This document shows, piece by piece, positions 1-64,000 of a stretch of 64,000 bases of DNA (its first letter is position 1; the number at the start of each line of letters is the position of its first letter). The notes under the pieces are model-generated. The model was not told where the DNA came from. It was given only the letters and a program-made list of their open reading frames with translations, and made no database searches. This DNA comes from Methanooceanicella nereidis. GTDB lineage: Archaea; Halobacteriota; Methanocellia; Methanocellales; Methanocellaceae. Location: contig NZ_PGCK01000009.1 of assembly GCF_021023085.1 (NCBI RefSeq), forward strand, positions 1 through 64,000, read 5' to 3'. A program made the translations under genes and the position numbers.

Positions 1-118
1 CTAAAAAAGACACCAAAACACAAAAAACACCAAACACCAAACAACAACACAAACAAAAAAACACACAAAAAACAAAAAAACACAACCCCTAACCAAACAA
101 CCACAAGCAAACCAACGG
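1..118. other. A/C-only low-complexity tract
   Basis: The first ~118 bases are almost entirely A and C, with only a few G and T. No reading frame of useful length is present. The tract runs directly into a copy of the dispersed repeat family at 120-260, so it is probably the degenerate interior of another copy cut by the window edge. Simple-sequence expansion is an equal possibility. Confidence 0.55.
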
Positions 119-119
119 A

Positions 120-260
120 ACTACTGGGGCTCAAGGGTACACAAAGGACTTTTTTAAAAAGTTATCATATTATAAAAAAATTTGCGGACCCTATTCGCCT
201 TTGTGCGCTTAGTGGTGAAAAATGGTGGACCTTAGTTGCCCTGGTGCCTGAAGTAAAGTT
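120..260 (+). repeat. Terminal module of dispersed palindromic repeat family (copy C)
   Basis: The stretch reads ...ACACAAAGGACTTTTTTA..., then an AT-rich block, then CGCCTTTGTGCGCTTAGTGG. The same order of blocks ends the large element at 53740-53820 and, reverse-complemented, begins the element at 27930-28050. It is therefore a third copy of the terminal module. The remaining bases up to 326 hold no gene; they are AT-rich and precede the 3' end of the aminopeptidase gene. Confidence 0.75.
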
Positions 261-326
261 AAAAAGCTATCAACAAAAGGAATTTAAAATTTTGTTTAAA
301 AATTGGATTAATTAAAAGGATACTGA

Positions 327-1304
327 TCATATCAGTATCTTTCCGTCCTTCATTATGTATTCGCCGGTATCGACGTTTATGATAGAAGGCTCCTTGAACA
401 GATAATCCCGGTGTGTCATGCTATGGTTCTGTCCCCCGGGCATATCCTCGTTCGCACCGAAAGCGATATGCAAGGTACCTCCGACTTTCTCGTCCTCAAG
501 GAGGATGCCGGTCAGCCTTGCTTTCGGGTTCAGGCCGATGCCGAACTCGCCCGCGAGCCTGGCCTCATCATCGACGCTTGAAAGCTCCTCAACACGCCTG
601 ATAAGGTCCTTGTCCTTTGATTCCAGCGATACGATATATCCGCCCTTAACCTTGATGGTGAGGTCTTCCTTTACCTGTCCGATGTCCCCTATGCTTCCGT
701 CGCAGACAATAGTGCCGTTCATGCTATGCTCTACCGGGGCGCACCACATCTCGCCCGAAGGAAGATTGCCCATTTCTCCCGGGTGAATGGTGATGTCATC
801 GCGGAAGTCGCGGCCTTCGATGCTGAACATGAGGTCGGTGCCTTTTTTAGTGGTCAGCCTTACAGTCTTTACACCCTTGAATTTTTCTTTTAATCTTTCC
901 GAGTTCGCCTTTATCGCCTTAAAATCAGCGGTCATCGGGTACTTTATCATATCGATAGTTATGCTCGGGGAGTGGCCTACCCTTGCCCCATACTGTGATT
1001 CTTCATGATGGAGGTTAATGCGGAACGGCGTCTCTTCGCCTATTCCCTTGAACTGGTTGAACACAAGGTTCGGCTTCAGTTCGCTTAAAAGCTTATTAAG
1101 TTCTGCAGGCGTCTTTTTCAACGGCCTCCCCGCTTCAGGAAGCTTATAGCCGGACACCTTTACGCCCACCATCTCCAGGGCTTTCTTAGTGGTCTCCATC
1201 ACTTCTCTTGCATACTCATCATAAACTATCAGGGCAACGTCCCCGCTTTTAATATCCATGATCTCGATAAGCGAATCCTTAAGCTTTTCCGCAATACCAT
1301 TCAT
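327..1304 (-). CDS. M29-like (aminopeptidase T/AmpS-type) metallopeptidase
   Basis: A 325-residue protein similar to the leucyl aminopeptidase family of MEROPS M29 (COG2309). The family cleaves N-terminal residues using two metal ions. Candidate ligands lie in a Gly-Glu motif near residue 187 (LPSGE), a second Glu near 254 (GEFGIG), a His near 277 (HIAFG) and a His near 298 (THRDYLF). At ~325 residues it is shorter than bacterial AmpS (~410), lacking part of the N-terminal domain, as is usual for the archaeal subfamily. Its start lies 1 bp after the stop of the upstream M3-like peptidase gene, so the two are almost certainly one operon for peptide breakdown. The exact substrate is not predictable. 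Confidence 0.82.
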   Translation of the reverse strand: MNGIAEKLKDSLIEIMDIKSGDVALIVYDEYAREVMETTKKALEMVGVKVSGYKLPEAGRPLKKTPAELNKLLSELKPNLVFNQFKGIGEETPFRINLHHEESQYGARVGHSPSITIDMIKYPMTADFKAIKANSERLKEKFKGVKTVRLTTKKGTDLMFSIEGRDFRDDITIHPGEMGNLPSGEMWCAPVEHSMNGTIVCDGSIGDIGQVKEDLTIKVKGGYIVSLESKDKDLIRRVEELSSVDDEARLAGEFGIGLNPKARLTGILLEDEKVGGTLHIAFGANEDMPGGQNHSMTHRDYLFKEPSIINVDTGEYIMKDGKILI

Positions 1305-1305
1305 A

Positions 1306-2796
1306 CTAATACCTCAGGTTTTTCTCCAGCTCTCTTATCAGTGGGTACTCGTCAATACCGTAATATCCCAGATTCTTAGCCATCTGGTCACAATTGAACT
1401 TCTGCCCGATACTCCAGATATCCTTCAGATACTCTCCGCAATCCTTTATGTTCCACCACACAGTCCCGAAGTCGTCGACGAGCGCATTCCTCAGCTGGAC
1501 CTCGAACATCCAGGCGCGCAGATAGTTGGCACAATAGAATCCGGGGTCGCAATCATACAGGTACTGGTTCTCCGGATGCTTGAACTTGAGCGCATCCCCG
1601 AGTAACTGGGAATATATTTTTTCCGGATTATCGGCGCCGCTGTGAAGTTCGATCTCGTATAGCAGCTTTGCGGCGTATCGCCTGAGCATGTACAGGGTAT
1701 GGAAAGACGTGAACTGTACTATCCGGTACAGTTCTTCATCAGTGACCTCAAAGTTCTGGCCGATCCAGTTCTTATTCGACACCAGATGCTCAAATAGAAA
1801 AGCATAAGACTCCGTCACGGAGTTATCGCCAAGATACTTGAACTCGAACGGCATTGAGGGGTTCACGTTCCCGAAATGCTGTGAATGGCCCATCTCATGG
1901 AAAAACGCCCGGTAATCATCCATACCGCCTTTCGGCATTATGCACAGCATGACAGTATCCGGCACCTTGATCGGGCTGCAAAACGCCCTCGGGCTCTTTT
2001 TCTCTCTTTCTTCCGTGTCGAGCTTTATGTTCAAATTATTGTTCAGGGACAGCCCTATTCCTGAAAGGGTATTGTCTACGACTTTCATCATATTATCTTT
2101 CTTAAAGATGGGGTCGAACCCTTTTGCCCTGAAAAGAAATGCTATATCGTGCTTTCTGACATCCGGGAGGTTAAGGTCGAGGATATTTTTACAGGCCATA
2201 CGGAAATAGCGAGTATAAAGCCTGTCCGTACGATACAATATGTTCTGCATCTTTAAACGCAGATCGTACAGGTCAATACCCGTAATGTCCTCACAAAGTT
2301 CCACGTAGTTAGAATAACCCAGTCCTTCGGTTATGTCATATATCCTGTTAAGCCGTTCTGTCATCAGCGGGTTCAATTGATCGAATACGGGTTCTCTGGA
2401 CTTATCGATCATTTCTCTTTTATCATGGTCGGCCTCATTTGTCAGAGCCACCGAACAGTACCTGAAAGGCATCTTCCTGCCGTCTACCTCGACCTCGGTC
2501 TTTGCCTCCAGCGTCAGTATATTATCGGTCAATACCGATGTCTTTCTATCGATATAGTTCGTGACTAAAAATGAATACAGGTAGCTCAGCCTCGATCTTT
2601 CCGAGCCGGATACTGAATATTTCTTGGACCTTATCTCCTCGAGCAGCCCGGCATCCTGGAAAATATTATCATACCGGGCGTATATGCTCGACGTGTCGAA
2701 ATCGTCCTTCTGCCCCGAAAAATTTTCGTACTGTTCCCTTTCGATGTCCTCAGTGAACTTTTCGAGGTCCGCTCTGATCGAATCGATATCTCTCAT
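1306..2796 (-). CDS. M3-family oligoendopeptidase-like zinc peptidase
   Basis: A 496-residue protein with a gluzincin zinc site: HEMGH near residues 300-304 and a downstream Glu in TESYAFLFEH (~333) as third ligand. The fold and the aromatic-rich C-terminal half fit the M3 thimet oligopeptidase/PepF clan, whose members cut short cytosolic peptides. There is no signal peptide, so it should act in the cytoplasm. It is the first gene of a two-gene operon with the M29-like aminopeptidase, which would finish the fragments. A G-rich stretch upstream of the ATG may act as ribosome binding site. A perfect inverted repeat ~45 bp upstream could be an operator. Confidence 0.8.
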   Translation of the reverse strand: MRDIDSIRADLEKFTEDIEREQYENFSGQKDDFDTSSIYARYDNIFQDAGLLEEIRSKKYSVSGSERSRLSYLYSFLVTNYIDRKTSVLTDNILTLEAKTEVEVDGRKMPFRYCSVALTNEADHDKREMIDKSREPVFDQLNPLMTERLNRIYDITEGLGYSNYVELCEDITGIDLYDLRLKMQNILYRTDRLYTRYFRMACKNILDLNLPDVRKHDIAFLFRAKGFDPIFKKDNMMKVVDNTLSGIGLSLNNNLNIKLDTEEREKKSPRAFCSPIKVPDTVMLCIMPKGGMDDYRAFFHEMGHSQHFGNVNPSMPFEFKYLGDNSVTESYAFLFEHLVSNKNWIGQNFEVTDEELYRIVQFTSFHTLYMLRRYAAKLLYEIELHSGADNPEKIYSQLLGDALKFKHPENQYLYDCDPGFYCANYLRAWMFEVQLRNALVDDFGTVWWNIKDCGEYLKDIWSIGQKFNCDQMAKNLGYYGIDEYPLIRELEKNLRY

Positions 2797-2838
2797 GAAT
2801 TTGACCCGCCTTTGTTTTAAGGTTGATATAGAATATGT

Positions 2839-2852
2839 TTAACGGTCGTTAA
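2839..2852. promoter_or_regulatory. Candidate operator upstream of peptidase operon
   Basis: TTAACG-GT-CGTTAA is a perfect 6-bp inverted repeat. A related half-site (CGTTTAACC) follows at about 2859-2867. It lies just upstream of the M3-like gene and beside TATA-like sequence, where an archaeal repressor would bind. The regulator is unknown. Confidence 0.4.
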
Positions 2853-3006
2853 CAAGGTCGTTTAACCTTTGAAATGTATCTTTGCGTAAGTATAAGGCTT
2901 TCGATGAAGAAAATTGATGTGCCCCGCATTAAGTATATAATTGCTGAGGCTTGTACGCAGTTATACATTAGACTGGAGGCTTTACCGATCACAGGACATA
3001 CAATAG

Positions 3007-3693
3007 TCAACATATGCGTACGAAGGGGCGGGGATATTTAGGTTTTTTACCCCGTATGAATATGCCTGTACGTATGAACTTTTCTTTTAGCTTTCCGTCA
3101 TGCGATCTCTCGCGGCTGTGCCATCTACCCTCAAACTCGTCCCTTGGTATGAACCCTCTGCTGCCCAGCAATTCAGGGTCCTCGAGGTAAACATTCCTCT
3201 GGTCTACACCTATTATGACCATATAATGCCCGTCGTCCCAGTCATCTGCCCATGATAACCCTTTGTCGTCCTTGTATGCCTGGACTAGCACGATGACAGG
3301 GATACCTTTGCTTACAGACATCTCAAGGTCTTTTACAGTAAGGTTTTGCCTTAGCTCGGCATTAAGGCCCAGCTTTTGGGCCACTTCAACGATATCATAA
3401 GGAAAAGTGCCGTCAGTCGAAGTGTTGCACAGCTTCATCAATTCATCTTCACGCTTGCTTATTCCCCAGTAATTAAGGACTGACTGGAGCGATGAAGCCC
3501 CGCAGGAGTGCGAAGTGCTCTGGCAGACCTGAGGCAATGGAAGTAAAGAAAGGTTTGATCTGCCGCCGGCCCTGTTTTTAATGTTAGCTCTTAGAGGATA
3601 TATCGTATTGATCAACGATAGCGCTATGATAAAAGTGATCGTTCGTACGAATGATAAAGGCTTATTTATAATTTTCATTCTCCCCCTTATCAT
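3007..3693 (-). CDS. Secreted or membrane-anchored C39-like cysteine peptidase
   Basis: A 228-residue protein with a hydrophobic N-terminal segment (about residues 15-35) acting as signal peptide or anchor, then a peptidase C39-like domain. The catalytic Cys sits in HSCGASSLQS (~63), the His in DGHYMVIIG (~155) and an Asp in EDPELLGSRG (~172). Classical C39 domains cut double-glycine leaders of bacteriocin exporters, but this one has no ABC transporter partner, so general processing outside the membrane is more likely. An alternative ATG five codons downstream (3678) follows a G-rich run that is close for a ribosome site, so the start is uncertain. The gene stands alone; 3694-3942 is an AT-rich divergent promoter region. 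Confidence 0.72.
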   Translation of the reverse strand: MIRGRMKIINKPLSFVRTITFIIALSLINTIYPLRANIKNRAGGRSNLSLLPLPQVCQSTSHSCGASSLQSVLNYWGISKREDELMKLCNTSTDGTFPYDIVEVAQKLGLNAELRQNLTVKDLEMSVSKGIPVIVLVQAYKDDKGLSWADDWDDGHYMVIIGVDQRNVYLEDPELLGSRGFIPRDEFEGRWHSRERSHDGKLKEKFIRTGIFIRGKKPKYPRPFVRIC

Positions 3694-3942
3694 GATGGCT
3701 TTTTATTTGAATATTTTTATGTAAATATGTTTATTCGCCATTATTTATTGATTGTGTTATTTTATATATGTTTATAAGATTTGCCGGTTATTGTATATAT
3801 CTTTCCTGTTACAGCCTGTTTATGGCGAATCTAATGCATATTAAGAAAGCAGATGCATAACAATCATATAATACCAGGATCAACATATCTCGTAAGCCCC
3901 GCCCGGGACGCTTAAACATCACAGCATGACGAGGTCAATATC

Positions 3943-4245
3943 GTGCGGATAAACATTGACGAATACGACGTAGAGCATTTTTGCTGGATATGTAAAAAGA
4001 TAGTGTTACAGCCCCGGGCAGTCATTTCCATGACCATGGATAAGACGCTGAACGGCGAAGTTCATCTACATAAAATAATGGAGATGGAATGCCACGGAAA
4101 TAAAATGATACAGGAATCCAAAACGAACCTTGTCGTGAGGTCTTTCGACATCGACGACACGACAAAAAGCTATGAGGCCAGCGGCAAGCTTGTTATGGAT
4201 TATATTGACAAGGGATATGAGATCACATATCTGAAGCTGGGATAA
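3943..4245 (+). CDS. Hypothetical 100-residue protein, stop codon at IS insertion site
   Basis: A small unrecognised protein, about 100 residues. It starts with GTG after the ribosome site GAGGT seven bases upstream. It has a CxxC pair near residues 14-17 (CWIC) and otherwise looks like a mixed alpha/beta cytosolic domain. Its stop codon TAA (4243-4245) is part of the target-site duplication of the adjacent insertion element, so the element landed exactly at the gene end without changing the product. Nothing nearby suggests a function. Confidence 0.6.
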   Translation: MRINIDEYDVEHFCWICKKIVLQPRAVISMTMDKTLNGEVHLHKIMEMECHGNKMIQESKTNLVVRSFDIDDTTKSYEASGKLVMDYIDKGYEITYLKLG

Positions 4246-4263
4246 GGGGCTGTACTAGATTAG
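4246..4263. repeat. Left terminal inverted repeat of the IS1595-type element
   Basis: GGGGCTGTACTAGATTAG is the exact complement of 5906-5923. The preceding 8 bases TGGGATAA form the left target duplicate. Confidence 0.92.
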
Positions 4264-4267
4264 AGTT

Positions 4268-4337
4268 TTATGTATCACACCACAGCCTCAACGTTTCGAG
4301 TTGTTGCCTGGGTGTTCCGTAATTAAAGATGAACTCA
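4268..4337 (-). pseudogene. Remnant of a second transposase copy (C-terminal ~22 codons)
   Basis: Read on the minus strand this encodes the same C-terminal transposase peptide as 5232-5303: a CEF...FNY stretch, then QQLETLRLWCD and a stop. The two stretches match closely over ~70 bp, with several substitutions, and lie in the same orientation on either side of the methyltransferase gene. Similarity stops at about 4338, where GC-rich foreign sequence begins. It is the last piece of a former left-hand IS copy. Confidence 0.82.
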
Positions 4338-4413
4338 CATTTCGACGAGCCACCGAGTGTAGCTCAGCCGCCCCAGCCGTTGACGATCCGCCGAATATCC
4401 CGGCTGCCTCACA

Positions 4414-5160
4414 TCACCGCGCCATCAGCGCGAACACGCCCCATCCAAGGTATTCACGCGTGTACGCGGCATAGCGTTTTGGTTCCAAAGTCAGTTTGGC
4501 TCGAACATCTTTCGCGAAGTCGTCGTTGGGATTCGCTTCGAGCCATCGGCGCATGGTGAGCCACTTGGCCGCCTCGTACCTATCCCAGCCATCTTGGTCA
4601 GCCAGAACCATTTCCACAACGTCGTAGTCGAGGTCGCCGAAAGACGCGAGAAGGTCTGGAAGCATGAGAAAGTCGGAGATAGAATCGGCATTGCATCCCT
4701 TAGCAACGTCTTCCGTCGGTGGTAACTGCCGCCAGTAGGGCTCGCCGATGAGGATGATCCCTTCGGAGAGGAGACTCTTCGCCAGAAGCTCGATGGTGCC
4801 GACGACTCCCCCACCGATCCACGTGGCACCGAGACAGGCTGCCACACCGACCTTTTCGTCGGCGACGTAGCCGACAGCGTCGCCGTGGATGAACTCGACT
4901 CGATCGGCGACTCCGAGTTCTTCGGCGCGGAGTTTCGCTTGCTCGGTGAACAACTGGCTCATGTCGATGCCGACGCCGATGATCCCGTAATCGCGTGCCC
5001 AGGTGCACAGCATCTCGCCCGAACCGCTGCCGAGGTCGAGCACACGAGTCCCCGATTCCAGGCGCAACGCCGCGCCGAGAGTGGCGAGCTTTTCTGGTGT
5101 GAACGGGTTATGGATGCGGTGAGCACTTTCGGTAATGTTGAAGATACGTGGGATGTCCAA
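4414..5160 (-). CDS. Class I SAM-dependent methyltransferase (IS passenger gene)
   Basis: A 248-residue protein with a Rossmann methyltransferase domain: SAM motif I is VLDLGSGSGEM near residues 40-50, an acidic residue follows in GVGIDMS (motif II), and HGDAVGY is motif III. The substrate is unknown; the family includes small-molecule and arsenite-type methylases, but the Cys pattern of ArsM is absent. It starts at a TTG with a strong ribosome site (AAGGAG, 8-nt spacing), so the cargo has its own translation signal. Base use is clearly richer in G/C at third positions than that of neighbouring genes, and ~75 bp of GC-rich non-coding DNA came along at its 3' end. I infer acquisition from a GC-rich bacterium or archaeon. 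Confidence 0.85.
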   Translation of the reverse strand: MDIPRIFNITESAHRIHNPFTPEKLATLGAALRLESGTRVLDLGSGSGEMLCTWARDYGIIGVGIDMSQLFTEQAKLRAEELGVADRVEFIHGDAVGYVADEKVGVAACLGATWIGGGVVGTIELLAKSLLSEGIILIGEPYWRQLPPTEDVAKGCNADSISDFLMLPDLLASFGDLDYDVVEMVLADQDGWDRYEAAKWLTMRRWLEANPNDDFAKDVRAKLTLEPKRYAAYTREYLGWGVFALMAR

Positions 5161-5231
5161 TGTAAAAACTCCTTTTACTAAGTTGTGTAATAACTGGAAT
5201 ATACCCTTTGTGATTGTTGTATATAAGGGTT

Positions 5232-5890
5232 TTACATATCACACCACAGCCTCAACGTTTCGAGTTGTTGCTTTGATGTTCGGTAATTAAACCTGAACTC
5301 ACACTCTTTCAAAAACAGTGGGAAAGAATCCGTCTGGATTCCATATATTTCCTCAGCACTCTTTTGGCCGGATCCCAAAAATTTTCAATAACATTGATAT
5401 GATTCTTACCCCTGGAAAAGTGTGTTGAATGATTAATCCGCTGATGGTGAAAACTACCGACATCCAACGCATTGTAACTCTTATAGTATCTGTATAGACA
5501 ATGCTGTCGGGCGCTATTTTGCGAATGATCACAGGCATAAGCGTTGAGCTTTTAGTGTCGTCAACAACGACAGTATGAACTTTGCCACCTCGCTTTAAGA
5601 TACCAAATACAGCTACTTTCCCAGCCGCATCTCTCCCCACTTTTACCTTTGTGCACACCACCAAAATAGCCCCCATCTAGTTCAATACAACCATCAAAAA
5701 CTTCACTGGCCTGAAGCGCCAGATGAAAGGAGATAATTTGCCTGATCTTTTTATAGAAAAGAGCTGCCGTATTGGGGTGAATATCAAGCAAATCAGCTGC
5801 TGATCTGGCGGTAACTTCCAGCACGAAATATTCAAGCAGCTTAAGTTGAGTATTTTTCTTTAATTTACAATTGGTTAGCTTCATTTTCAT
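5232..5890 (-). pseudogene. IS1595/IS1016-type transposase, broken by at least three frameshifts
   Basis: The N-terminal part (from 5890) reads through a helix-turn-helix to ELDGGYFGGVHKGK, which holds a catalytic Asp. The frame then shifts by one base in an AAAA run, and continues as VGRDAAGKVAVFGILKRGG to DSIVYTD. It shifts again to a frame giving YNALDVGSFHHQRINHS and INVIENFWDPAKR, and a third time to give FPLFLKECEFRFNY and the end QQLETLRLWCDM. Each piece is clear IS1595 transposase sequence, so the enzyme is inactive in cis. Movement would need transposase from another copy. Frameshifts at several places argue against a single programmed shift. Confidence 0.9.
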
Positions 5891-5905
5891 AGATTAGCAC
5901 ATTGG

Positions 5906-5923
5906 CTAATCTAGTACAGCCCC
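5906..5923. repeat. Right terminal inverted repeat of the IS1595-type element
   Basis: CTAATCTAGTACAGCCCC, the exact complement of the left end at 4246-4263. The following 8 bases (CGGGATAA) form the right target duplicate. Confidence 0.92.
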
Positions 5924-6120
5924 CGGGATAATTCTATCAAAAAATCCGAGGGAATGAACGGACATTCATGGCCAGTATCTTTAGCGCCTTTTCCCTGACA
6001 GGGGTTATCCTTAATGATAAAGCTATTTAATCCATAAGCGAAGAATACTCCTGCATCGAGAGATTTTAAATATCTTAAGCGCTCTAGAACGATTGGAAAC
6101 GTCATATATTGACGGGTCAA
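5911..6120 (-). CDS. Doubtful 69-residue ORF running into the IS end
   Basis: The reading frame encodes MTRQYMTFPIVLERLRYLKS..., and its last few codons lie inside the right end of the insertion element. Without the element it would have run into the 3' end of the 3943-4245 gene on the other strand. I recognise no family. It could be a small gene truncated by the insertion or a chance frame in the purL upstream region. Confidence 0.25.
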   Translation of the reverse strand: MTRQYMTFPIVLERLRYLKSLDAGVFFAYGLNSFIIKDNPCQGKGAKDTGHECPFIPSDFLIELSRGLY

Positions 6121-6175
6121 TAAGCTTAATTATACTGATGACGATAATCAATTATACAGGATTTGAGGAGTTTAA

Positions 6176-9157
6176 ATGCCTTTCAGGATCGAGGTGGCGC
6201 TAAAGCCAGAATTCAAGGACGCTCTCGGAGAGAGCATTAAACGATCAATTAAAGATCATCTTAACATCAATGTAGGCGACGTCAAGACCATAAAAGTGTA
6301 CACGGTCAACGCCGGACTTACGGACGTGGAGAAAAAAGCCGTGGCAAGCGGGCCTTTCTCTGACCAGGTAGTCCAGGAACATTCGATAGACAGGCCGCTG
6401 GCGAGCGGTTTCGACTGGCTCGTCGAAGTAGGGTTCAAGCCGGGTGTCACAGATAATGAAGGAAAGACCGGTAAAGAGGCCATCGAGGACAGGCTTGGAC
6501 GTAAGCTCGCAGGTAACGAGTCCGTACATACCTCGATGCAGTACCTTATCAGCGGAAAGCTGACGAGAGAGCAGGTAGAGAGCATCAGTAAGGAATTGCT
6601 CGGAAATGAGCTTATAGAGCGCTTTGAGATAGTCGACGGCCGTTCCTGGGACTCGCGAAAAGGGATCGAGCCTTATGTCCCGCTGGTCAGGGATACGCAC
6701 AAGCCAAAAGTCGTCGAGATAAACCTTGACGTTAGCGACTCCGAATTGATCGAGATCAGCAAGAAAGGTACTCTTGCGTTAACCCTGGAAGAGATGAAAT
6801 GCATCAGGGACTATTTTAAAGACCCGGAGATAATTGCCGAAAGAAAGAAACTTGGCCTTGGTGAGCGCCCTACTGACGTAGAGCTCGAGTCTCTGGCACA
6901 GACATGGAGCGAACACTGTAAGCATAAGATCTTTAACGCGACCATAGATTACAGGGACGGCAACCGGCAGCTGACAGTGAACAGCCTTTTCAAGTCATAT
7001 ATCAGAAAGTCCACGGAAGAAATATCAAAGAACATAGACTGGCTGGTCTCGGTATTCAAAGATAATGCCGGGGTCATAAAGTTTACCGGGGACAATAACA
7101 TCGCATTCAAAGTGGAAACTCATAACAGCCCGTCAGCGCTTGACCCGTACGGAGGCGCGATCACGGGCATAGTCGGCGTGGACAGGGATGCCGCAGGCAC
7201 AGGCCTCGGGTCAAAGGTCATCGCGCACACGGATGTGCTGTGCTTCGCTTCGCCGTACTATAAAGGAAAACTTCCGCCGAGGATATTCCACCCCCGGCGG
7301 ATTATGGAGGGTGTCGTAAGAGGCATCAAGGACGGAGGTAACAAGAACGGCATACCGACCATCAACGGGGCGATTTTGTTCGACGACAGATATGGAGGAA
7401 AGCCGCTCGTATATTGCGGATCGCTAGGCATCATGCCGGCAAAGATAAACGGACAGCCCTCTGAAGTTAAAAACGCCGACCCGGGAGATCTTATAGTCAT
7501 GATGGGAGGCCGTATCGGAAAGGACGGTATCCATGGCGCCACATTCTCATCGGAGGAATTACATGAAGGCTCGCCTGCAACTGCGGTGCAGATAGGTGAT
7601 CCCATAACCCAGAAAAAGATGCTTGATCTACTCCTTGAAGCAAGGGACATGGGATTATATAAGTGCATTACGGACAACGGTGCAGGAGGGCTTTCATCCT
7701 CTGTAGGCGAGATGGCGCAGTTTTCCGGCGGATGCGAGATCCGCCTTGAGAAAGCCCCTCTCAAATACCACGGGCTTGACCCATGGGAAATACTGTTATC
7801 TGAGGCTCAGGAGAGAATGACACTGTCAGTGCCTCCGGAAAAGATAGACGAGCTGATGGAATTATGCAAACGCCGCGGCGTAGAGGCTACGGTGCTAGGC
7901 AGATTCACAGGAAGCAAAAAATTCCATGCGCTTTACGGCGACGATACAGTCGCATATCTGGATATGGATTTCCTGCATGACGGACTTCCGGAGATGAAGC
8001 TTGAAGCAGTATGGAAAGAGCCGAAATACCCGGAGCCGGAAATATCGGACGAGGGACTCACGATGATCCTTCACGAAATGCTCTCGGACCTGAACGTCGC
8101 GAGCAAAGAATGGGTCATCAGGCAGTACGATCATGAAGTGCAGGGAGGCTCTGTCATAAAACCGCTCACGGGCAAGTATAATGACGGCCCCGGCGATGCC
8201 GGAGTGATAAGGCCTGTGCTCGGAAGGATGGAAGGCGTAGCCGTATCCAACGGAATAAACCCGTTCTATGGGGACATTGACACTTACCATATGACGGCCA
8301 ACGCTATCGATGAGGCTATCAGGAACATCATAGCGGTAGGCGGAAGCCTTGACCAGATAGCCCTGCTCGACAACTTCTGCTGGTGCGATCCGGTCTATGA
8401 TCCTGAAAAGACTCCTGACGGCCATTACAAGCTGGCGCAGCTGGTAAGGGCTAACATGGCACTCTACGATTATTGCGTCGCTTATGGCACGCCCTGTATC
8501 TCGGGCAAAGACTCGATGAAGAACGATTATAAGCTTAAGGGCGAGGACGGCAAAGAGTATAAGATATCCATACCTCCGACGGTGCTCTTCTCTGCAGTAG
8601 GTGTGATACCGGACGTCAGAAAGTGCGTAACGATGGACGCAAAGGCTCCGGGAGACCATATTTACGTGATAGGCACGACGAAAGACGAGCTGGGAGGCTC
8701 AAGGTTCTATGCCAGCCTGGGGTATAAAGGTAATAAGGTGCCTAAAGTGGACGCAAAGACAGCTAAAAAGACCTATCAGGCATTATCGTCCGCGATCCAG
8801 GCCGGTCTCGTGGCCTCATGCCATGACTGCTCTGACGGAGGCCTTGGAGTGGCCCTTGCGGAAACTTGCTTCGCAGGAGGATATGGCGCGGACATCGAGC
8901 TGGCAAAGGTGCCGGCGGAAAGGATCGGCAAGGACGCACAGGTCCTTTTCTCGGAAAGCGCAAGCAGGTTCGTCGTGACAGTATCACCCGACAAGGCTAA
9001 GGAGTTCGAAAGAATGATGGACGGGGTCACATGCGCGCAGATAGGCATGACCAGGAACGATGACCGCTTCCTTGTAAGAGGACTGGCAGGTATTCGCATG
9101 ATCGACACGATCATCGGAGCATTGAAAGATTCGTGGCAATACCCGCTGAGGTGGTAA
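6176..9157 (+). CDS. purL: Phosphoribosylformylglycinamidine synthase, synthetase subunit, with N-terminal PurS-like domains
   Basis: A 993-residue protein of the fourth step of purine synthesis, turning FGAR, ATP and ammonia into FGAM. The first ~160 residues look like two PurS-like units (FRIEVALKPEF... and DWLVEVGFKPG...), which in other organisms form a separate subunit. The catalytic part follows, with TWSEHCKHK (~245), KVETHNSPSALDP (~320) and a second AIRS-like half with GGSVIKPL (~660) and CHDCSDGGLG (~880). The ribosome site GAGGAG lies 5-6 bases before the ATG and a TATA-like AATTATAC about 45 bp upstream. The purQ gene follows after 2 bp, so ammonia comes from a separate glutaminase as in archaea, while PurS is fused here. 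Confidence 0.95.
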   Translation: MPFRIEVALKPEFKDALGESIKRSIKDHLNINVGDVKTIKVYTVNAGLTDVEKKAVASGPFSDQVVQEHSIDRPLASGFDWLVEVGFKPGVTDNEGKTGKEAIEDRLGRKLAGNESVHTSMQYLISGKLTREQVESISKELLGNELIERFEIVDGRSWDSRKGIEPYVPLVRDTHKPKVVEINLDVSDSELIEISKKGTLALTLEEMKCIRDYFKDPEIIAERKKLGLGERPTDVELESLAQTWSEHCKHKIFNATIDYRDGNRQLTVNSLFKSYIRKSTEEISKNIDWLVSVFKDNAGVIKFTGDNNIAFKVETHNSPSALDPYGGAITGIVGVDRDAAGTGLGSKVIAHTDVLCFASPYYKGKLPPRIFHPRRIMEGVVRGIKDGGNKNGIPTINGAILFDDRYGGKPLVYCGSLGIMPAKINGQPSEVKNADPGDLIVMMGGRIGKDGIHGATFSSEELHEGSPATAVQIGDPITQKKMLDLLLEARDMGLYKCITDNGAGGLSSSVGEMAQFSGGCEIRLEKAPLKYHGLDPWEILLSEAQERMTLSVPPEKIDELMELCKRRGVEATVLGRFTGSKKFHALYGDDTVAYLDMDFLHDGLPEMKLEAVWKEPKYPEPEISDEGLTMILHEMLSDLNVASKEWVIRQYDHEVQGGSVIKPLTGKYNDGPGDAGVIRPVLGRMEGVAVSNGINPFYGDIDTYHMTANAIDEAIRNIIAVGGSLDQIALLDNFCWCDPVYDPEKTPDGHYKLAQLVRANMALYDYCVAYGTPCISGKDSMKNDYKLKGEDGKEYKISIPPTVLFSAVGVIPDVRKCVTMDAKAPGDHIYVIGTTKDELGGSRFYASLGYKGNKVPKVDAKTAKKTYQALSSAIQAGLVASCHDCSDGGLGVALAETCFAGGYGADIELAKVPAERIGKDAQVLFSESASRFVVTVSPDKAKEFERMMDGVTCAQIGMTRNDDRFLVRGLAGIRMIDTIIGALKDSWQYPLRW

Positions 9158-9159
9158 AC

Positions 9160-9996
9160 ATGGCAAAGGTAAAGTCGCTTGTATTGACAGGATACGGAAT
9201 TAACTGCGAGATGGAAACCGCATATGCGAACGAGCTCGCAGGCGCGGAGGCCACGATAGCCCACATCAACGACGTCATAGACGGTAAGTATGACCTGGAA
9301 GATTTCCACATACTTAACTTCCCCGGAGGGTTCTCGTTCGGAGACGACCTCGGAAGCGGAATCGTTTTCGCGAACAAACTGCTATGTGCGAAGACCCCGA
9401 AAGGGCCAATGGTCGATCACATCCTCAAGTTCATAGACGACGGCAAGCTTGTCATCGGCATATGCAACGGTTTCCAGATACTCGTGAAGATGGGGCTGCT
9501 GCCGGCTTTTGATAAAAACTACACCACGCAGACAACGACATTATTCTATAACGATAAGGGATTCAGGGACGCGTGGGTCAACCTGAAGGTCAACCAGGAT
9601 TCCAGATGCATATTCACGAAAGGCATTGAAAGCCTGTATGCGCCTATAAGGCACGGTGAAGGAAAGTTCATCCCTGAAAACGACGCTGCACTAAAGAGGC
9701 TCTGGGACGGCGGGCATGTCGTCCTGCAGTATGTTGACCAGTTCAACAGGCCTACGATGGAGTTCCCGATGAACCCCAACGCGTCGGTGGATGCTATAGC
9801 GGGCATATGCGATGAGACGGGCCGCATATTCGGGTTGATGCCGCATCCGGAAGCTTTCAATCACATTACGAACCATCCGCATTACACTCGCATACGCGAG
9901 GAGCACGCCAGGAAAAATATGCCCCTTCCGGAAGAAGGCGACGGCATAAAGATCTGGAGAAATGCGGTGTCATACGCGGTTCAAAATCTAATATAA
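9160..9996 (+). CDS. purQ: Phosphoribosylformylglycinamidine synthase, glutaminase subunit
   Basis: A 278-residue class I glutamine amidotransferase that supplies ammonia to PurL. The nucleophile Cys lies in GICNGFQILVKMG (~105), and the His/Glu pair in MPHPEAF (~228). An upstream in-frame ATG at 9133 lies inside purL; I chose 9160 because GAGGTGG sits at a good distance and the protein then begins in the family-typical way (MAKVKSLVLTGYGINCE). The length fits the larger archaeal PurQ type. The stop is 4 bp from the end of the convergent response regulator gene. Confidence 0.94.
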   Translation: MAKVKSLVLTGYGINCEMETAYANELAGAEATIAHINDVIDGKYDLEDFHILNFPGGFSFGDDLGSGIVFANKLLCAKTPKGPMVDHILKFIDDGKLVIGICNGFQILVKMGLLPAFDKNYTTQTTTLFYNDKGFRDAWVNLKVNQDSRCIFTKGIESLYAPIRHGEGKFIPENDAALKRLWDGGHVVLQYVDQFNRPTMEFPMNPNASVDAIAGICDETGRIFGLMPHPEAFNHITNHPHYTRIREEHARKNMPLPEEGDGIKIWRNAVSYAVQNLI

Positions 9997-10000
9997 AATT

Positions 10001-10408
10001 TTAAGAAGCTGGATGCTGGCATCCTTTAATGACAGCATCCACGGTATCATTTATAACGCTCAAGCTTGCGGGTTTTTTAATAAATGCAACGGCACCGGCC
10101 TCTAAAGCTTTATCCCGGATATCTTCGTCGGCACTGATAAAAATCACCCTTGTCTGGGGCTTCATCTTCAGGATCTCTTCCGTCGCCTCCAGTCCGGTCA
10201 TTATTGGCAGTCTATGGTCCATGATGATGATATCAGGTTTTTGTTCAGAACTTGAAAACTTTTTTACCGCATCATGGCCATCATAGGCTATGAATATGAT
10301 CGGTACGCCCATCCTTTTCAGGATAAGCTTATAGATATTGATGAGCTCCTGCTCGTCCTCAACTATCGCAATACCTGCCGCATGGTCTTTTCTATCCATA
10401 TTCCTCAT
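10001..10408 (-). CDS. Single-domain response regulator
   Basis: A 135-residue CheY-like receiver: acidic pocket EDE near residues 17-19, phosphoacceptor Asp in IIIMDHRLP (~63), Thr/Ser switch in VIFISADED (~90), Lys in FIKKPAS (~112). There is no output domain, as is common in methanogens. Its first codons overlap the 3' end of the histidine kinase gene by 17 bp, so the two form a translationally coupled pair and the kinase is the probable phosphodonor. An alternative ATG at 10399 is possible. Confidence 0.92.
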   Translation of the reverse strand: MRNMDRKDHAAGIAIVEDEQELINIYKLILKRMGVPIIFIAYDGHDAVKKFSSSEQKPDIIIMDHRLPIMTGLEATEEILKMKPQTRVIFISADEDIRDKALEAGAVAFIKKPASLSVINDTVDAVIKGCQHPAS

Positions 10409-12191
10409 CAGCCGCCGGAAGAGATATGATAAAGCTCACTCCTTTTTTATGATCCCCGGGCACCCTGTCCCTGATCTCTACAGAGCCTCCGAACCGCTCG
10501 ACAAGCGTTCTAACTATATACAGGCCAAGCCCTTTACCATGGGCCTTAGTGGTACCTCGCTGGAACCGCCTGAACAGTTTTGGCTTAACATCATCAGGTA
10601 TACCGTACCCTGTATCTGAGATGGTCACCGTATAGAACAATTTACTGTTGATATATTTTTCACCGGTAACGATATTGATATCGACCTCGTCGCCGGAATA
10701 TTTTACCGAGTTATCTATTATATTGCAAAAAACTTCCTTAAGTAATGATATTCCCCGCACATACAGGCCTTCATGTGGAGTATAATGTATTGCTACCTTT
10801 TTACCCGGGGGATGGGGAGCCTCATCAATGCAGCTAAGGATCATTTTATTGATGTCAACGATCTCAAGCTCTAGTTTTTCGCTGGTGATCCTCTGTATTT
10901 TTCTCACATTGTCTATTATTCCGGCACTTCCCTGAATGCTCGCTATGGCATTATCCATTAGCTTTTTCCGCTGTTCATCCGTAAGAGTCTCGTCTTCCCT
11001 TAACAGTTCAAGGCTGTTCAGCGTGGTCTGGTTAAGATTATTGATGTCGTGGCCCATTATATCAAGGTAGAGCTCTGCACGATTTCTCTCATCTTCGGCA
11101 TGGTTCTTTGCATTGACTATCTTTTCCTGGTCGGTCCTTATCTCCTGGGCCATAGCATCCATCGACCTGGCAAGTTCGCCTATCTCATCATTACGTTCAA
11201 TAGGCAGGTATTTACGATAATCGCCCCGGGGCATTTTAATCGTAGCCCTTGCCATCTTTATTATCGGGTCTACGAAGTATTTCCCTATCAGGTACGCGAT
11301 AACCGACGATAATAAGATCAGGAATAGAATAAAGATTATAAACGCGTTCGTAGTCTCTGTAATGGGCTGATACGCGATGTCAACCGGTAAAGCTACGACA
11401 ACCCCCCAACCGTATTTGGATACCGGTGAATATGCCGCTAGACGGATGTCATTCTCTACCGGGTTATACTGCTCAATGACCCCCTCTTCGCCGCGGAGAA
11501 CGTTTCGGACTCCAGGGACATAGGAGTAGTTTTTCATAGTGTCCATATACCCTTTATTATAATGGACAAAAATATGACCGGTCCTGTTCACAAGGTATGT
11601 ATATTCCCTGTTCCTCGTCTGTGATTCGAGAACAAATGCCGAATATTCTGTAAGGTCGATAGTCCCGACGATCACGCCAATGGTCTTATCATCCTTTTTT
11701 ATCGGGACTCCTATGTATATGGTCGGCTTATTAACGATCGGGCTGATCGATGCGTCCGTGACGTATGAACTCCCGGTCTTTAAAGGATTGAGAACATGAG
11801 GCTTTTCCGAATAATTTTTCCCGACAAGATCGGAAAACGGATAACTGGCGACGATAGTGCCGTTATCGTCAATAATATATGCGGCATAAAAAGGGCTGGT
11901 CTGGCGTATGAATTCGAGGACTTCATTCAGATATGCTATGTCACCATCATCCAGTGCCCTTATTACGGAAGGCCTTACGGATTGGCTTTCGAGATATACT
12001 GTAGCGGAACCCACATAGTTGGAAGTGAGAATAGAAATGGCCTTTGCCTGCGCAAGATTAGTATCCCATATATCCTGCCTTATCTGGTCCCTGTAGTAAA
12101 TACTGCTGATCGTGCCTACGGATATGATAGGCAGTGTCAGCAGTATTAACAATAATATCATTGCCTGGAGTTTAATGGAGATATATCTCAT
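10392..12191 (-). CDS. Membrane sensor histidine kinase (Cache-HAMP-HisKA-HATPase)
   Basis: A 599-residue kinase. A first membrane helix (residues ~8-28) is followed by a large extracellular double-Cache-type sensor domain (~35-270), a second helix (~285-305), HAMP (~305-360), and a phosphorylation helix with H-D-I-N-N-L-N at ~386, a variant H-box I associate with methanogen kinases. The ATPase domain ends the protein, with N box CNIIDNSVKYS, G1 DTGYGIPDD and G2 GKGLGLYIV. Cache domains bind small ligands such as amino acids or carboxylates, but the ligand is not predictable. The promoter faces 12192-12377, an AT-rich gap shared with the divergent UPF0145 gene. Confidence 0.92.
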   Translation of the reverse strand: MRYISIKLQAMILLLILLTLPIISVGTISSIYYRDQIRQDIWDTNLAQAKAISILTSNYVGSATVYLESQSVRPSVIRALDDGDIAYLNEVLEFIRQTSPFYAAYIIDDNGTIVASYPFSDLVGKNYSEKPHVLNPLKTGSSYVTDASISPIVNKPTIYIGVPIKKDDKTIGVIVGTIDLTEYSAFVLESQTRNREYTYLVNRTGHIFVHYNKGYMDTMKNYSYVPGVRNVLRGEEGVIEQYNPVENDIRLAAYSPVSKYGWGVVVALPVDIAYQPITETTNAFIIFILFLILLSSVIAYLIGKYFVDPIIKMARATIKMPRGDYRKYLPIERNDEIGELARSMDAMAQEIRTDQEKIVNAKNHAEDERNRAELYLDIMGHDINNLNQTTLNSLELLREDETLTDEQRKKLMDNAIASIQGSAGIIDNVRKIQRITSEKLELEIVDINKMILSCIDEAPHPPGKKVAIHYTPHEGLYVRGISLLKEVFCNIIDNSVKYSGDEVDINIVTGEKYINSKLFYTVTISDTGYGIPDDVKPKLFRRFQRGTTKAHGKGLGLYIVRTLVERFGGSVEIRDRVPGDHKKGVSFIISLPAADEEYG

Positions 12192-12392
12192 TTAGTCCCA
12201 ATAAATATGGGAAATCTACGATTATATCTTTAAACGCAAAAAATATTATGAAAAAAGGTAATTACCGTTGAAATTTGGGAAGTAGGCTAAGTTTTTTAAA
12301 ATAAATAACATTTAAGTTATTTTAGCTACCGATTATTCAGAAAGCCATGATTATCGAATCCAATATATATTATCAAGTTGCTATTTTTGTTC

Positions 12393-12755
12393 ATGAACGA
12401 TGATATGATAATTGTCAGCACCCCGTACATTCCCGGATACCGTGTCACAAAGACTATCGGGTTCACATGGGGCCTTATCGTCAGAAGCCGCGGCGTCGGA
12501 GGGAACATCGTGGCCAGCCTTAGGACGATATTCGGAGGAGAGATACACGAGTACACCGAGCTTTTAAACCAATCAAGAGAGCAAGCCCTTGAGCGCATGA
12601 AGGACCATGCAAAAAGCATGGGAGCCAACGCAGTATTAAGCGTCGACTTTGATTCCTCTGAACTTGGGCAGTCGATGACCGAGGTACTGGCCTGCGGGAC
12701 CGCTGTCGTCGTAGAAAAGGAGACAGGGACCATAGAGCCGGTAAGACTGGCATAG
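12393..12755 (+). CDS. UPF0145/YbjQ-family protein
   Basis: About 120 residues of the YbjQ/UPF0145 family, small oligomeric proteins of unknown function. The typical IIVSTP...GYRV start, the central GLIVRSRG motif and the ALERMKDHAKSMGANAVLSV helix-strand are all visible. A frame from TTG at 12378 exists, but ATG 12393 (or 12405, giving MIIVSTP as in most relatives) is more likely. No clear ribosome site is seen, which suggests a short or leaderless transcript. It converges with the NRAMP gene at a hairpin terminator. Confidence 0.82.
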   Translation: MNDDMIIVSTPYIPGYRVTKTIGFTWGLIVRSRGVGGNIVASLRTIFGGEIHEYTELLNQSREQALERMKDHAKSMGANAVLSVDFDSSELGQSMTEVLACGTAVVVEKETGTIEPVRLA

Positions 12756-12772
12756 ATCATTGATAAGATCTA

Positions 12773-12831
12773 TGAGCCGCGAAAGTATCATGATCCTGCA
12801 TAGTCATGATGCATGATAGATTTGCGGCTCA
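12773..12831. terminator. Hairpin between convergent UPF0145 and NRAMP genes
   Basis: TGAGCCGC (12773-12780) pairs with GCGGCTCA (12824-12831). The loop contains a second nested pairing (TATCATG with CATGATA-like sequence). It lies between the two stop codons and can serve both strands. Confidence 0.6.
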
Positions 12832-12849
12832 GCGGCCAATATTTTAAGC

Positions 12850-14115
12850 TTAAAATATCTCCATCAGCAGTATCATGGCAGTCAGGAGTATCATTACAAT
12901 GCTCGTGCTCCATGCAACGATATTGAACAGCCTGCTGTTAACGTATTCTCCCATCAGCTTCTTATTATTGATAAGCACGAGCATGAATATCAGCACGAAC
13001 GGTAGAAGCATTCCGTTCATGACCTGCGATATCCACATGATAATCAATAACGGCGCGTTAGGGACCAGTATGAGCAAAGCTCCGACCACAAGCAGCAGGG
13101 TATAGAGAGTGTAGAAATGCGGGGCATCCTTGAAGCTTTTATCAAGCCCGGAATCCCAGCCTATGCCTTCGCACACGCAATATGCCGTGGATAGCGGCAG
13201 GATGGAGGCCGCGAAAACCGAGGCGTTGAAAAGGCCAAAGGCGAACAATGACGCCGCATAATTACCGGCAAGCGGGAATAATGCCAGTGCTGCATCCTTT
13301 GCAGTATCCACCCTTATCCCGTTCGAAAAAATTGTAGTGGCGCACGTCAATATTATAAAGAATACCACAATATCGGTCACTAAACACCCTATTATCACAT
13401 CAAGCCTGGTAAATTTGTAATCTGACAATTTAATGCCCTTGTCGACTATCGACGATTGTATATAGAACTGCATCCACGGGGCGATGGTGGCGCCCACCAT
13501 ACCGACTAACAGTAGTAGATACTCCGGGCTATCGTTTATTGTCGGGACTACAAGATTGGTTGCGACAACACCCCAGTTCGGGCCGGAGAGAAGGCCGGAT
13601 ATGGCATAGGTGATATAGAAACCGCTGGCCATCAGGAAAATTTTTTCAACGACGCTATAGGTCCCCTTTACGACGAGTAACCATACGAGTAACGCGGCGA
13701 TCGGGACTGATATGTATTTGCTTACCCCGAATATTTCCATGCTCGCCGCCACCCCGGCGAACTCGGCCATCGTATTCCCGAAGTTAGCCAGAACAAGACC
13801 CAGTATCAAAAGGATAGTTGCCTTAACGCCGAAGTTCTCGCGTATGAGGTCCGCAAGCCCTTTCCCCGTAACGACACCCATCCTTGCGCACATTTCCTGG
13901 GCCACTATCAGAGCTATGGTTATGGGGATGAGCGTCCATAATAGCCCGTAGCCAAAGTGGGCTCCTGCAAGAGTATATGTCGTTATGCCGCCGGCGTCAT
14001 TATCGACGCTCGCCGTTATGATACCCGGTCCGATCACCGCGAGGAATAAGGCGATGTTCCTCATCTTTAACTTAGATAGCCCGGTGTTAAAGTTATTGAG
14101 AATATTCAACTTCAT
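12850..14115 (-). CDS. NRAMP-like divalent metal (probable Mg2+) transporter
   Basis: A 421-residue membrane protein with about 11 helices of the NRAMP fold (LeuT-type). The first helix has DNDAGG in place of the family motif DPGN, and helix 6 has GATIAPWMQF in place of MPHN, so the canonical Mn/Fe ligands (notably the helix-6 Met) are missing. Loss of that Met is known in NRAMP-related Mg2+ transporters. The gene lies directly downstream of a free-standing MgtE_N/CBS protein, the known Mg-sensing module of MgtE channels, which supports magnesium as substrate. It is the last gene of the Lrp / MgtE-like / NRAMP operon. The ion assignment is inference; the fold is certain. Confidence 0.85.
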   Translation of the reverse strand: MKLNILNNFNTGLSKLKMRNIALFLAVIGPGIITASVDNDAGGITTYTLAGAHFGYGLLWTLIPITIALIVAQEMCARMGVVTGKGLADLIRENFGVKATILLILGLVLANFGNTMAEFAGVAASMEIFGVSKYISVPIAALLVWLLVVKGTYSVVEKIFLMASGFYITYAISGLLSGPNWGVVATNLVVPTINDSPEYLLLLVGMVGATIAPWMQFYIQSSIVDKGIKLSDYKFTRLDVIIGCLVTDIVVFFIILTCATTIFSNGIRVDTAKDAALALFPLAGNYAASLFAFGLFNASVFAASILPLSTAYCVCEGIGWDSGLDKSFKDAPHFYTLYTLLLVVGALLILVPNAPLLIIMWISQVMNGMLLPFVLIFMLVLINNKKLMGEYVNSRLFNIVAWSTSIVMILLTAMILLMEIF

Positions 14116-14127
14116 TGCCCCTGCCCC

Positions 14128-15480
14128 CTAATGCATACGCCTTGATTTAGGGTAATTTTTCGGCAGGTGCTTCTTCACATCCCCGGGAATGATGTAATCC
14201 ATTACATCGTCGAACGTGATGATGCCGAGCATCACTCCATTCTCGTCCACTACAGGCAGCGCTAAAAAGTCATATTTTGATAGCAGGTTAGCCACCTCAT
14301 CTGTCGACGACGAAGGCAAGACGCTAAGCACCTCGGTTTCCATTACATCGTCGATGATCTGGTCCGATCCTGCCAGTAAAAGGTCCCTGATAGAAAGGAC
14401 GCCTATTAAATGCTCTTCGCCATTGAGGACGTATACATAGTAGATCATGTCTATGTCGTGGCACGATTCCCTTATGATGGAGAATACGTCAGATATTTTA
14501 GTGCCTGACGGGACGCTTAAGAACAGATTGGTCATTATGCCTCCCGCGGATTTTTCACTATACTCCATCAGTTCCTTGACGTCGCTGGCGTCCTCGGCAT
14601 CCATTTTTTCAAGGACCTCGGTCGCCCTCTCCTCCGGCATCCTGCTGAGGATATCCGCAGCGTCATCCGGGTTCATGTTCTCGAGCAGGTCTGCTACGTT
14701 CTCGCTCTCCATATTGTTGATGACGGTGTCCTGCACGTCAGGCTCTATCTCGCCCAGGGCTTCGGCTGCAGTCTCATCGTCCAGCGACCCCAGTATAAGA
14801 AGCCGCTCCTTATTATCAAGCTCTTCGAGAATGTCCGCGATGTCTGCCGGGTGAAGGTCCTGGATATTCTTTCTGGAAATATTCAGGTGTATCTTCCTGA
14901 GTTCCGGGTCCAGTGGATCGATATACGACCACGGGATGATCTGGTTAGGAAGCTTTGCGAATAGCTTTTCTGTGATCGACGGAGCCCATAACCTTCTCAG
15001 GATGCCTTTAAAGCCGACATCGACCCCTATGACGCTTAAGATACCCTTTACGCGGGCTAACATCACGTCATTCACGCGTACGACCTTAAGCCCGTCAATA
15101 TCTACGATCTGCTTATCCAGGATGGTCTCCGTCATAAGCATCTCGTTTTCTGATAGCTTGCCGGGTGGAATGACCTCTTTCGCTATGTTCAGATTTATAC
15201 TACCGTTAAAAGAGCCTACGTTAGACATGGGCATTATGACTTTTTCTCCGAGAATGTTGGTGGCATAGACTATACTGGATACCTCCAGCATGGCCTCTCC
15301 CGACCTTATGGCCATATCCTTCAGCCGCCCCAGCAGCACCCCGGTATTATCGAATACTTTAGTGTTTTCGTACTGGCTGAAAAACCGGGGATTCTCGATG
15401 CCCTGGACGGATAATTCTCTGTACCATTCTGACCACTGGTTGCCCGTGTCCGTTTTAGTGAAGTTCTTAGGCTCTTTCAT
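14128..15480 (-). CDS. PRC-barrel / MgtE_N / CBS-pair sensor protein without channel
   Basis: A 450-residue soluble protein. The first ~190 residues contain two PRC-barrel-like units (from VFDNTGVLLGRLKDM and VDIDGLKVVRVNDV). An MgtE N-domain superhelix follows (about 205-310; LHPADIADILEEL and the helical repeats after it), then two CBS motifs (about 310-435; GVLSIRDLLLAG and GIITFDDVMDYI). MgtE channels use the same N and CBS domains to sense cytosolic Mg2+, but no membrane helices are present here. It starts 12 bp upstream of the NRAMP gene, so it probably gates or regulates that transporter. The split arrangement recurs in other prokaryotes but the mechanism has not, to my knowledge, been shown. 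Confidence 0.88.
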   Translation of the reverse strand: MKEPKNFTKTDTGNQWSEWYRELSVQGIENPRFFSQYENTKVFDNTGVLLGRLKDMAIRSGEAMLEVSSIVYATNILGEKVIMPMSNVGSFNGSINLNIAKEVIPPGKLSENEMLMTETILDKQIVDIDGLKVVRVNDVMLARVKGILSVIGVDVGFKGILRRLWAPSITEKLFAKLPNQIIPWSYIDPLDPELRKIHLNISRKNIQDLHPADIADILEELDNKERLLILGSLDDETAAEALGEIEPDVQDTVINNMESENVADLLENMNPDDAADILSRMPEERATEVLEKMDAEDASDVKELMEYSEKSAGGIMTNLFLSVPSGTKISDVFSIIRESCHDIDMIYYVYVLNGEEHLIGVLSIRDLLLAGSDQIIDDVMETEVLSVLPSSSTDEVANLLSKYDFLALPVVDENGVMLGIITFDDVMDYIIPGDVKKHLPKNYPKSRRMH

Positions 15481-15490
15481 TTTTACACCC

Positions 15491-15949
15491 CTATACAGGA
15501 GGCGATTCTTCCTTCACTCTCTCCACAAGGACTATTTCCTGCAGGTCTTCAATGCCCTCTACGGACCTGATCCTGTCATTTATGAACCGGTTAAGTTCCT
15601 CGAGGCTTTTTGCCCATACCTTGATCATAAGGTCATATTCGCCCAAAACGCCGTAAACTTCGGATACCTCGGGAAACTCCGCGAGCGCCGTCTTGGCCTC
15701 GTCATGTCTCTCCGTATCGGTCTGTATCAGCATTATGGATGTCACGGCATATCCGGTCGCGTCATTGTTCGCCATGATAGTGAACTTGTTTATGGCGCCA
15801 TGCTCTTTCATGCGCTTGAACCGGTGCTGTATCGTGGCGTCAGGTATGCCGGTGTTACGCGACATTTCCTGATAGCTCATCCTCGAGTTTTCCTTCAGGA
15901 GCCTGAGTATGGAATAATCGACCTCGTCGAGATCGAAACTACTACCCAT
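15491..15949 (-). CDS. Lrp/AsnC-family transcription regulator
   Basis: A 152-residue regulator with an N-terminal winged helix-turn-helix (LDEVDYSILRLLKENSR, with recognition helix around PDATIQHRFKRM) and a C-terminal RAM ligand domain (YGVLGEYDLMIKVWAKS). The frame extends to 15997, but that start would lie inside the operator; ATG 15949 gives the standard beginning. Ribosome site AAGGAG lies rather far upstream (~14 bases). It heads the operon with the MgtE-like sensor and the transporter. A palindrome at the expected transcription start suggests autoregulation. The effector is unknown. Confidence 0.88.
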   Translation of the reverse strand: MGSSFDLDEVDYSILRLLKENSRMSYQEMSRNTGIPDATIQHRFKRMKEHGAINKFTIMANNDATGYAVTSIMLIQTDTERHDEAKTALAEFPEVSEVYGVLGEYDLMIKVWAKSLEELNRFINDRIRSVEGIEDLQEIVLVERVKEESPPV

Positions 15950-15982
15950 AGTTATCTGATTTTCTCCTTTTCTAGTAGATAT

Positions 15983-15997
15983 TTGGTAAAATACCAA
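15983..15997. promoter_or_regulatory. Probable Lrp operator overlapping the transcription start
   Basis: TTGGTA-AAA-TACCAA is a perfect inverted repeat. On the minus strand it begins ~25 bp after a TATA-like TTTATATAC (about 16004-16012), so bound protein would block polymerase at the start site. That position is typical for archaeal Lrp autorepression. Confidence 0.6.
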
Positions 15998-16215
15998 TAA
16001 AAGTATATAAAACTTATTGAATTACAAAATATTTTTGTAAAAACTGGTTTTAAATTAAGAATATTGAAAAAATTTCAAATAATACTAAATCAGGCAGATA
16101 AAATTTTAATACGTAGCCTAATAATAGTTTGCATAAGTCCCGGCAACAGTCGGTTCACACGCAAATTTTTGGGATATTACTAATAAAAAACCCCTAAAAA
16201 ATGTAAAATATCCTT

Positions 16216-17217
16216 TTATGCCCTTATTTCGTGCAACAACGCTGTCATCCTGCTTATACGCTCATTGAGGAAATCGTACTCATCCGAATATTCAGGTGCC
16301 GTTTTAATAAGGCTCTTCTTATAATCCGATATCCTGCGCTCGACATTCTCCTGCATGAATTTTCTTTCCTTAAGGTCCAATATCATACTTTTTAAATGCC
16401 CTGACAATACATCTTCCAGACCGAACTCGGCCTCGAGATACCAGTCCAGTTCCTCGACCATCATATCCCTGCGAAGATCCTGCGGCATCAATGACATCGC
16501 TTTGCCGTAGGTCCCGAGGGCTAAAGCAAGGAAATTTCTCAGATCACCGGCATAATCCTCTATAGAGCCATAATGTGAAATCACACCATCGATCACCGGG
16601 CTGATGACGCTCACTGCCCTGCTGATATAACCGTCATCCAGCAGCTCGGATGAATACTGGCGGAAGACATCGAGCCTTTTTAAGATCTCTGACACATCCG
16701 GATGCTCATGTTCATCGCCTGAAAAGATATTATCAAGCTCCTGGCGTATAGAGCCCGAAAGGTCGCGGACAGACATAAGCCGGGTATTGACTATCGGGAG
16801 TATACCTGGCTCGTACCTTACCACGTCCATGATAAGTTCGACGAGATCGTCCTTATTAAATTTCATCAACTCTAATTCCGCGTTATTCAGGTCCCTGAAC
16901 ATAGAAGGCATCTTTACCCATCCATACATCACGGCGGCGATATGTTTACAATACCCAGGATAAGGGCAGCTACACGATGCGGTGATACCCTTATCGGTCA
17001 GCTCCGCTTTCACGGTATAATTTTCCGGGGTGGACCCCTCACACTCGGCGATGATCATATTGCCGTATATCAGCGGCCTCTTTATACGACCTTCCTTATA
17101 ATACGCCTTACCTCTTTCGTAAATTTTTTTATCGAACATTACCTGAAGATCGGATTCCCCTAATGCTTTTAGGTCCGGGACTTTTACGGGGGCGCGGGAA
17201 GGTAACATTTCAGGCAT
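16216..17217 (-). CDS. SWIM zinc-finger protein
   Basis: A 333-residue protein with a SWIM domain at about residues 70-105: CSCPYPGYCKHIAAVMYGW, matching the CxCx(n)CxH zinc pattern. The rest is helical, with several amphipathic segments and no recognised catalytic domain. SWIM domains bind DNA or proteins, and in prokaryotes often occur with SNF2 helicases, but none is adjacent. Upstream bases 17218-17363 are AT-rich and hold no gene. The gene stands alone. Confidence 0.82.
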   Translation of the reverse strand: MPEMLPSRAPVKVPDLKALGESDLQVMFDKKIYERGKAYYKEGRIKRPLIYGNMIIAECEGSTPENYTVKAELTDKGITASCSCPYPGYCKHIAAVMYGWVKMPSMFRDLNNAELELMKFNKDDLVELIMDVVRYEPGILPIVNTRLMSVRDLSGSIRQELDNIFSGDEHEHPDVSEILKRLDVFRQYSSELLDDGYISRAVSVISPVIDGVISHYGSIEDYAGDLRNFLALALGTYGKAMSLMPQDLRRDMMVEELDWYLEAEFGLEDVLSGHLKSMILDLKERKFMQENVERRISDYKKSLIKTAPEYSDEYDFLNERISRMTALLHEIRA

Positions 17218-17363
17218 GTATTATAGTATATTATAAAATAGATATAAGATTAAGCTGGTAGAAAAGGCCTTTATTTTATTTATTAAAAAAGTGAGTGGGC
17301 TTTTATAAGAATAGACCGGAAAGTGACCCATCGATATTCGGGCTGAATCTCTTATATCGCCCC

Positions 17364-17831
17364 TTATATCGACCTTAAAGTGTTCATTATCTTCTGCTTT
17401 GACCCGGTATCGACACGATCTTCCTTACATAGCCCCATCAGAACGTTAGCCGTTGTCCTTTTTAATTTACTGTCACAGCGTTTCAGGCTGGCGATGAGCG
17501 GCTCCACTGCGGGCATGCCTATCTTGATAAGAGCTACCCCGGCGACGACTCTCGCTTCCAGCTCCTCATCCTTCAGCATTCCGATCAAAGGCTCGATCGC
17601 TCTTTCGTCCCTGATGCTACCGAGTATCCATGCAGCGTTGCCGCGCACGTCCATGTTCGGATCCTTTAGCGCAACAATTAGCGGCTGAACCGCCTGGCGG
17701 CCCATATTGATCAAAGACTCGGCAGACCTCTCGCTCATATTATGATCGGCCAGCGATCTGATAAGAGAGGATATTTCCTTATGTTCTAACACATAACATT
17801 CGTCTGGCATGAAAGAATTCTTCCCGGGCAT
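17364..17831 (-). CDS. HEAT-repeat (PBS lyase-like) protein
   Basis: About 155 residues with three to four HEAT/PBS-lyase repeats between residues 30 and 150, seen in the recurring pattern A-V-x-P-L-I-x-x-L-K-D, G-N-A-A-W-I-L-G and A-V-E-P-L-I-A-S-L-K. These form a short superhelix for protein contacts, and there is no catalytic motif. The frame opens with TTG at 17846; I place the start at ATG 17831. Another Met at 17810 follows GGGAAG and is possible. Confidence 0.78.
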   Translation of the reverse strand: MPGKNSFMPDECYVLEHKEISSLIRSLADHNMSERSAESLINMGRQAVQPLIVALKDPNMDVRGNAAWILGSIRDERAIEPLIGMLKDEELEARVVAGVALIKIGMPAVEPLIASLKRCDSKLKRTTANVLMGLCKEDRVDTGSKQKIMNTLRSI

Positions 17832-17950
17832 TCTAAACTGCCACAAAAAAGGTTTCTAGGAACAGAGTAATTATATTCTTTCTAAAGATTATCCATATAT
17901 CTAAATAGGCCAATAGTTTTTATATAGATTTTTAGAAAAAATTAAAAAAA

Positions 17951-18166
17951 TTATTTTGCCTTACCGCCCATGCAGTAATACATGCTGTTTAGCTTATATT
18001 GAGAGAATATGGGGCATCCCTGGGGACAGATGCATCCTTCGGGATTTATTTTTTTATCACTTTTTCCTCTGCCGCAATACAGAACCTTATCATCGCCGGG
18101 ATAACTTGGGCAGCTGCTGCAAATGCAAGCATCATAGTTCTCAGGAGTTTCGGGTGGTGTCGTCAT
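17951..18166 (-). CDS. DUF2769 Cys-rich small protein
   Basis: A 71-residue protein with eight cysteines, mostly in C-x-C-x-x-C and C-x-C-x-x-x-C clusters (ACICSSCPSYPGDD, GCICPQGCPIF), plus a final YCMGG. The pattern and the YCGRGKS motif match DUF2769, a family common in methanogens and likely to bind metal or an Fe-S cluster. It is a single gene between the HEAT protein and the radical SAM gene. Confidence 0.8.
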   Translation of the reverse strand: MTTPPETPENYDACICSSCPSYPGDDKVLYCGRGKSDKKINPEGCICPQGCPIFSQYKLNSMYYCMGGKAK

Positions 18167-18220
18167 ATGTTATCATAAAAATATTATCATTAAACTTAAA
18201 TAAATCTAATCCTCTTTAAT

Positions 18221-19231
18221 TTATACAAGATCGGTAAGACCATACTCTTTGGCTATCTCGGTTGCCCGGCGGATCTCCGCCATGGTCAGCGGACGATCGA
18301 TCTCAGGGTATTCTTCAGCCCTGTATTCTGGCCGGTACTGGAACATCAAGTTAAAGCGGACACCTCTTCCGAGATTCTCGGCACACCACGCTATTATAGG
18401 CCTGGTGCAGCATTCAACGTGGCCCGGCAGCACAAGCTGCCTTACGAGCACTTCAGCCTGGCATTGCGCTTCTAAAAAGTTACGGGTGACGACACCCCAG
18501 TAGTTTTTTACTTTGGAATATTTTAACGCGTGTTCATCGTTGCCGTACCTAAAATCGGCCAGATAAACATCTATGGCTCCTTCCAGCAATTTCATCGTAT
18601 CAGTGGTCATATACATATTAGAGTTCCATATCATCGGAATGCCAATACGGGTGCAATCGATCGTCTCGAGGACCGTGTGAAGATGAGGTATCGGGTCCCC
18701 TCCGACAAAATTTACGTTCCTGCTGCCCTGGCGGTGCCTTCGCTCTATTGCCTCGCATAATCTTTTCGGCTCGGCTACTGGACCGCTTACCATGGTCGAT
18801 ATCTGCCAGTTTTGACAGTATACGCATTTCAGGTTACAGCCTTCGAAAAATATCGTATGCGACGGCACAAGTTCTGGCTCTTCGCCATAATGTAAAAACT
18901 CGGAGGATATCCTTGATACGAAGTCTACCCCGCACGCTCCCGGACGGACATATCTGTCCGCGCCGCACCGGACCTCGCAATAATAACAATTCTTCAGCAT
19001 GCGCTTCGCTATCTCTATTTTCACGTTCAGCAAAGTGCTTTTAGGCTCAAGCCCGTGACCTTTTATTTCTGCGGTTTCCAGCAAGTCCCTGTACTCTTTG
19101 ATACGGTCATCATGCAAGGCCCATAACCCGTCATCGTCAAGCCGGTAAAATTCGTTATCTACCTCTACCATTTTTAACAGAGTATGTCTGGCGGGCGCCC
19201 CTTGCAAAATTTCCTTATATCTTTTTAACAT
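18221..19231 (-). CDS. Radical SAM protein, AmrS/PflA-like
   Basis: A 336-residue radical SAM enzyme with the cluster motif GCNLKCVYCQNW near residue 132 and the glycine-rich NFVGGDPIPHLH stretch. Additional N-terminal cysteines (NCYYCEVRCG and GACGV, residues ~78-98) resemble the pyruvate-formate-lyase-activating-like COG1313 subfamily. Its targets are unknown; relatives act as glycyl-radical activators or AMMECR1-linked enzymes. The start codon overlaps the stop of the DUF2284 gene, so the two are translated together, and the DUF2284 protein may bind metal for, or be modified by, this enzyme. Confidence 0.82.
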   Translation of the reverse strand: MLKRYKEILQGAPARHTLLKMVEVDNEFYRLDDDGLWALHDDRIKEYRDLLETAEIKGHGLEPKSTLLNVKIEIAKRMLKNCYYCEVRCGADRYVRPGACGVDFVSRISSEFLHYGEEPELVPSHTIFFEGCNLKCVYCQNWQISTMVSGPVAEPKRLCEAIERRHRQGSRNVNFVGGDPIPHLHTVLETIDCTRIGIPMIWNSNMYMTTDTMKLLEGAIDVYLADFRYGNDEHALKYSKVKNYWGVVTRNFLEAQCQAEVLVRQLVLPGHVECCTRPIIAWCAENLGRGVRFNLMFQYRPEYRAEEYPEIDRPLTMAEIRRATEIAKEYGLTDLV

Positions 19232-19866
19232 CAGCAGACCAGCAATAATCCATATGAGTTTATATTCGGATGCATTATCTTACCATATTCATTTCCCTTA
19301 CATGGAACGACTTCCAGCGGTAATCCCATCTTATGTACCGTGGCAAACACGTCGATGCCCACTGCCTCCATGGATGTCCTGACCTTTTCCATATGCCTGC
19401 ATTCTCTTTTTAAGGATACGTCGATAATCCCTTTTGTCTCCTCGGGTATGCAATCCTCGCAAAATATGCACGGATAAGCCCCGAATGCAAGGGCTTTGTA
19501 ATACCCCTGGTAAAAGGCATGCTGTTCGAGGTCGTACATGGTCTCATGTATCCATACTATAAGGTCTTTCAAGAACGAATGCCAGTTGACCGGGATAGTA
19601 TCGGGATCAAGGTCTTCCATGCCCGGTATCCCGGGGAACCGTACGATATATGCCGTTTCATATTCTTTTAAAAGTTTTTTCGTCTCCGATGGCCCGGGAA
19701 CGTAAGGGGGGCAGTTAAGGTGTTTCCCGTACCCTTTACAGCCAAACTGGCACTTCCACCTTACCCATTCGCCTATCTCGATCTCGGAAGGGCGGATACG
19801 ATGCAAGCTGGAGTTACGCTGTCTTGCCATTTCCATTAACTCTTTTTCCAGTTGATCGATATTCAT
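19231..19866 (-). CDS. DUF2284 metal-binding protein
   Basis: About 210 residues of DUF2284, a predicted metal-binding family. Conserved Cys lie near residues 38-50 (CQFGC...LNCPPYVPG), and a second set at CIFCEDCIPEE (~140) is followed by a Cys in KRECRHME. The frame extends to a GTG at 19875; the ATG at 19866 gives the more usual start. It is the first gene of a pair with the radical SAM gene. A divergent AT-rich promoter region separates it from the zinc-ribbon gene. Confidence 0.8.
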   Translation of the reverse strand: MNIDQLEKELMEMARQRNSSLHRIRPSEIEIGEWVRWKCQFGCKGYGKHLNCPPYVPGPSETKKLLKEYETAYIVRFPGIPGMEDLDPDTIPVNWHSFLKDLIVWIHETMYDLEQHAFYQGYYKALAFGAYPCIFCEDCIPEETKGIIDVSLKRECRHMEKVRTSMEAVGIDVFATVHKMGLPLEVVPCKGNEYGKIMHPNINSYGLLLVC

Positions 19867-20046
19867 TGTAACCACTTTTTGAAGTATATTTATATTATTA
19901 AAATAATTAAATTCTTGTTAAATTTAACTTTCTATATTCTAAATTTAAAATTTTTATGGTTGACATTTTTGCTCATTACCAGGTTCATTCATCGGGGCAA
20001 AAGTTTAAAAGTGATACGGATAAGAGTCTTTAATACAGGTATAGGT

Positions 20047-20466
20047 ATGACTGACGCGGTTAAGTATACTTTAAAGACTGACCCACAGGGCATGGTCGGC
20101 CGGGAATGCCCCAACAGGGCTTGCAAGGCTTACTTTAAGATCAAGTCGGAAGACCTGAACGTCGAAGAGCTTATATGCCCGATTTGCGGACAAAAAAAGT
20201 ATAATAATAAGTATACTACATTACAGCAGATCGATTATATTAACTCTATAATATTCAAAAAAGACGTATGCAGCCTGGGCCCTGACAAGTATACAAAAAC
20301 TACCCCTGTCATCGATTATGTGGAGACCCCCGCTAAATGTGTGTTCACATGCGATACCTGCGGGAAAAAGTTCGGGATCGATGAAAAACCCGACTATTGT
20401 CCTTTCTGCGAGGCGACATACGAGCACCTGCACGCGGAAGATAAATGCGACATCGCCGGAAAATAG
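20047..20466 (+). CDS. Zinc-ribbon protein of unknown function
   Basis: About 139 residues with two Cys4 zinc ribbons: CPNRACKAYF...CPICG (about residues 20-45) and CDTCGKKF...CPFCEATY (about 100-125). The open frame extends back to 19852, but that upstream part is encoded by very AT-rich promoter-like DNA; ATG 20047 with AGGT before it is the better start. It may be a nucleic-acid-binding or assembly factor. Its partner is not evident. Confidence 0.7.
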   Translation: MTDAVKYTLKTDPQGMVGRECPNRACKAYFKIKSEDLNVEELICPICGQKKYNNKYTTLQQIDYINSIIFKKDVCSLGPDKYTKTTPVIDYVETPAKCVFTCDTCGKKFGIDEKPDYCPFCEATYEHLHAEDKCDIAGK

Positions 20467-20504
20467 AAGATTAAAATGATTGAGTATTAGGTCCCGAATA
20501 TCAT

Positions 20505-20775
20505 CTTTTTTACACAAAGGCAACAAAGGACACGGTTTTTTCAACCACTAAGCGCACGAAGGCAAACAAGGAACACTAAACTGCTAACCACAAAGCGCAC
20601 AAAGGCAAACAAGGAACACAAAGAACTTCTTTTAGAAAATTAGTATATTATAAAAAAAATTTGTGTTCCTTGTTCGCCTTCGTGCGCTTCGTGGTTAACA
20701 GTCTAGTGTACCTTACTCGCCTTCGTGCGCTTCGTGGTGGAAACTGGTAATCCTTATTCGCCTTTGTGATGTGGT
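20505..20775. repeat. Satellite hairpin copy D of the palindromic repeat family
   Basis: About 37 bases at 20583-20622 (AACCACAAAGCGCACAAAGG...) pair with 20660-20698 (...CCTTCGTGCGCTTCGTGGTT) around an AT-rich loop, giving a long near-perfect stem. Additional copies of the AAGCGCACGAAGGC unit lie at ~20545 and, inverted, at ~20717 and ~20757. The same unit ends the giant palindromes at 27.9 and 53.8 kb. No gene lies between 20467 and 20883; the remaining 20776-20883 is AT-rich with no other structure seen. Confidence 0.85.
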
Positions 20776-20883
20776 TGATAATGATGAACTCGCATGTATT
20801 GAATTACTTTAAGGATCGGATAATTAAGTTTTATAAACTCTACAAGTAATACCTGACTTAAAAATTCATTCAAAATAAAAAAA

Positions 20884-20902
20884 GAAGACCTGATTGGCCT
20901 TC
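20884..20902 (-). terminator. Intrinsic-type terminator of the arg-his operon
   Basis: On the minus strand GAAGGCC-AATCA-GGTCTTC forms a 7-bp stem (one G-U) and is followed by TTTTTTTATTTT. It overlaps the hisS stop codon. Confidence 0.7.
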
Positions 20903-22187
20903 ATAAGCTTTCCAGGAACGTTATTATCTCTTTGGTCTCCTGCTCCCCGGTGGTCATATCCTTTATGGAGACCTTACCGCCGGCCATTTCTTTTTCGCCG
21001 AGTATAAGGACTTTTTTAGCGCCGATGCTGTTCGCATACTTCATCTGGTTGCTAAAATTCCTGCCAAGCATATCGGTCTCTACGACACAGTCTTTCTCCC
21101 TGAGGGACTGAGCCAGGAATATGCCGACCTCCCTGTAGTCAGGGGATGTCGTAAGGACATAGTAATCGGTCATGATCTTCTCATGGGGCCACACGTTTGC
21201 ACGCCTCATCAATATTTCAAGGACGGCATCGCCCATGCCGAAGCCTACGGCGCACATGTCCGCCCCGCCGAAAAGCCCTATGATCTTATCGTATCTTCCT
21301 CCGCCGAAAATGGCGCGAAGCTCGCCTTTAGTGTCAAAGCACTCGAAAACTGTGCCGGTGTAATATGCAAGACCGCGGATGATGGACGGGTCAAGTTCGC
21401 AATAGTACTCCATACGATACATTTTCATAAGGTCAAGGATCTTTTCAAGGTTCTCGTAGCCTTCCATGACAAGCGGGTTTCTCGCCAGCAACGGCTTAAG
21501 CTTCGGTAGAGCCTCCGCAAGAGGGCCCTTAGTATCCAGTATCGATATAAGATGGCCCATTTGGATATCGTTCATTCCCGCGTCATACAACATTTTCTTG
21601 AACTCGTCATGAGAGACCTTGCCCCTTTTATCTATAGCGGAAAATATCGCGGGCGCGTTCTGTACGTTAAGAGCCTCAAGGACACCCTGCATAAGCCTCC
21701 TGTCGCTGATCTTGAACACGAACTCGCCTTCAAGCCCGAGCGAGAGCATTATGTCGATGCCCGATGCAATGACCTCCGAGTCTGCCTCGGGACCGCTTAC
21801 GCCGAATATATCCACGTTAAGCTGGTAGAACTCTCTCAGCCTGCCTGACTGCGGCTCCTCATATCGCCACAGCTTGGGCATAGAGTACCACTTTATAGGC
21901 CTTCTCAGCGTTTTTTCCCTGTCGACGACCATGCGTGCGACTGTGGGAGTGAGCTCGGGTATAAGAGTGATGTCGCGGTCGCCCTTATCCTTAAAGTTAA
22001 ATGTCTGTCCGAGTATCTCATCGCCGCTCTTTATCCGGAAAAGGTCGAGAGACTCGACGCTCGGCGCGTCGACCTCCCTGAAGCCGTAACGCTTAACGGT
22101 GTCCAGTATCTTATCGAACACTATACGGCGCGCCGCCATGTCTTCCGGATAGAAATCCCTGAAACCTTTCAATGACTGAAATCTCAT
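20901..22187 (-). CDS. hisS: Histidyl-tRNA synthetase
   Basis: A 428-residue class II synthetase that charges tRNA-His. Motif 2 is in PKLWRYEEPQSGRLREF (~105-120), the histidine-specific sequence is GLAYYTGTVFE (~265), and motif 3 is AVGFGMGDAVLEI (~315). The C-terminal anticodon-binding domain (about 340-428) is complete. It is the last gene of an operon with argC, a CBS protein and argJ. The 12-bp gap after argJ and the terminator directly at its end show that it has no separate transcription unit downstream. Confidence 0.95.
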   Translation of the reverse strand: MRFQSLKGFRDFYPEDMAARRIVFDKILDTVKRYGFREVDAPSVESLDLFRIKSGDEILGQTFNFKDKGDRDITLIPELTPTVARMVVDREKTLRRPIKWYSMPKLWRYEEPQSGRLREFYQLNVDIFGVSGPEADSEVIASGIDIMLSLGLEGEFVFKISDRRLMQGVLEALNVQNAPAIFSAIDKRGKVSHDEFKKMLYDAGMNDIQMGHLISILDTKGPLAEALPKLKPLLARNPLVMEGYENLEKILDLMKMYRMEYYCELDPSIIRGLAYYTGTVFECFDTKGELRAIFGGGRYDKIIGLFGGADMCAVGFGMGDAVLEILMRRANVWPHEKIMTDYYVLTTSPDYREVGIFLAQSLREKDCVVETDMLGRNFSNQMKYANSIGAKKVLILGEKEMAGGKVSIKDMTTGEQETKEIITFLESL

Positions 22188-22199
22188 TTTATCATCACT

Positions 22200-23381
22200 T
22201 TATGTTGTATAGGACGCGTTTATGTTAACGTACTCGTGCGTGAGGTCACAGCCCCATGCCGTAGCCTTTGCGTCGCCAAGCTCCAGGCTCACTTTGACAT
22301 ACAGCGGATCGAAGCCCATTATCTCCTTTGCTTTAGCCAGGGTCGCCTCATCGCTCTTCGGGATGCCGGCGTCTACCAGCTTGATCGAATCTTTACCGTT
22401 TGAGAACTCCAGCGTGACCTTCCGGGGATCTACATCGCATGAAGAATATCCTACCGCGCATACTGCCCTGCCCCAGTTCGGGTCTTTACCGTACACCGCG
22501 CTCTTGAACAATGGCGAGCGGACGACTGCCTTTGCAGCCTTTCTCGCGTCTTCAACGCTCTTTGCGCCCTCGACCGTCACTTCGATCAGCTTGGTGGCGC
22601 CTTCACCGTCGCGGGCTATCTTTTTCGCCAGTTCCATACATACCTTTTCCAGGCCTTCCTGGAACTTGCTCATATCCGGCCTGCCGGACTCTCCCGTAGC
22701 GATAATGAACACGTTATCGTTCGTGCTGGTATCGCCATCCACGACTATCATGTTATAGCTTTTATCGACGGCGATCTTCAAGCGTTCCTGAAGCTCGTCG
22801 TGGGATAATTTCGCGTCGGTAAAAATGAACGAGAGCATTGTCCCCATATTGGGCTCGATCATTCCGGAACCTTTGGCGATGCCTCCGATCCTGATACCGC
22901 CTTCGAGCTCAACTGCATAGCTCTTCGGCACAAGATCGGTCGTCATAATGGCACGGTTTGCCTTTTCGCTGCATTCCGGCGTATTACCGAGGTTCTTGAA
23001 GACTTCCTCGAAATGGTCAGTATACCACTTCATGTTCATCGGCCTGCCGATGACACCGGTAGAGGATACGCCTATAGTGTGCGGGTCCACTTTTAGCTTA
23101 TCGGCAAGCAGATTTGCCATTGAGATAGCGTCCTTTATTCCCTGCTCATGAGTGAAAGCGTTAGCGTTACCGCTATTTGCTATGATCCCGTTGAACATCT
23201 GCCCGCATTCCTTCAGGTGCTCCCCGGAAACTACGACAGGTGCCGCTTTAACCTTGTTCCTTGTGAAGACTGCTGCTGCGGGGCCTTTCGCAAGCATTAT
23301 AGCAAGTCCCATTTTTCCTTCCTTTGTACCGTACGCTTTAACGCCTTTGACGGCGCAGATGCCCCCTTCGATAGCTTTCAT
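22200..23381 (-). CDS. argJ: Bifunctional glutamate N-acetyltransferase / ornithine acetyltransferase
   Basis: A 393-residue N-terminal-nucleophile enzyme that moves the acetyl group from N-acetylornithine to glutamate in cyclic arginine synthesis. The self-cleavage site is in KGSGMIEPNMGTMLSF, between Gly and Thr (~residue 186); most relatives have Ala-Thr there. Whether it is monofunctional or bifunctional cannot be told from sequence alone. Its ATG overlaps the stop of the CBS gene by 4 bp and a ribosome site GAGGA precedes it. It follows argC in the same operon, giving two of the pathway steps together. Confidence 0.94.
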   Translation of the reverse strand: MKAIEGGICAVKGVKAYGTKEGKMGLAIMLAKGPAAAVFTRNKVKAAPVVVSGEHLKECGQMFNGIIANSGNANAFTHEQGIKDAISMANLLADKLKVDPHTIGVSSTGVIGRPMNMKWYTDHFEEVFKNLGNTPECSEKANRAIMTTDLVPKSYAVELEGGIRIGGIAKGSGMIEPNMGTMLSFIFTDAKLSHDELQERLKIAVDKSYNMIVVDGDTSTNDNVFIIATGESGRPDMSKFQEGLEKVCMELAKKIARDGEGATKLIEVTVEGAKSVEDARKAAKAVVRSPLFKSAVYGKDPNWGRAVCAVGYSSCDVDPRKVTLEFSNGKDSIKLVDAGIPKSDEATLAKAKEIMGFDPLYVKVSLELGDAKATAWGCDLTHEYVNINASYTT

Positions 23382-23857
23382 TCCTCGACAGTTCCTCCGA
23401 GTCCGTGTATTATGTCTTCGCGCGCGACGATCCCCACGAGCTTCCCGTCTTTGACCACGGGCAGCCTGTTAATGTTATACCTCATCATCAGCGAGGCCGC
23501 ATCCTCGATGTCCTTATCCGGCGATATCGACCTTACGTTCCTGCTCATGATGTTGCTTATCGGCTTTTCGCCGATATCGTTATAGGATTTTTGCAACTCT
23601 CTCAGCTGCATCAGATCCCTGAACGGTATCTCAAGGATCACCTCGAGCGGGCTTGGAAGCCATAATGTGCTGGAGTGTTCAGGGACGGAAAGGAGCTTTA
23701 ATATGTCTCCCTCCGTGATAATACCTACGACCTTTCCTTCTTCTACAACAGGTAAGCCGCTAACGTTCTGTTCTCCCATCAGTTTAATGACTTTCTCTAT
23801 AGAGTCGGATGGGGAGCATGTCACAACTTCTTTTGTCATCACTTCTTCAATTTTCAT
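23378..23857 (-). CDS. CBS-pair protein in the arginine operon
   Basis: About 159 residues consisting of two CBS motifs: MKIEEVMTKEVVTCSPSDSI...GLPVVEEGKVVGIITEGDI and ISNIMSRNVRSISPDKDI...RLPVVKDGKLVGIVAREDI, separated by a ~35-residue helical insert. CBS pairs bind adenine nucleotides or SAM. The frame extends to 23914 inside argC, but ATG 23857 with AAGGAG nine bases upstream is the true start. It sits between argC and argJ, with 4 bp of overlap into argJ, so it may tune arginine enzymes in response to energy state; that is inference. Confidence 0.88.
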   Translation of the reverse strand: MKIEEVMTKEVVTCSPSDSIEKVIKLMGEQNVSGLPVVEEGKVVGIITEGDILKLLSVPEHSSTLWLPSPLEVILEIPFRDLMQLRELQKSYNDIGEKPISNIMSRNVRSISPDKDIEDAASLMMRYNINRLPVVKDGKLVGIVAREDIIHGLGGTVEE

Positions 23858-23870
23858 GATCCTGATCTCC

Positions 23871-24875
23871 TTAAGGCGATAATCCGCCTGTCCATAGCCC
23901 CGTCCTCTCGTCAAGCCCGAACATGATATTCATGTTCTGTATGGCCTGGCCGGACGCGCCTTTTACCATATTGTCGATCGCGGATACGACCACTATCCTG
24001 TCCGTCCCCTGGTCGATCTCGAAAGCGATATCGCAGAAGTTCGAACCCCTGACCGCTGCCAGTGACGGCTTGTTCATCCGTACGAAATACTTGCCATTAT
24101 AGAACTCTTCGTAGATAGCCGATACTTCATCAGAGGTCAGCTCCTGGTTCACGAATATATGGGCCGTGGTCAGTATTCCTCTCGTAGAAGGCACTATGTG
24201 CGGGGTGAAGCTGGTCTTTACGCTTTCGTCGAACGCCTTTAGTTCCTGTTCGATCTCCGCCCTGTGCCTGTGCCTGGTCAGATTATAAGGATTCACGTTC
24301 TCGGCAACGTTGGGATAATGTGTCACCGGGGAGGGGTCCTGTCCCGCGCCTGATATGCCGGTCTTGGAGTCGAAGACGGCCCTTTCCACGACACCTGCAG
24401 CCACCAGCGGGGCTGCCGCAAGTATCGCACCGGTCGGGAAGCATCCGGGATTACCTACAAGCATGGCATCGCGCACTTCGGGATGTATCTCAGGGAGCCC
24501 GTACATGTTCTCTCTCGGGTCCTCATGCTTTTTCCCGTAGACTTTTTCAAATATTTCCACGGGCAGCCTGTAATCGGCGCTGAGGTCAATTACTCTTGTT
24601 CCGCCTCCCAATAGTTCGGGGACGACTGCCATCGCGGCCCCGTGAGGCACTGCCGTAAATACCACATCACACTTTTCGGCGATCTGTGAAGGGTTTACAT
24701 CCTCGAAACAGAGGTCGACAAGGCCCTTAAGGTTAGGGTGCGCCGTATCGATCGGCTTGCCTGCCTGTTTCCTCGATGTCACGACCACGATCTCTGCCTT
24801 CGGGTGAAGAGAGAGAAGCCTCAACAGTTCGCCGCCCGTATACCCGGTGCCGCCAATAATGCCTACTCTTAACAT
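23871..24875 (-). CDS. argC: N-acetyl-gamma-glutamyl-phosphate reductase
   Basis: A 334-residue NADPH-dependent reductase of arginine synthesis. An N-terminal Rossmann motif is present (GIIGGTGYTGGELLRLL, residues 5-21). The catalytic Cys is in GNPGCFPTGAIL (~145), and a His lies in PHIVPSTRGI (~215). Length and motifs are those of the standard enzyme. It is the first gene of the argC-CBS-argJ-hisS operon. Its promoter lies in the short AT-rich gap 24876-24920 before ribL. Confidence 0.95.
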   Translation of the reverse strand: MLRVGIIGGTGYTGGELLRLLSLHPKAEIVVVTSRKQAGKPIDTAHPNLKGLVDLCFEDVNPSQIAEKCDVVFTAVPHGAAMAVVPELLGGGTRVIDLSADYRLPVEIFEKVYGKKHEDPRENMYGLPEIHPEVRDAMLVGNPGCFPTGAILAAAPLVAAGVVERAVFDSKTGISGAGQDPSPVTHYPNVAENVNPYNLTRHRHRAEIEQELKAFDESVKTSFTPHIVPSTRGILTTAHIFVNQELTSDEVSAIYEEFYNGKYFVRMNKPSLAAVRGSNFCDIAFEIDQGTDRIVVVSAIDNMVKGASGQAIQNMNIMFGLDERTGLWTGGLSP

Positions 24876-24920
24876 GTATCCTCCAGATAATACATATAAT
24901 ATTAGAAAATATAATGAATG

Positions 24921-25364
24921 TTATGGGTCGCTTTCGCGTATCTTTTGCCGGATATGCCTGCTGGACGCGTAAGGCGACGGGTCAGACCTGTCGATCCTGA
25001 CGACCTCAGCACGAATACCCTGTTCCTTAAGCTTTTTTTGCAGCTCTTCCTTATCCCAGTGCTGGTTGAATCCCAGTGCTATGATGTCCGGGTCGATCTC
25101 GCGTATGGGTTTGAACATATCTTCATCGCTGCCCAGGATCGCGCAATCCACGCATTTTAACGACCTGACCATGAACAGCCTTTGCTCCTCCGGTATCATT
25201 GGCTTGCGCTTATGCTTTATCGTGCTATCCCTGGCGACTATTACGTATAGTACGTCTCCAAGCCGTTTAGCCTCACTGAGATATAACACATGGCCCGGGT
25301 GTAATATGTCGAACGTCCCGGTCGCCACGACCTTTTTCAGACTACGCACTCTCCTGCTCTTCAT
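24921..25364 (-). CDS. ribL: Archaeal FAD synthase (CTP/ATP nucleotidyltransferase)
   Basis: A 147-residue nucleotidyltransferase with the family signatures TGTFDILHPGHVLYL (HxGH, residues ~15-29) and a KMS-like region near SPSPYASSRHIR (~132). Archaeal RibL makes FAD from FMN and ATP. The distinctive DPDIIALGFNQHWD stretch matches RibL rather than glycerol-phosphate cytidylyltransferases. The gene overlaps the 3' end of the JAMM gene by 23 bp, so translation is coupled. A few residues at the N-terminus may not be used if a later start is taken. Confidence 0.88.
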   Translation of the reverse strand: MKSRRVRSLKKVVATGTFDILHPGHVLYLSEAKRLGDVLYVIVARDSTIKHKRKPMIPEEQRLFMVRSLKCVDCAILGSDEDMFKPIREIDPDIIALGFNQHWDKEELQKKLKEQGIRAEVVRIDRSDPSPYASSRHIRQKIRESDP

Positions 25365-25755
25365 CGACTACCTGCAGCTCGATGATCTTACCTGACGGGT
25401 CATAGCATACCCAGTCTTTTTCTGTATATGGATATGCGACTATTATGTTATAAGGCCCTTTGCACCCGAACATGTTAAGGTCCGCGCTCGAATACCTCAG
25501 ATCGTGCACCGGGTGGCTGTGGACCGAGCCTACTATGGACAGGTCCAGCGGCATCATGTCGAGCAGCATCCTGGCGGACGTATCGTTCGAAGTGGTCCCG
25601 GGCACCAGAATGACATCCGATATTACACCTTTTGTAGCCCTCAATAATCCGGCGAACTCGTTCGGGTGTGTGGACCGGCTCACCTCAAGTATCAAATTCA
25701 ATGTCTCTGCAGATATGCCTGTCACTCGTTTTTTTCCGGATGCCATCAGTATCAC
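25342..25755 (-). CDS. JAMM/MPN-domain metalloprotease
   Basis: A 137-residue Mov34/MPN domain with the zinc motif HSHPVHDLRYSSADL (HxHP...S..D, residues ~81-95) and an upstream Glu (EFAG, ~33). JAMM enzymes cut isopeptide bonds of ubiquitin-like proteins, which in archaea are SAMPs, or release sulfur carriers. The active-site set is complete, so it should be active. It heads a two-gene operon with ribL. The link to flavin synthesis is unexplained. Confidence 0.85.
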   Translation of the reverse strand: MILMASGKKRVTGISAETLNLILEVSRSTHPNEFAGLLRATKGVISDVILVPGTTSNDTSARMLLDMMPLDLSIVGSVHSHPVHDLRYSSADLNMFGCKGPYNIIVAYPYTEKDWVCYDPSGKIIELQVVDEEQESA

Positions 25756-26084
25756 ATTAAGTCATATGAAGTTTGTCACATTTACGCATTTTTCGTACTT
25801 AAGATTAATCATGCGGTATGAAATAACAGGACGTTATTTGATTTTTGTGTACATAACGGATACAATGTTTTAAAACGGAAATAATCCGGATTTAAAAATT
25901 GCGAATATGCCATACTTGTAGCTTAATTCCATTATTGGCAGATCATAGGATCGACACGGTGCCATCTGCTTATCATTTACAAATTTCAAATATATAATAA
26001 TCATACGAAAATTTTTATAAACTATATAAGTAATGTATATAAATACCAAGCGCTTATATTAACATAATAAGGGGATGGATAGGG
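25756..26084. promoter_or_regulatory. Divergent promoter region, JAMM operon / receiver gene
   Basis: A 329-bp AT-rich gap without a convincing reading frame. On the plus strand, TATATAAATA-like sequence at about 26035-26045 lies ~40 bp before the receiver gene. A similar AT-rich block on the other strand precedes the JAMM gene. No repeat or RNA structure was recognised. Confidence 0.5.
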
Positions 26085-26483
26085 ATGAGAAGCATTTTAC
26101 TGGTAGATGACAATATCGAACTGGTAAGCCTTTACAAACGCGTGCTCGTCATGATGGGCGGGTATACGATAGCAGGCATTGCGCATAGAGGCGATGACGC
26201 GATAAAGCTATACAGGGAAATGAAGGTAAAGCCCGACCTTATCATAATGGATGTCAACATGCCCGGCATTGACGGTATTTCTGCAGCTGACGAGATCCTG
26301 AGATATGGGGGATGCAAGACAAAAATATTATTCGCGACCTCTGACTACATATACAATAAAGACCTGCCCCCGGAACTTTCCGGATCGTGTATAATCCAGA
26401 AGCCATTTTCAATATCGGAGTTCCTCCAGGCAGTGAAAATGTGCATAATGGAAAAACCGGAGACAGAGATCATCGCTTTGTAA
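26085..26483 (+). CDS. Stand-alone response regulator
   Basis: A 132-residue CheY-like receiver: acidic pair DDN at residues 7-9, phosphoacceptor Asp in IIMDVNMPG (~56), switch in ILFATSDY (~85), Lys in IQKPFSIS (~105). It has no output domain. A G-rich ribosome site (GGGGATGGATAGGG) lies just upstream of the ATG. No kinase is nearby, so its partner must be elsewhere; the resemblance to the receiver at 10001-10408 suggests the same kind of network. Confidence 0.9.
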   Translation: MRSILLVDDNIELVSLYKRVLVMMGGYTIAGIAHRGDDAIKLYREMKVKPDLIIMDVNMPGIDGISAADEILRYGGCKTKILFATSDYIYNKDLPPELSGSCIIQKPFSISEFLQAVKMCIMEKPETEIIAL

Positions 26484-26611
26484 CCCGGTCTAAAATACCG
26501 GTAATTCACTATTTTATCATATGCCGGTCATTCCTGTGCTGAACACGAAAAAAGCGCACATAAATAAAAAGATATATATCGACTAAAATACACGATACTT
26601 TGGTCTTATAA

Positions 26612-27874
<1,263 letters not shown>

Positions 27875-27924
27875 CCGTACATTACGGTCCCTTTCATTCT
27901 TTTTTAACTGGATGTTCTATCGCC

Positions 27925-28810
27925 ATGTACCATAAAGCGCACGAAGGCGAACAAGGTACACCAGTTTCCACCACGAAGGGCGCAAAGGCGAATAAGGACC
28001 ACAAATTTTTTAAGTATATGTTAATCTTCTAAAAAGTCCTTTGAGTACCCTCGAGCCCATAGAGCGCTCCCATGAAAAACTTTTAGATGGTTTCTTTTAA
28101 AATGGACATATTACATCTGTTCTGTGATTGAGTTCTGGCGTTGTTCCTGTCGGATGGCAGGTAGACACGTAACCTCACAGAAACACGGAAACACAAATTT
28201 TTTTATATGATCTTTTAAGATCTCTAAATCACAAAAAATGCTCACCAAATCACAAAGGCTCTAGTATCACCGTCAACGCGCTAAAGTCTCAAATGCACGG
28301 CTTAATGCTCGAAGTGCTCTAATCCACTAACGCTAAAACAAGACCCGAAGATTCTCCAAGGCACTAAAATTTAATATCCCGGTTTGTGTATCCCTGATCC
28401 CATCAAGGATTATATCGATCATGTAAGCGTCAACCGTGCAATTAAATTTTCGTGCCCTTGGAGAATCTTCGGGTCTTGTTTTAGCGTTGGTGACTTAGAG
28501 AGGTTGGTGCGTTGAGCCGAGCGTTAGAGGTGTTAGAGCATTGACGGTGATACTAGAGCCTTTGTGATTTGGTGAGCATTTTTGGTGCTTTTTGAGCTCT
28601 TAAAATATCATATAAAAAATTTTTGTGTTTCCGTGTTTCTGTGAAATTACGTGTCTACCTGCCATCCGACAGGCACAACCATAAAAAACTTCATCTTAAA
28701 GACCGGGTAAGTACGACACGTTCTTTCATTCTTAAAACCTGAGCAATACCCCGCTCATCAAAGATTTCGTGGTGAAAAATAGTGGACCTTCGAGCCCATA
28801 GAGCGCTTTA
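27925..28810. repeat. Giant imperfect palindromic element A (non-coding)
   Basis: The core 28146-28673 is a long inverted repeat. CCTGTCGGATGGCAGG at 28146 pairs with CCTGCCATCCGACAGG at its right end; CACAGAAACACGGAAACACA pairs with the complement near 28640; CTAGTATCACCGTCAACGC (~28261) and the ACAAGACCCGAAGATTC segment (~28338) pair with 28464-28555. The central spacer is ~70-80 bp. Outer parts carry the AAGCGCACGAAGGC module and AT blocks shared with copies C and D. An 18-bp direct repeat (TCGAGCCCATAGAGCGCT) is at 28051-28068 and 28790-28807. The whole matches element B at 53 kb in reverse. Short frames inside are not conserved, so it is DNA- or RNA-structural, probably mobile. Confidence 0.88.
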
Positions 28811-28818
28811 CAATGAAC

Positions 28819-29061
28819 TTAGTCTTCTGACGGCAGTACATCTTCACGGCCGCAGAGAACATCATCAACTACTTTTAAGTTAACAAGAAGATCATCCAGC
28901 GTCGTTAGCATTGAACCCAGACTGTCAGAACTAACAGTGGTGATGACTCTGCCTTTTTCAGGCACTGTCTTGATATTTTCCAGGTTGTCCACGCTGATGG
29001 CGCGGGAAGTGAGTTCCGCGTTATCGGTCTCGATGACCATATACGCCCTACACTTTACCAC
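28819..29061 (-). CDS. pcc1: KEOPS complex subunit Pcc1
   Basis: An 80-residue Pcc1 homologue, the small dimerising subunit of KEOPS, which makes the universal t6A modification on ANN-decoding tRNAs. The typical pattern of an N-terminal strand, the central helix and the C-terminal SLGSMLTTLDDLL helix is visible. Length is standard. Its start overlaps the 3' end of the DHH gene by 14 bp, and both lie downstream of the S15 gene in one operon of translation-linked functions. Confidence 0.85.
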   Translation of the reverse strand: MVKCRAYMVIETDNAELTSRAISVDNLENIKTVPEKGRVITTVSSDSLGSMLTTLDDLLVNLKVVDDVLCGREDVLPSED

Positions 29062-30346
29062 TTAACTGCCCCCTCACAATCCTGTTGACAGCGTTAAGGA
29101 ACTCCAGTTCCTGGCCGGCGGGTATTGAAGCGCCGGACGCAATGTTATGGCCGCCGCCGTTGCCTCCAACGGCTTTTGCGCCCTCGCGGACCGCGACTGA
29201 AAGGTCCAGGCCGTTCCTTATTAGCTCTGCAGTGCCTCTTGCCGATATTTTGATCTTTCCATTCTCCCGGTTAAGGACTATGACAGGCTTATCCGTCATT
29301 ACATAGCGGATAACCGTCGAGGCTATGGCACCGGTGACATCGCTGCTTTCTATATCGATGTAACGTAGAGAGCCCATATCTTTTATACGGCCTATTGCGT
29401 CGCTAAGGGCATCCAGGATCTGCCGGGAATAGTCAAACCTCTTTGACTCTGCTTGGGCCATAGCGGACTCGTCTCTCAGGCATATCGACAGCCCCAGTGC
29501 AGGCTCATCCATTTTGCCGCATGAATTAACCGTATTAGTAAAATCGTAAATATCTTTAATGAGTTCCTTGTTCAGGAGATAAACGTCCCCGAACAACGCC
29601 TCTAAAGAATCCGGCGGGGATCTTTTAAGCAGCATTTGGGATAGCGCGCTGCTGAGACGCTTAAGGTCTTCACCGTTGAGCGTCTCAATCTTTCCGGATA
29701 GTTGCAGTTCGCTTAAAAATTTCACGGTATCTTTGTGACTTCCCGAAAAATCAAAATAAGGATCTATGGAATATTCAAGGACTTTATCAAGGTCCCCTCT
29801 GCCCAGCTTTAAGCCTTTTTCTACTGAGATCACGCCGCTTTTGATCGCTTCGTCTAGAATGTCCTTGTTGGGACCGATCATCTTTTGCTTATCGCCTATG
29901 GCGCCGGATATCGCAAGTCCTGCCAGGTCTACGTTGTCCCCGAGTATCCTTGCCAGAGAATAGGTGACGCCGGAAGCGGATACCTCTATCGCACCGTCCA
30001 GTCCCAGCATGTGAGGATTTACCTGAATGTTCTTATGCTCGCCATGAGGGACGTGATGGTCAAGGATCACGGCATCGAACATATTTACAATATCGGGATG
30101 CCCGGAACCCATGTCACAAAAAATGACGGGCTCTGACGGATCGAGCTTATCGATGATAGAATGGTCAAGGTTGCTGATAATGGTCGCTTGAAAATTAATG
30201 TTAAGGCGCTGTAAGGCCTGACATATAATTCCACAAGCTGTGATCCCATCAGCATCGTGATGGGACACAACTCGTATGAATTTATGTTCTTTGATCTTTT
30301 CCGCTGCAGGTTTCGCGATACCGGAAAGTTCAGCGAGCTTTGACAT
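29048..30346 (-). CDS. RecJ-like DHH/DHHA1 phosphoesterase
   Basis: About 432 residues of the DHH superfamily (archaeal RecJ/GAN-like). Metal motifs are SHHDADGITA (~32-41), CDMGSG (~92) and LDHHVPHG (~107), with a C-terminal DHHA1 motif in GGNGGGHNIASGASIP (~405). Such proteins are 5'-3' exonucleases and partners of the GINS-MCM replication complex in archaea. The open frame begins at 30427 inside the S15 gene; ATG 30346 is the true start. It sits between rpsO and pcc1, an arrangement I recall as common in euryarchaea. Confidence 0.88.
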   Translation of the reverse strand: MSKLAELSGIAKPAAEKIKEHKFIRVVSHHDADGITACGIICQALQRLNINFQATIISNLDHSIIDKLDPSEPVIFCDMGSGHPDIVNMFDAVILDHHVPHGEHKNIQVNPHMLGLDGAIEVSASGVTYSLARILGDNVDLAGLAISGAIGDKQKMIGPNKDILDEAIKSGVISVEKGLKLGRGDLDKVLEYSIDPYFDFSGSHKDTVKFLSELQLSGKIETLNGEDLKRLSSALSQMLLKRSPPDSLEALFGDVYLLNKELIKDIYDFTNTVNSCGKMDEPALGLSICLRDESAMAQAESKRFDYSRQILDALSDAIGRIKDMGSLRYIDIESSDVTGAIASTVIRYVMTDKPVIVLNRENGKIKISARGTAELIRNGLDLSVAVREGAKAVGGNGGGHNIASGASIPAGQELEFLNAVNRIVRGQLSGKV

Positions 30347-30365
30347 CGCGATCCCGTTTGAAGCC

Positions 30366-30824
30366 TTATCTCGATATAAGGATCTCTGCGGTTGCCGGGG
30401 AGTATACCCAGTCCATCGGTAATACACCGGATGCGTGGTAGTATTTTACGAGCCTTCTTATCTTAGACTCGGTAAGCTGTAAAGCTCTCTTGTTGTGAAG
30501 ATCGTGGTGGTTCTCGGCAAGGTGCTTGTGCAGGCCGATAGCCTTCTTTATGAGGTTCGTCAGGTCTTCCGGTAACTTGGGTCCGACGTTGTTTTCCTTC
30601 AGGATCTTTGATACTTTCTTGCCTGTGACCTGCTTTATGTCAGGAACGCCATACTTGTCCCTTAAAGTTATGCCGATCACGCTGGTCGGAACGTTCTGGG
30701 ACGCCATGCCCGTAACTAACTTCTCTACTTCTTCCTTCTTCATTGTTAACCATGCGGGAGAGGCTTTCCTTACAGGCTTTGTTGATTTTGCCCTTCCCTT
30801 TCTGCGAGTATGCATTTTAGCCAT
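30366..30824 (-). CDS. rpsO: 30S ribosomal protein S15
   Basis: A 152-residue archaeal/eukaryal-type S15, larger than the bacterial form because of its basic N-terminal extension ([17 protein letters not shown]). The RNA-binding core helices and the family-typical [20 protein letters not shown] stretch are intact. The ribosome site GAGGG lies 6-7 bases upstream. It is the first gene of an operon with the DHH phosphoesterase and pcc1. Confidence 0.95.
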
Positions 30825-31280
30825 AATAACCCTCTAATAATCTTAAATTTTTTAATATCTCTGTATAGTGATGAATTTACAGTTCAATACGTGGCGAAGA
30901 TGTAGTTTAATATGTGGCCTAGCATATATAATTTTTGCCAGAGAACGAGCAATAGGACCAATACCGGGACATAATTTTATCATACATGCCGGGTCATTAT
31001 GCTGATCACGTTTATACGACTATGAATTCTAAGCTGTGTATCCAGTAGCTCACTTGTGCGTACGATCATTGTCGAATATTAATGTGAAGTAATACGCTGC
31101 ACATCGATATGATACGCTACCTGCCCGACCATTAACATACTACACGACAATAAATGTTTTAACCATCATACGGGACACTGCACCGGGTTGACAAACGTGA
31201 AAAGCAGATGGAATATTGGAGAGCCGGGATATTACCTGGCTCATTTCCTGTACCCCCTACTTGAAGCGGACAAAAATAGC
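30825..31280. other. 456-bp intergenic region without a gene
   Basis: It lies upstream of rpsO and downstream of the agmatinase gene. AT-rich sequence near 30840-30860 fits the rpsO promoter. The rest has mixed composition, a few loosely similar TACG/ATACGCT-like words, and short reading frames with no family resemblance or ribosome site. I see no RNA gene. Confidence 0.45.
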
Positions 31281-32159
31281 TTATATATTTTTAGCCTGCT
31301 GCATCGACTTCCATTTCGCCGCTATGAATTCCCTGATCAGCTTTGCGCCAAGGACGGATGTCACGTCGCCGCTATCATATTCCGGCGATATCTCCACGAC
31401 ATCAAAGCCCACAGTTCTCGGTGCGAAGTGCCTGATGACGGTCCTGACCTGCCTCGGCGTCATGCCGAAAGGCTCAGGCGTCCCCAGACCAGGAGCATAT
31501 GCCGGGTCGATGGCATCCATATCAAGTGAAAGATAGATCCTGTCACAGCCAGCCAGATAGCTATCGGCTTCCTCAAGGATCGAATCTATGCCCATGGAAT
31601 CTACCTGGTTCGCGGTGAATACTTTAATGGAGTCATTCTGTCTGATATAGTCCCATTCTTCCTTCGGGCCGCTCCTTATGCCTATCGAGACATATTTATC
31701 GGCCAGGTCCTCGATCACATGCCGCGATACGCAGGCATGGCTGTGCTTGACGCCGCCATATTCCGGCCTCAGGTCACAGTGGGCATCCATTACGACGAAC
31801 CCTATCTTTTCATTGTAGGCTTTAACGCAAGGATAGGTAAGCGAGTGCTCTCCGCCCATCATGATGGGTATTTTGCCCGCTTTCACTATCTCCGAAGCGC
31901 GCTCGTACACGACCTCGAGAGTCTCATCCACGTTGACATAGGTATCACAGTCGCCCATATCGTGTATGGGGACGTCATCCAGATCGACGTCAAGGTCCTG
32001 GTTATATGTCTCGAAGTTGTAAGATACTTTCCGCATAGTCATCGGCGCCCATCTTGAACCCATCCTGAAGGATGAGGTCCTGTCGTAGGGCACGCCGTAG
32101 ATCACGAACTCCGCTTCGTCAAATGACTCGTTCGCCTCGGCGAAAAGATTAAGGTTCAT
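31281..32159 (-). CDS. speB: Agmatinase (arginase/ureohydrolase family)
   Basis: A 292-residue ureohydrolase. All binuclear manganese motifs are present: GGEHSLT (~103), DAHCDLRPEY (~123-132; the canonical form is DAHxD) and SLDMDAIDP (~211-219). The Glu in VEISPEYD (~258) binds substrate. It should turn agmatine into putrescine and urea. It lies 20 bp downstream of the aIF5A gene in the same operon, and aIF5A needs a polyamine (spermidine- or agmatine-derived) for its hypusine-type modification. The function is therefore strongly supported by context. Confidence 0.92.
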   Translation of the reverse strand: MNLNLFAEANESFDEAEFVIYGVPYDRTSSFRMGSRWAPMTMRKVSYNFETYNQDLDVDLDDVPIHDMGDCDTYVNVDETLEVVYERASEIVKAGKIPIMMGGEHSLTYPCVKAYNEKIGFVVMDAHCDLRPEYGGVKHSHACVSRHVIEDLADKYVSIGIRSGPKEEWDYIRQNDSIKVFTANQVDSMGIDSILEEADSYLAGCDRIYLSLDMDAIDPAYAPGLGTPEPFGMTPRQVRTVIRHFAPRTVGFDVVEISPEYDSGDVTSVLGAKLIREFIAAKWKSMQQAKNI

Positions 32160-32179
32160 AGTTTTTTATCCCTGCAGGA

Positions 32180-32563
32180 TCATCTCATCTGGATCTTCAT
32201 CTTGCCCATGCTGGAGATGTACTGTATCTCCTCACCCTGGACGACCTTGTCCTTTAAGTCCTCTGGTATTGGAAGCTCGAAGGTCGAGAAATCAGAAGTA
32301 TCCATGAGCTGGGCTACGTCGCCCGATATGGAAAGTACCTGTGCGGACTTTCTCTCTACGACCGGCACATATATCCTTGCGCTGACCGGCTGGACAATGG
32401 ACCTCTTGGATCCGTCGAATATGCCGACTGCATCAACTCTTGCCTTTGCTGCACCGTGCTTTCCGGGCTTGGAGTGCTGGACCGACACTGCGACACATGG
32501 TTCTTCATCGATCAGTAAGTACTTTCCTTCCTTAACGCTACCCAATTCTGATTGCTGCTTCAT
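32180..32563 (-). CDS. Translation factor aIF5A
   Basis: A 127-residue archaeal IF5A. The modification loop SKPGKHGAAK (residues ~31-40) holds the Lys that becomes deoxyhypusine or hypusine. The N-terminal SH3-like and C-terminal OB domains are complete. It helps ribosomes through difficult peptide bonds. The ribosome site GGAGG precedes the ATG. The following gene encodes agmatinase. Confidence 0.95.
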   Translation of the reverse strand: MKQQSELGSVKEGKYLLIDEEPCVAVSVQHSKPGKHGAAKARVDAVGIFDGSKRSIVQPVSARIYVPVVERKSAQVLSISGDVAQLMDTSDFSTFELPIPEDLKDKVVQGEEIQYISSMGKMKIQMR

Positions 32564-32947
32564 TGAAATTTCCTCCGTGATTTATTAACATTAATAAGCA
32601 TTGAATAGATCTAATATCCAATTTCAAAGGCCTTGACCACTCTTTTAATAACAGTAGACAAAGCCGGCTAGGCTAACTATTAACACAATCCCGTATAAAT
32701 ATTTAATGCAAGTATCGATAAGTAAGCCCATAAAGAAATAAGTTTAGCGTCTTATTATACTTTTATCGCAAATGTAGCAAATAACTGGATATCCATTAAA
32801 TACTTAAAAAGCGGAGAAATATAGAGTTCGTCCTTTGATCGATAAGGGAGCTTTAATCATAAATACCTCAATCCAAATGTTAAACCGCAAAGAGAATATA
32901 GCCCATAAGCGCAAAATATTTACCAGCACTAAATCAAGGTTACTTTC
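32564..32947. promoter_or_regulatory. Divergent promoter region, aIF5A / NAD kinase
   Basis: A 384-bp AT-rich region between diverging genes. TATA-like stretches occur near 32690-32710 (minus strand, for aIF5A) and near 32870-32920 (plus strand). A ribosome site AAGGTT precedes the NAD kinase ATG. No other gene or structure was seen. Confidence 0.5.
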
Positions 32948-33766
32948 ATGAAAGCGAATTCGGTCGGCATTATCACAAGGCTTGATGTTAAGGACCCGAA
33001 GAACATCATTTCGTCCTTCGTCAAGCACTTATCATTTAAGGTAAAGATATTTGTCGATCCGGTGACTGCCGCAATGACAGGCATAAAGGATGTCACCGAG
33101 GTCGATGAAATGTATGCTGACCTTATCCTTATTTTCGGCGGCGATGGCACGATATTGAGAACTTTACAGCTACTCCCGAAGCCGACACCGATACTCGGGA
33201 TAAATATGGGCGAGGTAGGGTTCTTAACAGTGGTTGACCCGGAAAGCGCTTTTTACATGATCGATGACATTATCGAGAACTTTGAGATCGTGGAAAGGTC
33301 AAGACTTGCCGTAAAGCTGAACGAGTTCGAGCTTCCGAGCGCGATGAACGAGGCGGTCATCATAACCTCCAGGCCGGCAAAGATATCGAGGTTCAGGATA
33401 TATATTGATGATAAGCTTATGGAAGATATTCGCGCCGATGGTGTTGTCATAGCTACGCCGACGGGCTCTACTGCCTATGCCATGAGCGCGGGAGGGCCGA
33501 TAGTCGATCCCCGTGTCAACGCTTTCATAATCGTGCCGCTCGCGCCGTACAAGCTCTCGGCAAGGCCGTGGGTAGTGCCCGCATCCAGCGAGATAAGGCT
33601 GGAGCTGTTAAGGGAAGAAAAGGAGTCTATGGTGGTCATCGACGGGCAGTACACCGCAAATATCACGAAAAACGACGTACTGACTTTTACGAAATGTGAG
33701 TCGCCAGCCATTTTCGTAAAGTTTGGCGACAAATTCTATGACCTGGTCAGGGAGAAACTAACATAG
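32948..33766 (+). CDS. nadK: NAD kinase
   Basis: A 272-residue NAD kinase that makes NADP from NAD. The signature FGGDGTILRTL (~residues 64-74) and the second motif ADGVVIATPTGSTAYAMSAGGPIV (residues ~164-187) are intact. The size fits the archaeal enzyme without the inositol-phosphatase domain found fused in some thermophiles. It is a single gene, transcribed divergently from the aIF5A operon, and converges on the Bax1 gene. Confidence 0.93.
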   Translation: MKANSVGIITRLDVKDPKNIISSFVKHLSFKVKIFVDPVTAAMTGIKDVTEVDEMYADLILIFGGDGTILRTLQLLPKPTPILGINMGEVGFLTVVDPESAFYMIDDIIENFEIVERSRLAVKLNEFELPSAMNEAVIITSRPAKISRFRIYIDDKLMEDIRADGVVIATPTGSTAYAMSAGGPIVDPRVNAFIIVPLAPYKLSARPWVVPASSEIRLELLREEKESMVVIDGQYTANITKNDVLTFTKCESPAIFVKFGDKFYDLVREKLT

Positions 33767-33831
33767 ATCATCATGAGATAAAACGGACCTTAATAAGCCA
33801 GGTCGTTTCAAATTATGAGCGTTTTTCCGTA

Positions 33832-35373
33832 TCACTTTTTATTTATCACTGCGCTTTCAGGATCAAGGCCGCTCCACTTTACAGTATAACCAAGCAGCTT
33901 TAATACAGGATCGGCAGCAGATATGCCTTTTGAGTTGATGGTCTTTACAGCTTCATGATACGGCATTGTGTTTTTAAGGGACGTTTCCAGTCCTTTAATC
34001 AACACTTTACTGACGAGCTCATCGCCGGCGATCACATATCCGTTAATCCCGGGGCTCTCCGCATATATCCTGATCGAGTCCGAGGGGATATGTTCCCTTT
34101 CTGCAATAACTGCGACAGAGATGACATCACCTGTAAGAGTTAATTCCATGCCCGCAATTTTTTCCAGCCCCTTTCTTATCAGCACATCATCAAACTCTTT
34201 TAGCCGGTCCAAAATTTGTTTTAACGGTATCTTTTTATCAAAGAATATGACGTCCCCGATGATATCTTTTAGAGCATCGCATGCCATCTTTGAATTTACT
34301 AGGACTATCAGGTTCTTATCCTTTATCTCATGGAGTTTTTCGGATTTTTTCCTGAGATAATCCGCTGTCCAAAAGCCGGCTATCTCTATGTATACTTTGA
34401 TTCCGTCCTTCTCAAGTAAAAAGTCGGGTATGTAAAGACGTTTTCCCGTTATCAAAGGCTCGGGTTCTCTTATTATGCTCCAGCCGGTGCCGGCGTTGAC
34501 GAACGATTCATAAAACCGCTCTTCTGGCTCACTGTCAAAACTAATATCCTCCTGATACATCAGGTCACCGAAAAGGTGTCGGCAGCCTTTTTCTGACATG
34601 CGGAAATGATATATGCGGGGCTCTCCGGAATAGTCCTTTCTAACGATGGAAGCTTCCATCTCCCATCCCGGAGCCATCACAATAAACGGCAGCAGCCTTG
34701 CTAAAGAGGTCCCATATCGTTCCGTCATTTTCAGGGCGGATACAGGGCCGTCTAGGGATATTTCAACACGGCCGTCCAGATATCTCGCATCATACATCAG
34801 GCCAAGTCTTTTAACGTTGCGTAATATGTCTTGATGGTTCCCTGATGCTGTGAATCTGAGATCTACGGCTTTAAACAATAATGTCTGAGCTATGGAAAGA
34901 TTATACCTGTATACCAACTCTGCAGGAGTCAAAGGCGTGAACTGTTTCAGAAGAAGCTCGTTCTCGAGATCGGCATACATGGACGCTTCGACTTCCTTTT
35001 CAGTCATTTCCAGTATTCCTGCAGCTTCTTTTATGGCCGATGACCTCTGTGCATCTGATATCACAGGGAATTGCCTGGCTGCTACTCTGAAGACGGTCTG
35101 GCGTATCTCTACGGGGTCCAGAGAGCTTTCCACGACAAGCTCGCATCTTCTTTCCAGCAGCGCGACAAGGCCTCGTACAAGCCGGTAGTCGAATCCCTGG
35201 TCCTCCATTTCCTCAAGAATATCCTTCAATTCGCCCAGCTTCTTTCCCGTGCTGTCTTTGAAGATGCCGATCATATCACCGGCAAGCTCAAGGTACTCTT
35301 CCGAGGGCTCGATGAAGATAGGGGATATTTCGCCTCTCCATACCTTTGTCTTTAAAAGTTCCGACGGCAGCAT
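33832..35373 (-). CDS. Bax1-like nuclease (DUF790), partner of XPB
   Basis: A 513-residue protein of DUF790. In archaea the family is known as Bax1, an endonuclease that binds the XPB helicase and cuts near DNA bubbles. The nuclease-like region is at about residues 315-400, with Asp in YIPDFLL and Glu in IEIAGFWT, a PD-(D/E)XK pattern. The start codon overlaps the XPB stop by 1 bp, so the pair is translated together, as in other archaea. It would act in nucleotide-excision repair. Confidence 0.88.
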   Translation of the reverse strand: MLPSELLKTKVWRGEISPIFIEPSEEYLELAGDMIGIFKDSTGKKLGELKDILEEMEDQGFDYRLVRGLVALLERRCELVVESSLDPVEIRQTVFRVAARQFPVISDAQRSSAIKEAAGILEMTEKEVEASMYADLENELLLKQFTPLTPAELVYRYNLSIAQTLLFKAVDLRFTASGNHQDILRNVKRLGLMYDARYLDGRVEISLDGPVSALKMTERYGTSLARLLPFIVMAPGWEMEASIVRKDYSGEPRIYHFRMSEKGCRHLFGDLMYQEDISFDSEPEERFYESFVNAGTGWSIIREPEPLITGKRLYIPDFLLEKDGIKVYIEIAGFWTADYLRKKSEKLHEIKDKNLIVLVNSKMACDALKDIIGDVIFFDKKIPLKQILDRLKEFDDVLIRKGLEKIAGMELTLTGDVISVAVIAEREHIPSDSIRIYAESPGINGYVIAGDELVSKVLIKGLETSLKNTMPYHEAVKTINSKGISAADPVLKLLGYTVKWSGLDPESAVINKK

Positions 35374-36719
35374 TATTTATCCACCGCCTCGTTTCTTCTT
35401 CTTGAAGAGCCTTCTTCCATCGTGCTTTTCGATATTATCTCATACAGGACGGCTTTTTTATCGCCCTTTTTCCGCAGTATACGTCCTAGCCTCTGTATGA
35501 ACTCCCTCTTACTGCCGCTTCCGCTCAGGATGACGCCTACATTAGCGTCAGGAACGTCGACGCCCTCGTCAAGCACTTTTGACGTTACGAGAACCCGATA
35601 TTCCCCGGTCCGGAACTTTGACAGGTTAGCTGTCCTTTCATCCTTTCGTGTGGTATAGGTGATGAAAGGTATAAGGAACTCCCGAGAAATGCGATAGACC
35701 AGGTCATTATGTTCCGTGAATATCAGCACCCTGTCATCCGGGCCCGAATGCTTACTGAGTATTTCCGACAGGGTCTTAAGTTTGGACGAGGAATTTAAAG
35801 CAGTAAGCCTTGCCCTGTGCCTGGCCAGGATGGCATCTCTAGCGGCCCTGTCCCTTCCGCTTCTCATGACAAGTCTCTCAAAATCCCGGGGAGTCCTGAG
35901 TATGATATTATTATCGCTCAGGTATTTCCTGTAAGCGTCATAGTTCGTGCGGTATTGTTCCTCTTCATCGGGGAGTAATTTTACATGGATACGCTTCAGG
36001 TCAAAGTTCGCGAGGTGGACGCCCTCCATGCTCTCCACGCTAATCTCGAAAATCTTACCGCCTATCAGCCTGGAAAGCTCTTTGTGAAGACCATCAGGCC
36101 TTTCATAGGTGGCCGTCAGCCCCATCCGCGCGGGACATGCGAACATCTCGGCTATACTGGAATATCCCGGCGAAGGTAAATGATGCGCTTCGTCAAAAAC
36201 GATAAGCCTGAACCTGTTCCCGAGCTCTGATGCCCGGATATATGCCGTATCATAAGTCGCGACCGTTACAGGGCCCAGCTTATGCTCATCGCCGCAATAA
36301 GTTCCTGCCTCGATGCCGAACTCATCCTCGATCTTCGCCTTCCACTGGTCTAGTAGATCCAGCGTCGGCACTATGATTATAGCAGGATTTGATATGGAGA
36401 CCGCTTTTAATGCAATAAGGGTCTTTCCGGAGCCTGTCGGTAATACCAGGGCACCCCATTTTTCAGCCCTCAGCCATGCTGCGATAGCATTATCCTGATA
36501 ATCGCGAAGGACCGTATTCATCCTGAGCTCCGGGCAGGGCACCGGGTCGAGGACATCGTCCTTATATGAAAAACCGGATGCGTCCAGGTATGTTTTAATA
36601 TCCCTGTAGTACAGGGCCTGGGCACGGTACGCTTCCACCCTTTTGTCCCAGAATGAGTTAGGGACCTTGATACTCCCCTTTATGAGAATTGTGCCCTTAT
36701 CGAAGGTAAGATGGATCAT
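35373..36719 (-). CDS. xpb: XPB-type DNA repair helicase
   Basis: A 448-residue superfamily 2 helicase. The first domain carries the Walker A motif LPTGSGKT (~95), DEAH (~175) and the XPB-specific RED-like region. The second has LDEGVDVPD (~375) and the arginine finger in QRLGRILRKKG (~410). The length and domain order fit archaeal XPB. It is the first gene of the XPB-Bax1 operon. Confidence 0.92.
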   Translation of the reverse strand: MIHLTFDKGTILIKGSIKVPNSFWDKRVEAYRAQALYYRDIKTYLDASGFSYKDDVLDPVPCPELRMNTVLRDYQDNAIAAWLRAEKWGALVLPTGSGKTLIALKAVSISNPAIIIVPTLDLLDQWKAKIEDEFGIEAGTYCGDEHKLGPVTVATYDTAYIRASELGNRFRLIVFDEAHHLPSPGYSSIAEMFACPARMGLTATYERPDGLHKELSRLIGGKIFEISVESMEGVHLANFDLKRIHVKLLPDEEEQYRTNYDAYRKYLSDNNIILRTPRDFERLVMRSGRDRAARDAILARHRARLTALNSSSKLKTLSEILSKHSGPDDRVLIFTEHNDLVYRISREFLIPFITYTTRKDERTANLSKFRTGEYRVLVTSKVLDEGVDVPDANVGVILSGSGSKREFIQRLGRILRKKGDKKAVLYEIISKSTMEEGSSRRRNEAVDK

Positions 36720-36822
36720 TGTCTATAAAAAGGTAGGAAATTAAATAAATTTTCTGTAATGTAATATTCGACGATCATGAGAATCGTTAATATTTTGAAA
36801 TAAAAGGTATGGATTAAAAAGA

Positions 36823-37290
36823 TCAGTCAAGGATTAGTTTCACTTTATCCCCTATCTTTATCCCGTGTTCCTCGCAAAAACCGCCATTGACCTCTATCAC
36901 ACATATACATTCATCACATGGCTCCAGCGGTGTAGTATCAAAGGGTACTGCCTTATATTTTATATCTACAACGGTCCCGTCATCGTTAATATAGATCATA
37001 TCAAGCGGGATCAAGGTGTTTTTCATCCAGAAGGCGTGCTTTGCAGGATAGTCAAAAACGAATATCATCCCGGAATCGCTATCCAGGTAAGTACGATTCA
37101 TCAGCCCTTCCATCCTTTTCTCGTGAGTGTCGGCAACTTCCAGGCTTATTTTAACAGGCTTATTATCCGAAGTGTATACTACGGCATTAGGAGTGACGGA
37201 CTCCCATCCATATGAGACGAACTGAAACGCCATTATCAATATAATAATTCCAATAAAAGCGATAACTATCACTTTCAGAGAGTTTTTCAT
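36823..37290 (-). CDS. Membrane-anchored DUF192 protein
   Basis: A 155-residue protein with a single N-terminal helix (residues ~7-25) and a DUF192 domain outside the membrane (about 40-155). The family signature is visible as RMEGLMNRTYLDSDSGM and HAFWMKNTLIPLDMIYI. The role of DUF192 is unknown. A Cys pair (CDEC near residue 125) is unusual, and a third Cys follows. It is a single gene. Confidence 0.88.
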   Translation of the reverse strand: MKNSLKVIVIAFIGIIILIMAFQFVSYGWESVTPNAVVYTSDNKPVKISLEVADTHEKRMEGLMNRTYLDSDSGMIFVFDYPAKHAFWMKNTLIPLDMIYINDDGTVVDIKYKAVPFDTTPLEPCDECICVIEVNGGFCEEHGIKIGDKVKLILD

Positions 37291-37331
37291 AATAAGATGT
37301 ATCTTATCAATGGATTTAAAGCTTAACGATA

Positions 37332-38663
37332 TTAGATGCGTCCCAGCCTGGACATATATGAGGCCCAGGATAAGTATGCCTGCTGGAACTGGCCTTCACT
37401 GATCACAGGCTTGACCCCTTTCCACCTTTCCTGCAGGAAACTAATGCCTGCCGGGGAGTTATGTAAACACCTCATACCCTGACATGCTCCGAACCCGACG
37501 CGATTATATTTAGAGATATCTACGCCGTTTAAAAAGTCCATAGGTATGAGTCGATCGACAGCGCTCTCGCAGTTACAAATGATCTTTGTCGGTGGATCCT
37601 TCTTAAAAACGTCAGGCAACGGCGTTTTTGTGCTGCATTTTCCGCTGGCTCCGAGAAGCCGCATCGCCAGGTCCGAGACCTTCTCCGCGACAAGCCTGTA
37701 AGTGGTCAATTTTCCGCCGGCGACCGTGATCGACCCGCCGTCCTCCAGTATTTGATAGTCTCTCGAAAGGCTCCTGCCGTCACCGCTGCCGAGCAGAGGC
37801 CTGATACCCGAAAAAGCTCTGATGACTCGGGCATACTTCACTGAAGGCAGAAGCATCGAAGCTTCTCGTATCAATTCCTTAAACTCGTCCCTCGTCGGTA
37901 CTGTGCTTATCGAGTTTGAAGATGTTGTGCCTATCAAGGACGTCGTATGGCATGGGACAATAATATCGCCGTTAGTCGGCGGCCTCATCCGGTTCAGGAT
38001 AATATCGCTGACTCTTCTCTCGGTAACGAGTAAGGTTCCCTTATTTGGCTGTACAGGTAACGTTTTACGACCTGAAGACCTCAGCAGCCTCTCACATTCA
38101 TGGCCGGTAGCATTAACTACGATCTCGCCGGTTATCCTGCTCCCGTCGTCCAGGATCACTGAGCTTTCATCGATATTGATGACGCTCTTACCGATGATGA
38201 TCTCAGCCCCGTTCTTGTATGCGTCGTACATGTTCGCTAGTGTCAGAAGGAACGGATCAATTCTAGCGTCATTGGTCCGGATACATCGTATGGCGGCAGA
38301 GTTAGGGGAATCTGACGGGGATATCTCCTCTACAGGTATTCCCGATATTTTACACGATGGGATAAGAACATCCCCGTATGCGGCATCATCTTCTGTTATC
38401 GCTAAAAAAAGGCCTCCGGTATCTTCGATACATTCCGAAGCGATGTCTTTCAGGACAAGGTTCTCCTCAGCGCATTCTCTGGCAGAGCCGGCGTCCTTTA
38501 CGGCATATCTTGCCCCGGAATGAAGCAGGCCGTGGCATCTTCCTGTGGCGGACGCCGCAGGTGAATGCTTTTCTATGAGAGTAACGCTCATGCCTCTTAA
38601 GGTAAGGTCCCTGGCTATTCCGGCGCCGGTTATGCCTCCGCCGATCACGATAACATTTTTCAT
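37332..38663 (-). CDS. FAD-dependent glycerol-3-phosphate-dehydrogenase-like oxidoreductase
   Basis: About 443 residues with an N-terminal FAD motif (MKNVIVIGGGITGAGIARDL). The DAO-type oxidoreductase fold has GRCHGLLHSGARYA (~40) and ends in a Fe-S binding BFD-like domain (about 345-410) with CNCE and GFGACQGMRCL. This is the GlpA/anaerobic glycerol-3-phosphate dehydrogenase arrangement, although other 2-hydroxyacid or glycerol substrates are possible. An earlier GTG (38690) is open, but ATG 38663 gives the FAD motif at the usual position. No GlpB or GlpC gene is next to it. Confidence 0.8.
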   Translation of the reverse strand: MKNVIVIGGGITGAGIARDLTLRGMSVTLIEKHSPAASATGRCHGLLHSGARYAVKDAGSARECAEENLVLKDIASECIEDTGGLFLAITEDDAAYGDVLIPSCKISGIPVEEISPSDSPNSAAIRCIRTNDARIDPFLLTLANMYDAYKNGAEIIIGKSVINIDESSVILDDGSRITGEIVVNATGHECERLLRSSGRKTLPVQPNKGTLLVTERRVSDIILNRMRPPTNGDIIVPCHTTSLIGTTSSNSISTVPTRDEFKELIREASMLLPSVKYARVIRAFSGIRPLLGSGDGRSLSRDYQILEDGGSITVAGGKLTTYRLVAEKVSDLAMRLLGASGKCSTKTPLPDVFKKDPPTKIICNCESAVDRLIPMDFLNGVDISKYNRVGFGACQGMRCLHNSPAGISFLQERWKGVKPVISEGQFQQAYLSWASYMSRLGRI

Positions 38664-38920
38664 CCGTACTTTTAAAAGGACCGTATTCACATAAAACTTT
38701 TGAGGCGCTCTGCATCCTTCTAAGCGACCACTAATAATTCTATAAGTAACTCAAAAATCGCTAAAATCATTATGATAAAAATCATTTTCCGTTATTAGGC
38801 AAGCCGTTCATTTTTATCTTTAAATACTGGATTTATAGTGTAAAGCTCCTTCATGACATGGAAAGAATATATATGTTAAAAAATGGTATTAATTCCTGAG
38901 GAGCTATAAGGAACCAAATC

Positions 38921-39058
38921 ATGTCGTACAAAGGTGAGTTCTGTCCTCATGACCCTGACATTTTCTGTCAGGAAGATCTCTGCGCCAATTGCTTCATTTA
39001 CTTTACAATAATTGAGGCAAATAAGCCAGGGAGTAAAAATAGCGCCTTATGCATATGA
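38921..39058 (+). CDS. Very small Cys-rich protein (45 residues)
   Basis: A 45-codon frame starting at ATG after AAGGA eight bases upstream, with AT-rich promoter-like sequence before it. The product begins MSYKGEFCPHDPDIFCQEDL and continues with CANCFIYF. The four Cys (8, 16, 21, 24) and the His would suit one zinc or Fe-S site. Good ribosome site and compact metal motif support a real gene. I recall similar tiny proteins in methanogens, but cannot confirm it here. Confidence 0.6.
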   Translation: MSYKGEFCPHDPDIFCQEDLCANCFIYFTIIEANKPGSKNSALCI

Positions 39059-39143
39059 TAGGGTGACAGGGAACATTTTTATGTGATATTGTCTATTATG
39101 GACTTACAATTTTGAAATTAGTTATTTGATACAGTTTTTTTCA

Positions 39144-39704
39144 TCAAATCGTTTTAATATTTGAGATAGGAATAATGCCGTTATTCCTTATGGAATCAGA
39201 ACTTATCATCCTGATCCGGTAATCGGGACATTCAAGTATCTCCGAAGATATTTTTTCCCATCGCTCCCCCGGAGCCAGCACTATAGAAGAGCCGCCATAA
39301 TTCAGCTTGATCGTACCGTTATCCATGATATCTTCCACTATGAGGTCCCCGAACTTTTCAGGTGTCGAATATACCCCGAAGATCATGTTCGAAACTCCGT
39401 AGCCGGCATCCTGGACCATATTTTCCCCGACACCGAGTAATGCTTTTAAAGAGCCTTTATCCGATAACCCTATATTTCCCGTCAATGACCGATTCCCGGC
39501 ATCATAATGATATATGGAACCTTCAAGAGCCTGGCGGGGATAATCACCGCTGATAAGCTTACCCCGGGTATGGTTTAAATGCTCGATAAAGACTATGGAA
39601 TTTTCATTATACGCAGGAGCCGTTATCTGTTCATATGCGATGCATGCGCCCGGTAAAATGAGCATCAATGCGATAAGAGATGCCGTAAGCTTCCATTTTT
39701 TCAT
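39144..39704 (-). CDS. Secreted protein of unknown function
   Basis: A 186-residue protein with a clear signal peptide (MKKWKLTASLIALMLILPG, followed by a Cys-Ile-Ala-Tyr that could be a lipobox-like cleavage region). The mature part is mainly beta-strand and shows no recognised domain. It stands alone, convergent with the small Cys-rich gene across an ~85-bp gap. No function is proposed. Confidence 0.65.
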   Translation of the reverse strand: MKKWKLTASLIALMLILPGACIAYEQITAPAYNENSIVFIEHLNHTRGKLISGDYPRQALEGSIYHYDAGNRSLTGNIGLSDKGSLKALLGVGENMVQDAGYGVSNMIFGVYSTPEKFGDLIVEDIMDNGTIKLNYGGSSIVLAPGERWEKISSEILECPDYRIRMISSDSIRNNGIIPISNIKTI

Positions 39705-40152
39705 TCCAACATACCACCCGTATCATTTTATCGTGTTCGTGTTTTTCACCCGGCTTAGTATCCCCGGACAGGCAAAGGACACGTAATACATGTTTTTGGG
39801 ACGTTGTTTCATGAGACCATGCGGTATCGGCTAAACCCGGTCATGGGCGCATCCATTGACCGTTGCCAGAAATTTTTGAATATCCGAAAAAACATACTTA
39901 AAGCATATGGCCCTCAGGGGTGCCGGGAATATCCTAAATGATGTTATTGAGAATGGAACGATAAAAATTATTTCCAAATTTTTATTTAATTCCATGATTT
40001 AGTGTATATTTGGTATGGATATATAAGTAATCATTAATTATATCGACGATAACAGCATTTATCGATTAAATTTGGATTATAATAAATCGACAATTTATAG
40101 ATTCTGTATCAATTGCTCAAAAATATATGTAAAAAAGATGAATAGAAGATGC
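39705..40152. promoter_or_regulatory. 448-bp intergenic region, mainly promoter-like AT-rich DNA
   Basis: It lies upstream of the secreted-protein gene and downstream of the hexuloisomerase gene. The part 39960-40150 is extremely AT-rich with several TATA-like words. A 31-codon frame near 39907 has no ribosome site and was not accepted. No RNA structure is recognised. Confidence 0.45.
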
Positions 40153-40806
40153 TCATTCAAGAACAGTGTGTCTCATCTTTAGATGAGATTCGTCAACGCC
40201 CTTGACGATCATCAGCTTTGCTATGAAACTGTCTAAGAATACTGCTGTCGTGAGCTCGAAAACGGTCCCCAGCGGAGTGAGGGATTTATGGTCGCCGCTT
40301 AGCTGCCTTTCCATATACTCCGTCTCATTAGTGCGCCTGGAGTTTGAGTCGACCAATACGACAAGGTCTGACATCCTTCCGAGCACGGACTCCCTGTTAG
40401 ACGTTACCGTTATGACCTTTACATTTAGCTTCTTACATATCTCTCCGAACTCGGATATTGTACGGGTGTTACCTGAGCCGGATATCGCGATCACGACATC
40501 GCCTGCCGATACAGCAGGGGTTATGATCTCGCCTACGACATATACCTGGTACCCGATATGCATCAATCTCATGGCAAAGGACTTTGCTACAAGGCCGCTT
40601 CTCCCGGCCCCCATTACAAAAATACGATTGGCGGAGTTTAAAAGGTTCGCAAATTCATCCATGGTCTCATCATCGATGGACTCGGACATATTCCTGAGAT
40701 GATCGGCCAGTACATTAATAGTCGCATGCATTATCCGGTTAGAATCTAATGATTTATTATCAATATACTTGGGGTCTTGAGGTGCTTTAACGGTCAAATC
40801 TTGCAT
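40153..40806 (-). CDS. hxlB: 6-phospho-3-hexuloisomerase (SIS domain)
   Basis: A 217-residue SIS-domain protein. The motifs FVMGAGRSGLVAKSFAMRLMH (about residues 61-81) and AISGSGNTRTISE (~109-121) match PHI. This enzyme interconverts fructose 6-phosphate and hexulose 6-phosphate in the ribulose-monophosphate route. In archaea that route supplies ribose and handles formaldehyde. The partner synthase is not adjacent, and no fusion is present. The gene appears single. Confidence 0.88.
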   Translation of the reverse strand: MQDLTVKAPQDPKYIDNKSLDSNRIMHATINVLADHLRNMSESIDDETMDEFANLLNSANRIFVMGAGRSGLVAKSFAMRLMHIGYQVYVVGEIITPAVSAGDVVIAISGSGNTRTISEFGEICKKLNVKVITVTSNRESVLGRMSDLVVLVDSNSRRTNETEYMERQLSGDHKSLTPLGTVFELTTAVFLDSFIAKLMIVKGVDESHLKMRHTVLE

Positions 40807-40973
40807 ATTACGGCCTCTAATCGTTTAGGGTGCGTCGATGGTTGTGCAATTATTTGAAGAACTCCTTTAAATAGCTTTTCCATAAAAACACCCTGCAGGA
40901 CAAACGAATAAAATAGACGCACATTTATAATCTATTGTAAATTATTTTCCCGTAACGCTTCTAAAATAGACCG

Positions 40974-41408
40974 TTAGTTTTCCTTGTTAGCCTCTATCAC
41001 CTGAAGCCGCCAGCTATTGCATGCGCTTAACTCTTCAAACAGCTGGTTTATCTTTGGCTCGTTACCGTCCCACAGCAGGGAAAGGTCAGTGTCGGCGGCC
41101 TTCAGTTTCTCGATGATGCTTATCGCAAGCCTTCTCAGTGCTTTTTTCCTGGAGAAAGGCACATTGAATATCGTCTTATAGCCCTCATCGGATTTTGAAT
41201 AGGAGACCACGACATAATCATCCATCCGGTAGCGGTTAATGTCTGAGTAAGGGCAGATAGTCTCATACTCATAGAAAAGTGTCGAATCGACCTTTGAAAA
41301 TGATAAAAGGATGCTTGCGAGGGTGTCCCTTTCGACATCCTTCCTGAGATATATCGTGACCTTGCCGATCGTACAGGTGATACGGGCACTCTTATCATGA
41401 CGCTCCAT
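40974..41408 (-). CDS. Hypothetical 144-residue protein
   Basis: A soluble alpha/beta protein with no recognised domain. The N-terminal half is strand-rich (ITCTIGKVTIYLRKDV...), the C-terminal half is helical with a basic segment (SRKKALRRLAISIIEKL). It has two separated Cys and no clear metal site. It stands between the hexuloisomerase gene and a small Cys-containing gene in the same direction. Confidence 0.6.
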   Translation of the reverse strand: MERHDKSARITCTIGKVTIYLRKDVERDTLASILLSFSKVDSTLFYEYETICPYSDINRYRMDDYVVVSYSKSDEGYKTIFNVPFSRKKALRRLAISIIEKLKAADTDLSLLWDGNEPKINQLFEELSACNSWRLQVIEANKEN

Positions 41409-41512
41409 GATATAAAGCGTCGTGTCGGTCTTTGTATCTATCTCAGCTGTCGTGATACTTCCCCCGCTTATGCAAATATTCAGCGTTTACACTATGACAT
41501 GTTCTAAGGAAT

Positions 41513-41758
41513 TTAATGATATTTATCTAATATATCTGATAGTTTTCGCCTGGTCTCAACGGGTATCGCATCAGGGCTCGTGGCTATGGCACCGCAGAGC
41601 GCGCTCTGGCACCTGCAGGAGCTGATCTCAGGTATCCGGGTGATTGACTCTTTAATGATGTCCTGTACCGCTTTTTCATTTTTCACTGCATTTTCTATGA
41701 CCTGCTCTTTTGATAGAAAAGTGGAAAATGAGACTATAATAAAAAATAAAGGCATCAA
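41513..41758 (-). CDS. Small protein with a Cys-x-Cys motif (start uncertain)
   Basis: The frame gives up to 81 residues, but its first ~14 codons lie in the metG terminator and U-run, so the real start is probably later, perhaps a GTG near 41685. The body (SKEQVIENAVKNEKAVQDII...) is a helical stretch followed by a Cys-rich turn SSCRCQSALCG and a second helix. The sequence looks conserved in character, with good codon use, but I cannot name a family. Confidence 0.45.
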   Translation of the reverse strand: MMPLFFIIVSFSTFLSKEQVIENAVKNEKAVQDIIKESITRIPEISSCRCQSALCGAIATSPDAIPVETRRKLSDILDKYH

Positions 41759-41766
41759 GAGATGCC
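41751..41766 (-). terminator. Intrinsic-type terminator of metG
   Basis: On the minus strand GGCATC-TCTT-GATGCC forms a 6-bp stem immediately followed by TTTATTTTTT. It lies 8 bp after the metG stop codon. Confidence 0.75.
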
Positions 41767-41773
41767 CAACATT

Positions 41774-43804
41774 TTACCTTACTTTAGCGCCCGGCTCTGA
41801 AGACTTCTCCGGCACAAGCAGAGTCGCGCCATGGGAATCAGCCGCGAGTATCATGCCATTCGATTCAATGCCCATGATCTTTGCAGGCTTCAGGTTGGCG
41901 ATGACTATCACGGTCTTGCCGACCATCTCTTCCGGCGTGTACTGTTCTGCTATTCCCGACAGTATCTGGCGGGGCTGAGGCTCACCGAGGTCGACCATGT
42001 TCTTCAAGAGCTTTTTGCTTCCCTTGACACGCTCGCTCGCTAATATCTTACCCACTCTAAGGTCCATCTTCGCGAAATCGTCGATGGTTATGATCTCCGG
42101 CTTCTGCTCCTCTTCGGCCTTCTTGCCTGCGCCTTTCGCGTCCGCCGCCCTGACCCTGTCCTCGAGTATTTTTTCCATCTCCGCTATCTTTTTATCCTCC
42201 AGTTTTGAGAACAGAATGGCAGGCTTGCCTCTCTTTAAGCCGGCATCATACGGAACTAAAGCATCGTCGATCGTAGCGTTGACCAGCGAGCCTTTCTCAT
42301 AGCCGATCATCGTCCATATCTCTTCTGCCTTTTCAGGTATGGTCGGCTCTGCAAGTATAGCCAGTGCCTTTACTATCTGCATACAGTTATACAGTACTGC
42401 CTCGCAAGCCGCGGGATCCTCTTTTATGAGTTTCCAGGGCTCATGGCTCTGGAAATAGGTATTTCCAAAGTCCGCCAGAGTGATTATCGAGTCGCAGATC
42501 TTCTTGAACTCGTAGTTATCCAGCTCTGACTTTGTCACATCCGCTGCGATCTTTATAGCGTCCATGACGCCCGGCTCTATCTCTCCCTTGATGTCGACGT
42601 TCTTAGACTCGATGAACGTGAGCACCCTGTTCACGAAATTGCCGAAGCTTCCTACAAGCTCTTTATTGACCTTCATCTGGAACTCTTTCCAGGAGAAGTT
42701 TATGTCTTTGGTATGGGACGTGTAGCTAAGGATATAGTACCTGAGAAGGTCGGGATGGAAACCGTGTGCGAGATAGTCGTCCTGGACCCATACTATGTAG
42801 CCTCTGCTCTTAGAGAATTTTTTATCGTTGACCTTGATCATTCCCGAAGCGACAACACCCCACGGAAGAGTGTAGTTCGCCCCCTTTAGCATCGCGGGCC
42901 AGAATATGCAGTGGTGGTAGATTATGTCCCCGCCTATGAAATGTATGATACGGGAGTCGCCTTTCCAGATCTCCTCCCAGTTCCTGCCCGCCGATCTCAT
43001 ATATTCCTCGGTGAAGGCGATATACCCTATCGGAGCATCCACCCACACGTATACGACAAGCTCATCATGCCCGGGGTATTTGACACCCCATTCAAGGTTC
43101 CTGGTTATGCACCAGTCTTTAAGGTCTTTCGCCCATTCCTTCGCATAGTTTACTGCATTGGGTGTCGCGTGCAGCGTATCAAGATACTCCGTCAGGAACT
43201 GCCCGAACTCGGATAACTTAAAGAAGAAATGCTCCTGTGTCCTCATTTCTGCATTTGAGCCGCATACCCTGCATTTCGGATCCTTGATCTCTCCGGGCTC
43301 CAGATGGCGCTGGCAGCCGATATCGCATTCGTCGCCCCTGGCGGTCTGGCCGCAGTACGGGCATATGCCTTCGACGTAGCGGTCAGGCAGCCCTCTGGCA
43401 CATTTGGGGCAGTATGCTATGCTGATGTTTTTAGGATAGACGTAGCCGTTCTCCTCCAGGTCAAGGACGATGGAACGGGTCCTTTCATGGTTGGTAATAT
43501 CGTCGGTGCTGCCATACCTGTTGAAATTTATACCCATCTTTTTAAATATCTCATCGAAATGAACGTGATATTTTTTAACCAGTTCAGCCGGCGTGATCTT
43601 CTGTTCCTCCGCATTGACCACGATAGGGGTGCCATGAGTGTCAGAACCGCAAACGAAAACCGTATCCTGGCCCATCTTCCTTAAGGTCCTCACGAACATG
43701 TCAGCCGGTATATACGTCCTGAGGTGGCCGATGTGACAGGAGCCGTTGGCGTACGGCAGCCCGCAGGTCACCAATACTGGTTGTTTGCAAGGGAAGTTTG
43801 ACAT
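41774..43804 (-). CDS. metG: Methionyl-tRNA synthetase with C-terminal tRNA-binding domain
   Basis: A 676-residue class I synthetase. HIGH is at ~22-25, and the two zinc knuckles are at about 138-190 (CPKC..., CPYC..., CRVC...). The KMSKS loop appears as KKFSKS (~335). The anticodon domain is followed by an EMAP/Trbp111-like OB domain (about 575-676; [14 protein letters not shown]). The fusion of the tRNA-binding domain is common but not universal in archaea, where it can be a separate gene. It is transcribed alone and ends at the terminator just downstream. Confidence 0.95.
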
Positions 43805-43925
43805 TAATATTCTCCTCTATATGTTTATGTCATTAAGATACTGATCAGTTATAAACGAACTAAATCCAGTATACGTGGCTAGTATAGTATAAAGGTTACT
43901 ATGCTATCGGGTATAGATACGAAGC

Positions 43926-44759
43926 TTATAATGATTTATACCAGACGTTCATGCTTTCGAATGAGCCGCATATATTAGTATTGTTGATCAAGGTCCCGCC
44001 ATACCTATATCCTGACCTTGAGAAGGTGCAGTTCATGGGCCCCGATACGGCACGGGCTATAGTGTAAGCCACTTTCATACTCATTTTTCGCATGTCATCT
44101 TCCATCGCTCCGAGAAGATATGTGGAGAGCCCTTTTCCCCTGTGCTCCGGCAGTGTCGCAAAATCAGTCATTTCCACGTTCTTTAGCTTAATGTCCATCT
44201 CTGAAGAAGATACTGCGACAGGCTTACCTTTCTCCCTTATACAGAAATACTTAAAATTCTCCTGCATTGTCCTTAGAATATAGGAAGGATCGAATACAGG
44301 GAAGGGATAAGTCTCGAACACTTTTTTATAGATCCCGGCAATGTCGTCAGCATCGGAGGGCTCCGCCAGTCCGAATGTATAGCCGGGGTCCAGCGAACGG
44401 GGCCTGGCTTCACAAGCGACCTTTAAAGCCGTCGACAGTGAAGATTTTATGGCAGGATCCCCGGAAAGCCTTGCTCTGCCTGGATCCAGATATTTGGCGA
44501 GAAAATATCCGTCTTCCCTGCCATTGTAAAATTTAGGTATCCTGGCCTCGACGACATATCCGTTCTTCAAAAATCTATTAATGGCAAGACCTACCACCTT
44601 TGCGAATATCTTCGTATAGCCGTTATTTCTTGCGAGCCCGTCCAGTACGGGTATTATATCAGGAATGTCTTCAAATGAAAGCTTCATCAGATATATACGG
44701 TCATTATAATGGCCGTGTTGTATGACGCTCTTACCTATCGTCGTAACAGTATCACTCAT
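43926..44759 (-). CDS. ablB: Beta-lysine N-acetyltransferase
   Basis: A 277-residue GNAT enzyme that acetylates beta-lysine to N-epsilon-acetyl-beta-lysine, the osmolyte of salt-adapted methanogens. The acetyl-CoA-binding core lies near residues 200-240 ([17 protein letters not shown]). The frame begins at 44816 inside ablA; ATG 44759 ([16 protein letters not shown]) is the true start and overlaps the ablA stop by 8 bp. The pair is translationally coupled. It should be induced by salt together with ablA. Confidence 0.93.
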
Positions 44760-46065
44760 CTGCCCTTCTCTCCATGCGTGCCGTGTTTTCCGGGACAAGA
44801 GAGATGACCGGATCATGATCGCACATCAGCTTCGCTATGCCTACGGACTTTGATTCATCCCCGCCTTCAATGCTCATGTGCATGTTGCAGCCAGAGCAGT
44901 GGCCGTCGCAATATGGGGGCTTGTATGATTCAGGCTCCGTATAGGTGGTTATGACACCTTCGTAGTTCCTGAGCACGACCTTGTTGGCAGACCAGGATAT
45001 CAGGTAGTTGGGCATCACAGGTATCTTTCCGCCCCCTCCCGGCGCATCTATAACGTATGTCGGGACAGCGAAGCCGCTTGTATGACCGATAAGGTTCTCT
45101 ATGATCTCTATCCCTTTGGCCACGGACGTGCGGAAATGTGCCAGCCCTTCCGATAGGTCGCACTGGTACATGTAATATGGCCTGACCCGGTTCTTGACGA
45201 GCTTCCTGCAAAGCTGTTTCATGATCACCGGACAGTCGTTTACACCTGCCAGCAGCACTGTCTGGTTCCCGAGAGGGATACCTGCATCGGCAAGCTTCCT
45301 CAGCGCCTCGCGTGAAGAGTTCGTAAGTTCCTTGGGGTGGTTAAAGTGAGTGTTAATCCATAATGGCTGGTGCTTTTTTAGCATATCAACGAGCTCGTCC
45401 GTCACCCGATAAGGCAATACGACGGGCATCCTTGTGCCTATTCTCACTATCTCAACATGGGGTATGTTATCCAGCTCGGTCAGTATCCAGTCAAGATGAT
45501 CATCGGGGAGCATGAACGGGTCCCCTCCCGAGAGAAGAACATCTCGTATCTCCGTATGGTCTTTAATGTATTCGATGGCCTTCCTGACCTCAGACTTATC
45601 TGGTATCGAGTCGATGTTCCCCACCCTTCTCTTTCTCGTGCAGTGCCTGCAATACATTGAGCAGACATTGCTGACGAGGAACAGCACACGATCCGGGTAC
45701 CGGTGGGTGATGCATGGAGCCGGGCTGTCTTTGTCTTCAGCCAGTGGGTCTTCCATATCGCATTGTTCGACCAGAAGTTCCGAAGGTGAGGGAAAGCTCT
45801 GTTTGTACACGGGATCGTTTTTGTAATCGGCTGCATCGATCAGCGAAAGATAATAGGGGGTTATGCTGAGCGGGAATATACTAATGGTCTTTTCCAGCTC
45901 CGCCCTTTCCTCATCGTCAAATTTTATTCCGAGTAATTCCTCGAACGTGGGGATGTCGCGTATCGTATGCCTTACCTGCCACTTCCAGTCTTTCCAGTTA
46001 GAAATGACCGTGTCGGCATCGATTTTCTTTGCTATCATTTTCTGTGTGTTTGAAAAAATTTCCAT
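44752..46065 (-). CDS. ablA: Lysine 2,3-aminomutase
   Basis: A 437-residue radical SAM, PLP-dependent enzyme that makes beta-lysine from lysine. The cluster motif [13 protein letters not shown] is near residue 128, and the PLP-binding Lys lies in the C-terminal half. The conserved C-terminal Cys cluster ([11 protein letters not shown]) is also present. The start is ATG 46065 with GGAGGT six bases upstream, rather than the in-frame Met seven codons earlier. It is the first gene of the ablAB osmolyte operon; its AT-rich upstream region is long. Confidence 0.95.
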
Positions 46066-46503
46066 ATATTGACCTCCACGTCTCATGAACGTTAAACCTG
46101 ACCTTATTTATAATTTTCCTAAAGAGGTGAAAGAAAAATTTTGATATTTAAAGAATTTAGCACTTACGCAATCCGTTTTTAATTTAATAAATTAAAAAAT
46201 ATACAAATAATTTTAAGTCGATATTATACAATTTATAAAAATCACATAACATAATTATTTGTTATTATTACAGATATCGAATAGTCTTAATTGATTTTAT
46301 GACACGTTTTAAAAATTATATTTTTAATTTTATTAGATAGATCCTTTCACCTATCATTTTAATTACCAGGCCAATGTATGCCTTTCACATCATAAATACA
46401 ATAACATGACCGGAGCGTTTCCAGGATAATATAATATCGAAAGGTTTAAATTTTACACAATAATTCAGATTAGAAAGCGTTTATCTTTGTGGGGCAAGTA
46501 ATC
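46066..46503. promoter_or_regulatory. Divergent, very AT-rich promoter region of ablAB
   Basis: About 430 bp, extremely AT-rich over 46130-46350, between diverging ablA and the propeller/protease gene. TATA-like words occur on both strands. In other methanogens ablAB responds to salt, so regulatory sites may lie here, but I see no clear inverted repeat. Confidence 0.5.
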
Positions 46504-48507
46504 ATGAAAAGATCATCGGCACTTATTCCGGTAATAATTTTTATAATCTTATTCTCATGGGTATCAGTGGCATATAGCCAGGCAGTTCCTGAAAAGGCAT
46601 GGGACCTGACCTTCGGCGGGCTTTACGAAGACAGGGGTTTCGGCATAGTAAAAGCACCTGACGGGGGTTATGTCAGTGTCGGAACGACAGTCAAGGACAG
46701 CAGCAGCTCTACTGACATATTTATTTTAAAGACAGATAGCGACGGGAACATTATATGGAACAAGACAATAGGCGGGCCCAGGCATGAGTGGGTTTATCAT
46801 CTCATCAGGGATTCTGACGGAAATTATGTGCTGGCGGGCACCGCCATGTCCTCTAAACCCGCCGCCACCTGGGACGTCCTGTTAATAAAATTCGACGATA
46901 ACGGGAACATCATCTGGCAAAAGGAATATGATACCGACTATATCGAGGTAGCTTTTAACGTCGCAGAAACTTCGGATAATAATTACGTTGTCACGGGATA
47001 TATCTACCCGGATCCCCGTAACAACAGAGATTCTCAGGTCATTTTGATAAAGGTTGATAAGAACGGCGACCAGATATGGAAAAAGACCTATGGCGGAAGT
47101 TCGATCGACTGGGGTAAATACATAGTACAGACCTCTGAAGGAGGATTCCTCATCACCGGCTGGTCTGAGTCATTCGGCACAGGGGACCGTGACGTATATG
47201 TCATAAAGACAGATAAGGATGGCAACCTTGTGTGGCAGGAGAACTATGGAGGTACTGCCAATGATATGGGATACTGCGGTATCGAGACATCGGACGGATA
47301 TCTTATCGGCGGGCACACGGCATCCATGGGAGCGGGCATGGATGATATTTACCTCCTGAAGATAAGGAAGAACGACGGCAGCGTCATCTGGGAAAAGACA
47401 TACGGGGGTGCCGGTACCGATGTCGGTTGTACCATTATGCCCGTTAAAGATCATTTCATAGTAGCAGGAAGTACTTCCTCAAAAGGGAACGGAGGTTCGG
47501 ACTATTACGTGTTCAGGATTGACGGGAACGGCAACCAGATATGGGACCTCACATATGGTTTTGAATACGAGGACGCATGCGCAGGTTTCTATGCGGATGA
47601 AAATACGATAGCCCTTACCGGACTAAGTCGTCCCGATAATACGACAGCGAATGCGCTTCTGGTGAAATACGGACAGGAACAAGAAACGTCCGCCCCTGTC
47701 GATCCGGTCGCACCCGTCGCGGCAGTTGTGGTAGGTTCGAGCGTAGGGTTGCTGGGGCTATTATGGGGTAAGATATCGGGCGCGTTAAACATAGAGGGTA
47801 GGTTATCGGATATCTTCAAAAAGGTATATGACTTCGTTTTCGGATACGTGAAAACGCACGTTAAGGCGCTATTATTCCGAAAGGAGTCACAGATGAGGAA
47901 AGTCCAGGCAACGCAGAGACATGCCTTTTTATTAGGTTTTTCCTCATATGAACTGCTCATTTTTGCCATAGCGTCAGTGATGCTGGGCATTTCATACATG
48001 ATAGCTAAAGGCGAGGCGCTTCTGCCGAACTTTATAGCAATATATGTGTTCACAGGCGGAGTGGCGCTGATACTTCACGATCTGGCACACAGGTATTTCG
48101 CACACAAATACAGGGCTGTGTCCGAGTACAAGTTCTGGGGACTGGGCACCATAGCCATGTTCCTGACCGCGTTCTTCTTCGGCATAGTTTATGCCCTGCC
48201 TGCCAGGACCGTGATCAATAACCAGAAAGACCTAAAGCAAAATGAACTGGGCACCATATTCCTCGCGGGACCCGCAGTGAGCTTCGTCATCGCACTGGTA
48301 TTTTTGGCCGCGTCAGCGCTCGGCGGGATATTCTGGGAGATAGGAATGCTGGGATTCTCGATGAACCTGCTGTCCGCCGTATACAGCCTTATGCCATTTG
48401 ACCCGATGGACGGGAATAAAGTATTGAAATGGGATAAGGTAAAATGGGGAGCGATATTCGTCCCCGTGCTGGTAATATACCTGATCATAAAGATCTTTAT
48501 GCCGTAA
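46504..48507 (+). CDS. Seven-bladed beta-propeller fused to a site-2-protease-like (M50) membrane domain
   Basis: About 667 residues. A signal peptide (~5-27) is followed by about seven repeats of ~50 residues, each ending in an IW-x-K-x-Y-G-G type unit, making an extracellular propeller up to about residue 395. A hydrophobic helix, a short linker and an M50 peptidase-like membrane domain follow. The zinc motif is HDLAH (~525-529), in which Asp replaces the catalytic Glu of HExxH; the third motif DPMDG (~633) is present. It may be a propeller-sensing intramembrane protease, or an inactive one. The open frame extends to GTG 46489, but ATG 46504 follows GGGG. Confidence 0.82.
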   Translation: MKRSSALIPVIIFIILFSWVSVAYSQAVPEKAWDLTFGGLYEDRGFGIVKAPDGGYVSVGTTVKDSSSSTDIFILKTDSDGNIIWNKTIGGPRHEWVYHLIRDSDGNYVLAGTAMSSKPAATWDVLLIKFDDNGNIIWQKEYDTDYIEVAFNVAETSDNNYVVTGYIYPDPRNNRDSQVILIKVDKNGDQIWKKTYGGSSIDWGKYIVQTSEGGFLITGWSESFGTGDRDVYVIKTDKDGNLVWQENYGGTANDMGYCGIETSDGYLIGGHTASMGAGMDDIYLLKIRKNDGSVIWEKTYGGAGTDVGCTIMPVKDHFIVAGSTSSKGNGGSDYYVFRIDGNGNQIWDLTYGFEYEDACAGFYADENTIALTGLSRPDNTTANALLVKYGQEQETSAPVDPVAPVAAVVVGSSVGLLGLLWGKISGALNIEGRLSDIFKKVYDFVFGYVKTHVKALLFRKESQMRKVQATQRHAFLLGFSSYELLIFAIASVMLGISYMIAKGEALLPNFIAIYVFTGGVALILHDLAHRYFAHKYRAVSEYKFWGLGTIAMFLTAFFFGIVYALPARTVINNQKDLKQNELGTIFLAGPAVSFVIALVFLAASALGGIFWEIGMLGFSMNLLSAVYSLMPFDPMDGNKVLKWDKVKWGAIFVPVLVIYLIIKIFMP

Positions 48508-48529
48508 AGATGGCCTGCGCGGCCATCTT
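48507..48529. terminator. Shared hairpin terminator of convergent genes
   Basis: AAGATGGCC (48507-48515) pairs perfectly with GGCCATCTT (48521-48529) around a 5-base loop. It lies between the stop codons of the propeller/protease gene and the MFS gene, and so can act for either strand. Confidence 0.72.
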
Positions 48530-49742
48530 AAATGGCCGTGGGCCGGTCAACTTCGAATGATACTCTCGATCGCAGGAATATGAACCCGGCCATGCAAAGG
48601 ATAGCTATTCCGCCCAGTATGATCCACATCATCTCTATCCGGGCCGAGTAAAAGTCCATAAGGTACCCGCCAACCATCGGCCCGAACGCTATTCCGCCGT
48701 TGCTCAGCACTCCTGCCACGCTCATATATCTCCCCCGCATATCGGAGGGTGCCATCTGCGCGACGATAGCCATCGACGGCGGGGTGATGACCAGTTCTCC
48801 GACGCTTATGATGAACATCGCGAACAACAGCCCCCGGAAGTCCGTACAGAAGCCCACTATCACGAACCCGATCGCATAGATGGACGACCCTGCGGCCAGG
48901 GACGTCGTCAGCCTGAAATGTTCAAGATATCGCGCCACAGGGTACTGGAAGAATACTATCATAAGCCCGTTCAGCGAGAACAGCAGGCCTATCTGCGACT
49001 CCGGCACGTTTGCGAATATACCCGAATATGAGCTGAAGGTGGTCATCATCTGCGAGTATACCAGCATGATCAGTCCCGATACAGCGCAGAATATGATGAA
49101 TGGCCTGTCCATCCAGGGAGACATATGTTCCAGGCGTATCAACTTTCCCGTGATACCGGGCAGCGTATCCCTCAAGATCACCAGTGATATTATCATGTAT
49201 ATCCCGCTGGTGACGGCAGTCATGAAGAACATCAGCGAGTATGAGTGCATCGCCATTATTCCGCCAATAACAGGGCCTATGGCGAAACCGAGATTAGCTC
49301 CTATCCGGATCAGGCTAAAAGCCCCGATCCTTTCTCCGGGCCCTGCGACATCGGCCACCATGACCTGGGGGATGTTACGATAAAGCCCGCCTGCGATCTC
49401 CCTCAATGTCAACAATATCAGGAATTCATCGTACCCCGCATCGGAGATCACAGCGAACCCCAGCAGGGTAAAAGCTACCATCTGTATGAGCAGCCCTATG
49501 TTCATCATTATTTTTCGGCCGACACGGTCGCATAGTTCTCCGCTTACGACCTGAGTTAAGGCACCTGCCACTGCCGCCACCATAAGTGCGAACCCTACGC
49601 TTCCCATGGGTATTCCTTTATAGCCGTAGAGATAAAGCGAGATGAAAGGGTAGGCTATCGAAAAGCCGAAAGCGTTTATCAAAGAGCCTATGACAAGTAC
49701 CCAAATCTGCCTGTCATACCTCGAAAATATATTCCCCTTCAT
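48528..49742 (-). CDS. Major facilitator superfamily transporter
   Basis: A 404-residue protein with 12 predicted helices and the MFS motif A (GELCDRVGRKIMM, ~70-82) in the loop between helices 2 and 3. A similar loop after helix 8 is weaker. It resembles drug/multidrug efflux members, but the substrate cannot be read from sequence. It is a single gene with its own AT-rich promoter (49743-50034), shared divergently with the radical SAM/SPASM gene. Confidence 0.88.
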   Translation of the reverse strand: MKGNIFSRYDRQIWVLVIGSLINAFGFSIAYPFISLYLYGYKGIPMGSVGFALMVAAVAGALTQVVSGELCDRVGRKIMMNIGLLIQMVAFTLLGFAVISDAGYDEFLILLTLREIAGGLYRNIPQVMVADVAGPGERIGAFSLIRIGANLGFAIGPVIGGIMAMHSYSLMFFMTAVTSGIYMIISLVILRDTLPGITGKLIRLEHMSPWMDRPFIIFCAVSGLIMLVYSQMMTTFSSYSGIFANVPESQIGLLFSLNGLMIVFFQYPVARYLEHFRLTTSLAAGSSIYAIGFVIVGFCTDFRGLLFAMFIISVGELVITPPSMAIVAQMAPSDMRGRYMSVAGVLSNGGIAFGPMVGGYLMDFYSARIEMMWIILGGIAILCMAGFIFLRSRVSFEVDRPTAI

Positions 49743-50034
49743 AGGACCACGCTCTCAGTACAACGGCACACTAAGGATATAAAGGTTTGTATAATAATGA
49801 ATAAATACCATAAATATACACCATTGCCTGTAAAAAGGCATCATAGGCCGGATAATGCCATAAAATAATTTGCATATATGACCGGGTAAAATGAGACGTC
49901 AACAACAATATATAATAGATTTCATTCTACAATATTGAAAATCTACAACTTAATTAAGACCGGGACAAAAACTTATAAAGCAAGCGATATGTAAGTTTTA
50001 AATATAAAAAAGTGAATAAATATATTTACTGATC

Positions 50035-51138
50035 ATGATCCTTCCAAAGTTCGACAATATTATCCTGATGGGACAGCTAAAACAGTGGCAAGACAGGATC
50101 GATAAGGAGAGAAAAACGCATCCTTTAAAATATCTTTTCTGGGAGACCACGCGCAGATGTAACCTTGATTGCAAACATTGCGGCAGCGACTGCGGCAGCG
50201 ACAGGGACAGTGCTTCCGAATGCGAGTTAAGTACTGAAGAGATCAAAGGAGCTTTTAGATCGATAGCTGAGGATCTCGATCCTAAAAATATCATGATAGC
50301 GGTCACAGGCGGCGAGCCGCTATTAAGGAAGGACCTTTTTGAAGTGATGGGCTATGCCAGCGATCTCGGCTTTAAATGGGGAATGGTCACGAACGGGACC
50401 CTTGTAGACGAAGAGACCGTCAAAAAATGCAAGGAAGCCGGAATGAACACAGTAACGGTAAGCATTGACGGACTAAAGGACAGCCACGATCATCTAAGAG
50501 GCCGAAAAGGCTCTTTCGAGAAAGCAGTAAATGCTTTAAAGCTTTTCAAGGATGGAAAGTTCGAGGTAGTGCAGGCGACGACATGTGTCAGCCAGTATAA
50601 TATCAACGAGCTTCCTGATCTTTACGAGCTGTTCAAGGATCTCAATATAGACGAGTGGCGCATCCTGACAATAAACCCGATAGGCAGGGCGAAGGAAGAC
50701 CCGAAACTATTCTTGAAGCCGGCGCAGCTAAGGTCTGTCCTGAACTTTATCAAGGAGCGCAGGAAGTTTAAAGGCCTTAAGACCACTTTCGAAGAAGAGG
50801 GATTCCTCGGACCGGAGTTCGAAGGCAAGGTGCGCGACGGATTTTATTTCTGCCCCGCAGGAATTAACATAGCCAGCATACTGGCAGACGGTAGTATCGG
50901 ATCATGCCCCAACCTGAGCAGGGAGTACATACAGGGAAATATCAGGAATGACAGGTTTAAGGAAGTATGGGATAACGGCTTCAAGAAGATGCGGAACCTT
51001 GAATGGAAAAAGAAAGGCATGTGCGCAAAATGTGCCTGGTGGTCTTTCTGCCGGGGCAATAGCCTGCACCTCTGGGACTTTGATTCCGAAAGGCCTGTTG
51101 TATGCCACATACACTCTCTGGAAAGATCAAGCCCTTAA
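50035..51138 (+). CDS. Radical SAM / SPASM-domain enzyme
   Basis: A 367-residue enzyme with the cluster motif TRRCNLDCKHCGSDCGSD (~43-58), VTGGEPLL for SAM binding (~95), and a C-terminal SPASM domain with CPAG, CPN, CAKCAW and FCRGN cysteines (about 280-355) for auxiliary Fe-S clusters. Such enzymes modify peptides or mature quinohaemoproteins and hemes. No small peptide substrate is seen nearby. The start ATG at 50035 has no clear ribosome site, and a TATA-like AT block ~30-40 bp upstream suggests a short leader. A membrane protein gene follows 39 bp later in the same direction. Confidence 0.88.
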   Translation: MILPKFDNIILMGQLKQWQDRIDKERKTHPLKYLFWETTRRCNLDCKHCGSDCGSDRDSASECELSTEEIKGAFRSIAEDLDPKNIMIAVTGGEPLLRKDLFEVMGYASDLGFKWGMVTNGTLVDEETVKKCKEAGMNTVTVSIDGLKDSHDHLRGRKGSFEKAVNALKLFKDGKFEVVQATTCVSQYNINELPDLYELFKDLNIDEWRILTINPIGRAKEDPKLFLKPAQLRSVLNFIKERRKFKGLKTTFEEEGFLGPEFEGKVRDGFYFCPAGINIASILADGSIGSCPNLSREYIQGNIRNDRFKEVWDNGFKKMRNLEWKKKGMCAKCAWWSFCRGNSLHLWDFDSERPVVCHIHSLERSSP

Positions 51139-51177
51139 TGATTAATCTTATATTTTATAACCCCTAATTATCTTACG

Positions 51178-51519
51178 ATGTCTATCATCGACTTCTGTAA
51201 AAAGAACCGGATACCGGGCGTCATAAGCCAGGTATTGATATCAATTATCGCCCTCGTCGTCGTTACAGTTGAAGGGTTCGTTGGCTTCATCATATTAATG
51301 GCATACTATTTCCCGGGTCCGAAATACGGCCCGCCTCCGTCAGTCGATCCGACGCCGGTGCCGGATCAGGGGTTGCTGGGAGGAGCCCTGACCACTACCG
51401 AAGGGATAATAGGCGTTTTAGTCATCATTGCCTCGCTCGCGCTTTACGCCTGGGCTGTGCTCGGATGGGTATTCTGGGGCACCATATGGTACCTGAAGAA
51501 CAAAGAAAAGATAGAATGA
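51178..51519 (+). CDS. Two-helix membrane protein of unknown function
   Basis: A 113-residue protein with two hydrophobic helices (about residues 15-43 and 75-102) joined by a Pro-rich extracytoplasmic loop (FPGPKYGPPPSVDPTPVPD). The short N-terminus and the basic C-terminus (KNKEKIE) are probably inside. It may be co-transcribed with the radical SAM/SPASM gene (39-bp gap). No domain is recognised. Confidence 0.62.
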   Translation: MSIIDFCKKNRIPGVISQVLISIIALVVVTVEGFVGFIILMAYYFPGPKYGPPPSVDPTPVPDQGLLGGALTTTEGIIGVLVIIASLALYAWAVLGWVFWGTIWYLKNKEKIE

Positions 51520-51526
51520 TAAAAGG

Positions 51527-51541
51527 ATATGGCCGGCATAT
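51527..51541 (+). terminator. Weak terminator after the two-helix protein gene
   Basis: ATATG-gccgg-CATAT forms a 5-bp stem followed by TTTTATTTTAATTTTT on the plus strand. It lies 7 bp after the stop codon and before the convergent translin gene. Confidence 0.45.
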
Positions 51542-51543
51542 TT

Positions 51544-52173
51544 TTATTTTAATTTTTCCCCGAACCTTTCCATGGACTCATGCAGGTTTTTGATCTGTAG
51601 CGCGTTGGTCAGGTCCCCTCTTGTCCTTTCAATGATCGACCTGGCAACGTCTGTCTTTTTTCTAAGCCCCCGCGTTATCGCGTCCGGATAGTCGAACGAC
51701 ATCATCTCAGTAAAGAACTCATCCATGACTTCCAGATATTTTTCTCCCTCTTCAGGCCTGTCTTTCCGTATAAGGTCAAGTATGTGGCGCCTTAACTCCC
51801 CGGTCGCATCGCCGATACCGTTCAAATAGGCCGCATTGTCGACATTCAGCTCGTTGGGGCCGGGAACATTCTCCCCCTTCAACACAGCATATAGAATGCA
51901 GACTTCGGCAAACTCGGTCTGGGCATTGCCAACATATCCGGAATAGTATATTTCCGGGAAACCTTCTAAAGTCTCGTTGACCTCTTTGATGAGCTTCCTG
52001 GTCTCTTCTATCATCTCTTCCGCATTGCCCCATTCTTCTCGGTGTATCGCTTTTATCGCGTCTCCCGAGTAACGTGTGATCTTACGTGACGACGCGAGCG
52101 ACTCTTCTCTGGCATCATCCATCGCATCGAACTTTTCCCGGATCTTATCGCATATATCCTTCATATCACTCAT
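51544..52173 (-). CDS. Translin-family protein
   Basis: A 209-residue, highly helical protein of the archaeal translin family. The family forms ring-like oligomers that bind single-stranded nucleic acid and, with a catalytic partner, can cut RNA. The recurring acidic segments and the FPEIYYSGYVGNAQTEFAEV stretch match the family. Conserved Glu (around residue 100 and 125) could form the nuclease site. It is a single gene. Function in archaea is not established. Confidence 0.82.
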   Translation of the reverse strand: MSDMKDICDKIREKFDAMDDAREESLASSRKITRYSGDAIKAIHREEWGNAEEMIEETRKLIKEVNETLEGFPEIYYSGYVGNAQTEFAEVCILYAVLKGENVPGPNELNVDNAAYLNGIGDATGELRRHILDLIRKDRPEEGEKYLEVMDEFFTEMMSFDYPDAITRGLRKKTDVARSIIERTRGDLTNALQIKNLHESMERFGEKLK

Positions 52174-52225
52174 ATGGATTAATCGACGTTCATCGATATG
52201 AAAGATTTCCCCCGGAATAGGGATA

Positions 52226-52828
52226 TCAACGGATGCTGGCTACCCATTTCTTTAGCTCATGCTGATGGGCTATGATGTTTTCCATCCCTGCTTTTTGCAG
52301 TCCGGATACGAACTGTTTAAGATCTGCGGCAATATCGCTCACTCTCCTGTAATCCGCATAGCCCGACAATTGTAATCCGGCCCGGTCGACGTTGATCTTT
52401 ATCATATCGGTCCAGGTAAGGTCTTCCGGGAAAACGGTAACATAGTCATCTGCTGTCTGGTACCCGTGTAGCGTGCAATGCGCTACCGCCCTTAACTTAA
52501 GGTCATTATTGAGGTAGTTCGAATAAGTCTCTGTAAATATCTCTTCCTTCTTAGCCGTGTTTTTATCATATTTCCATTCTTTCAACAGCTCGCCGCCGTC
52601 ATAAAGCATGACACTGTCCACATAATGCATGGGCGGGTATCCGGTGTCCCTGTGCGTGATGACCAGCTTTATAATCTGATAGCTCCCCGCCGTGGCTACG
52701 TTAGTCGCTGGCGGAGGGGGAGGGGCACTGATGGCGATACCGGGGACGTTAGCTATTGCTGCCGGCCCGGAAGAACTTAACAGTATTGCAAGTAAAGCAA
52801 ATACAATAATGATGCTGCACAATCTCAT
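52226..52828 (-). CDS. Secreted desulfoferrodoxin/superoxide-reductase-like protein
   Basis: A 200-residue secreted protein. A signal peptide (residues ~1-26, ending in an Ala-rich stretch) is followed by a Pro-rich linker. The central domain resembles the iron centre II domain of superoxide reductase. AHCTLHGY (~110-117) corresponds to the CNxHG ligand motif, and GYPPMHYVDSVMLYD (~63-77) to the HPMxxxHYI region. Only part of the four-His set is obvious, so iron binding is uncertain. The C-terminal ~60 residues are helical. The neighbouring palindromic element lies upstream; no redox partner is adjacent. Confidence 0.62.
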   Translation of the reverse strand: MRLCSIIIVFALLAILLSSSGPAAIANVPGIAISAPPPPPATNVATAGSYQIIKLVITHRDTGYPPMHYVDSVMLYDGGELLKEWKYDKNTAKKEEIFTETYSNYLNNDLKLRAVAHCTLHGYQTADDYVTVFPEDLTWTDMIKINVDRAGLQLSGYADYRRVSDIAADLKQFVSGLQKAGMENIIAHQHELKKWVASIR

Positions 52829-52959
52829 CTGTAAAACCCTTATGATTGATTAAAATAGGCATTTATTAATCAATTAGCCATGAAAAACGTGAATATGATG
52901 CAGCCCCGGGTACTACTTGATGTATGTGCCATAAAAGCAGAGCATTATTAAATCAATTT

Positions 52960-53860
52960 TTTGTAACAAATACACCAAGGTGAACAATGTACACCAGTTT
53001 CCACCACGAAATCTTTGATGAGCGGGGTCTTGCTCAGGTTTTAAGAATGAAAGAACGTGTCGTACTTACCCGGTCTTTGAGATGAAGTTTTTTATGTTTG
53101 TGCCTGTCGGATGGCAGGTAGACACATAACCTCACAGAAACACGGAAACACAAAATTTTTTTATATGATTTTTTAAGGGCTCAAAGACCCCAAAATCTCA
53201 CTCACTAAATCACGAAGGGCTCTAGTATCACTGTCAATGCTCTAATATCCCTAACGCTCGGCTCAACGCACTAACCTCTCCAAGTCACCAACGCTAAAAC
53301 AAACCCCGAACATTCTCCAAGGGCACGAAGGTTTAACTGCACGGTTGACGCTTACACGACAAATATATCACTGCTATAGGTCAAGGGGAACACAGACCGG
53401 GATATTAGACTTTTGTGGTTTGGGGAATGTTCGGGTCTTGTTTTAGCGTTGGTGAATTAGAGCAGGTTGGTGCGTTGAGCCGAGCGTTTGGGCTGTTGGT
53501 GCGTTGACGGTGATACTAGGGCCCTTTGTGGTTTGGTGAGTAAATCTTTGAGATTTCGTGCCCTTAAATTCTAAAAAAAATTTTGTGTTTCCGTGTTTCT
53601 GTGAGGTTACGTGTCTACCTGCCATCCGACAGGAACAACGCCAGAACATCGATACCAGAACAAATGTTATATGCCCACTTTTAAAGAAACCATCTAAAAG
53701 TTTTTCATGGGAGCGCTCAACGGGCATAATGGAACACAAAGGACTTTTTTAGAAGATTATCATATACTTTAAAAAAATTTGTGGACCTTTTCGCCTTTGA
53801 GCGCTTCGTGGTGGGAGTTGGTGTTTCTTTGTTACCTTTGTGATTAGCTTGATTAAGTTG
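52960..53860. repeat. Giant imperfect palindromic element B (non-coding)
   Basis: This is the reverse-oriented relative of element A. The inverted core is 53103-53633: CCTGTCGGATGGCAGG on the left pairs with CCTGCCATCCGACAGG on the right, then CACAGAAACACGGAAACACA, CTAGTATCACTGTCAA and the CCCCGAACATTC segment pair in turn with the right half. Central spacer bases include TGCACGGTTGACGCTTACA, the complement of the same block in A. The right end has the AAAGGACTTTTTTAG and CGCTTCGTGGTG modules. Several frames up to ~98 codons exist, but none is conserved between copies. No gene lies between 52829 and 53905; 52829-52959 is plain AT-rich DNA. Confidence 0.88.
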
Positions 53861-53905
53861 AACGGAGATGGGTATTAAAGACCTTATTCAAAAAAATTTT
53901 GGCGA

Positions 53906-54817
53906 TCAAAGATCTAATGGCTTCGTATTACCGTCTTTGCTTATCAGTGCCACTCTGCTTAACTCGACGTCCATGGCCAGCCTGTATCCTGATGCATCTG
54001 CAACTTTCCTGGCGAACTCCAGTACCTCTTCATGGTGCGGCATTGCTTCCCTCGGAAGCCGGTTCCGGCTGTAGCCCAGGTGCATGTAAGCCTTGACTTC
54101 AACATAGTCCGGCATGGCCTTTTTTATCAGGTCGCCATATCCTTCCGGGTCTAACATGTTCAAACCTTTGACAAGCGTTATCCTCAGAGCTCTCCTGAGA
54201 TCTTCCCTGGATCCGAGGACTTCGAGAGACTCGTTCACACGGCCCCACAGGTCACCAACCGGGTTGCATGTCTTTAAATAAGTCTCCTCATCGGGGGCGT
54301 CTAGCGACATGTACAGCTGGCTCGGGGTAACTTTTTTCAGTACGTCAGGCCTCGTACCGTTAGTGACGATAAATGTAGACATGTTCCTCGCGCGGAACAT
54401 CTCGACAAGCTCTTCCAGGTACGGGTAAAGCGTAGGCTCGCCGACCAGGGATATTGCCGCGTGCTTTGGCTCGAAAGCCTCCTTCCATCTTACCTTATCT
54501 GTGGCGCTCGTGCCGCCGTAACCGGTTATAAATCTCTTCTGCTCTGCCAGACAACCGTCGATAATGACCTCAGGGCGGTCCCAGGACTCGACCGTGTAGG
54601 GCTCTTCCACAGGCCTCCAGCAGTGAAGACACCTCTGGTTACATGCAATACACGGCGTCATCTGCACACAGCGATGAGAGCTGATACCGTAAAATTGCGC
54701 CTTATAGCAAGACCCCTGGGATTTTATGGAGCGCCCCAGCCACAGGCATGGCTTGATCGCGCTATGTTCGCCTACGATATGATAGCCTTGTTTTTTTAAT
54801 AACCCCATTAACGACAA
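53906..54817 (-). CDS. taw1: tRNA 4-demethylwyosine synthase
   Basis: A 303-residue radical SAM enzyme of wyosine synthesis in tRNA-Phe, condensing N-methylguanosine with pyruvate. The cluster motif CNQRCLHCWRP (~57-67) is specific for TYW1/Taw1, and an additional N-terminal Cys cluster (around residue 40-56) fits the second Fe-S cluster. Length fits archaeal Taw1, which lacks the flavodoxin domain. It starts 6 bp downstream of the glycosyltransferase-like gene at 54824-57028, so it belongs to the same transcript, an unusual partnership. Confidence 0.93.
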   Translation of the reverse strand: MSLMGLLKKQGYHIVGEHSAIKPCLWLGRSIKSQGSCYKAQFYGISSHRCVQMTPCIACNQRCLHCWRPVEEPYTVESWDRPEVIIDGCLAEQKRFITGYGGTSATDKVRWKEAFEPKHAAISLVGEPTLYPYLEELVEMFRARNMSTFIVTNGTRPDVLKKVTPSQLYMSLDAPDEETYLKTCNPVGDLWGRVNESLEVLGSREDLRRALRITLVKGLNMLDPEGYGDLIKKAMPDYVEVKAYMHLGYSRNRLPREAMPHHEEVLEFARKVADASGYRLAMDVELSRVALISKDGNTKPLDL

Positions 54818-54823
54818 TATTCT

Positions 54824-57028
54824 TCACCCGGTTACAATGTCAGGCTTAACCCTGCTCACGACTTCCTTACTGGTAAGTACGATGATAAGAGTTACGAATA
54901 TTATCAAACTATAAAAGTTTATCCCGATGCTGAAAGGCAGCGCAAGTAGCAGCGACACGATAGTCAGCACTGCTATGCTAAGGCCGAAAGCTATCACGAT
55001 GTACTCTACGACGTTATACTTTTTAAGGTTCCATCCCAGCGTCCTCATTATGTTAGCGCCGGGCAATACCAGCAGGTAGATGAAGGCCGCAGCGAACGCG
55101 AGCCAGTCAAAAGAGCTTATGTCCATGTTATTCACCTCTTCTATGGGCTTTGATCCCAGTACCTCATAGATCTTTACACCATTGCGGTCGTATACCGCCT
55201 TGAAAAACGACTCGTCGGACAGTGCCGACGTGAAAGGCTGCCAGGATTCCTTTGAGCCGACGAACACATAGTTCACGCCATACTCCAGGAATTTTCCATA
55301 TAGCATCGCGGGATCGGTCATCTTCAGCAGGCTTTCCATTTCCGCCTGTCTGTCGACGTTATGATACTGTATGGTATACAGTTGTCCCGAATATGCTATC
55401 TGCCTGCCCGTGACGGCCGGTATCCGCGGGAAGTGGCTGGGCTCCTCGTAGATTATCGCGTTGACCGGGGTGTTTTCCTTAAGCCAGTACATCGCCTTCA
55501 TGTCCCCCGGCGACGCATGAGTGTAAGATGATTCGTTGTAATAGAGCGCGAGTATCGCAGTGGACGGCACCATTAAAAGTATGATAAGCACAGCCGCCGA
55601 CTTTTTCAAAAATTTAGGCGATGACAGCCATTCCGACATCATGAAGCCTGCGAACAGCGCTACGGGCAGAGCCAGGAAAACGAGGAAACGGTACGTGTTC
55701 ACCGTCATCGGAAGTTCCACTATGTTCAGGAGTAAAAAGTTCAGTGCAGCAAAGAGTATCAGAAGCCTCGAGCTGTCGACGTCCTTCAGCCGGTACATGC
55801 CGTACAGTGCGAAAGGCACCAGCAGACCTATTGTCACCAGCAGCGTAACAGCTACATCCTTATGGTGGCTCAGTATGATCTGCGACCCTGCGCTTTCCGT
55901 CAGCATGCCGACCTGGTAAAGGCCTGCAATACCGCCTAACAGCAACGGTATGGCTGCTATAATGGCAATGTCGGCTTTTTTCTCCTTTGCCACTATATAC
56001 AGGTAATAAAGTCCCAGTGTTATGAACACTGGGAACGCGGTGATCATGTGGAAAAACACAAGGGATGCGAGCACGAGACCTGCAACGACGGCGTATTTTA
56101 ACGAGCGTTCCCGTATAGTAAGGATATACAGATATAGCCCGAATATCATTGCCAGTATGCCGAACGTCTGAGTCTGGGGCAGGAAGAAAAATAATGAAGC
56201 CGGGTCATACTTCAGGTTCATGATGCCGGGCCAGTCGTATACCAGCACTTTAAAAACGTCCGGCTGGATACCCTGAATGGTCTGATAAGCCATATAAGCC
56301 CAGGAAAGGCCGGAGCTGAACACGTACACTATAGCCCCTGTGAATGCAGCCTTTACGTCTGAATTGAAAACAGCCCTGGCAAGCAGGTACGTATCAAGAA
56401 AGATTAGAGCGGACACGAGCGGTATCAGTATCTTTATCAATACAAAAAGATCCACTCCCGTGAGGAATCCCATTTCCCCGAACAACACATGCATCAGCCA
56501 CTGGTAGGTTATCGACGTGCCGGGAAGATACGGGTCTTGCGGCGGTATTGCAGGCGAGGTTATGTAATGCTGGGATATTGATAAATGAAAGTTAAGGTCG
56601 GAGGCATGTGTCGTCGCGCAAATTAGCCCGTTGTCAGTCACCGCGAACATTTTTAAGGATATCAGGAGAACGACGATGAAAATAAATGCGGCAACAGCCA
56701 TTACCTGATACTCGTTTTTATTTACATCCAGCTCAATGCCGTCATTTCTGTTAAACTTATAAAGCCCGGTAGCGATCACGAATATGCCCAGCAGATAGGG
56801 CGCCGTGTGCATCGCGAACATAGAAGTGATAAAGACAGTTAACGGAAATATCAGGATGGATAGCGTGAAAGAGGATGCGGCCAGTTCTACCGCCGAGAAT
56901 TTTTTCTTGAGCAGTAAAAATACGGAAAGCCCCGGCAATAGCAATAATAGTGCAAATGAAAGCCACCCGAGGGGCATCATCAGGAGAAGCCCGGCGAACG
57001 CCAGGACAAGCCAGTACTCTCTCTTCAT
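54824..57028 (-). CDS. GT-C-like membrane glycosyltransferase with extra C-terminal helices
   Basis: A 734-residue membrane protein with about 12-14 helices. After the first helices an extracellular loop carries HASDLNFHLS (~145), where a GT-C acidic motif is expected. A soluble region (about 520-640) begins with MYWLKENTPVNAIIYEEP and ends with YVFVGSKESW, and is followed by about three additional helices, absent from the related gene at 58980-60854. The fold is that of lipid-sugar-dependent glycosyltransferases. Substrates are unknown. It overlaps the upstream gene by 4 bp. Confidence 0.75.
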   Translation of the reverse strand: MKREYWLVLAFAGLLLMMPLGWLSFALLLLLPGLSVFLLLKKKFSAVELAASSFTLSILIFPLTVFITSMFAMHTAPYLLGIFVIATGLYKFNRNDGIELDVNKNEYQVMAVAAFIFIVVLLISLKMFAVTDNGLICATTHASDLNFHLSISQHYITSPAIPPQDPYLPGTSITYQWLMHVLFGEMGFLTGVDLFVLIKILIPLVSALIFLDTYLLARAVFNSDVKAAFTGAIVYVFSSGLSWAYMAYQTIQGIQPDVFKVLVYDWPGIMNLKYDPASLFFFLPQTQTFGILAMIFGLYLYILTIRERSLKYAVVAGLVLASLVFFHMITAFPVFITLGLYYLYIVAKEKKADIAIIAAIPLLLGGIAGLYQVGMLTESAGSQIILSHHKDVAVTLLVTIGLLVPFALYGMYRLKDVDSSRLLILFAALNFLLLNIVELPMTVNTYRFLVFLALPVALFAGFMMSEWLSSPKFLKKSAAVLIILLMVPSTAILALYYNESSYTHASPGDMKAMYWLKENTPVNAIIYEEPSHFPRIPAVTGRQIAYSGQLYTIQYHNVDRQAEMESLLKMTDPAMLYGKFLEYGVNYVFVGSKESWQPFTSALSDESFFKAVYDRNGVKIYEVLGSKPIEEVNNMDISSFDWLAFAAAFIYLLVLPGANIMRTLGWNLKKYNVVEYIVIAFGLSIAVLTIVSLLLALPFSIGINFYSLIIFVTLIIVLTSKEVVSRVKPDIVTG

Positions 57029-58122
57029 ATCTCAGGCTTCTCCTTTAAGAGATCAAGGCCCATCCACGATAGCAGCGCATACATGCCGAAACCCGCGATG
57101 ATTATGGCCGCCTGGACAAAGAACGTGAAGAACCTGTCCATAAAGATGCTTATGCCGAACAGGTCATTCTTTGACAGTATCACAGTGGCGATAAGCCATG
57201 CCGCTATCATGAGCTTTGTATCGATATTGATATCGGGAAGATAAGGCTTTTTACCTGCGACTTTATCGGACCCTGCCCGGGAATTCAGGTATATGTAAAG
57301 CAGCCCAAGCACGAAGAATACGAGCACGAATAGACCCGTCCTGAGGAAAAGTCCCATATCCACGGGATTACCTTCTCGGTTCACGACCTGGGCGATATTG
57401 AATATGTTAAGGGTCCCCAGCGAATATACCTGCCAGAGCCCGTATGTGGCGCAGGCGGCAACTACAGGGATGAAACACTTGATACCCTTGACAAAGTCCT
57501 TTTTCTTATATGCCGCATATGCCAGCTGGAATACTCCGTAGAGCGCGATGACCGCAACAAGCGATAACAGGGTCATCTGGTGAGTCAGCGCTGTCAGGGC
57601 GGCGCCTACTGTCGCCATTGACCAGTTCTCCTTCATCACAAAATAAAATGTCAGCGGCACCATGAACAAGCCCAGAAGCTCCGGGAGCGGCCTCATCGTG
57701 AATATGGTCATCTCGGGCGATATCACGAAGAAGAACGCCGCGAAGAGAGCTATGTACAGGTTATTGCTAAGCTTGTACGCTAGAATGTACATCGCAAGAA
57801 GTATGAAAAGCGCGATTGTTATCGTCATAATGCCGGACATTATCATGGGATCGATGCCTGACGCTATTGACATGGAGACGATCAGAAGCCTGTATGCCGG
57901 GACATAGAAATGCGGGAAGCCTCCGCCGTAGGATAGTTCATAATCAGGATAATGCTGCGTAAGGATAGTCTCACGCTCGATGCCCACATGATACATCGTG
58001 TTACCGTATGTCGGTATAATGAAACTCTCGATGATGCCCATACGGTACCAGAGGGCTATAAGCAGGATAAGTAAGAGGGCTGCCTTATACCAGTGACGCT
58101 TGATGAAATCGAACTCGCTCAT
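57025..58122 (-). CDS. Split GT-C-like protein: membrane part
   Basis: A 365-residue protein with about ten helices. An early extracellular loop (TYGNTMYHVGIERETILTQHY, about residues 38-58) corresponds to the substrate loop of the neighbouring GT-C-like proteins, but the C-terminal soluble domain of those proteins is missing. That kind of domain is encoded in the upstream gene (58119-58667), which overlaps this gene by 4 bp. The enzyme is therefore probably assembled from two subunits. It is followed, with 4 bp of overlap, by the full-length GT-C-like gene at 54824-57028. Confidence 0.75.
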   Translation of the reverse strand: MSEFDFIKRHWYKAALLLILLIALWYRMGIIESFIIPTYGNTMYHVGIERETILTQHYPDYELSYGGGFPHFYVPAYRLLIVSMSIASGIDPMIMSGIMTITIALFILLAMYILAYKLSNNLYIALFAAFFFVISPEMTIFTMRPLPELLGLFMVPLTFYFVMKENWSMATVGAALTALTHQMTLLSLVAVIALYGVFQLAYAAYKKKDFVKGIKCFIPVVAACATYGLWQVYSLGTLNIFNIAQVVNREGNPVDMGLFLRTGLFVLVFFVLGLLYIYLNSRAGSDKVAGKKPYLPDINIDTKLMIAAWLIATVILSKNDLFGISIFMDRFFTFFVQAAIIIAGFGMYALLSWMGLDLLKEKPEI

Positions 58123-58667
58123 GACAACACCTTGAAGATAGTGACATCGTTATTCCGGTAGACCTGGCTGAAATACCGCTCGTCGTAGAACTTGGTCTGG
58201 TTCCCGTATTCCCATCCGAAGCCCGAGAACTTGGCCCTGTTAGGGACGAATATGTAGTCCGCATTATTCTCGACCGCCAGGCCATATGCTCTCTCGGGGT
58301 CGTTAGTGATATAAATGCTGTTCGTATCGCCCATGTACTTCACCGGGTTCGGAGCGTTAGCCCAGTCACCGCCGACGGTCGATACGCGGGTCGTCATCCC
58401 CATGATAAGCTCGGCCCCAAAGATATCCGCGACGAACTTATCGCTTTTATTCGTATACTCGTTTATCCAGTCGGTTGCCTCGTATTCGCCGTATCTTACT
58501 ACCCGGTCATACCAGGGGTCAGAGTTGGCCTTGACTTCCGGGAATATGTAGTGATCGTTAGTTACAGGTATGTTGATAGTTCCGCTTAATACATATGAGG
58601 AATATAGAAAAGCAAGACACAGGATAATGACTAAAGCAACCTTAACGATGTCGGATAAAGCGGTCAT
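58119..58667 (-). CDS. Split GT-C-like protein: anchored soluble domain
   Basis: A 182-residue protein with one N-terminal helix (residues ~9-28) and a soluble domain outside the membrane. The soluble part (YGEYEATDWINEYTNKSDKF ... ADYIFVPNRAKF ... YFSQVYRNNDVTIFKVLS) has the same order of motifs as the C-terminal domain of the two full-length neighbours (WLKENT..., YVFVGSKES, FFKAVYDRNGVKIYEVL). It is the first gene of the operon and is coupled to the membrane gene by a 4-bp overlap, so it appears to be the detached domain. Confidence 0.75.
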   Translation of the reverse strand: MTALSDIVKVALVIILCLAFLYSSYVLSGTINIPVTNDHYIFPEVKANSDPWYDRVVRYGEYEATDWINEYTNKSDKFVADIFGAELIMGMTTRVSTVGGDWANAPNPVKYMGDTNSIYITNDPERAYGLAVENNADYIFVPNRAKFSGFGWEYGNQTKFYDERYFSQVYRNNDVTIFKVLS

Positions 58668-58979
58668 AACAAAAAACTAATAACCAATCAATAATTCATA
58701 TAGTTTACTATAAGTATATATCATATTTTATAAGTCGATCGATTGATCAATAATGGCTTAAACTGGCTTGCTTGATAATTAGTGCGTTAAAGGACCTCTG
58801 AAAAGTGTTTTATAATCTCACAATGGGATGAAATGTACAAATTTTTTGACGCCCGTATAGAAGTCGATATAAAAAGTATGAATTAAGCGATTTAAAGCCA
58901 GCCGGCAATGATTAGACCTCATAAGCTACTTCTGATGGTACAAAAAGGTATATTTAATAAGCCAATTATAGATTGACCC
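58668..58979. promoter_or_regulatory. Divergent promoter region of the glycosyltransferase cluster
   Basis: 312 bp without a gene. On the minus strand, ATATGATATATAC-like sequence at about 58715-58730 serves the three-gene cluster. On the plus strand, TATTTAATAA (58951-58960) lies ~25 bp before the GTG start at 58980, so the plus-strand message is probably leaderless. Confidence 0.6.
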
Positions 58980-60854
58980 GTGTATTTGTACGGGATACTT
59001 GCACTGATATTTCTGGTATTATCGCTATTAGCCGGATGGGCGATAACGTACAGGCTAAAGCCGGGCCTCAGGCCCGTTGAGCTTATGGTGATGTCCCCGG
59101 TGATAGGCATCATGCTCGCAACATGGACGGCTTTCATGCCTGCGAGCATATTCTGGAACATCGATGCAGGCATCGTAATGTCATTTGCCGTAATGGTGAT
59201 AGTCGTAGCAATATTAAGGCTGCCTTTAACGGTCACAATTAACAGAAATGAACTATTGATAATAGCATTTATCGCAGCATTATCCTTTGCGCTGATGACC
59301 TCCTGCGTACTGCCATTCTATGACGGGGAGTACCATATCGCATTCCCCCTTTACGGGGATGCTGCTTACCACTCATCGATAATAACGTCATTTTCACAGG
59401 GCCAGAATTTCCCGCCGGAATATCCTATGATGGCCGGGCAGCCCATGCATTATACATTCTTTATCGATTTCTTTTCGGGCATCCTTGACAGGCTGGGGCT
59501 CGGGTTACAGTGGAGCATGGTCATCCCCGGCGCCATTCTGCTGTCCTCGCTGCTTTCGTCAATATTTTTCCTGGGAAAAAGGTTTACGGGAAGGATAGGG
59601 GGAGGGGCTTTATCGGTCATACTATTAGCGCTGAGCGGCGGTTTGGGTTTCCTGGCGCTGTTCGATAGCTGGACGCAGTCGGGCATGAGCATTTATAATT
59701 TTCTTGCGACACAGAATTTGAACTATACGACAAATTATCAGCTTGGCTATGTATTCACGAATTTCATCATCGTCGTTATGGCACAGCGTACGGCCTTGAT
59801 GGGATTTTCCGCGGGCATCATTATCATATTATTATTCTATGCAATGCTTGTCGACAGGAAAGAAGAAGGCACAGATAATAAGAACGGTCTTATGGCCGCA
59901 GGACTGATCGCCGGACTGCTGCCGATGTTCCATACGCACTCTTACATTTGCATCATGATGGCTTGCACATTGCTCCTGATAATATACAGGGAGAAAAACT
60001 GGCATTATTTCATGGTGCCGGCGATATTGCTGGCGCTGCCCCAGGCTCTCTGGATATCGGGAGGCGTCACTGAGTCTTTCCTGAGATTCAAATTAGGATG
60101 GATGATAGATTCCATATGGGACTTCCCGGTCTTCTGGATAAAGAACATGGGCTTTGCTCTCGTATTATTGATAGCGGGCATTTTCATCGCCGGCAAGAAA
60201 AATCTCAAGTTCTACCTTCCGTTCATTACGATATTCCTGATGGCCAACCTGGTAATTTTCCAGCCGTGGGAATACGATAACCATAAGTTCTTCAGCTTCT
60301 GGCTGATGCCGTCAGTGCTTTTGATGGCATCGGCTCTGCTCCGCATATACGATATGCCAAAAGCAGGAAAGCCGGTATTTGCATTGGTACTTGGATTGAC
60401 GATAATCACAGGCGCTATGGCGGCGATGTTCATCGTATCCAATAAGTACGTCGAGTTCAATGAGGGCGACGTGTACGTATCCGGCTGGATCAAAGAAAAT
60501 ACTGCCGCAGACTCGTTATTCATAACCTCTGACACGCCGACACACCCTGTGATCACACTTGCGGGAAGACCGTCATATATGGGATATGGCGGATGGATGT
60601 ATACTCACGGCATAGAGTACGGGGACAGAATGTATAACGTAGCTAAGATCTATAACGCCGAAGATGAAAATGCGACGATGGAGCTTCTTAGATCACTTGA
60701 CATAGATTATGTGTTCGTCGGCCCTGCAGAACGAGGATCTGAGTATTATACCGTGAATAAAGGATTCTATGACAGGAACCTGGTCGAAGTGCTAAACTGG
60801 ACCTGGGACAGGTGGGGGCAAGACTACCATATTTACCGTATGCCAGATATTTAA
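58980..60854 (+). CDS. GT-C-like membrane glycosyltransferase
   Basis: A 624-residue membrane protein with about 12 helices. A long second loop (YDGEYHIAFPLYGDAAYHSS, about residues 115-134) carries acidic residues at the GT-C catalytic position. The C-terminal soluble domain (about 500-624; VSGWIKENTAADSLFITSDT ... DYVFVGPAER) matches those of the neighbouring cluster. It probably transfers sugar from a lipid carrier outside the membrane, perhaps in glycoprotein or envelope synthesis. It starts with GTG directly ~20 bp after a TATA box and has no ribosome site, so translation is likely leaderless. Confidence 0.75.
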   Translation: MYLYGILALIFLVLSLLAGWAITYRLKPGLRPVELMVMSPVIGIMLATWTAFMPASIFWNIDAGIVMSFAVMVIVVAILRLPLTVTINRNELLIIAFIAALSFALMTSCVLPFYDGEYHIAFPLYGDAAYHSSIITSFSQGQNFPPEYPMMAGQPMHYTFFIDFFSGILDRLGLGLQWSMVIPGAILLSSLLSSIFFLGKRFTGRIGGGALSVILLALSGGLGFLALFDSWTQSGMSIYNFLATQNLNYTTNYQLGYVFTNFIIVVMAQRTALMGFSAGIIIILLFYAMLVDRKEEGTDNKNGLMAAGLIAGLLPMFHTHSYICIMMACTLLLIIYREKNWHYFMVPAILLALPQALWISGGVTESFLRFKLGWMIDSIWDFPVFWIKNMGFALVLLIAGIFIAGKKNLKFYLPFITIFLMANLVIFQPWEYDNHKFFSFWLMPSVLLMASALLRIYDMPKAGKPVFALVLGLTIITGAMAAMFIVSNKYVEFNEGDVYVSGWIKENTAADSLFITSDTPTHPVITLAGRPSYMGYGGWMYTHGIEYGDRMYNVAKIYNAEDENATMELLRSLDIDYVFVGPAERGSEYYTVNKGFYDRNLVEVLNWTWDRWGQDYHIYRMPDI

Positions 60855-60956
60855 GAAATTATTATAGAAGTGGTTCCAGATACTAAGTTATTTATTAAAA
60901 TACGGTGACCCGTAATCTATTTATATCATGAATGGCATGTATGGGTTGCATCAAAT

Positions 60957-61034
60957 GCTCCGGTAGTGTAGACCGGCCAATCATGACGGACTCTCACTCC
61001 GTCGACTGGGGTTCAAATCCCCACCGGAGCACCA
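60957..61034 (+). tRNA. tRNA-Glu (CUC)
   Basis: A complete cloverleaf is seen: acceptor GCTCCGG pairs with CCGGAGC, anticodon stem ACGGA/TCCGT encloses loop CTCTCAC with anticodon CTC, and the T arm is TGGGG-TTCAAAT-CCCCA. Discriminator A (61031) is followed by an encoded CCA (61032-61034). TTTATAT at about 60920-60926 is a suitable TATA box. Confidence 0.95.
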
Positions 61035-61283
61035 ATCTATTTTAGTTCATGTTATTAAGTATATATTTGACATATTTTTTATGAATACGCAATAATTTTT
61101 ATATGAATATTTTGTATATAATTAATAACCAGGTCACCATACGTTTTGTAAGAGCCATATTGAACTGGTTTAAAACCCATAGACAATAATTGCATTCGCA
61201 ATAACGATTTATGGCAGACTGTTCGCATAAAAAAATACTCAAAATTAAATATATCCCTGCAAAATTATTCCATGAGGGATGTA

Positions 61284-61754
61284 ATGAACATATTCAATGG
61301 AATAGTGAATGACATTTCGGATGCGTTTTCAATATTAGCTCTGGCGCCACCTTCCGGCAGTCAGAGGACTATCAAATTACCTGGCAGGACATTGAGCTAC
61401 CAGGATATTTTGGAGAATGCTAACAGTATCATTATCGTATGGGACAGCCAGATACGGCTCACGTTCATCAACGACTTCGGCAAAAAGTACCTGGGCTATA
61501 GCGAGGACGAGGTGCTCGGTAAAAGTCTGATCGGGACGATATTACCCGAAACCAGCCCATCGGGGGGAAAAAACATCAAAGTAGGCAAAGATATCCTGGC
61601 ACACCCGGAGCAATACATTTCCAACGAGGACGTGAACATGAAGAAAAACGGCGAGCTGGTCAAGGTCCTGTGGTCCAATAAGGTCTTATATGACGATAAG
61701 GGAAATGTAGTCGGGGGACTCTCGGTAGGTAACGTACATAAGGACTATATTTGA
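61284..61754 (+). CDS. Stand-alone PAS-domain protein
   Basis: About 156 residues. After ~45 residues of leader comes one PAS domain (about 50-150), recognisable by ENANSIIIVWDSQIRLTFIN and the conserved GYSEDEVLGKSL. The final stretch DDKGNVVGGLSVGNVHKDY is the usual PAS end. No kinase or output domain follows, so it would act through partner proteins. The frame opens at ATG 61272; ATG 61284 follows the ribosome site GAGGGAT and is preferred. A TATA-like AAATATAT lies ~30-40 bp upstream. Confidence 0.82.
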   Translation: MNIFNGIVNDISDAFSILALAPPSGSQRTIKLPGRTLSYQDILENANSIIIVWDSQIRLTFINDFGKKYLGYSEDEVLGKSLIGTILPETSPSGGKNIKVGKDILAHPEQYISNEDVNMKKNGELVKVLWSNKVLYDDKGNVVGGLSVGNVHKDYI

Positions 61755-62102
61755 CCAATACCAGAGGAGCATATAGACAGTGTTAGCCAGCTCCATCCAG
61801 TAAACCGAAATTATCGATTATTGAAAAATGGAGTATCGGTTACTCAGTACTTAACTTCACAGGAGAATTGATGCTATGGGGATTTGAATCCCATAGCTAA
61901 TAACGCTAACTCGTTATAATTTGAAAACTAATTAGAACAAAATAAGCCCAAAATGAAAGTATCAGCTGATTAAGCTTCATTAGCCCGATATATCCTGGCT
62001 CTCCGATCAATATTAATGGATTGGAAGTAATTGAATATTGGACTTTAGTGACTACGAACCATCCCGAATTATGGACAGGGGAGAGCGAGGCCGATCCGGG
62101 GA
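61755..62102. other. 348-bp gap before the acquired patch
   Basis: No gene is supported. A perfect 7-bp hairpin (CTATGGG...CCCATAG, about 61874-61896) has a loop whose complement shares TTCAAATCCCCA with the tRNA-Glu T arm, but there is no surrounding tRNA. The last ~60 bp become G-rich before the next gene, unlike the surrounding intergenic DNA. Confidence 0.45.
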
Positions 62103-62789
62103 ATGTCAAAAATAAGCACGCTTAACGAAAAGCCGCTTCATGAAGCTTTGAAACGGTGGTATGCACAAACCGGAGACATATTCGAGGTGTCGGTAGACGG
62201 ATTTGTGATAGATATCGTGCGCGGCGATCTCCTGGTCGAGATACAGACACGGAATTTCAGTGCCATAAAACGGAAGCTGGAGAAACTCTTGATCGACCAT
62301 TCCGTGAGGCTGGTCTATCCGATACCGCGTAAGAAATGGATCATTAAGCTGGCAGATGACGGGAACAGCCCGGTCAGCCGCCGTAAATCACCCAAGCACG
62401 GTTCATTTGAACACATCTTCGAGGAACTGATAAGACTGCCTGAACTGCTTAAGGATCCCAACTTCTCGATTGAGTTGCTGCTGATCGAGGAAGAAGAAGT
62501 ACGCCGGTACGATGGCGTCCGCGGCTGGAGGCGGAGAGGGTGGGTCACGGATGAGCGCAGGTTACTGCGGGTGGTAGATAAGCTGATATTGAATTCGCCA
62601 ACAGATATGCAAGCTTTTATCCCCACGACTCTGACTGAACCTTTTTCAGTCAATGACCTGGCAAGAGCCACAGATAATTCTAGAAGGATGGCCCAGAAAA
62701 TGGTCTACTGCCTGCGGATAATGGGTTGTGTGGCCCCGGTAGGGAAAAGGGCTAATGCGATACTGTATGCCCGGCGGACAACTGAGTGA
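62103..62789 (+). CDS. Predicted PD-(D/E)XK-like nuclease with C-terminal winged helix
   Basis: A 228-residue protein without a named family that I recognise. Its N-terminal ~75 residues show a restriction-nuclease-like pattern: VDGFVIDIVRGDLLVEIQ, that is Asp then Glu-x-Gln, followed by a helix with FSAIKRKLEKLL. The C-terminal ~60 residues look like a winged helix (FSVNDLARATDNSRRMAQKM). It could act on DNA as a defence or regulatory protein. Catalytic Gln in place of Lys would be unusual. Base composition and a G-rich leader suggest transfer. Confidence 0.5.
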   Translation: MSKISTLNEKPLHEALKRWYAQTGDIFEVSVDGFVIDIVRGDLLVEIQTRNFSAIKRKLEKLLIDHSVRLVYPIPRKKWIIKLADDGNSPVSRRKSPKHGSFEHIFEELIRLPELLKDPNFSIELLLIEEEEVRRYDGVRGWRRRGWVTDERRLLRVVDKLILNSPTDMQAFIPTTLTEPFSVNDLARATDNSRRMAQKMVYCLRIMGCVAPVGKRANAILYARRTTE

Positions 62790-62859
62790 GCCTGAGTAAA
62801 AACCAAGTGATAAAAGTTATAACATACGCAAAAACATTTTTTGCAGTGAATTATATTTA

Positions 62860-63348
62860 CTACTCCGGTGATGATCTTTCTCCCAGTCTGAGTAAGTGCT
62901 GGTATTGCCATTCTCGTTCTTTGGCTACGGCAGCATCGGCATCCAAAGGGCTGGCGGCCCTATGGATAGCCTGTAAGGCATAATTGGCGGCACCGATAGA
63001 ATGAGTAGGAACATGCGCGGTTGCCACCGCCTGGCCTGCGGCACGGGCAGCAGAGCGGGCAGCATTGTCTTCTCCAACTTCACGAGCGGCTGCATGGGCT
63101 GTAAGCGAAGCCTTGCGTATATCAGACATCTTGAACACCCCTGTATCTATCCACGCATGGAGTGATTCTATAGCGTTTCGAGGGCGATGATCTTCAGGAT
63201 ATTTCTTTTCAAAGTAGGGCAGGACACGCTCTACACAATCAATTGCCCAGATGGCTAAAGTTTTATGGTCAGTTTTTCTCACAAGCTCTACAGTTGCCTC
63301 GTCTTTATGTGTAATTGAGAATTTGGATCTTTCCTTTTTAATCTTCAT
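62860..63348 (-). CDS. Imm-5-like putative immunity protein
   Basis: A 162-residue, Ala-rich helical protein. The N-terminal DHKTLAIWAIDCVERVLPYFEKKYP block and the AAREVGEDNAARSAARAAGQAVATAH block match the Imm-5-like family of predicted immunity proteins. Such proteins neutralise polymorphic toxins, but no toxin gene is in the window, so here it may protect against neighbours' toxins or have another role. It converges on the nuclease-like gene and looks like part of the same acquired patch. Confidence 0.72.
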   Translation of the reverse strand: MKIKKERSKFSITHKDEATVELVRKTDHKTLAIWAIDCVERVLPYFEKKYPEDHRPRNAIESLHAWIDTGVFKMSDIRKASLTAHAAAREVGEDNAARSAARAAGQAVATAHVPTHSIGAANYALQAIHRAASPLDADAAVAKEREWQYQHLLRLGERSSPE

Positions 63349-63506
63349 CTAATTTAGAGAAAAGCTTGAATGTTAATTAAATTTTTGATAATTTAAGTGA
63401 CGGATGTAGACTGGCGACATTAAAATCGTATAAGGTGACCCGTGGAAAGAAAGTTATTGATAAGCTTATTAAACTGGCCGGACGTCCCGAAATATTGGTG
63501 ATTTGG

Positions 63507-64000
63507 ATGGATGAACTAAGAAAGATCGTAGCAGTACTGACACTCTCCGCGATCATGCTGGCTTTCACGGCCCCGGCGCTGGCACGGATGCATGGCGAGA
63601 TGCAGGACGGCATGATGTCCATGGAGCAGTCCAACAAGGACATGATGGCTGCGATGATGGACACGAAAGACATCGGCATAGCTGCGTCAACGATGAAAAC
63701 GGCAGGGATAGAGGGAATGATGATGCCCGAAGGGAGGTACACTTTGTTCGTCGCCTCGGACACGGCTCTGAACACCATGAGCCCGGACATGAAGAACAAG
63801 ATGATGGAAAAGATGAAGGACAGGCAGAAGGCCACAGAGTTTGTCAGAGGCCACATGATAAACAACATGGTCATGCCTGACGATATGACCGACGGCAAGA
63901 CGCTCACATTGATGAACGGGAAGACGATGACTGTCAGGAGGATGGATGGCAGGATGATGGTGGACGATGCCAATATCATCAAGGCCGTCAAAACCAACAA
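63507..64000 (+). CDS. Secreted Met-rich fasciclin (FAS1) domain protein, 3' end outside window
   Basis: The first ~164 codons are present, and the frame runs off the window end. A signal peptide (MDELRKIVAVLTLSAIMLAF...ALA) is followed by a Met-rich segment and a FAS1 domain. The FAS1 motifs are FVASDTALNTM (about residue 80-90), RGHMINNMV (~120) and DGKTLTLMNGKTMTVRRM with VDDANIIKAV (~135-160). Roughly one residue in six to seven is Met, which is remarkable and may suit copper binding or oxidation buffering. The ATG at 63507 lies after a GGTGATTTGG stretch. Confidence 0.85.
   Translation, partial: MDELRKIVAVLTLSAIMLAFTAPALARMHGEMQDGMMSMEQSNKDMMAAMMDTKDIGIAASTMKTAGIEGMMMPEGRYTLFVASDTALNTMSPDMKNKMMEKMKDRQKATEFVRGHMINNMVMPDDMTDGKTLTLMNGKTMTVRRMDGRMMVDDANIIKAVKTN

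Follow-up and report, generated by a model that had tools for sequence, protein, structure and literature searches.

A dead IS1016-group cargo transposon in methanogens, probably derived from a direct-repeat composite around a cassette-type methyltransferase gene

The element at positions 4246-5923 of the window (the whole stretch of 64,000 nucleotides of Methanooceanicella nereidis DNA that was analysed) is best explained, with a probability of roughly 0.77, as a dead cargo transposon that derives from a direct-repeat composite of IS1016-group copies and carries a cassette-type gene. A whole-genome search showed that the element is present as a single copy. IS1595 passengers and IS1016-group composites are already known; as far as the literature searched goes, what is new is the archaeal host range, the apparent cassette origin of the passenger, and a series that leads from a composite-derived unit to its relics. 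The same literature yielded no account of the element, nor of a YjhP-like cassette or its function.

The outer ends of the element are well preserved (Table 1). The initial annotation had described perfect 18-bp inverted repeats and an 8-bp target duplication with seven of eight positions matching, and both hold: the repeats pair at 18 of 18 positions (4246-4263 with 5906-5923), and the flanking octamers, tgggataa (4238-4245) and cgggataa (5924-5931), are identical at 7/8. The terminal repeats start with GGGGCTGT, as they do in IS1016-group members, and the 8-bp duplication of that group is found both here (7/8) and in the related copy L003, in which it is perfect (8/8, AATTTTTT). Since L003 has an 8/8 duplication of its own, its insertion is separate from that in the window. 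As in a transporter IS, the passenger lies within one pair of ends that has its own duplications at two different sites, which supports the view that cargo and ends would have transposed as one unit. In the window, the insertion occurred at the stop codon of an open reading frame (3943-4245), and the stop was retained by the target duplication. When a clean empty site was sought in a relative, G019 proved only 67% similar, and to one flank. The neighbourhood also contains a C39-family peptidase (3007-3693, minus strand; PF03412, PF13529) with a possible N-terminal signal segment, and a 993-aa open reading frame (6176-9157, plus strand) that, judged by eye, has the appearance of a PurS-PurL fusion.

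Table 1. Features of the element and its target site (window coordinates)
Feature	Position	Strand	Basis
Left target duplication, tgggataa	4238-4245	unstranded	sequence
Outer left terminal inverted repeat, GGGGCTGTACTAGATTAG	4246-4263	unstranded	18/18 complementary to 5906-5923
Left IS stub: terminal repeat and last 23 transposase codons (CEFIFNYGTPRQQLETLRLWCDT, then stop)	4246-4339	-	85% repeat of 5215-5303; translation
Microhomology ACTCACA (TGTGAGT on the gene strand) at the junction of stub and cargo 3' flank	4333-4339		bacterial flanks vs internal IS
Cargo 3' flank, common to bacterial cassette copies	4340-4413	-	blastn matches of bacterial loci extend to 4333-4335
Cargo: class I SAM-dependent methyltransferase, YjhP-like, 248 aa, TTG start	4414-5160	-	structure and Pfam matches
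Cargo 5' flank (48 nt): Shine-Dalgarno AAAGGAG, TATA-like box of archaeal type GGTATATTCC	5161-5208	-	
Internal left end of the right IS (terminal repeat, decayed), GTGATTGTTGTATATAAGGG	5209-5228		same register as the outer repeat
Right copy of the IS (IS1016 group), 715 bp, complete extent, broken transposase	5209-5923	-	natural size 709-732 bp
Transposase pseudogene	5232-5890	-	NF033547 and PF12762 matches; frames 5890-5561, 5676-5353
Right terminal inverted repeat	5906-5923	unstranded	pairs with 4246-4263
Right target duplication, cgggataa	5924-5931	unstranded	sequence

The transposase had been annotated as a broken member of the IS1595 type, and it indeed no longer lies in one frame: its readable parts occupy at least two (5890-5561 and 5676-5353), which match different parts of the IS1595 model NF033547; with at least two frame breaks, it is not the intact transposase of an IS1016-group element. 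Over the 137 residues that can be read, it shares 68% amino acid identity with ISAba36 and 64% with ISEc69. Its C-terminus, FPLFLKECEFRFNY...LRLWCDM before the stop, resembles those of intact IS1016-group members, and the C-terminal stretch FLKECEFRFNY carries the ECEFRFN motif of the group. Moreover, its full length, spanning two frames, corresponds to the IS1016-group type (approx. 217 aa, no N-terminal zinc ribbon). There is no space for such a ribbon in the window transposase, whereas the approx. 290-aa IS1595 transposases of the host's phylum possess one; these were considered as relatives and set aside as a separate group. These matches place the broken transposase in the IS1016 group (IS1595 family), of which the element is a dead member.

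No second IS1595 transposase was detected in the genome besides the window's own, and because the element is likewise a single copy, there is no active helper at home. The full-length active transposase that the initial annotation had in view elsewhere was found neither in this genome nor in the relatives searched. In particular, no intact close IS was recovered across the searched genomes of the phylum, or from the host genomes of near-basal copies in a search that had no positive control, and comparison of the transposase with phage records gave no match. Intact IS1016-group elements do occur in the class to which the host of locus L089 belongs; however, at only approx. 50% identity they were rejected as close relatives.

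The history of the element is recorded mainly in its duplicated left end. The second copy of the transposase 3' end, initially put at 70 bp, is real, but its length was underestimated: the direct repeat (4251-4339 and 5215-5303) spans 89 nt at 85% identity, in the same orientation. The comparison set was ten cargo-free IS1016-group elements, namely ISAba36, a single ISEc69 unit, and eight found in the class to which L089's host belongs; they measure 709-732 bp and encode 217-219 aa. A duplicate natural to the family, the case in which the initial annotation would have given up its two-copy model, is absent from them, as none of the ten contains a direct copy of its own last 95 nt. The right part of the element ends on the cargo side in a relic of a terminal repeat that is less decayed in relatives (GTGACTGTTGTGGATAAGGG in L164 and L169, GTGACTGTAGTAGAAAAGGG in L166, and GTGACGGTAAGAGATAAGAG in L163) and that comes closest to ISAba36, whose natural 3' repeat has the form ...GATAAGG. 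Compared with shuffled sequences, the internal repeat reaches p <= 0.03 in eight of twelve copies and 0.04 in two, and is not significant in L005 and L162; the copies are related, and these tests are thus not independent. Because the cargo-free elements are single-ended, and given the 715-bp size of the right part and its relic, this part is best read as an entire IS, and the 94 bp on the left as the end of another one.

The junction between the stub and the cargo points in the same direction. Bacterial relatives of the cargo continue beyond the stop codon into GGTGGCTCGCCGAGATGTGAGTGCGCC (e.g., L039), and where the IS reads AAGAGTGTGAGTTCAGG, the element reads GGTGGCTCGTCGAAATGTGAGTTCATC, so that the crossover falls within TGTGAGT. 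This is the trace that would be expected from a short-homology deletion within a composite. A composite transposon with two complete direct IS copies is no longer present, the left copy being 94 bp long, and no copy with two full IS around the cargo was found among those examined. Nevertheless, the IS-sized right copy, the relic, the microhomology, and the lack of a natural duplicate all speak for the originally proposed two-copy composite with a deleted left copy, which can be regarded as well supported. The outer left repeat (4246-4263) ends in GATTAG, the right-end form; natural left ends and the internal relic have GATAAG. The simple composite model leaves this ending unaccounted for, and the outer left repeat may have been converted to the right-end sequence.

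At least 22 genomes of the phylum contain cargo copies with IS ends; these genomes are distributed over five families and include Methanoculleus sediminis (L028) and a Methanoregula (L046). None of the copies has an intact transposase. With LE and RE denoting the left and right ends, LE' the internal left end, and tnp the transposase, the copies can be arranged by what remains of them: LE-cargo-LE'-tnp-RE (the window and L003), LE-cargo-LE'-RE (L046), LE-cargo-RE (L177 and L178, two copies of one genome), LE-cargo (L006 and L027), and the right IS only (L004 and L005). In L046 (3833-3867), the transposase is missing, and the right end, which is nearly palindromic (GGGGCTGTATTAGATTTGCACATTGGCTCATCGAGTACAGCCCC), is joined to the internal left end. 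Copies L164, L167, and L171 share an insertion site and were therefore inherited vertically. In the gene tree, in which the initial annotation had proposed to place the methyltransferase, the phylum's 20 copies group together as one moderately supported clade (SH-aLRT 81), and five copies scored as IS-less nest inside the archaeal clade. Such nesting implies one capture followed by loss of IS parts, and the architecture and decay products shared by at least 22 genomes of five families indicate a capture that is old and apparently single. The element, initially presented as an unusually clear intermediate, is rather an old and dead one, with the same architecture and decay products throughout those genomes. 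Locus L027 has the outer left end, is assigned to a Desulfobacca MAG, and is placed just outside the archaeal clade; as a 3.3-kb contig, it may be misbinned. On the contig of L165, the cargo 3' flank and an IS left end lie immediately upstream of another cargo copy (L073:261-467), a tandem such as would result from recombination between left ends.

That tandem fits the strongest alternative to the two-copy composite, in which a circle bearing the cargo and one left end recombined by homology with a lone resident IS, at its left end, and gave rise to LE-cargo-LE'-tnp-RE in one step. Translocatable units are on record for such repeats (PMC12561309), and L006 and L027 consist of the cargo and one left end, with the right IS missing. 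However, the 94-bp piece of IS on the circle needs an origin of its own, a prior composite or a deletion, so the circle requires an earlier step of the same kind; moreover, a deletion leaves just such a microhomology as the left junction shows. We consider the circle unlikely. Less probable still is that the IS inserted repeatedly beside a resident archaeal methyltransferase gene: although four copies (L008, L012, L175, and L176) have no recognisable IS end, the junctions at 4335-4340 and 5208/5209 recur across families, the IS-less copies are nested within the IS-bearing clade, and L011 and L013 retain a repeat-like tip next to the promoter. The least credible proposal, that this IS subgroup naturally has the 94-bp stub as its left end, gains something from the presence of the stub in all IS-bearing archaeal copies that retain the outer left end, but it is ruled out by the single left end of the ten cargo-free group members, by the in-frame transposase C-terminus that the stub encodes and the right copy has as well, and by the right copy being IS-sized by itself.

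The cargo of the composite-derived unit resembles E. coli YjhP (PDB 1nkv, residues 1-248) and the PDB entries 5bp7 and 5epe along its full length. Matches to 1nkv (E 1e-123), 5bp7 (E 3e-144), and Pfam Methyltransf_31 assign it to the YjhP-type methyltransferases. The initial view of a GC-rich gene with a TTG start and a strong ribosome site is borne out: its GC content is 59.3%, which none of the 252 windows of 747 bp in the 64 kb reaches (their median is 47.5%), and the Shine-Dalgarno sequence AAAGGAG is in place. The TATA-like box is found at about -45 in 17 of 22 archaeal copies and is a candidate archaeal-type promoter. The reading frame is intact in 23 of the 25 copies that are not truncated by contig ends (the exceptions are L009 and L164), and the median dN/dS is 0.19; by these sequence measures, purifying selection keeps the cargo while the IS decays. 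In E. coli, yjhP belongs to the topAI-yjhQ-yjhP operon, the genes of which are among those that tetracycline induces most strongly (PMC12121999). Its knock-out has no growth defect, and m6A in mRNA is not due solely to any of four candidates that include yjhP (PMC12096079). The wide mobility of the cargo and its purifying selection would suggest a methyltransferase acting on small molecules and useful under occasional stress.

A scan of the genomes of 84,980 species located the cargo at no fewer than 567 confirmed places (at least 567). The best 80 of these matches are 85-96% identical and are spread across many phyla; the bacterial relatives among them (loci L027-L106) are mostly 85-90% identical in amino acids, again across many phyla. 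Such high identity across phyla, together with similar non-coding flanks, indicates lateral movement. Bacterial homology starts at GTTAGGC, exactly 48 nt upstream of the start codon. Cassette sites were counted by position, attC scans of whole loci having been either too strict or too noisy. Of 75 bacterial loci, 24 have GTTRRRY at exactly -48, where the average offset has 0.11, and 8 of 77 have RYYYRAC at exactly +47, where the average is 0.15. The cassette sites also yield a palindromic attC consensus. The core sites at -48 and +47 and this consensus mark integron-cassette boundaries, and by the criteria of boundary and attC the bacterial relatives would be integron gene cassettes. An integron integrase above the family cut-off occurs in 13 of 42 host genomes and in none of 14 controls; it was found once on the cargo's own contig (L098), approx. 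27 kb away.

The archaeal copies retain the cassette 3' flank as far as the IS junction, but their TATA-like box (17 of 22 copies) occupies the place of the cassette's 5' recombination site. In the window copy, the 3' attC of the cassette is absent, and the 5' boundary is replaced by GGTATATTCC. Archaeal copies without the right IS diverge from one another approx. 48 nt before the start codon, which is the distance of the bacterial cassette boundary. In the window, the 48-nt 5' flank of the cargo likewise stops at the position of that boundary, -48. In Pseudodesulfovibrio pelocollis (L089:4767-4870), what follows the cargo is similar to the junction of the IS stub (GTGTGAGTTCCTGTTTCACT) and may be an eroded IS end in a bacterium.

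From these data we infer the following history; its reconstructed parts are the ancestor with two copies, the order in which events occurred, the direction of transfer, and the step from cassette to IS. A yjhP-like gene would have circulated in bacteria on a cassette; its boundaries are seen in present-day loci. Two direct IS1016-group copies would then have bracketed it, as suggested by the relic, by the presence of a second left end, and by the IS size of the right copy. A deletion at the 7-nt microhomology TGTGAGT probably left only the last 94 bp of the left copy, with the transposase 3' end of that copy and the cargo 3' flank as the presumed partners. The outer left end and the right end of the right IS would thereafter have served as one transposing unit that generates 8-bp duplications, as two sites support, while the right IS's own left end, out of use, decayed. 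Finally, in methanogens, the transposase decayed and the cargo was retained, with a TATA-type promoter of archaeal appearance. It can tentatively be proposed, at somewhat less than even odds, that the whole is a vector relay across domains: from a bacterial cassette to an IS1016-group composite, to methanogens and among archaeal families, and on to domestication, with the promoter at the former recombination site.

How a composite shrinks to a single cargo unit becomes readable from three traces, namely the old end now buried, the stub, and the microhomology of the deletion, and the relatives supply successive stages in the decay of such a unit. As the IS1016 group also mobilises mcr-2 (PMC7835479), an understanding of how its composites evolve helps to trace resistance genes. 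Here one gene that moved between bacteria and methanogens links two vectors, integron cassettes and IS1016-group elements. The element also draws attention to a very widely shared, conserved putative methyltransferase.

Transporter IS of the IS1595 family carry a passenger within a single inverted-repeat pair, beside the transposase. The window element shares this layout and adds a buried second left end that shows how the passenger entered, and its transposase, in contrast to that of a transporter IS, is broken in all present copies. Integron gene cassettes, those of Archaea included, are described in an account whose main text names neither methyltransferases nor transposases (PMC9668308); bacterial copies of the cargo share cassette boundaries and attC, whereas the archaeal copies have lost attC and are carried in an IS. 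E. coli YjhP is the operon partner of a toxin-antitoxin pair (PMC12121999), while the window cargo stands alone in its IS. Among composites, Tn7052 of E. coli, ISEc69-mcr-2-orf-ISEc69 with directly repeated ISEc69, has two direct IS around a foreign gene, as would the ancestor proposed here (PMC7835479). It also resembles the window element in its IS1016-group transposase (64% amino acid identity), its GGGGCTGTAC ends, and its 8-bp duplications; however, both of its IS are complete and active, whereas the window element has a 94-bp left stub, a dead transposase, and another host and cargo. Tn7560 (ISApl4), a pseudo-compound transposon of Actinobacillus with a 712-bp IS and a 217-aa transposase, likewise belongs to the IS1016 group, makes 8-bp duplications, and consists of direct IS copies around its cargo (PMC12561309). 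It is an intact composite that carries four resistance genes and has undergone no deletion to a unit (PMC12561309), whereas the window element is reduced.

Follow-up and report, generated by a model that had tools for sequence, protein, structure and literature searches.

Long intergenic palindromes of Methanooceanicella nereidis are probably gene-less copies of a small element encoding a GxxExxY nuclease

INTRODUCTION

The 64,000-nucleotide window analyzed here, from the archaeon Methanooceanicella nereidis, contains two long palindromes, A and B, lying in opposite orientation. The original prediction had offered a giant structured RNA, a non-autonomous mobile element, and a chromosome-organizing cruciform as possible explanations, and the locus raises the question of which of these best accounts for them. 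We propose, with a probability of roughly 70%, that both descend from a small selfish element encoding a nuclease, as non-autonomous copies without the gene that are comparable to MITEs or REPs.

RESULTS

Anatomy of the palindromes

Both palindromes are real, and their predicted ends were about right. Core A (28140-28679) is an imperfect palindrome with arms of ~245 nt and a model loop of 47 nt, identical to its own reverse complement in 452 of 535 columns, and core B (53098-53639) is likewise an imperfect palindrome, with a loop of 49 nt. A and reverse-complemented B share 742 of 841 columns (88% over ~840 bp), the homology spanning about 27939 to 28790 on the A side, and a BLAST nucleotide comparison matches 52986-53842 of B to A. 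On each side of the core, an outer extension of ~100 to 200 bp is present in most copies and missing in some. As single-stranded DNA, A has a predicted fold of -217.8 kcal/mol, compared to -56 ± 4 in shuffled sequences (z = -38.5). The features are as follows.

28140..28384, plus strand: left arm of core A (arm-model profile match; inverted repeats I1, I2, and I4)
28385..28431, plus strand: central spacer of A, the position of the GxxExxY gene in gene-bearing copies
From the right-hand end of the A spacer into the right arm of A: TGTAAGCGTCAACCGTGCA
28432..28679, minus strand: right arm of core A (arm-model profile)
27939..28139, no strand: left outer extension of A, a module containing CCCATGAAAAACTTTTAGATGG, followed by units of the CACGAAGG type (A-B alignment, flank listing, module counts)
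28680..28790, no strand: right outer extension of A, the reverse complement of the AATCTTTGATGAGCGGGGTCTTGCTCAGGTTTTAA module (A-B alignment, flanks, module counts)
53098..53346, plus strand: left arm of core B (arm-model profile)
53347..53395, minus strand: central spacer of B, the element being reversed in orientation (arm-model profile)
53396..53639, minus strand: right arm of core B (arm-model profile)
52986..53097, no strand: left outer extension of B (BLAST match to A; flank listing)
53640..53842, no strand: right outer extension of B (BLAST match to A; flank listing)

The conserved central block that had been predicted is borne out by TGTAAGCGTCAACCGTGCA, which is kept in most gene-less copies.

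A family of about 70 copies, some with a gene

The search of the rest of the genome suggested by the original prediction revealed ~70 scattered copies, the arm motif giving 140 matches compared to 3 with a reversed control. The prediction had therefore recognized A and B themselves but overlooked the other ~68 copies and, among them, those bearing a gene. A local duplication of A and B with no other copies is ruled out by the size of this family and by the nearest relatives of A, which are other family copies, B not being among them. Complete arm pairs were aligned for 61 copies, and arm statistics were computed on 58. Core length is constant across the aligned copies, and the loop and flanks vary. 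Three copies have a centre of 534 to 544 bp encoding a PF13366/TIGR04256 protein, with arms as close to the common consensus as those of gene-less copies; one has an intact frame and the other two are damaged, making present activity in this genome uncertain. In the palindrome families examined, the centres held no protein gene besides this one.

All 54 assessable copies are intergenic. Gaps between convergent genes hold 22 of the 54, against 14 of 108 in the background, and gaps between divergent genes hold 6 of the 54, against 36 of 108. No target-site duplication could be attributed, i.e., no offset-consistent direct repeats, in 58 copies here and 25 in Methanocella paludicola, although short ones could be missed because the element ends are not sharply defined.

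The arms do not coevolve

A pair of positions that differs between A (G28350/C28467) and B (C53311/G53429) while remaining complementary had been read as selection for pairing or arm-to-arm gene conversion. The difference exists, but G occurs on both arms in just 2 of 58 copies, compared to C on both in 47 and a mixture in 9. Covariation between the arms, looked for over the 58 copies, was not found: arm identity within a copy is 0.843, compared to 0.846 after random re-pairing (P = 0.82), and the same arm-permutation test in M. paludicola gave P = 0.87. Changes on both arms number 299 for 313 expected, and the GT:AC ratio is 549:529, so that there is no wobble bias towards G-U over A-C. Since the arms of one copy are no closer than those of different copies, the proposed compensatory change backs neither RNA selection nor conversion, and the permutation test rules out arm-to-arm conversion as a general process. 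A giant structured RNA would account for the very stable predicted fold and the constant core length; it is nevertheless hardly credible, being contradicted by the permutation test and by the counts of both-arm changes and of GT and AC pairs. Moreover, the palindromes have no Rfam match at gathering thresholds, and their centre may hold a gene in place of a short loop.

The same data bear on host-maintained cruciforms with an organizing or regulatory function (e.g., terminators or nucleoid-protein sites), in which the nuclease gene would be a passenger. The strong predicted hairpin, the excess between convergent genes, and the avoidance of promoters and genes are all compatible with such a role. 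However, arms diverging without mutual compensation are unexpected under selected pairing, loop and flanks differ among copies, and the purging of harmful insertions predicts the same placement equally well, making this explanation quite improbable.

The encoded protein is a predicted stand-alone nuclease

The gene of the coding copies matches GxxExxY/PDDEXK_3 well above the cut-offs (TIGR04256, 123.7 bits for a cut-off of 35; PF13366, 118 for 22), and Pfam and NCBIfam searches of these copies returned solely this family, with no known transposase and no HUH tyrosine transposase. By family and predicted fold, the product is a ~134-residue stand-alone PD-(D/E)XK nuclease (model pLDDT of 96.2), in which E37, E88, K90, and Y106 are invariant over 53 sequences, Q102 and D78 being near-invariant (D78 at least 90% conserved). 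The best fold matches of the model, 4ic1 and 6m9k, score weakly (E of about 1e-3, TM of about 0.5); the PD-(D/E)XK homing enzyme I-Bth0305I is also among the weak matches, and a sequence search for relatives with a solved structure found none. Proteins of the GxxExxY family are annotated widely but have hardly been written about, and the literature searched mentions them only incidentally.

GxxExxY genes were found on 8 of 72,556 plasmids, all predicted to be non-mobilizable, and in none of 50,697 phages; a mobile element of this kind would therefore have to spread by another route. A viral origin was rejected on this absence from phages and on two scans of viral contigs without a relative, although the annotation of one algal virus includes a GxxExxY protein.

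The same layout recurs with unrelated arms in other lineages

In the closed genome of M. paludicola, 3 copies carry the gene and at least 35 lack it, all with arms unrelated to those of M. nereidis; the two forms share sequence as far as the border of the gene, the pattern that an internal deletion would leave. In a Spirosoma bacterium, a single coding element with arms of 185 bp occurs alongside many palindromes that lack the gene. Of 77 testable GxxExxY loci, drawn from many phyla of bacteria and archaea, inverted repeats enclose 50, compared to 0 of 247 shifted positions and 7 of 184 neighboring genes, whereas for about a third of the loci no inverted repeat reached significance at the threshold applied. 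A second set gave 24 of 28 compared to 1 of 56. The units flanking GxxExxY genes are 8 to 9 bp long (~9 bp in bacterial arrays). The arms in M. nereidis have no clear 9-bp period (best lag 8, z = 3.8), so that their tie to the bacterial arrays rests on the gene and the layout and not on the unit. S23p (PF05635) genes sit analogously within inverted arrays of 7-bp units, and PF05635 has no match in G000-G003, of which G000 is the M. nereidis genome.

These comparisons weigh on two further explanations. If the palindromes were relics of a lost, unrelated DDE-type transposon that had long terminal inverted repeats and was by chance invaded by GxxExxY, they would have the same MITE-like anatomy, and their target duplications could have decayed in old copies. 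We consider this very improbable, as GxxExxY lies at the equivalent place in archaeal and bacterial arm families that are unrelated to one another and is the sole protein gene seen in their centres. Alternatively, the palindromic arrays could be primary (REP-like, arising through slippage during replication or maintained by the host), with GxxExxY homing into existing palindrome centres in the manner of a homing endonuclease. The fold match to I-Bth0305I is consistent with homing, as are the solo gene-less arms common in Baaleninema simplex and one orthologous Nostoc site, at which two divergent GxxExxY genes share a position (L174 versus L319/L320). At that site, L174, L322, L323, and L324 have the whole element, and L316 and L321 have just a short palindrome. 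An empty site free of any palindrome was not encountered; in the Nostoc genomes read, the interval between the two flanking genes is occupied by an element, by a remnant, or by inserted DNA of another kind. Homing remains unlikely, because arm families are lineage-specific, every long-arm family tested has gene-bearing members with the same arm type, and the sequence bordering the gene position is kept in gene-less copies.

DISCUSSION

Altogether, a non-autonomous mobile element, one of the three options initially offered, is the best fit, given the ~70 copies and the arms they share with coding copies. The recurrence of the pattern with other arms in two more lineages, the enclosure of GxxExxY genes by inverted repeats in many phyla, the presence of both whole and gene-less forms at the one Nostoc site, the confinement of copies to intergenic DNA, and the independent divergence of the arms likewise count in favor of this reading. 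We propose a model in which the complete element would consist of one GxxExxY nuclease gene with a long inverted arm on either side. In M. nereidis, most copies have probably lost the gene through internal deletion and remain as long intergenic palindromes. As single-stranded DNA, the palindrome would extrude as a hairpin or cruciform, on which, or on the ends of which, the nuclease from an intact copy may act in trans. Repair or replication would then yield a new copy at another intergenic site, without target duplication. The link of the palindromes to GxxExxY is well supported, and recognition of the arms by the nuclease, driving the spread of the palindromes, is what we infer from it. We know of no Cas4- or lambda-exonuclease-like nuclease that transposes DNA alone.

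The gene-between-mirror-repeats layout across bacterial and archaeal phyla suggests that these are very small selfish DNA elements of a type not yet described. In a broader hypothesis, to which we would give even odds, GxxExxY genes represent a widespread, undescribed, chromosome-borne selfish class (a RecB/Cas4-type nuclease between inverted arrays, whose unit in bacteria is ~9 bp), with S23p and its inverted 7-bp arrays as a sister class, and their gene-less remains account for many of the palindromic and short tandem repeats, so far unexplained, that lie between bacterial and archaeal genes. The presence of GxxExxY inside palindromic elements suggests a testable role for this family and could explain where a large class of intergenic palindromes, together with the CACAGAG-type repeats that break assemblies, comes from. 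If true, this would be a new kind of mobile element, with a PD-(D/E)XK nuclease as its sole protein.

Several known systems resemble parts of this arrangement. The Cas4/lambda exonuclease fold (RecB-type PD-(D/E)XK) provides the best, albeit weak, structural matches and shares the QxxxY motif after ExK, whereas no CRISPR or Red context surrounds GxxExxY. Rpn (YhgA-like) proteins are also stand-alone nucleases of the PD-(D/E)XK superfamily, but they form a different family and, to our knowledge, are not known in palindromic arrays. These recombination-promoting nucleases have been linked to DNA movement (PMC5350276). The intervening sequences of 23S rRNA, with their S23p four-helix-bundle ORF, are called selfish and have a lone small ORF in inverted repeats, GACAGAT heptamers preceding the ORF in Coxiella (PMC4990558); they differ in their protein and in their 7-bp units. 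Like MITEs, the palindromes are high-copy inverted repeats with the ends of a coding element, from which they would derive by internal deletion; both here and in M. paludicola, the genome holds a coding partner with the same terminal inverted repeats. They depart from MITEs in that inverted repeat makes up almost all of the element, no target-site duplication could be attributed, and the coding partner has no known transposase. REP/BIME sequences, compared here partly on the basis of PMC2817692 and PMC3733652, are paired with RAYT, an HUH tyrosine transposase related to IS200/IS605, and have repeats of 20 to 40 bp, compared to a PD-(D/E)XK nuclease and arms of up to ~290 bp here. In other respects, the REP/RAYT system is alike, with a small enzyme gene within inverted palindromic repeats and many gene-less, intergenic copies; these are free of target duplication, and none could be attributed to the copies studied here.

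Results

The two long palindromes of the original prediction, A and B, were confirmed in place and far above chance, with the following cores:
28140-28679: core A, arms of ~245 nt, model loop of 47 nt
53098-53639: core B, model loop of 49 nt
A and the reverse complement of B are identical at 742 of 841 aligned positions, and the end-to-end fold of A as single-stranded DNA reaches -217.8 kcal/mol versus -56 for shuffles. The convergent genes of seryl-tRNA synthetase and a DHH/DHHA1 protein are the neighbours of A, while those of B are two minus-strand genes, one of them a radical-SAM wyosine gene, with no obvious control target downstream of B.

A and B are members of a large family. Sequence search of their own genome (3.19 Mb, 41 contigs) gave about 40 places similar to the palindromes among the first 40 candidates, and the arm motif, allowing up to 3 mismatches, occurred 140 times versus 3 for the reversed motif, which amounts to about 70 copies with two arms. 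In 61 complete copies paired from retrieved regions, the spacer is nearly always 45 to 61 nt long. All 54 assessable copies are intergenic, with 22 in convergent and 6 in divergent gaps versus 14 and 36 of 108 element-free gaps, and a search for target duplications at the copies found none. Relative to the outer flanks, the core points one way in 23 copies and the other way in 16, which suggests that inversion between the arms has happened repeatedly in the past. A copy also lies no more than a few hundred bases from about 13 contig ends, and the family thereby fragments and limits the assembly.
Contigs ending inside or near a copy: C2, C3, C5, C6, C7, C8, C11, C13, C15, C16, C18, C19, C21

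The original prediction had read a base pair kept complementary between A and B as selection for pairing or conversion between arms. Among 58 copies with two full arms, we saw no sign of either: within-copy arm identity was 0.843 versus 0.846 +/- 0.003 for randomly re-paired left and right arms (82% of shuffles equalled or exceeded the observed value), and the same change occurred on both arms 299 times versus 313 expected if the arms changed independently. Opposed G-T (549) and A-C (529) on the element strand indicate no wobble preference, and the pair cited is G/G only in A and in the copy at L058. The arms of Methanocella paludicola gave the same answer (0.772 versus 0.778 re-paired, p = 0.87).

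The family is explained by three copies whose centre, 534 to 544 bp long, bears an open frame:
C2 ~45.4-46.5 kb: gene-bearing copy
C5 ~171.0-172.0 kb: gene-bearing copy
C5 ~178.6-179.6 kb: gene-bearing copy
One frame is intact (134 aa, L107:13390-13791, minus strand) and the other two are broken by a frameshift or stop. The protein matches the GxxExxY profiles (TIGR04256, 4.5e-36; PF13366, 2.5e-34), and the arms of coding (0.89 to 0.93) and gene-less copies (mean 0.895) are equally close to a single consensus. The locus L107 (C5:165500-185000) holds five copies within about 15 kb, two of them gene-bearing. Two more GxxExxY genes of this genome, at C12 ~110.7 kb (L119) and C2 ~41 kb (L123), lie between inverted arrays whose tandem units of ~40-43 bp partly resemble the CACGAAGG-type outer extensions of A and B.

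The AlphaFold model of the GxxExxY protein is a confident PD-(D/E)XK fold (pLDDT 96.2), best matched, weakly (E about 1e-3, TM about 0.5), by lambda exonuclease and the Cas4 protein SSO0001, followed by Holliday junction resolvase and I-Bth0305I. Across 53 sequences, E37, E88, K90, and Y106 never vary, and D78 and Q102 hardly do; we take these residues to be a RecB/Cas4-type active site with a QxxxY motif.

In four Methanocellaceae genomes, inverted repeats of 42 to 291 bp enclose nearly every PF13366 gene. Among 84,980 species genomes scanned, 80 GxxExxY loci were found, spread over many phyla. Of the 77 that could be tested, 50 are enclosed by inverted repeats (within 400 bp, E < 1e-4), compared with 0 of 247 shifted positions and with 7 of 184 neighbouring genes; for some of these 7, the repeat caught is the element's own arm. 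A second set agreed (24/28 versus 1/56 controls); in archaea of the same phylum as M. nereidis, 9 of 18 loci are enclosed. The typical arm sequence, ACC[AG]CAGAG-RCACAGAG..., faces inward; 29 of 75 genes have this motif pair on their flanks, versus 2 of 246 controls, and the flanks have a period of 8 to 9 bp. GxxExxY genes are seldom carried by plasmids (8 of 72,556, all of them predicted to be non-mobilizable), and a phage search found none.

As a separate observation, inverted repeats enclose 25 of 30 S23p/23S rRNA IVP four-helix-bundle genes (PF05635, L325-L354, 8 bacterial genomes) versus 0 of 60 controls. The arms consist of tandem units of 7 bp (autocorrelation z = 19.5 at lag 7), and the heptamer repeats described from Nostoc and Xanthomonas (PMC4692102) may be what is left of such S23p-type elements.

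Discussion

The most economical reading of the anatomy, the copy number, the coding and gene-less pairs found in three lineages, and the association across phyla is a selfish element in which a single nuclease gene lies between two inverted arms and whose derivatives lacking that gene persist, or spread, as palindromes. The nuclease would act on the arms, probably in hairpin form, and the palindromes would be copied through repair. The chief alternative is that the palindromes came first and the GxxExxY gene homes into them. The closed genome of M. paludicola (2,957,635 bp), whose arm family differs from that of M. nereidis, has 3 elements with the gene and at least 35 palindromes of ~340 bp without it. 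The latter match the coding elements up to the gene position (...CGGTTGACCAATAAACA-TT), the pattern that an internal deletion would leave. Spirosoma oryzae has one element with 185-bp arms and many gene-less palindromic relatives, and the cyanobacterium Baaleninema simplex has solo arms (TTCACCACAGAGACACAGAGGACACAGAG) at about 40 or more places. Between one Nostoc gene pair, we found the whole element in L174, L322, L323, and L324, a divergent GxxExxY element in L319 and L320, a short palindrome only in L316 and L321 (TCACGCAGAGACTTTCCGCTGCGCCTCTGCGTGA and a similar one), and at most a right-arm fragment, beside other inserted repeats, in L317 and L318; no site without any arm trace was seen among the genomes compared. 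Whole and gene-less forms are hence alternative states of one locus, which does not give the direction of change. In L319, the left arm region is tandemly duplicated.

In the literature searched, outside which most subscription papers lie, we found no account, for GxxExxY, PF13366, or the CACAGAG repeat, of this association of nuclease gene and inverted arms, and an earlier one elsewhere is possible. The REP/RAYT and MITE/IS pairs work similarly, but the GxxExxY element lacks the enzyme that defines them; the 23S rRNA intervening sequences also work similarly, although with a different protein.
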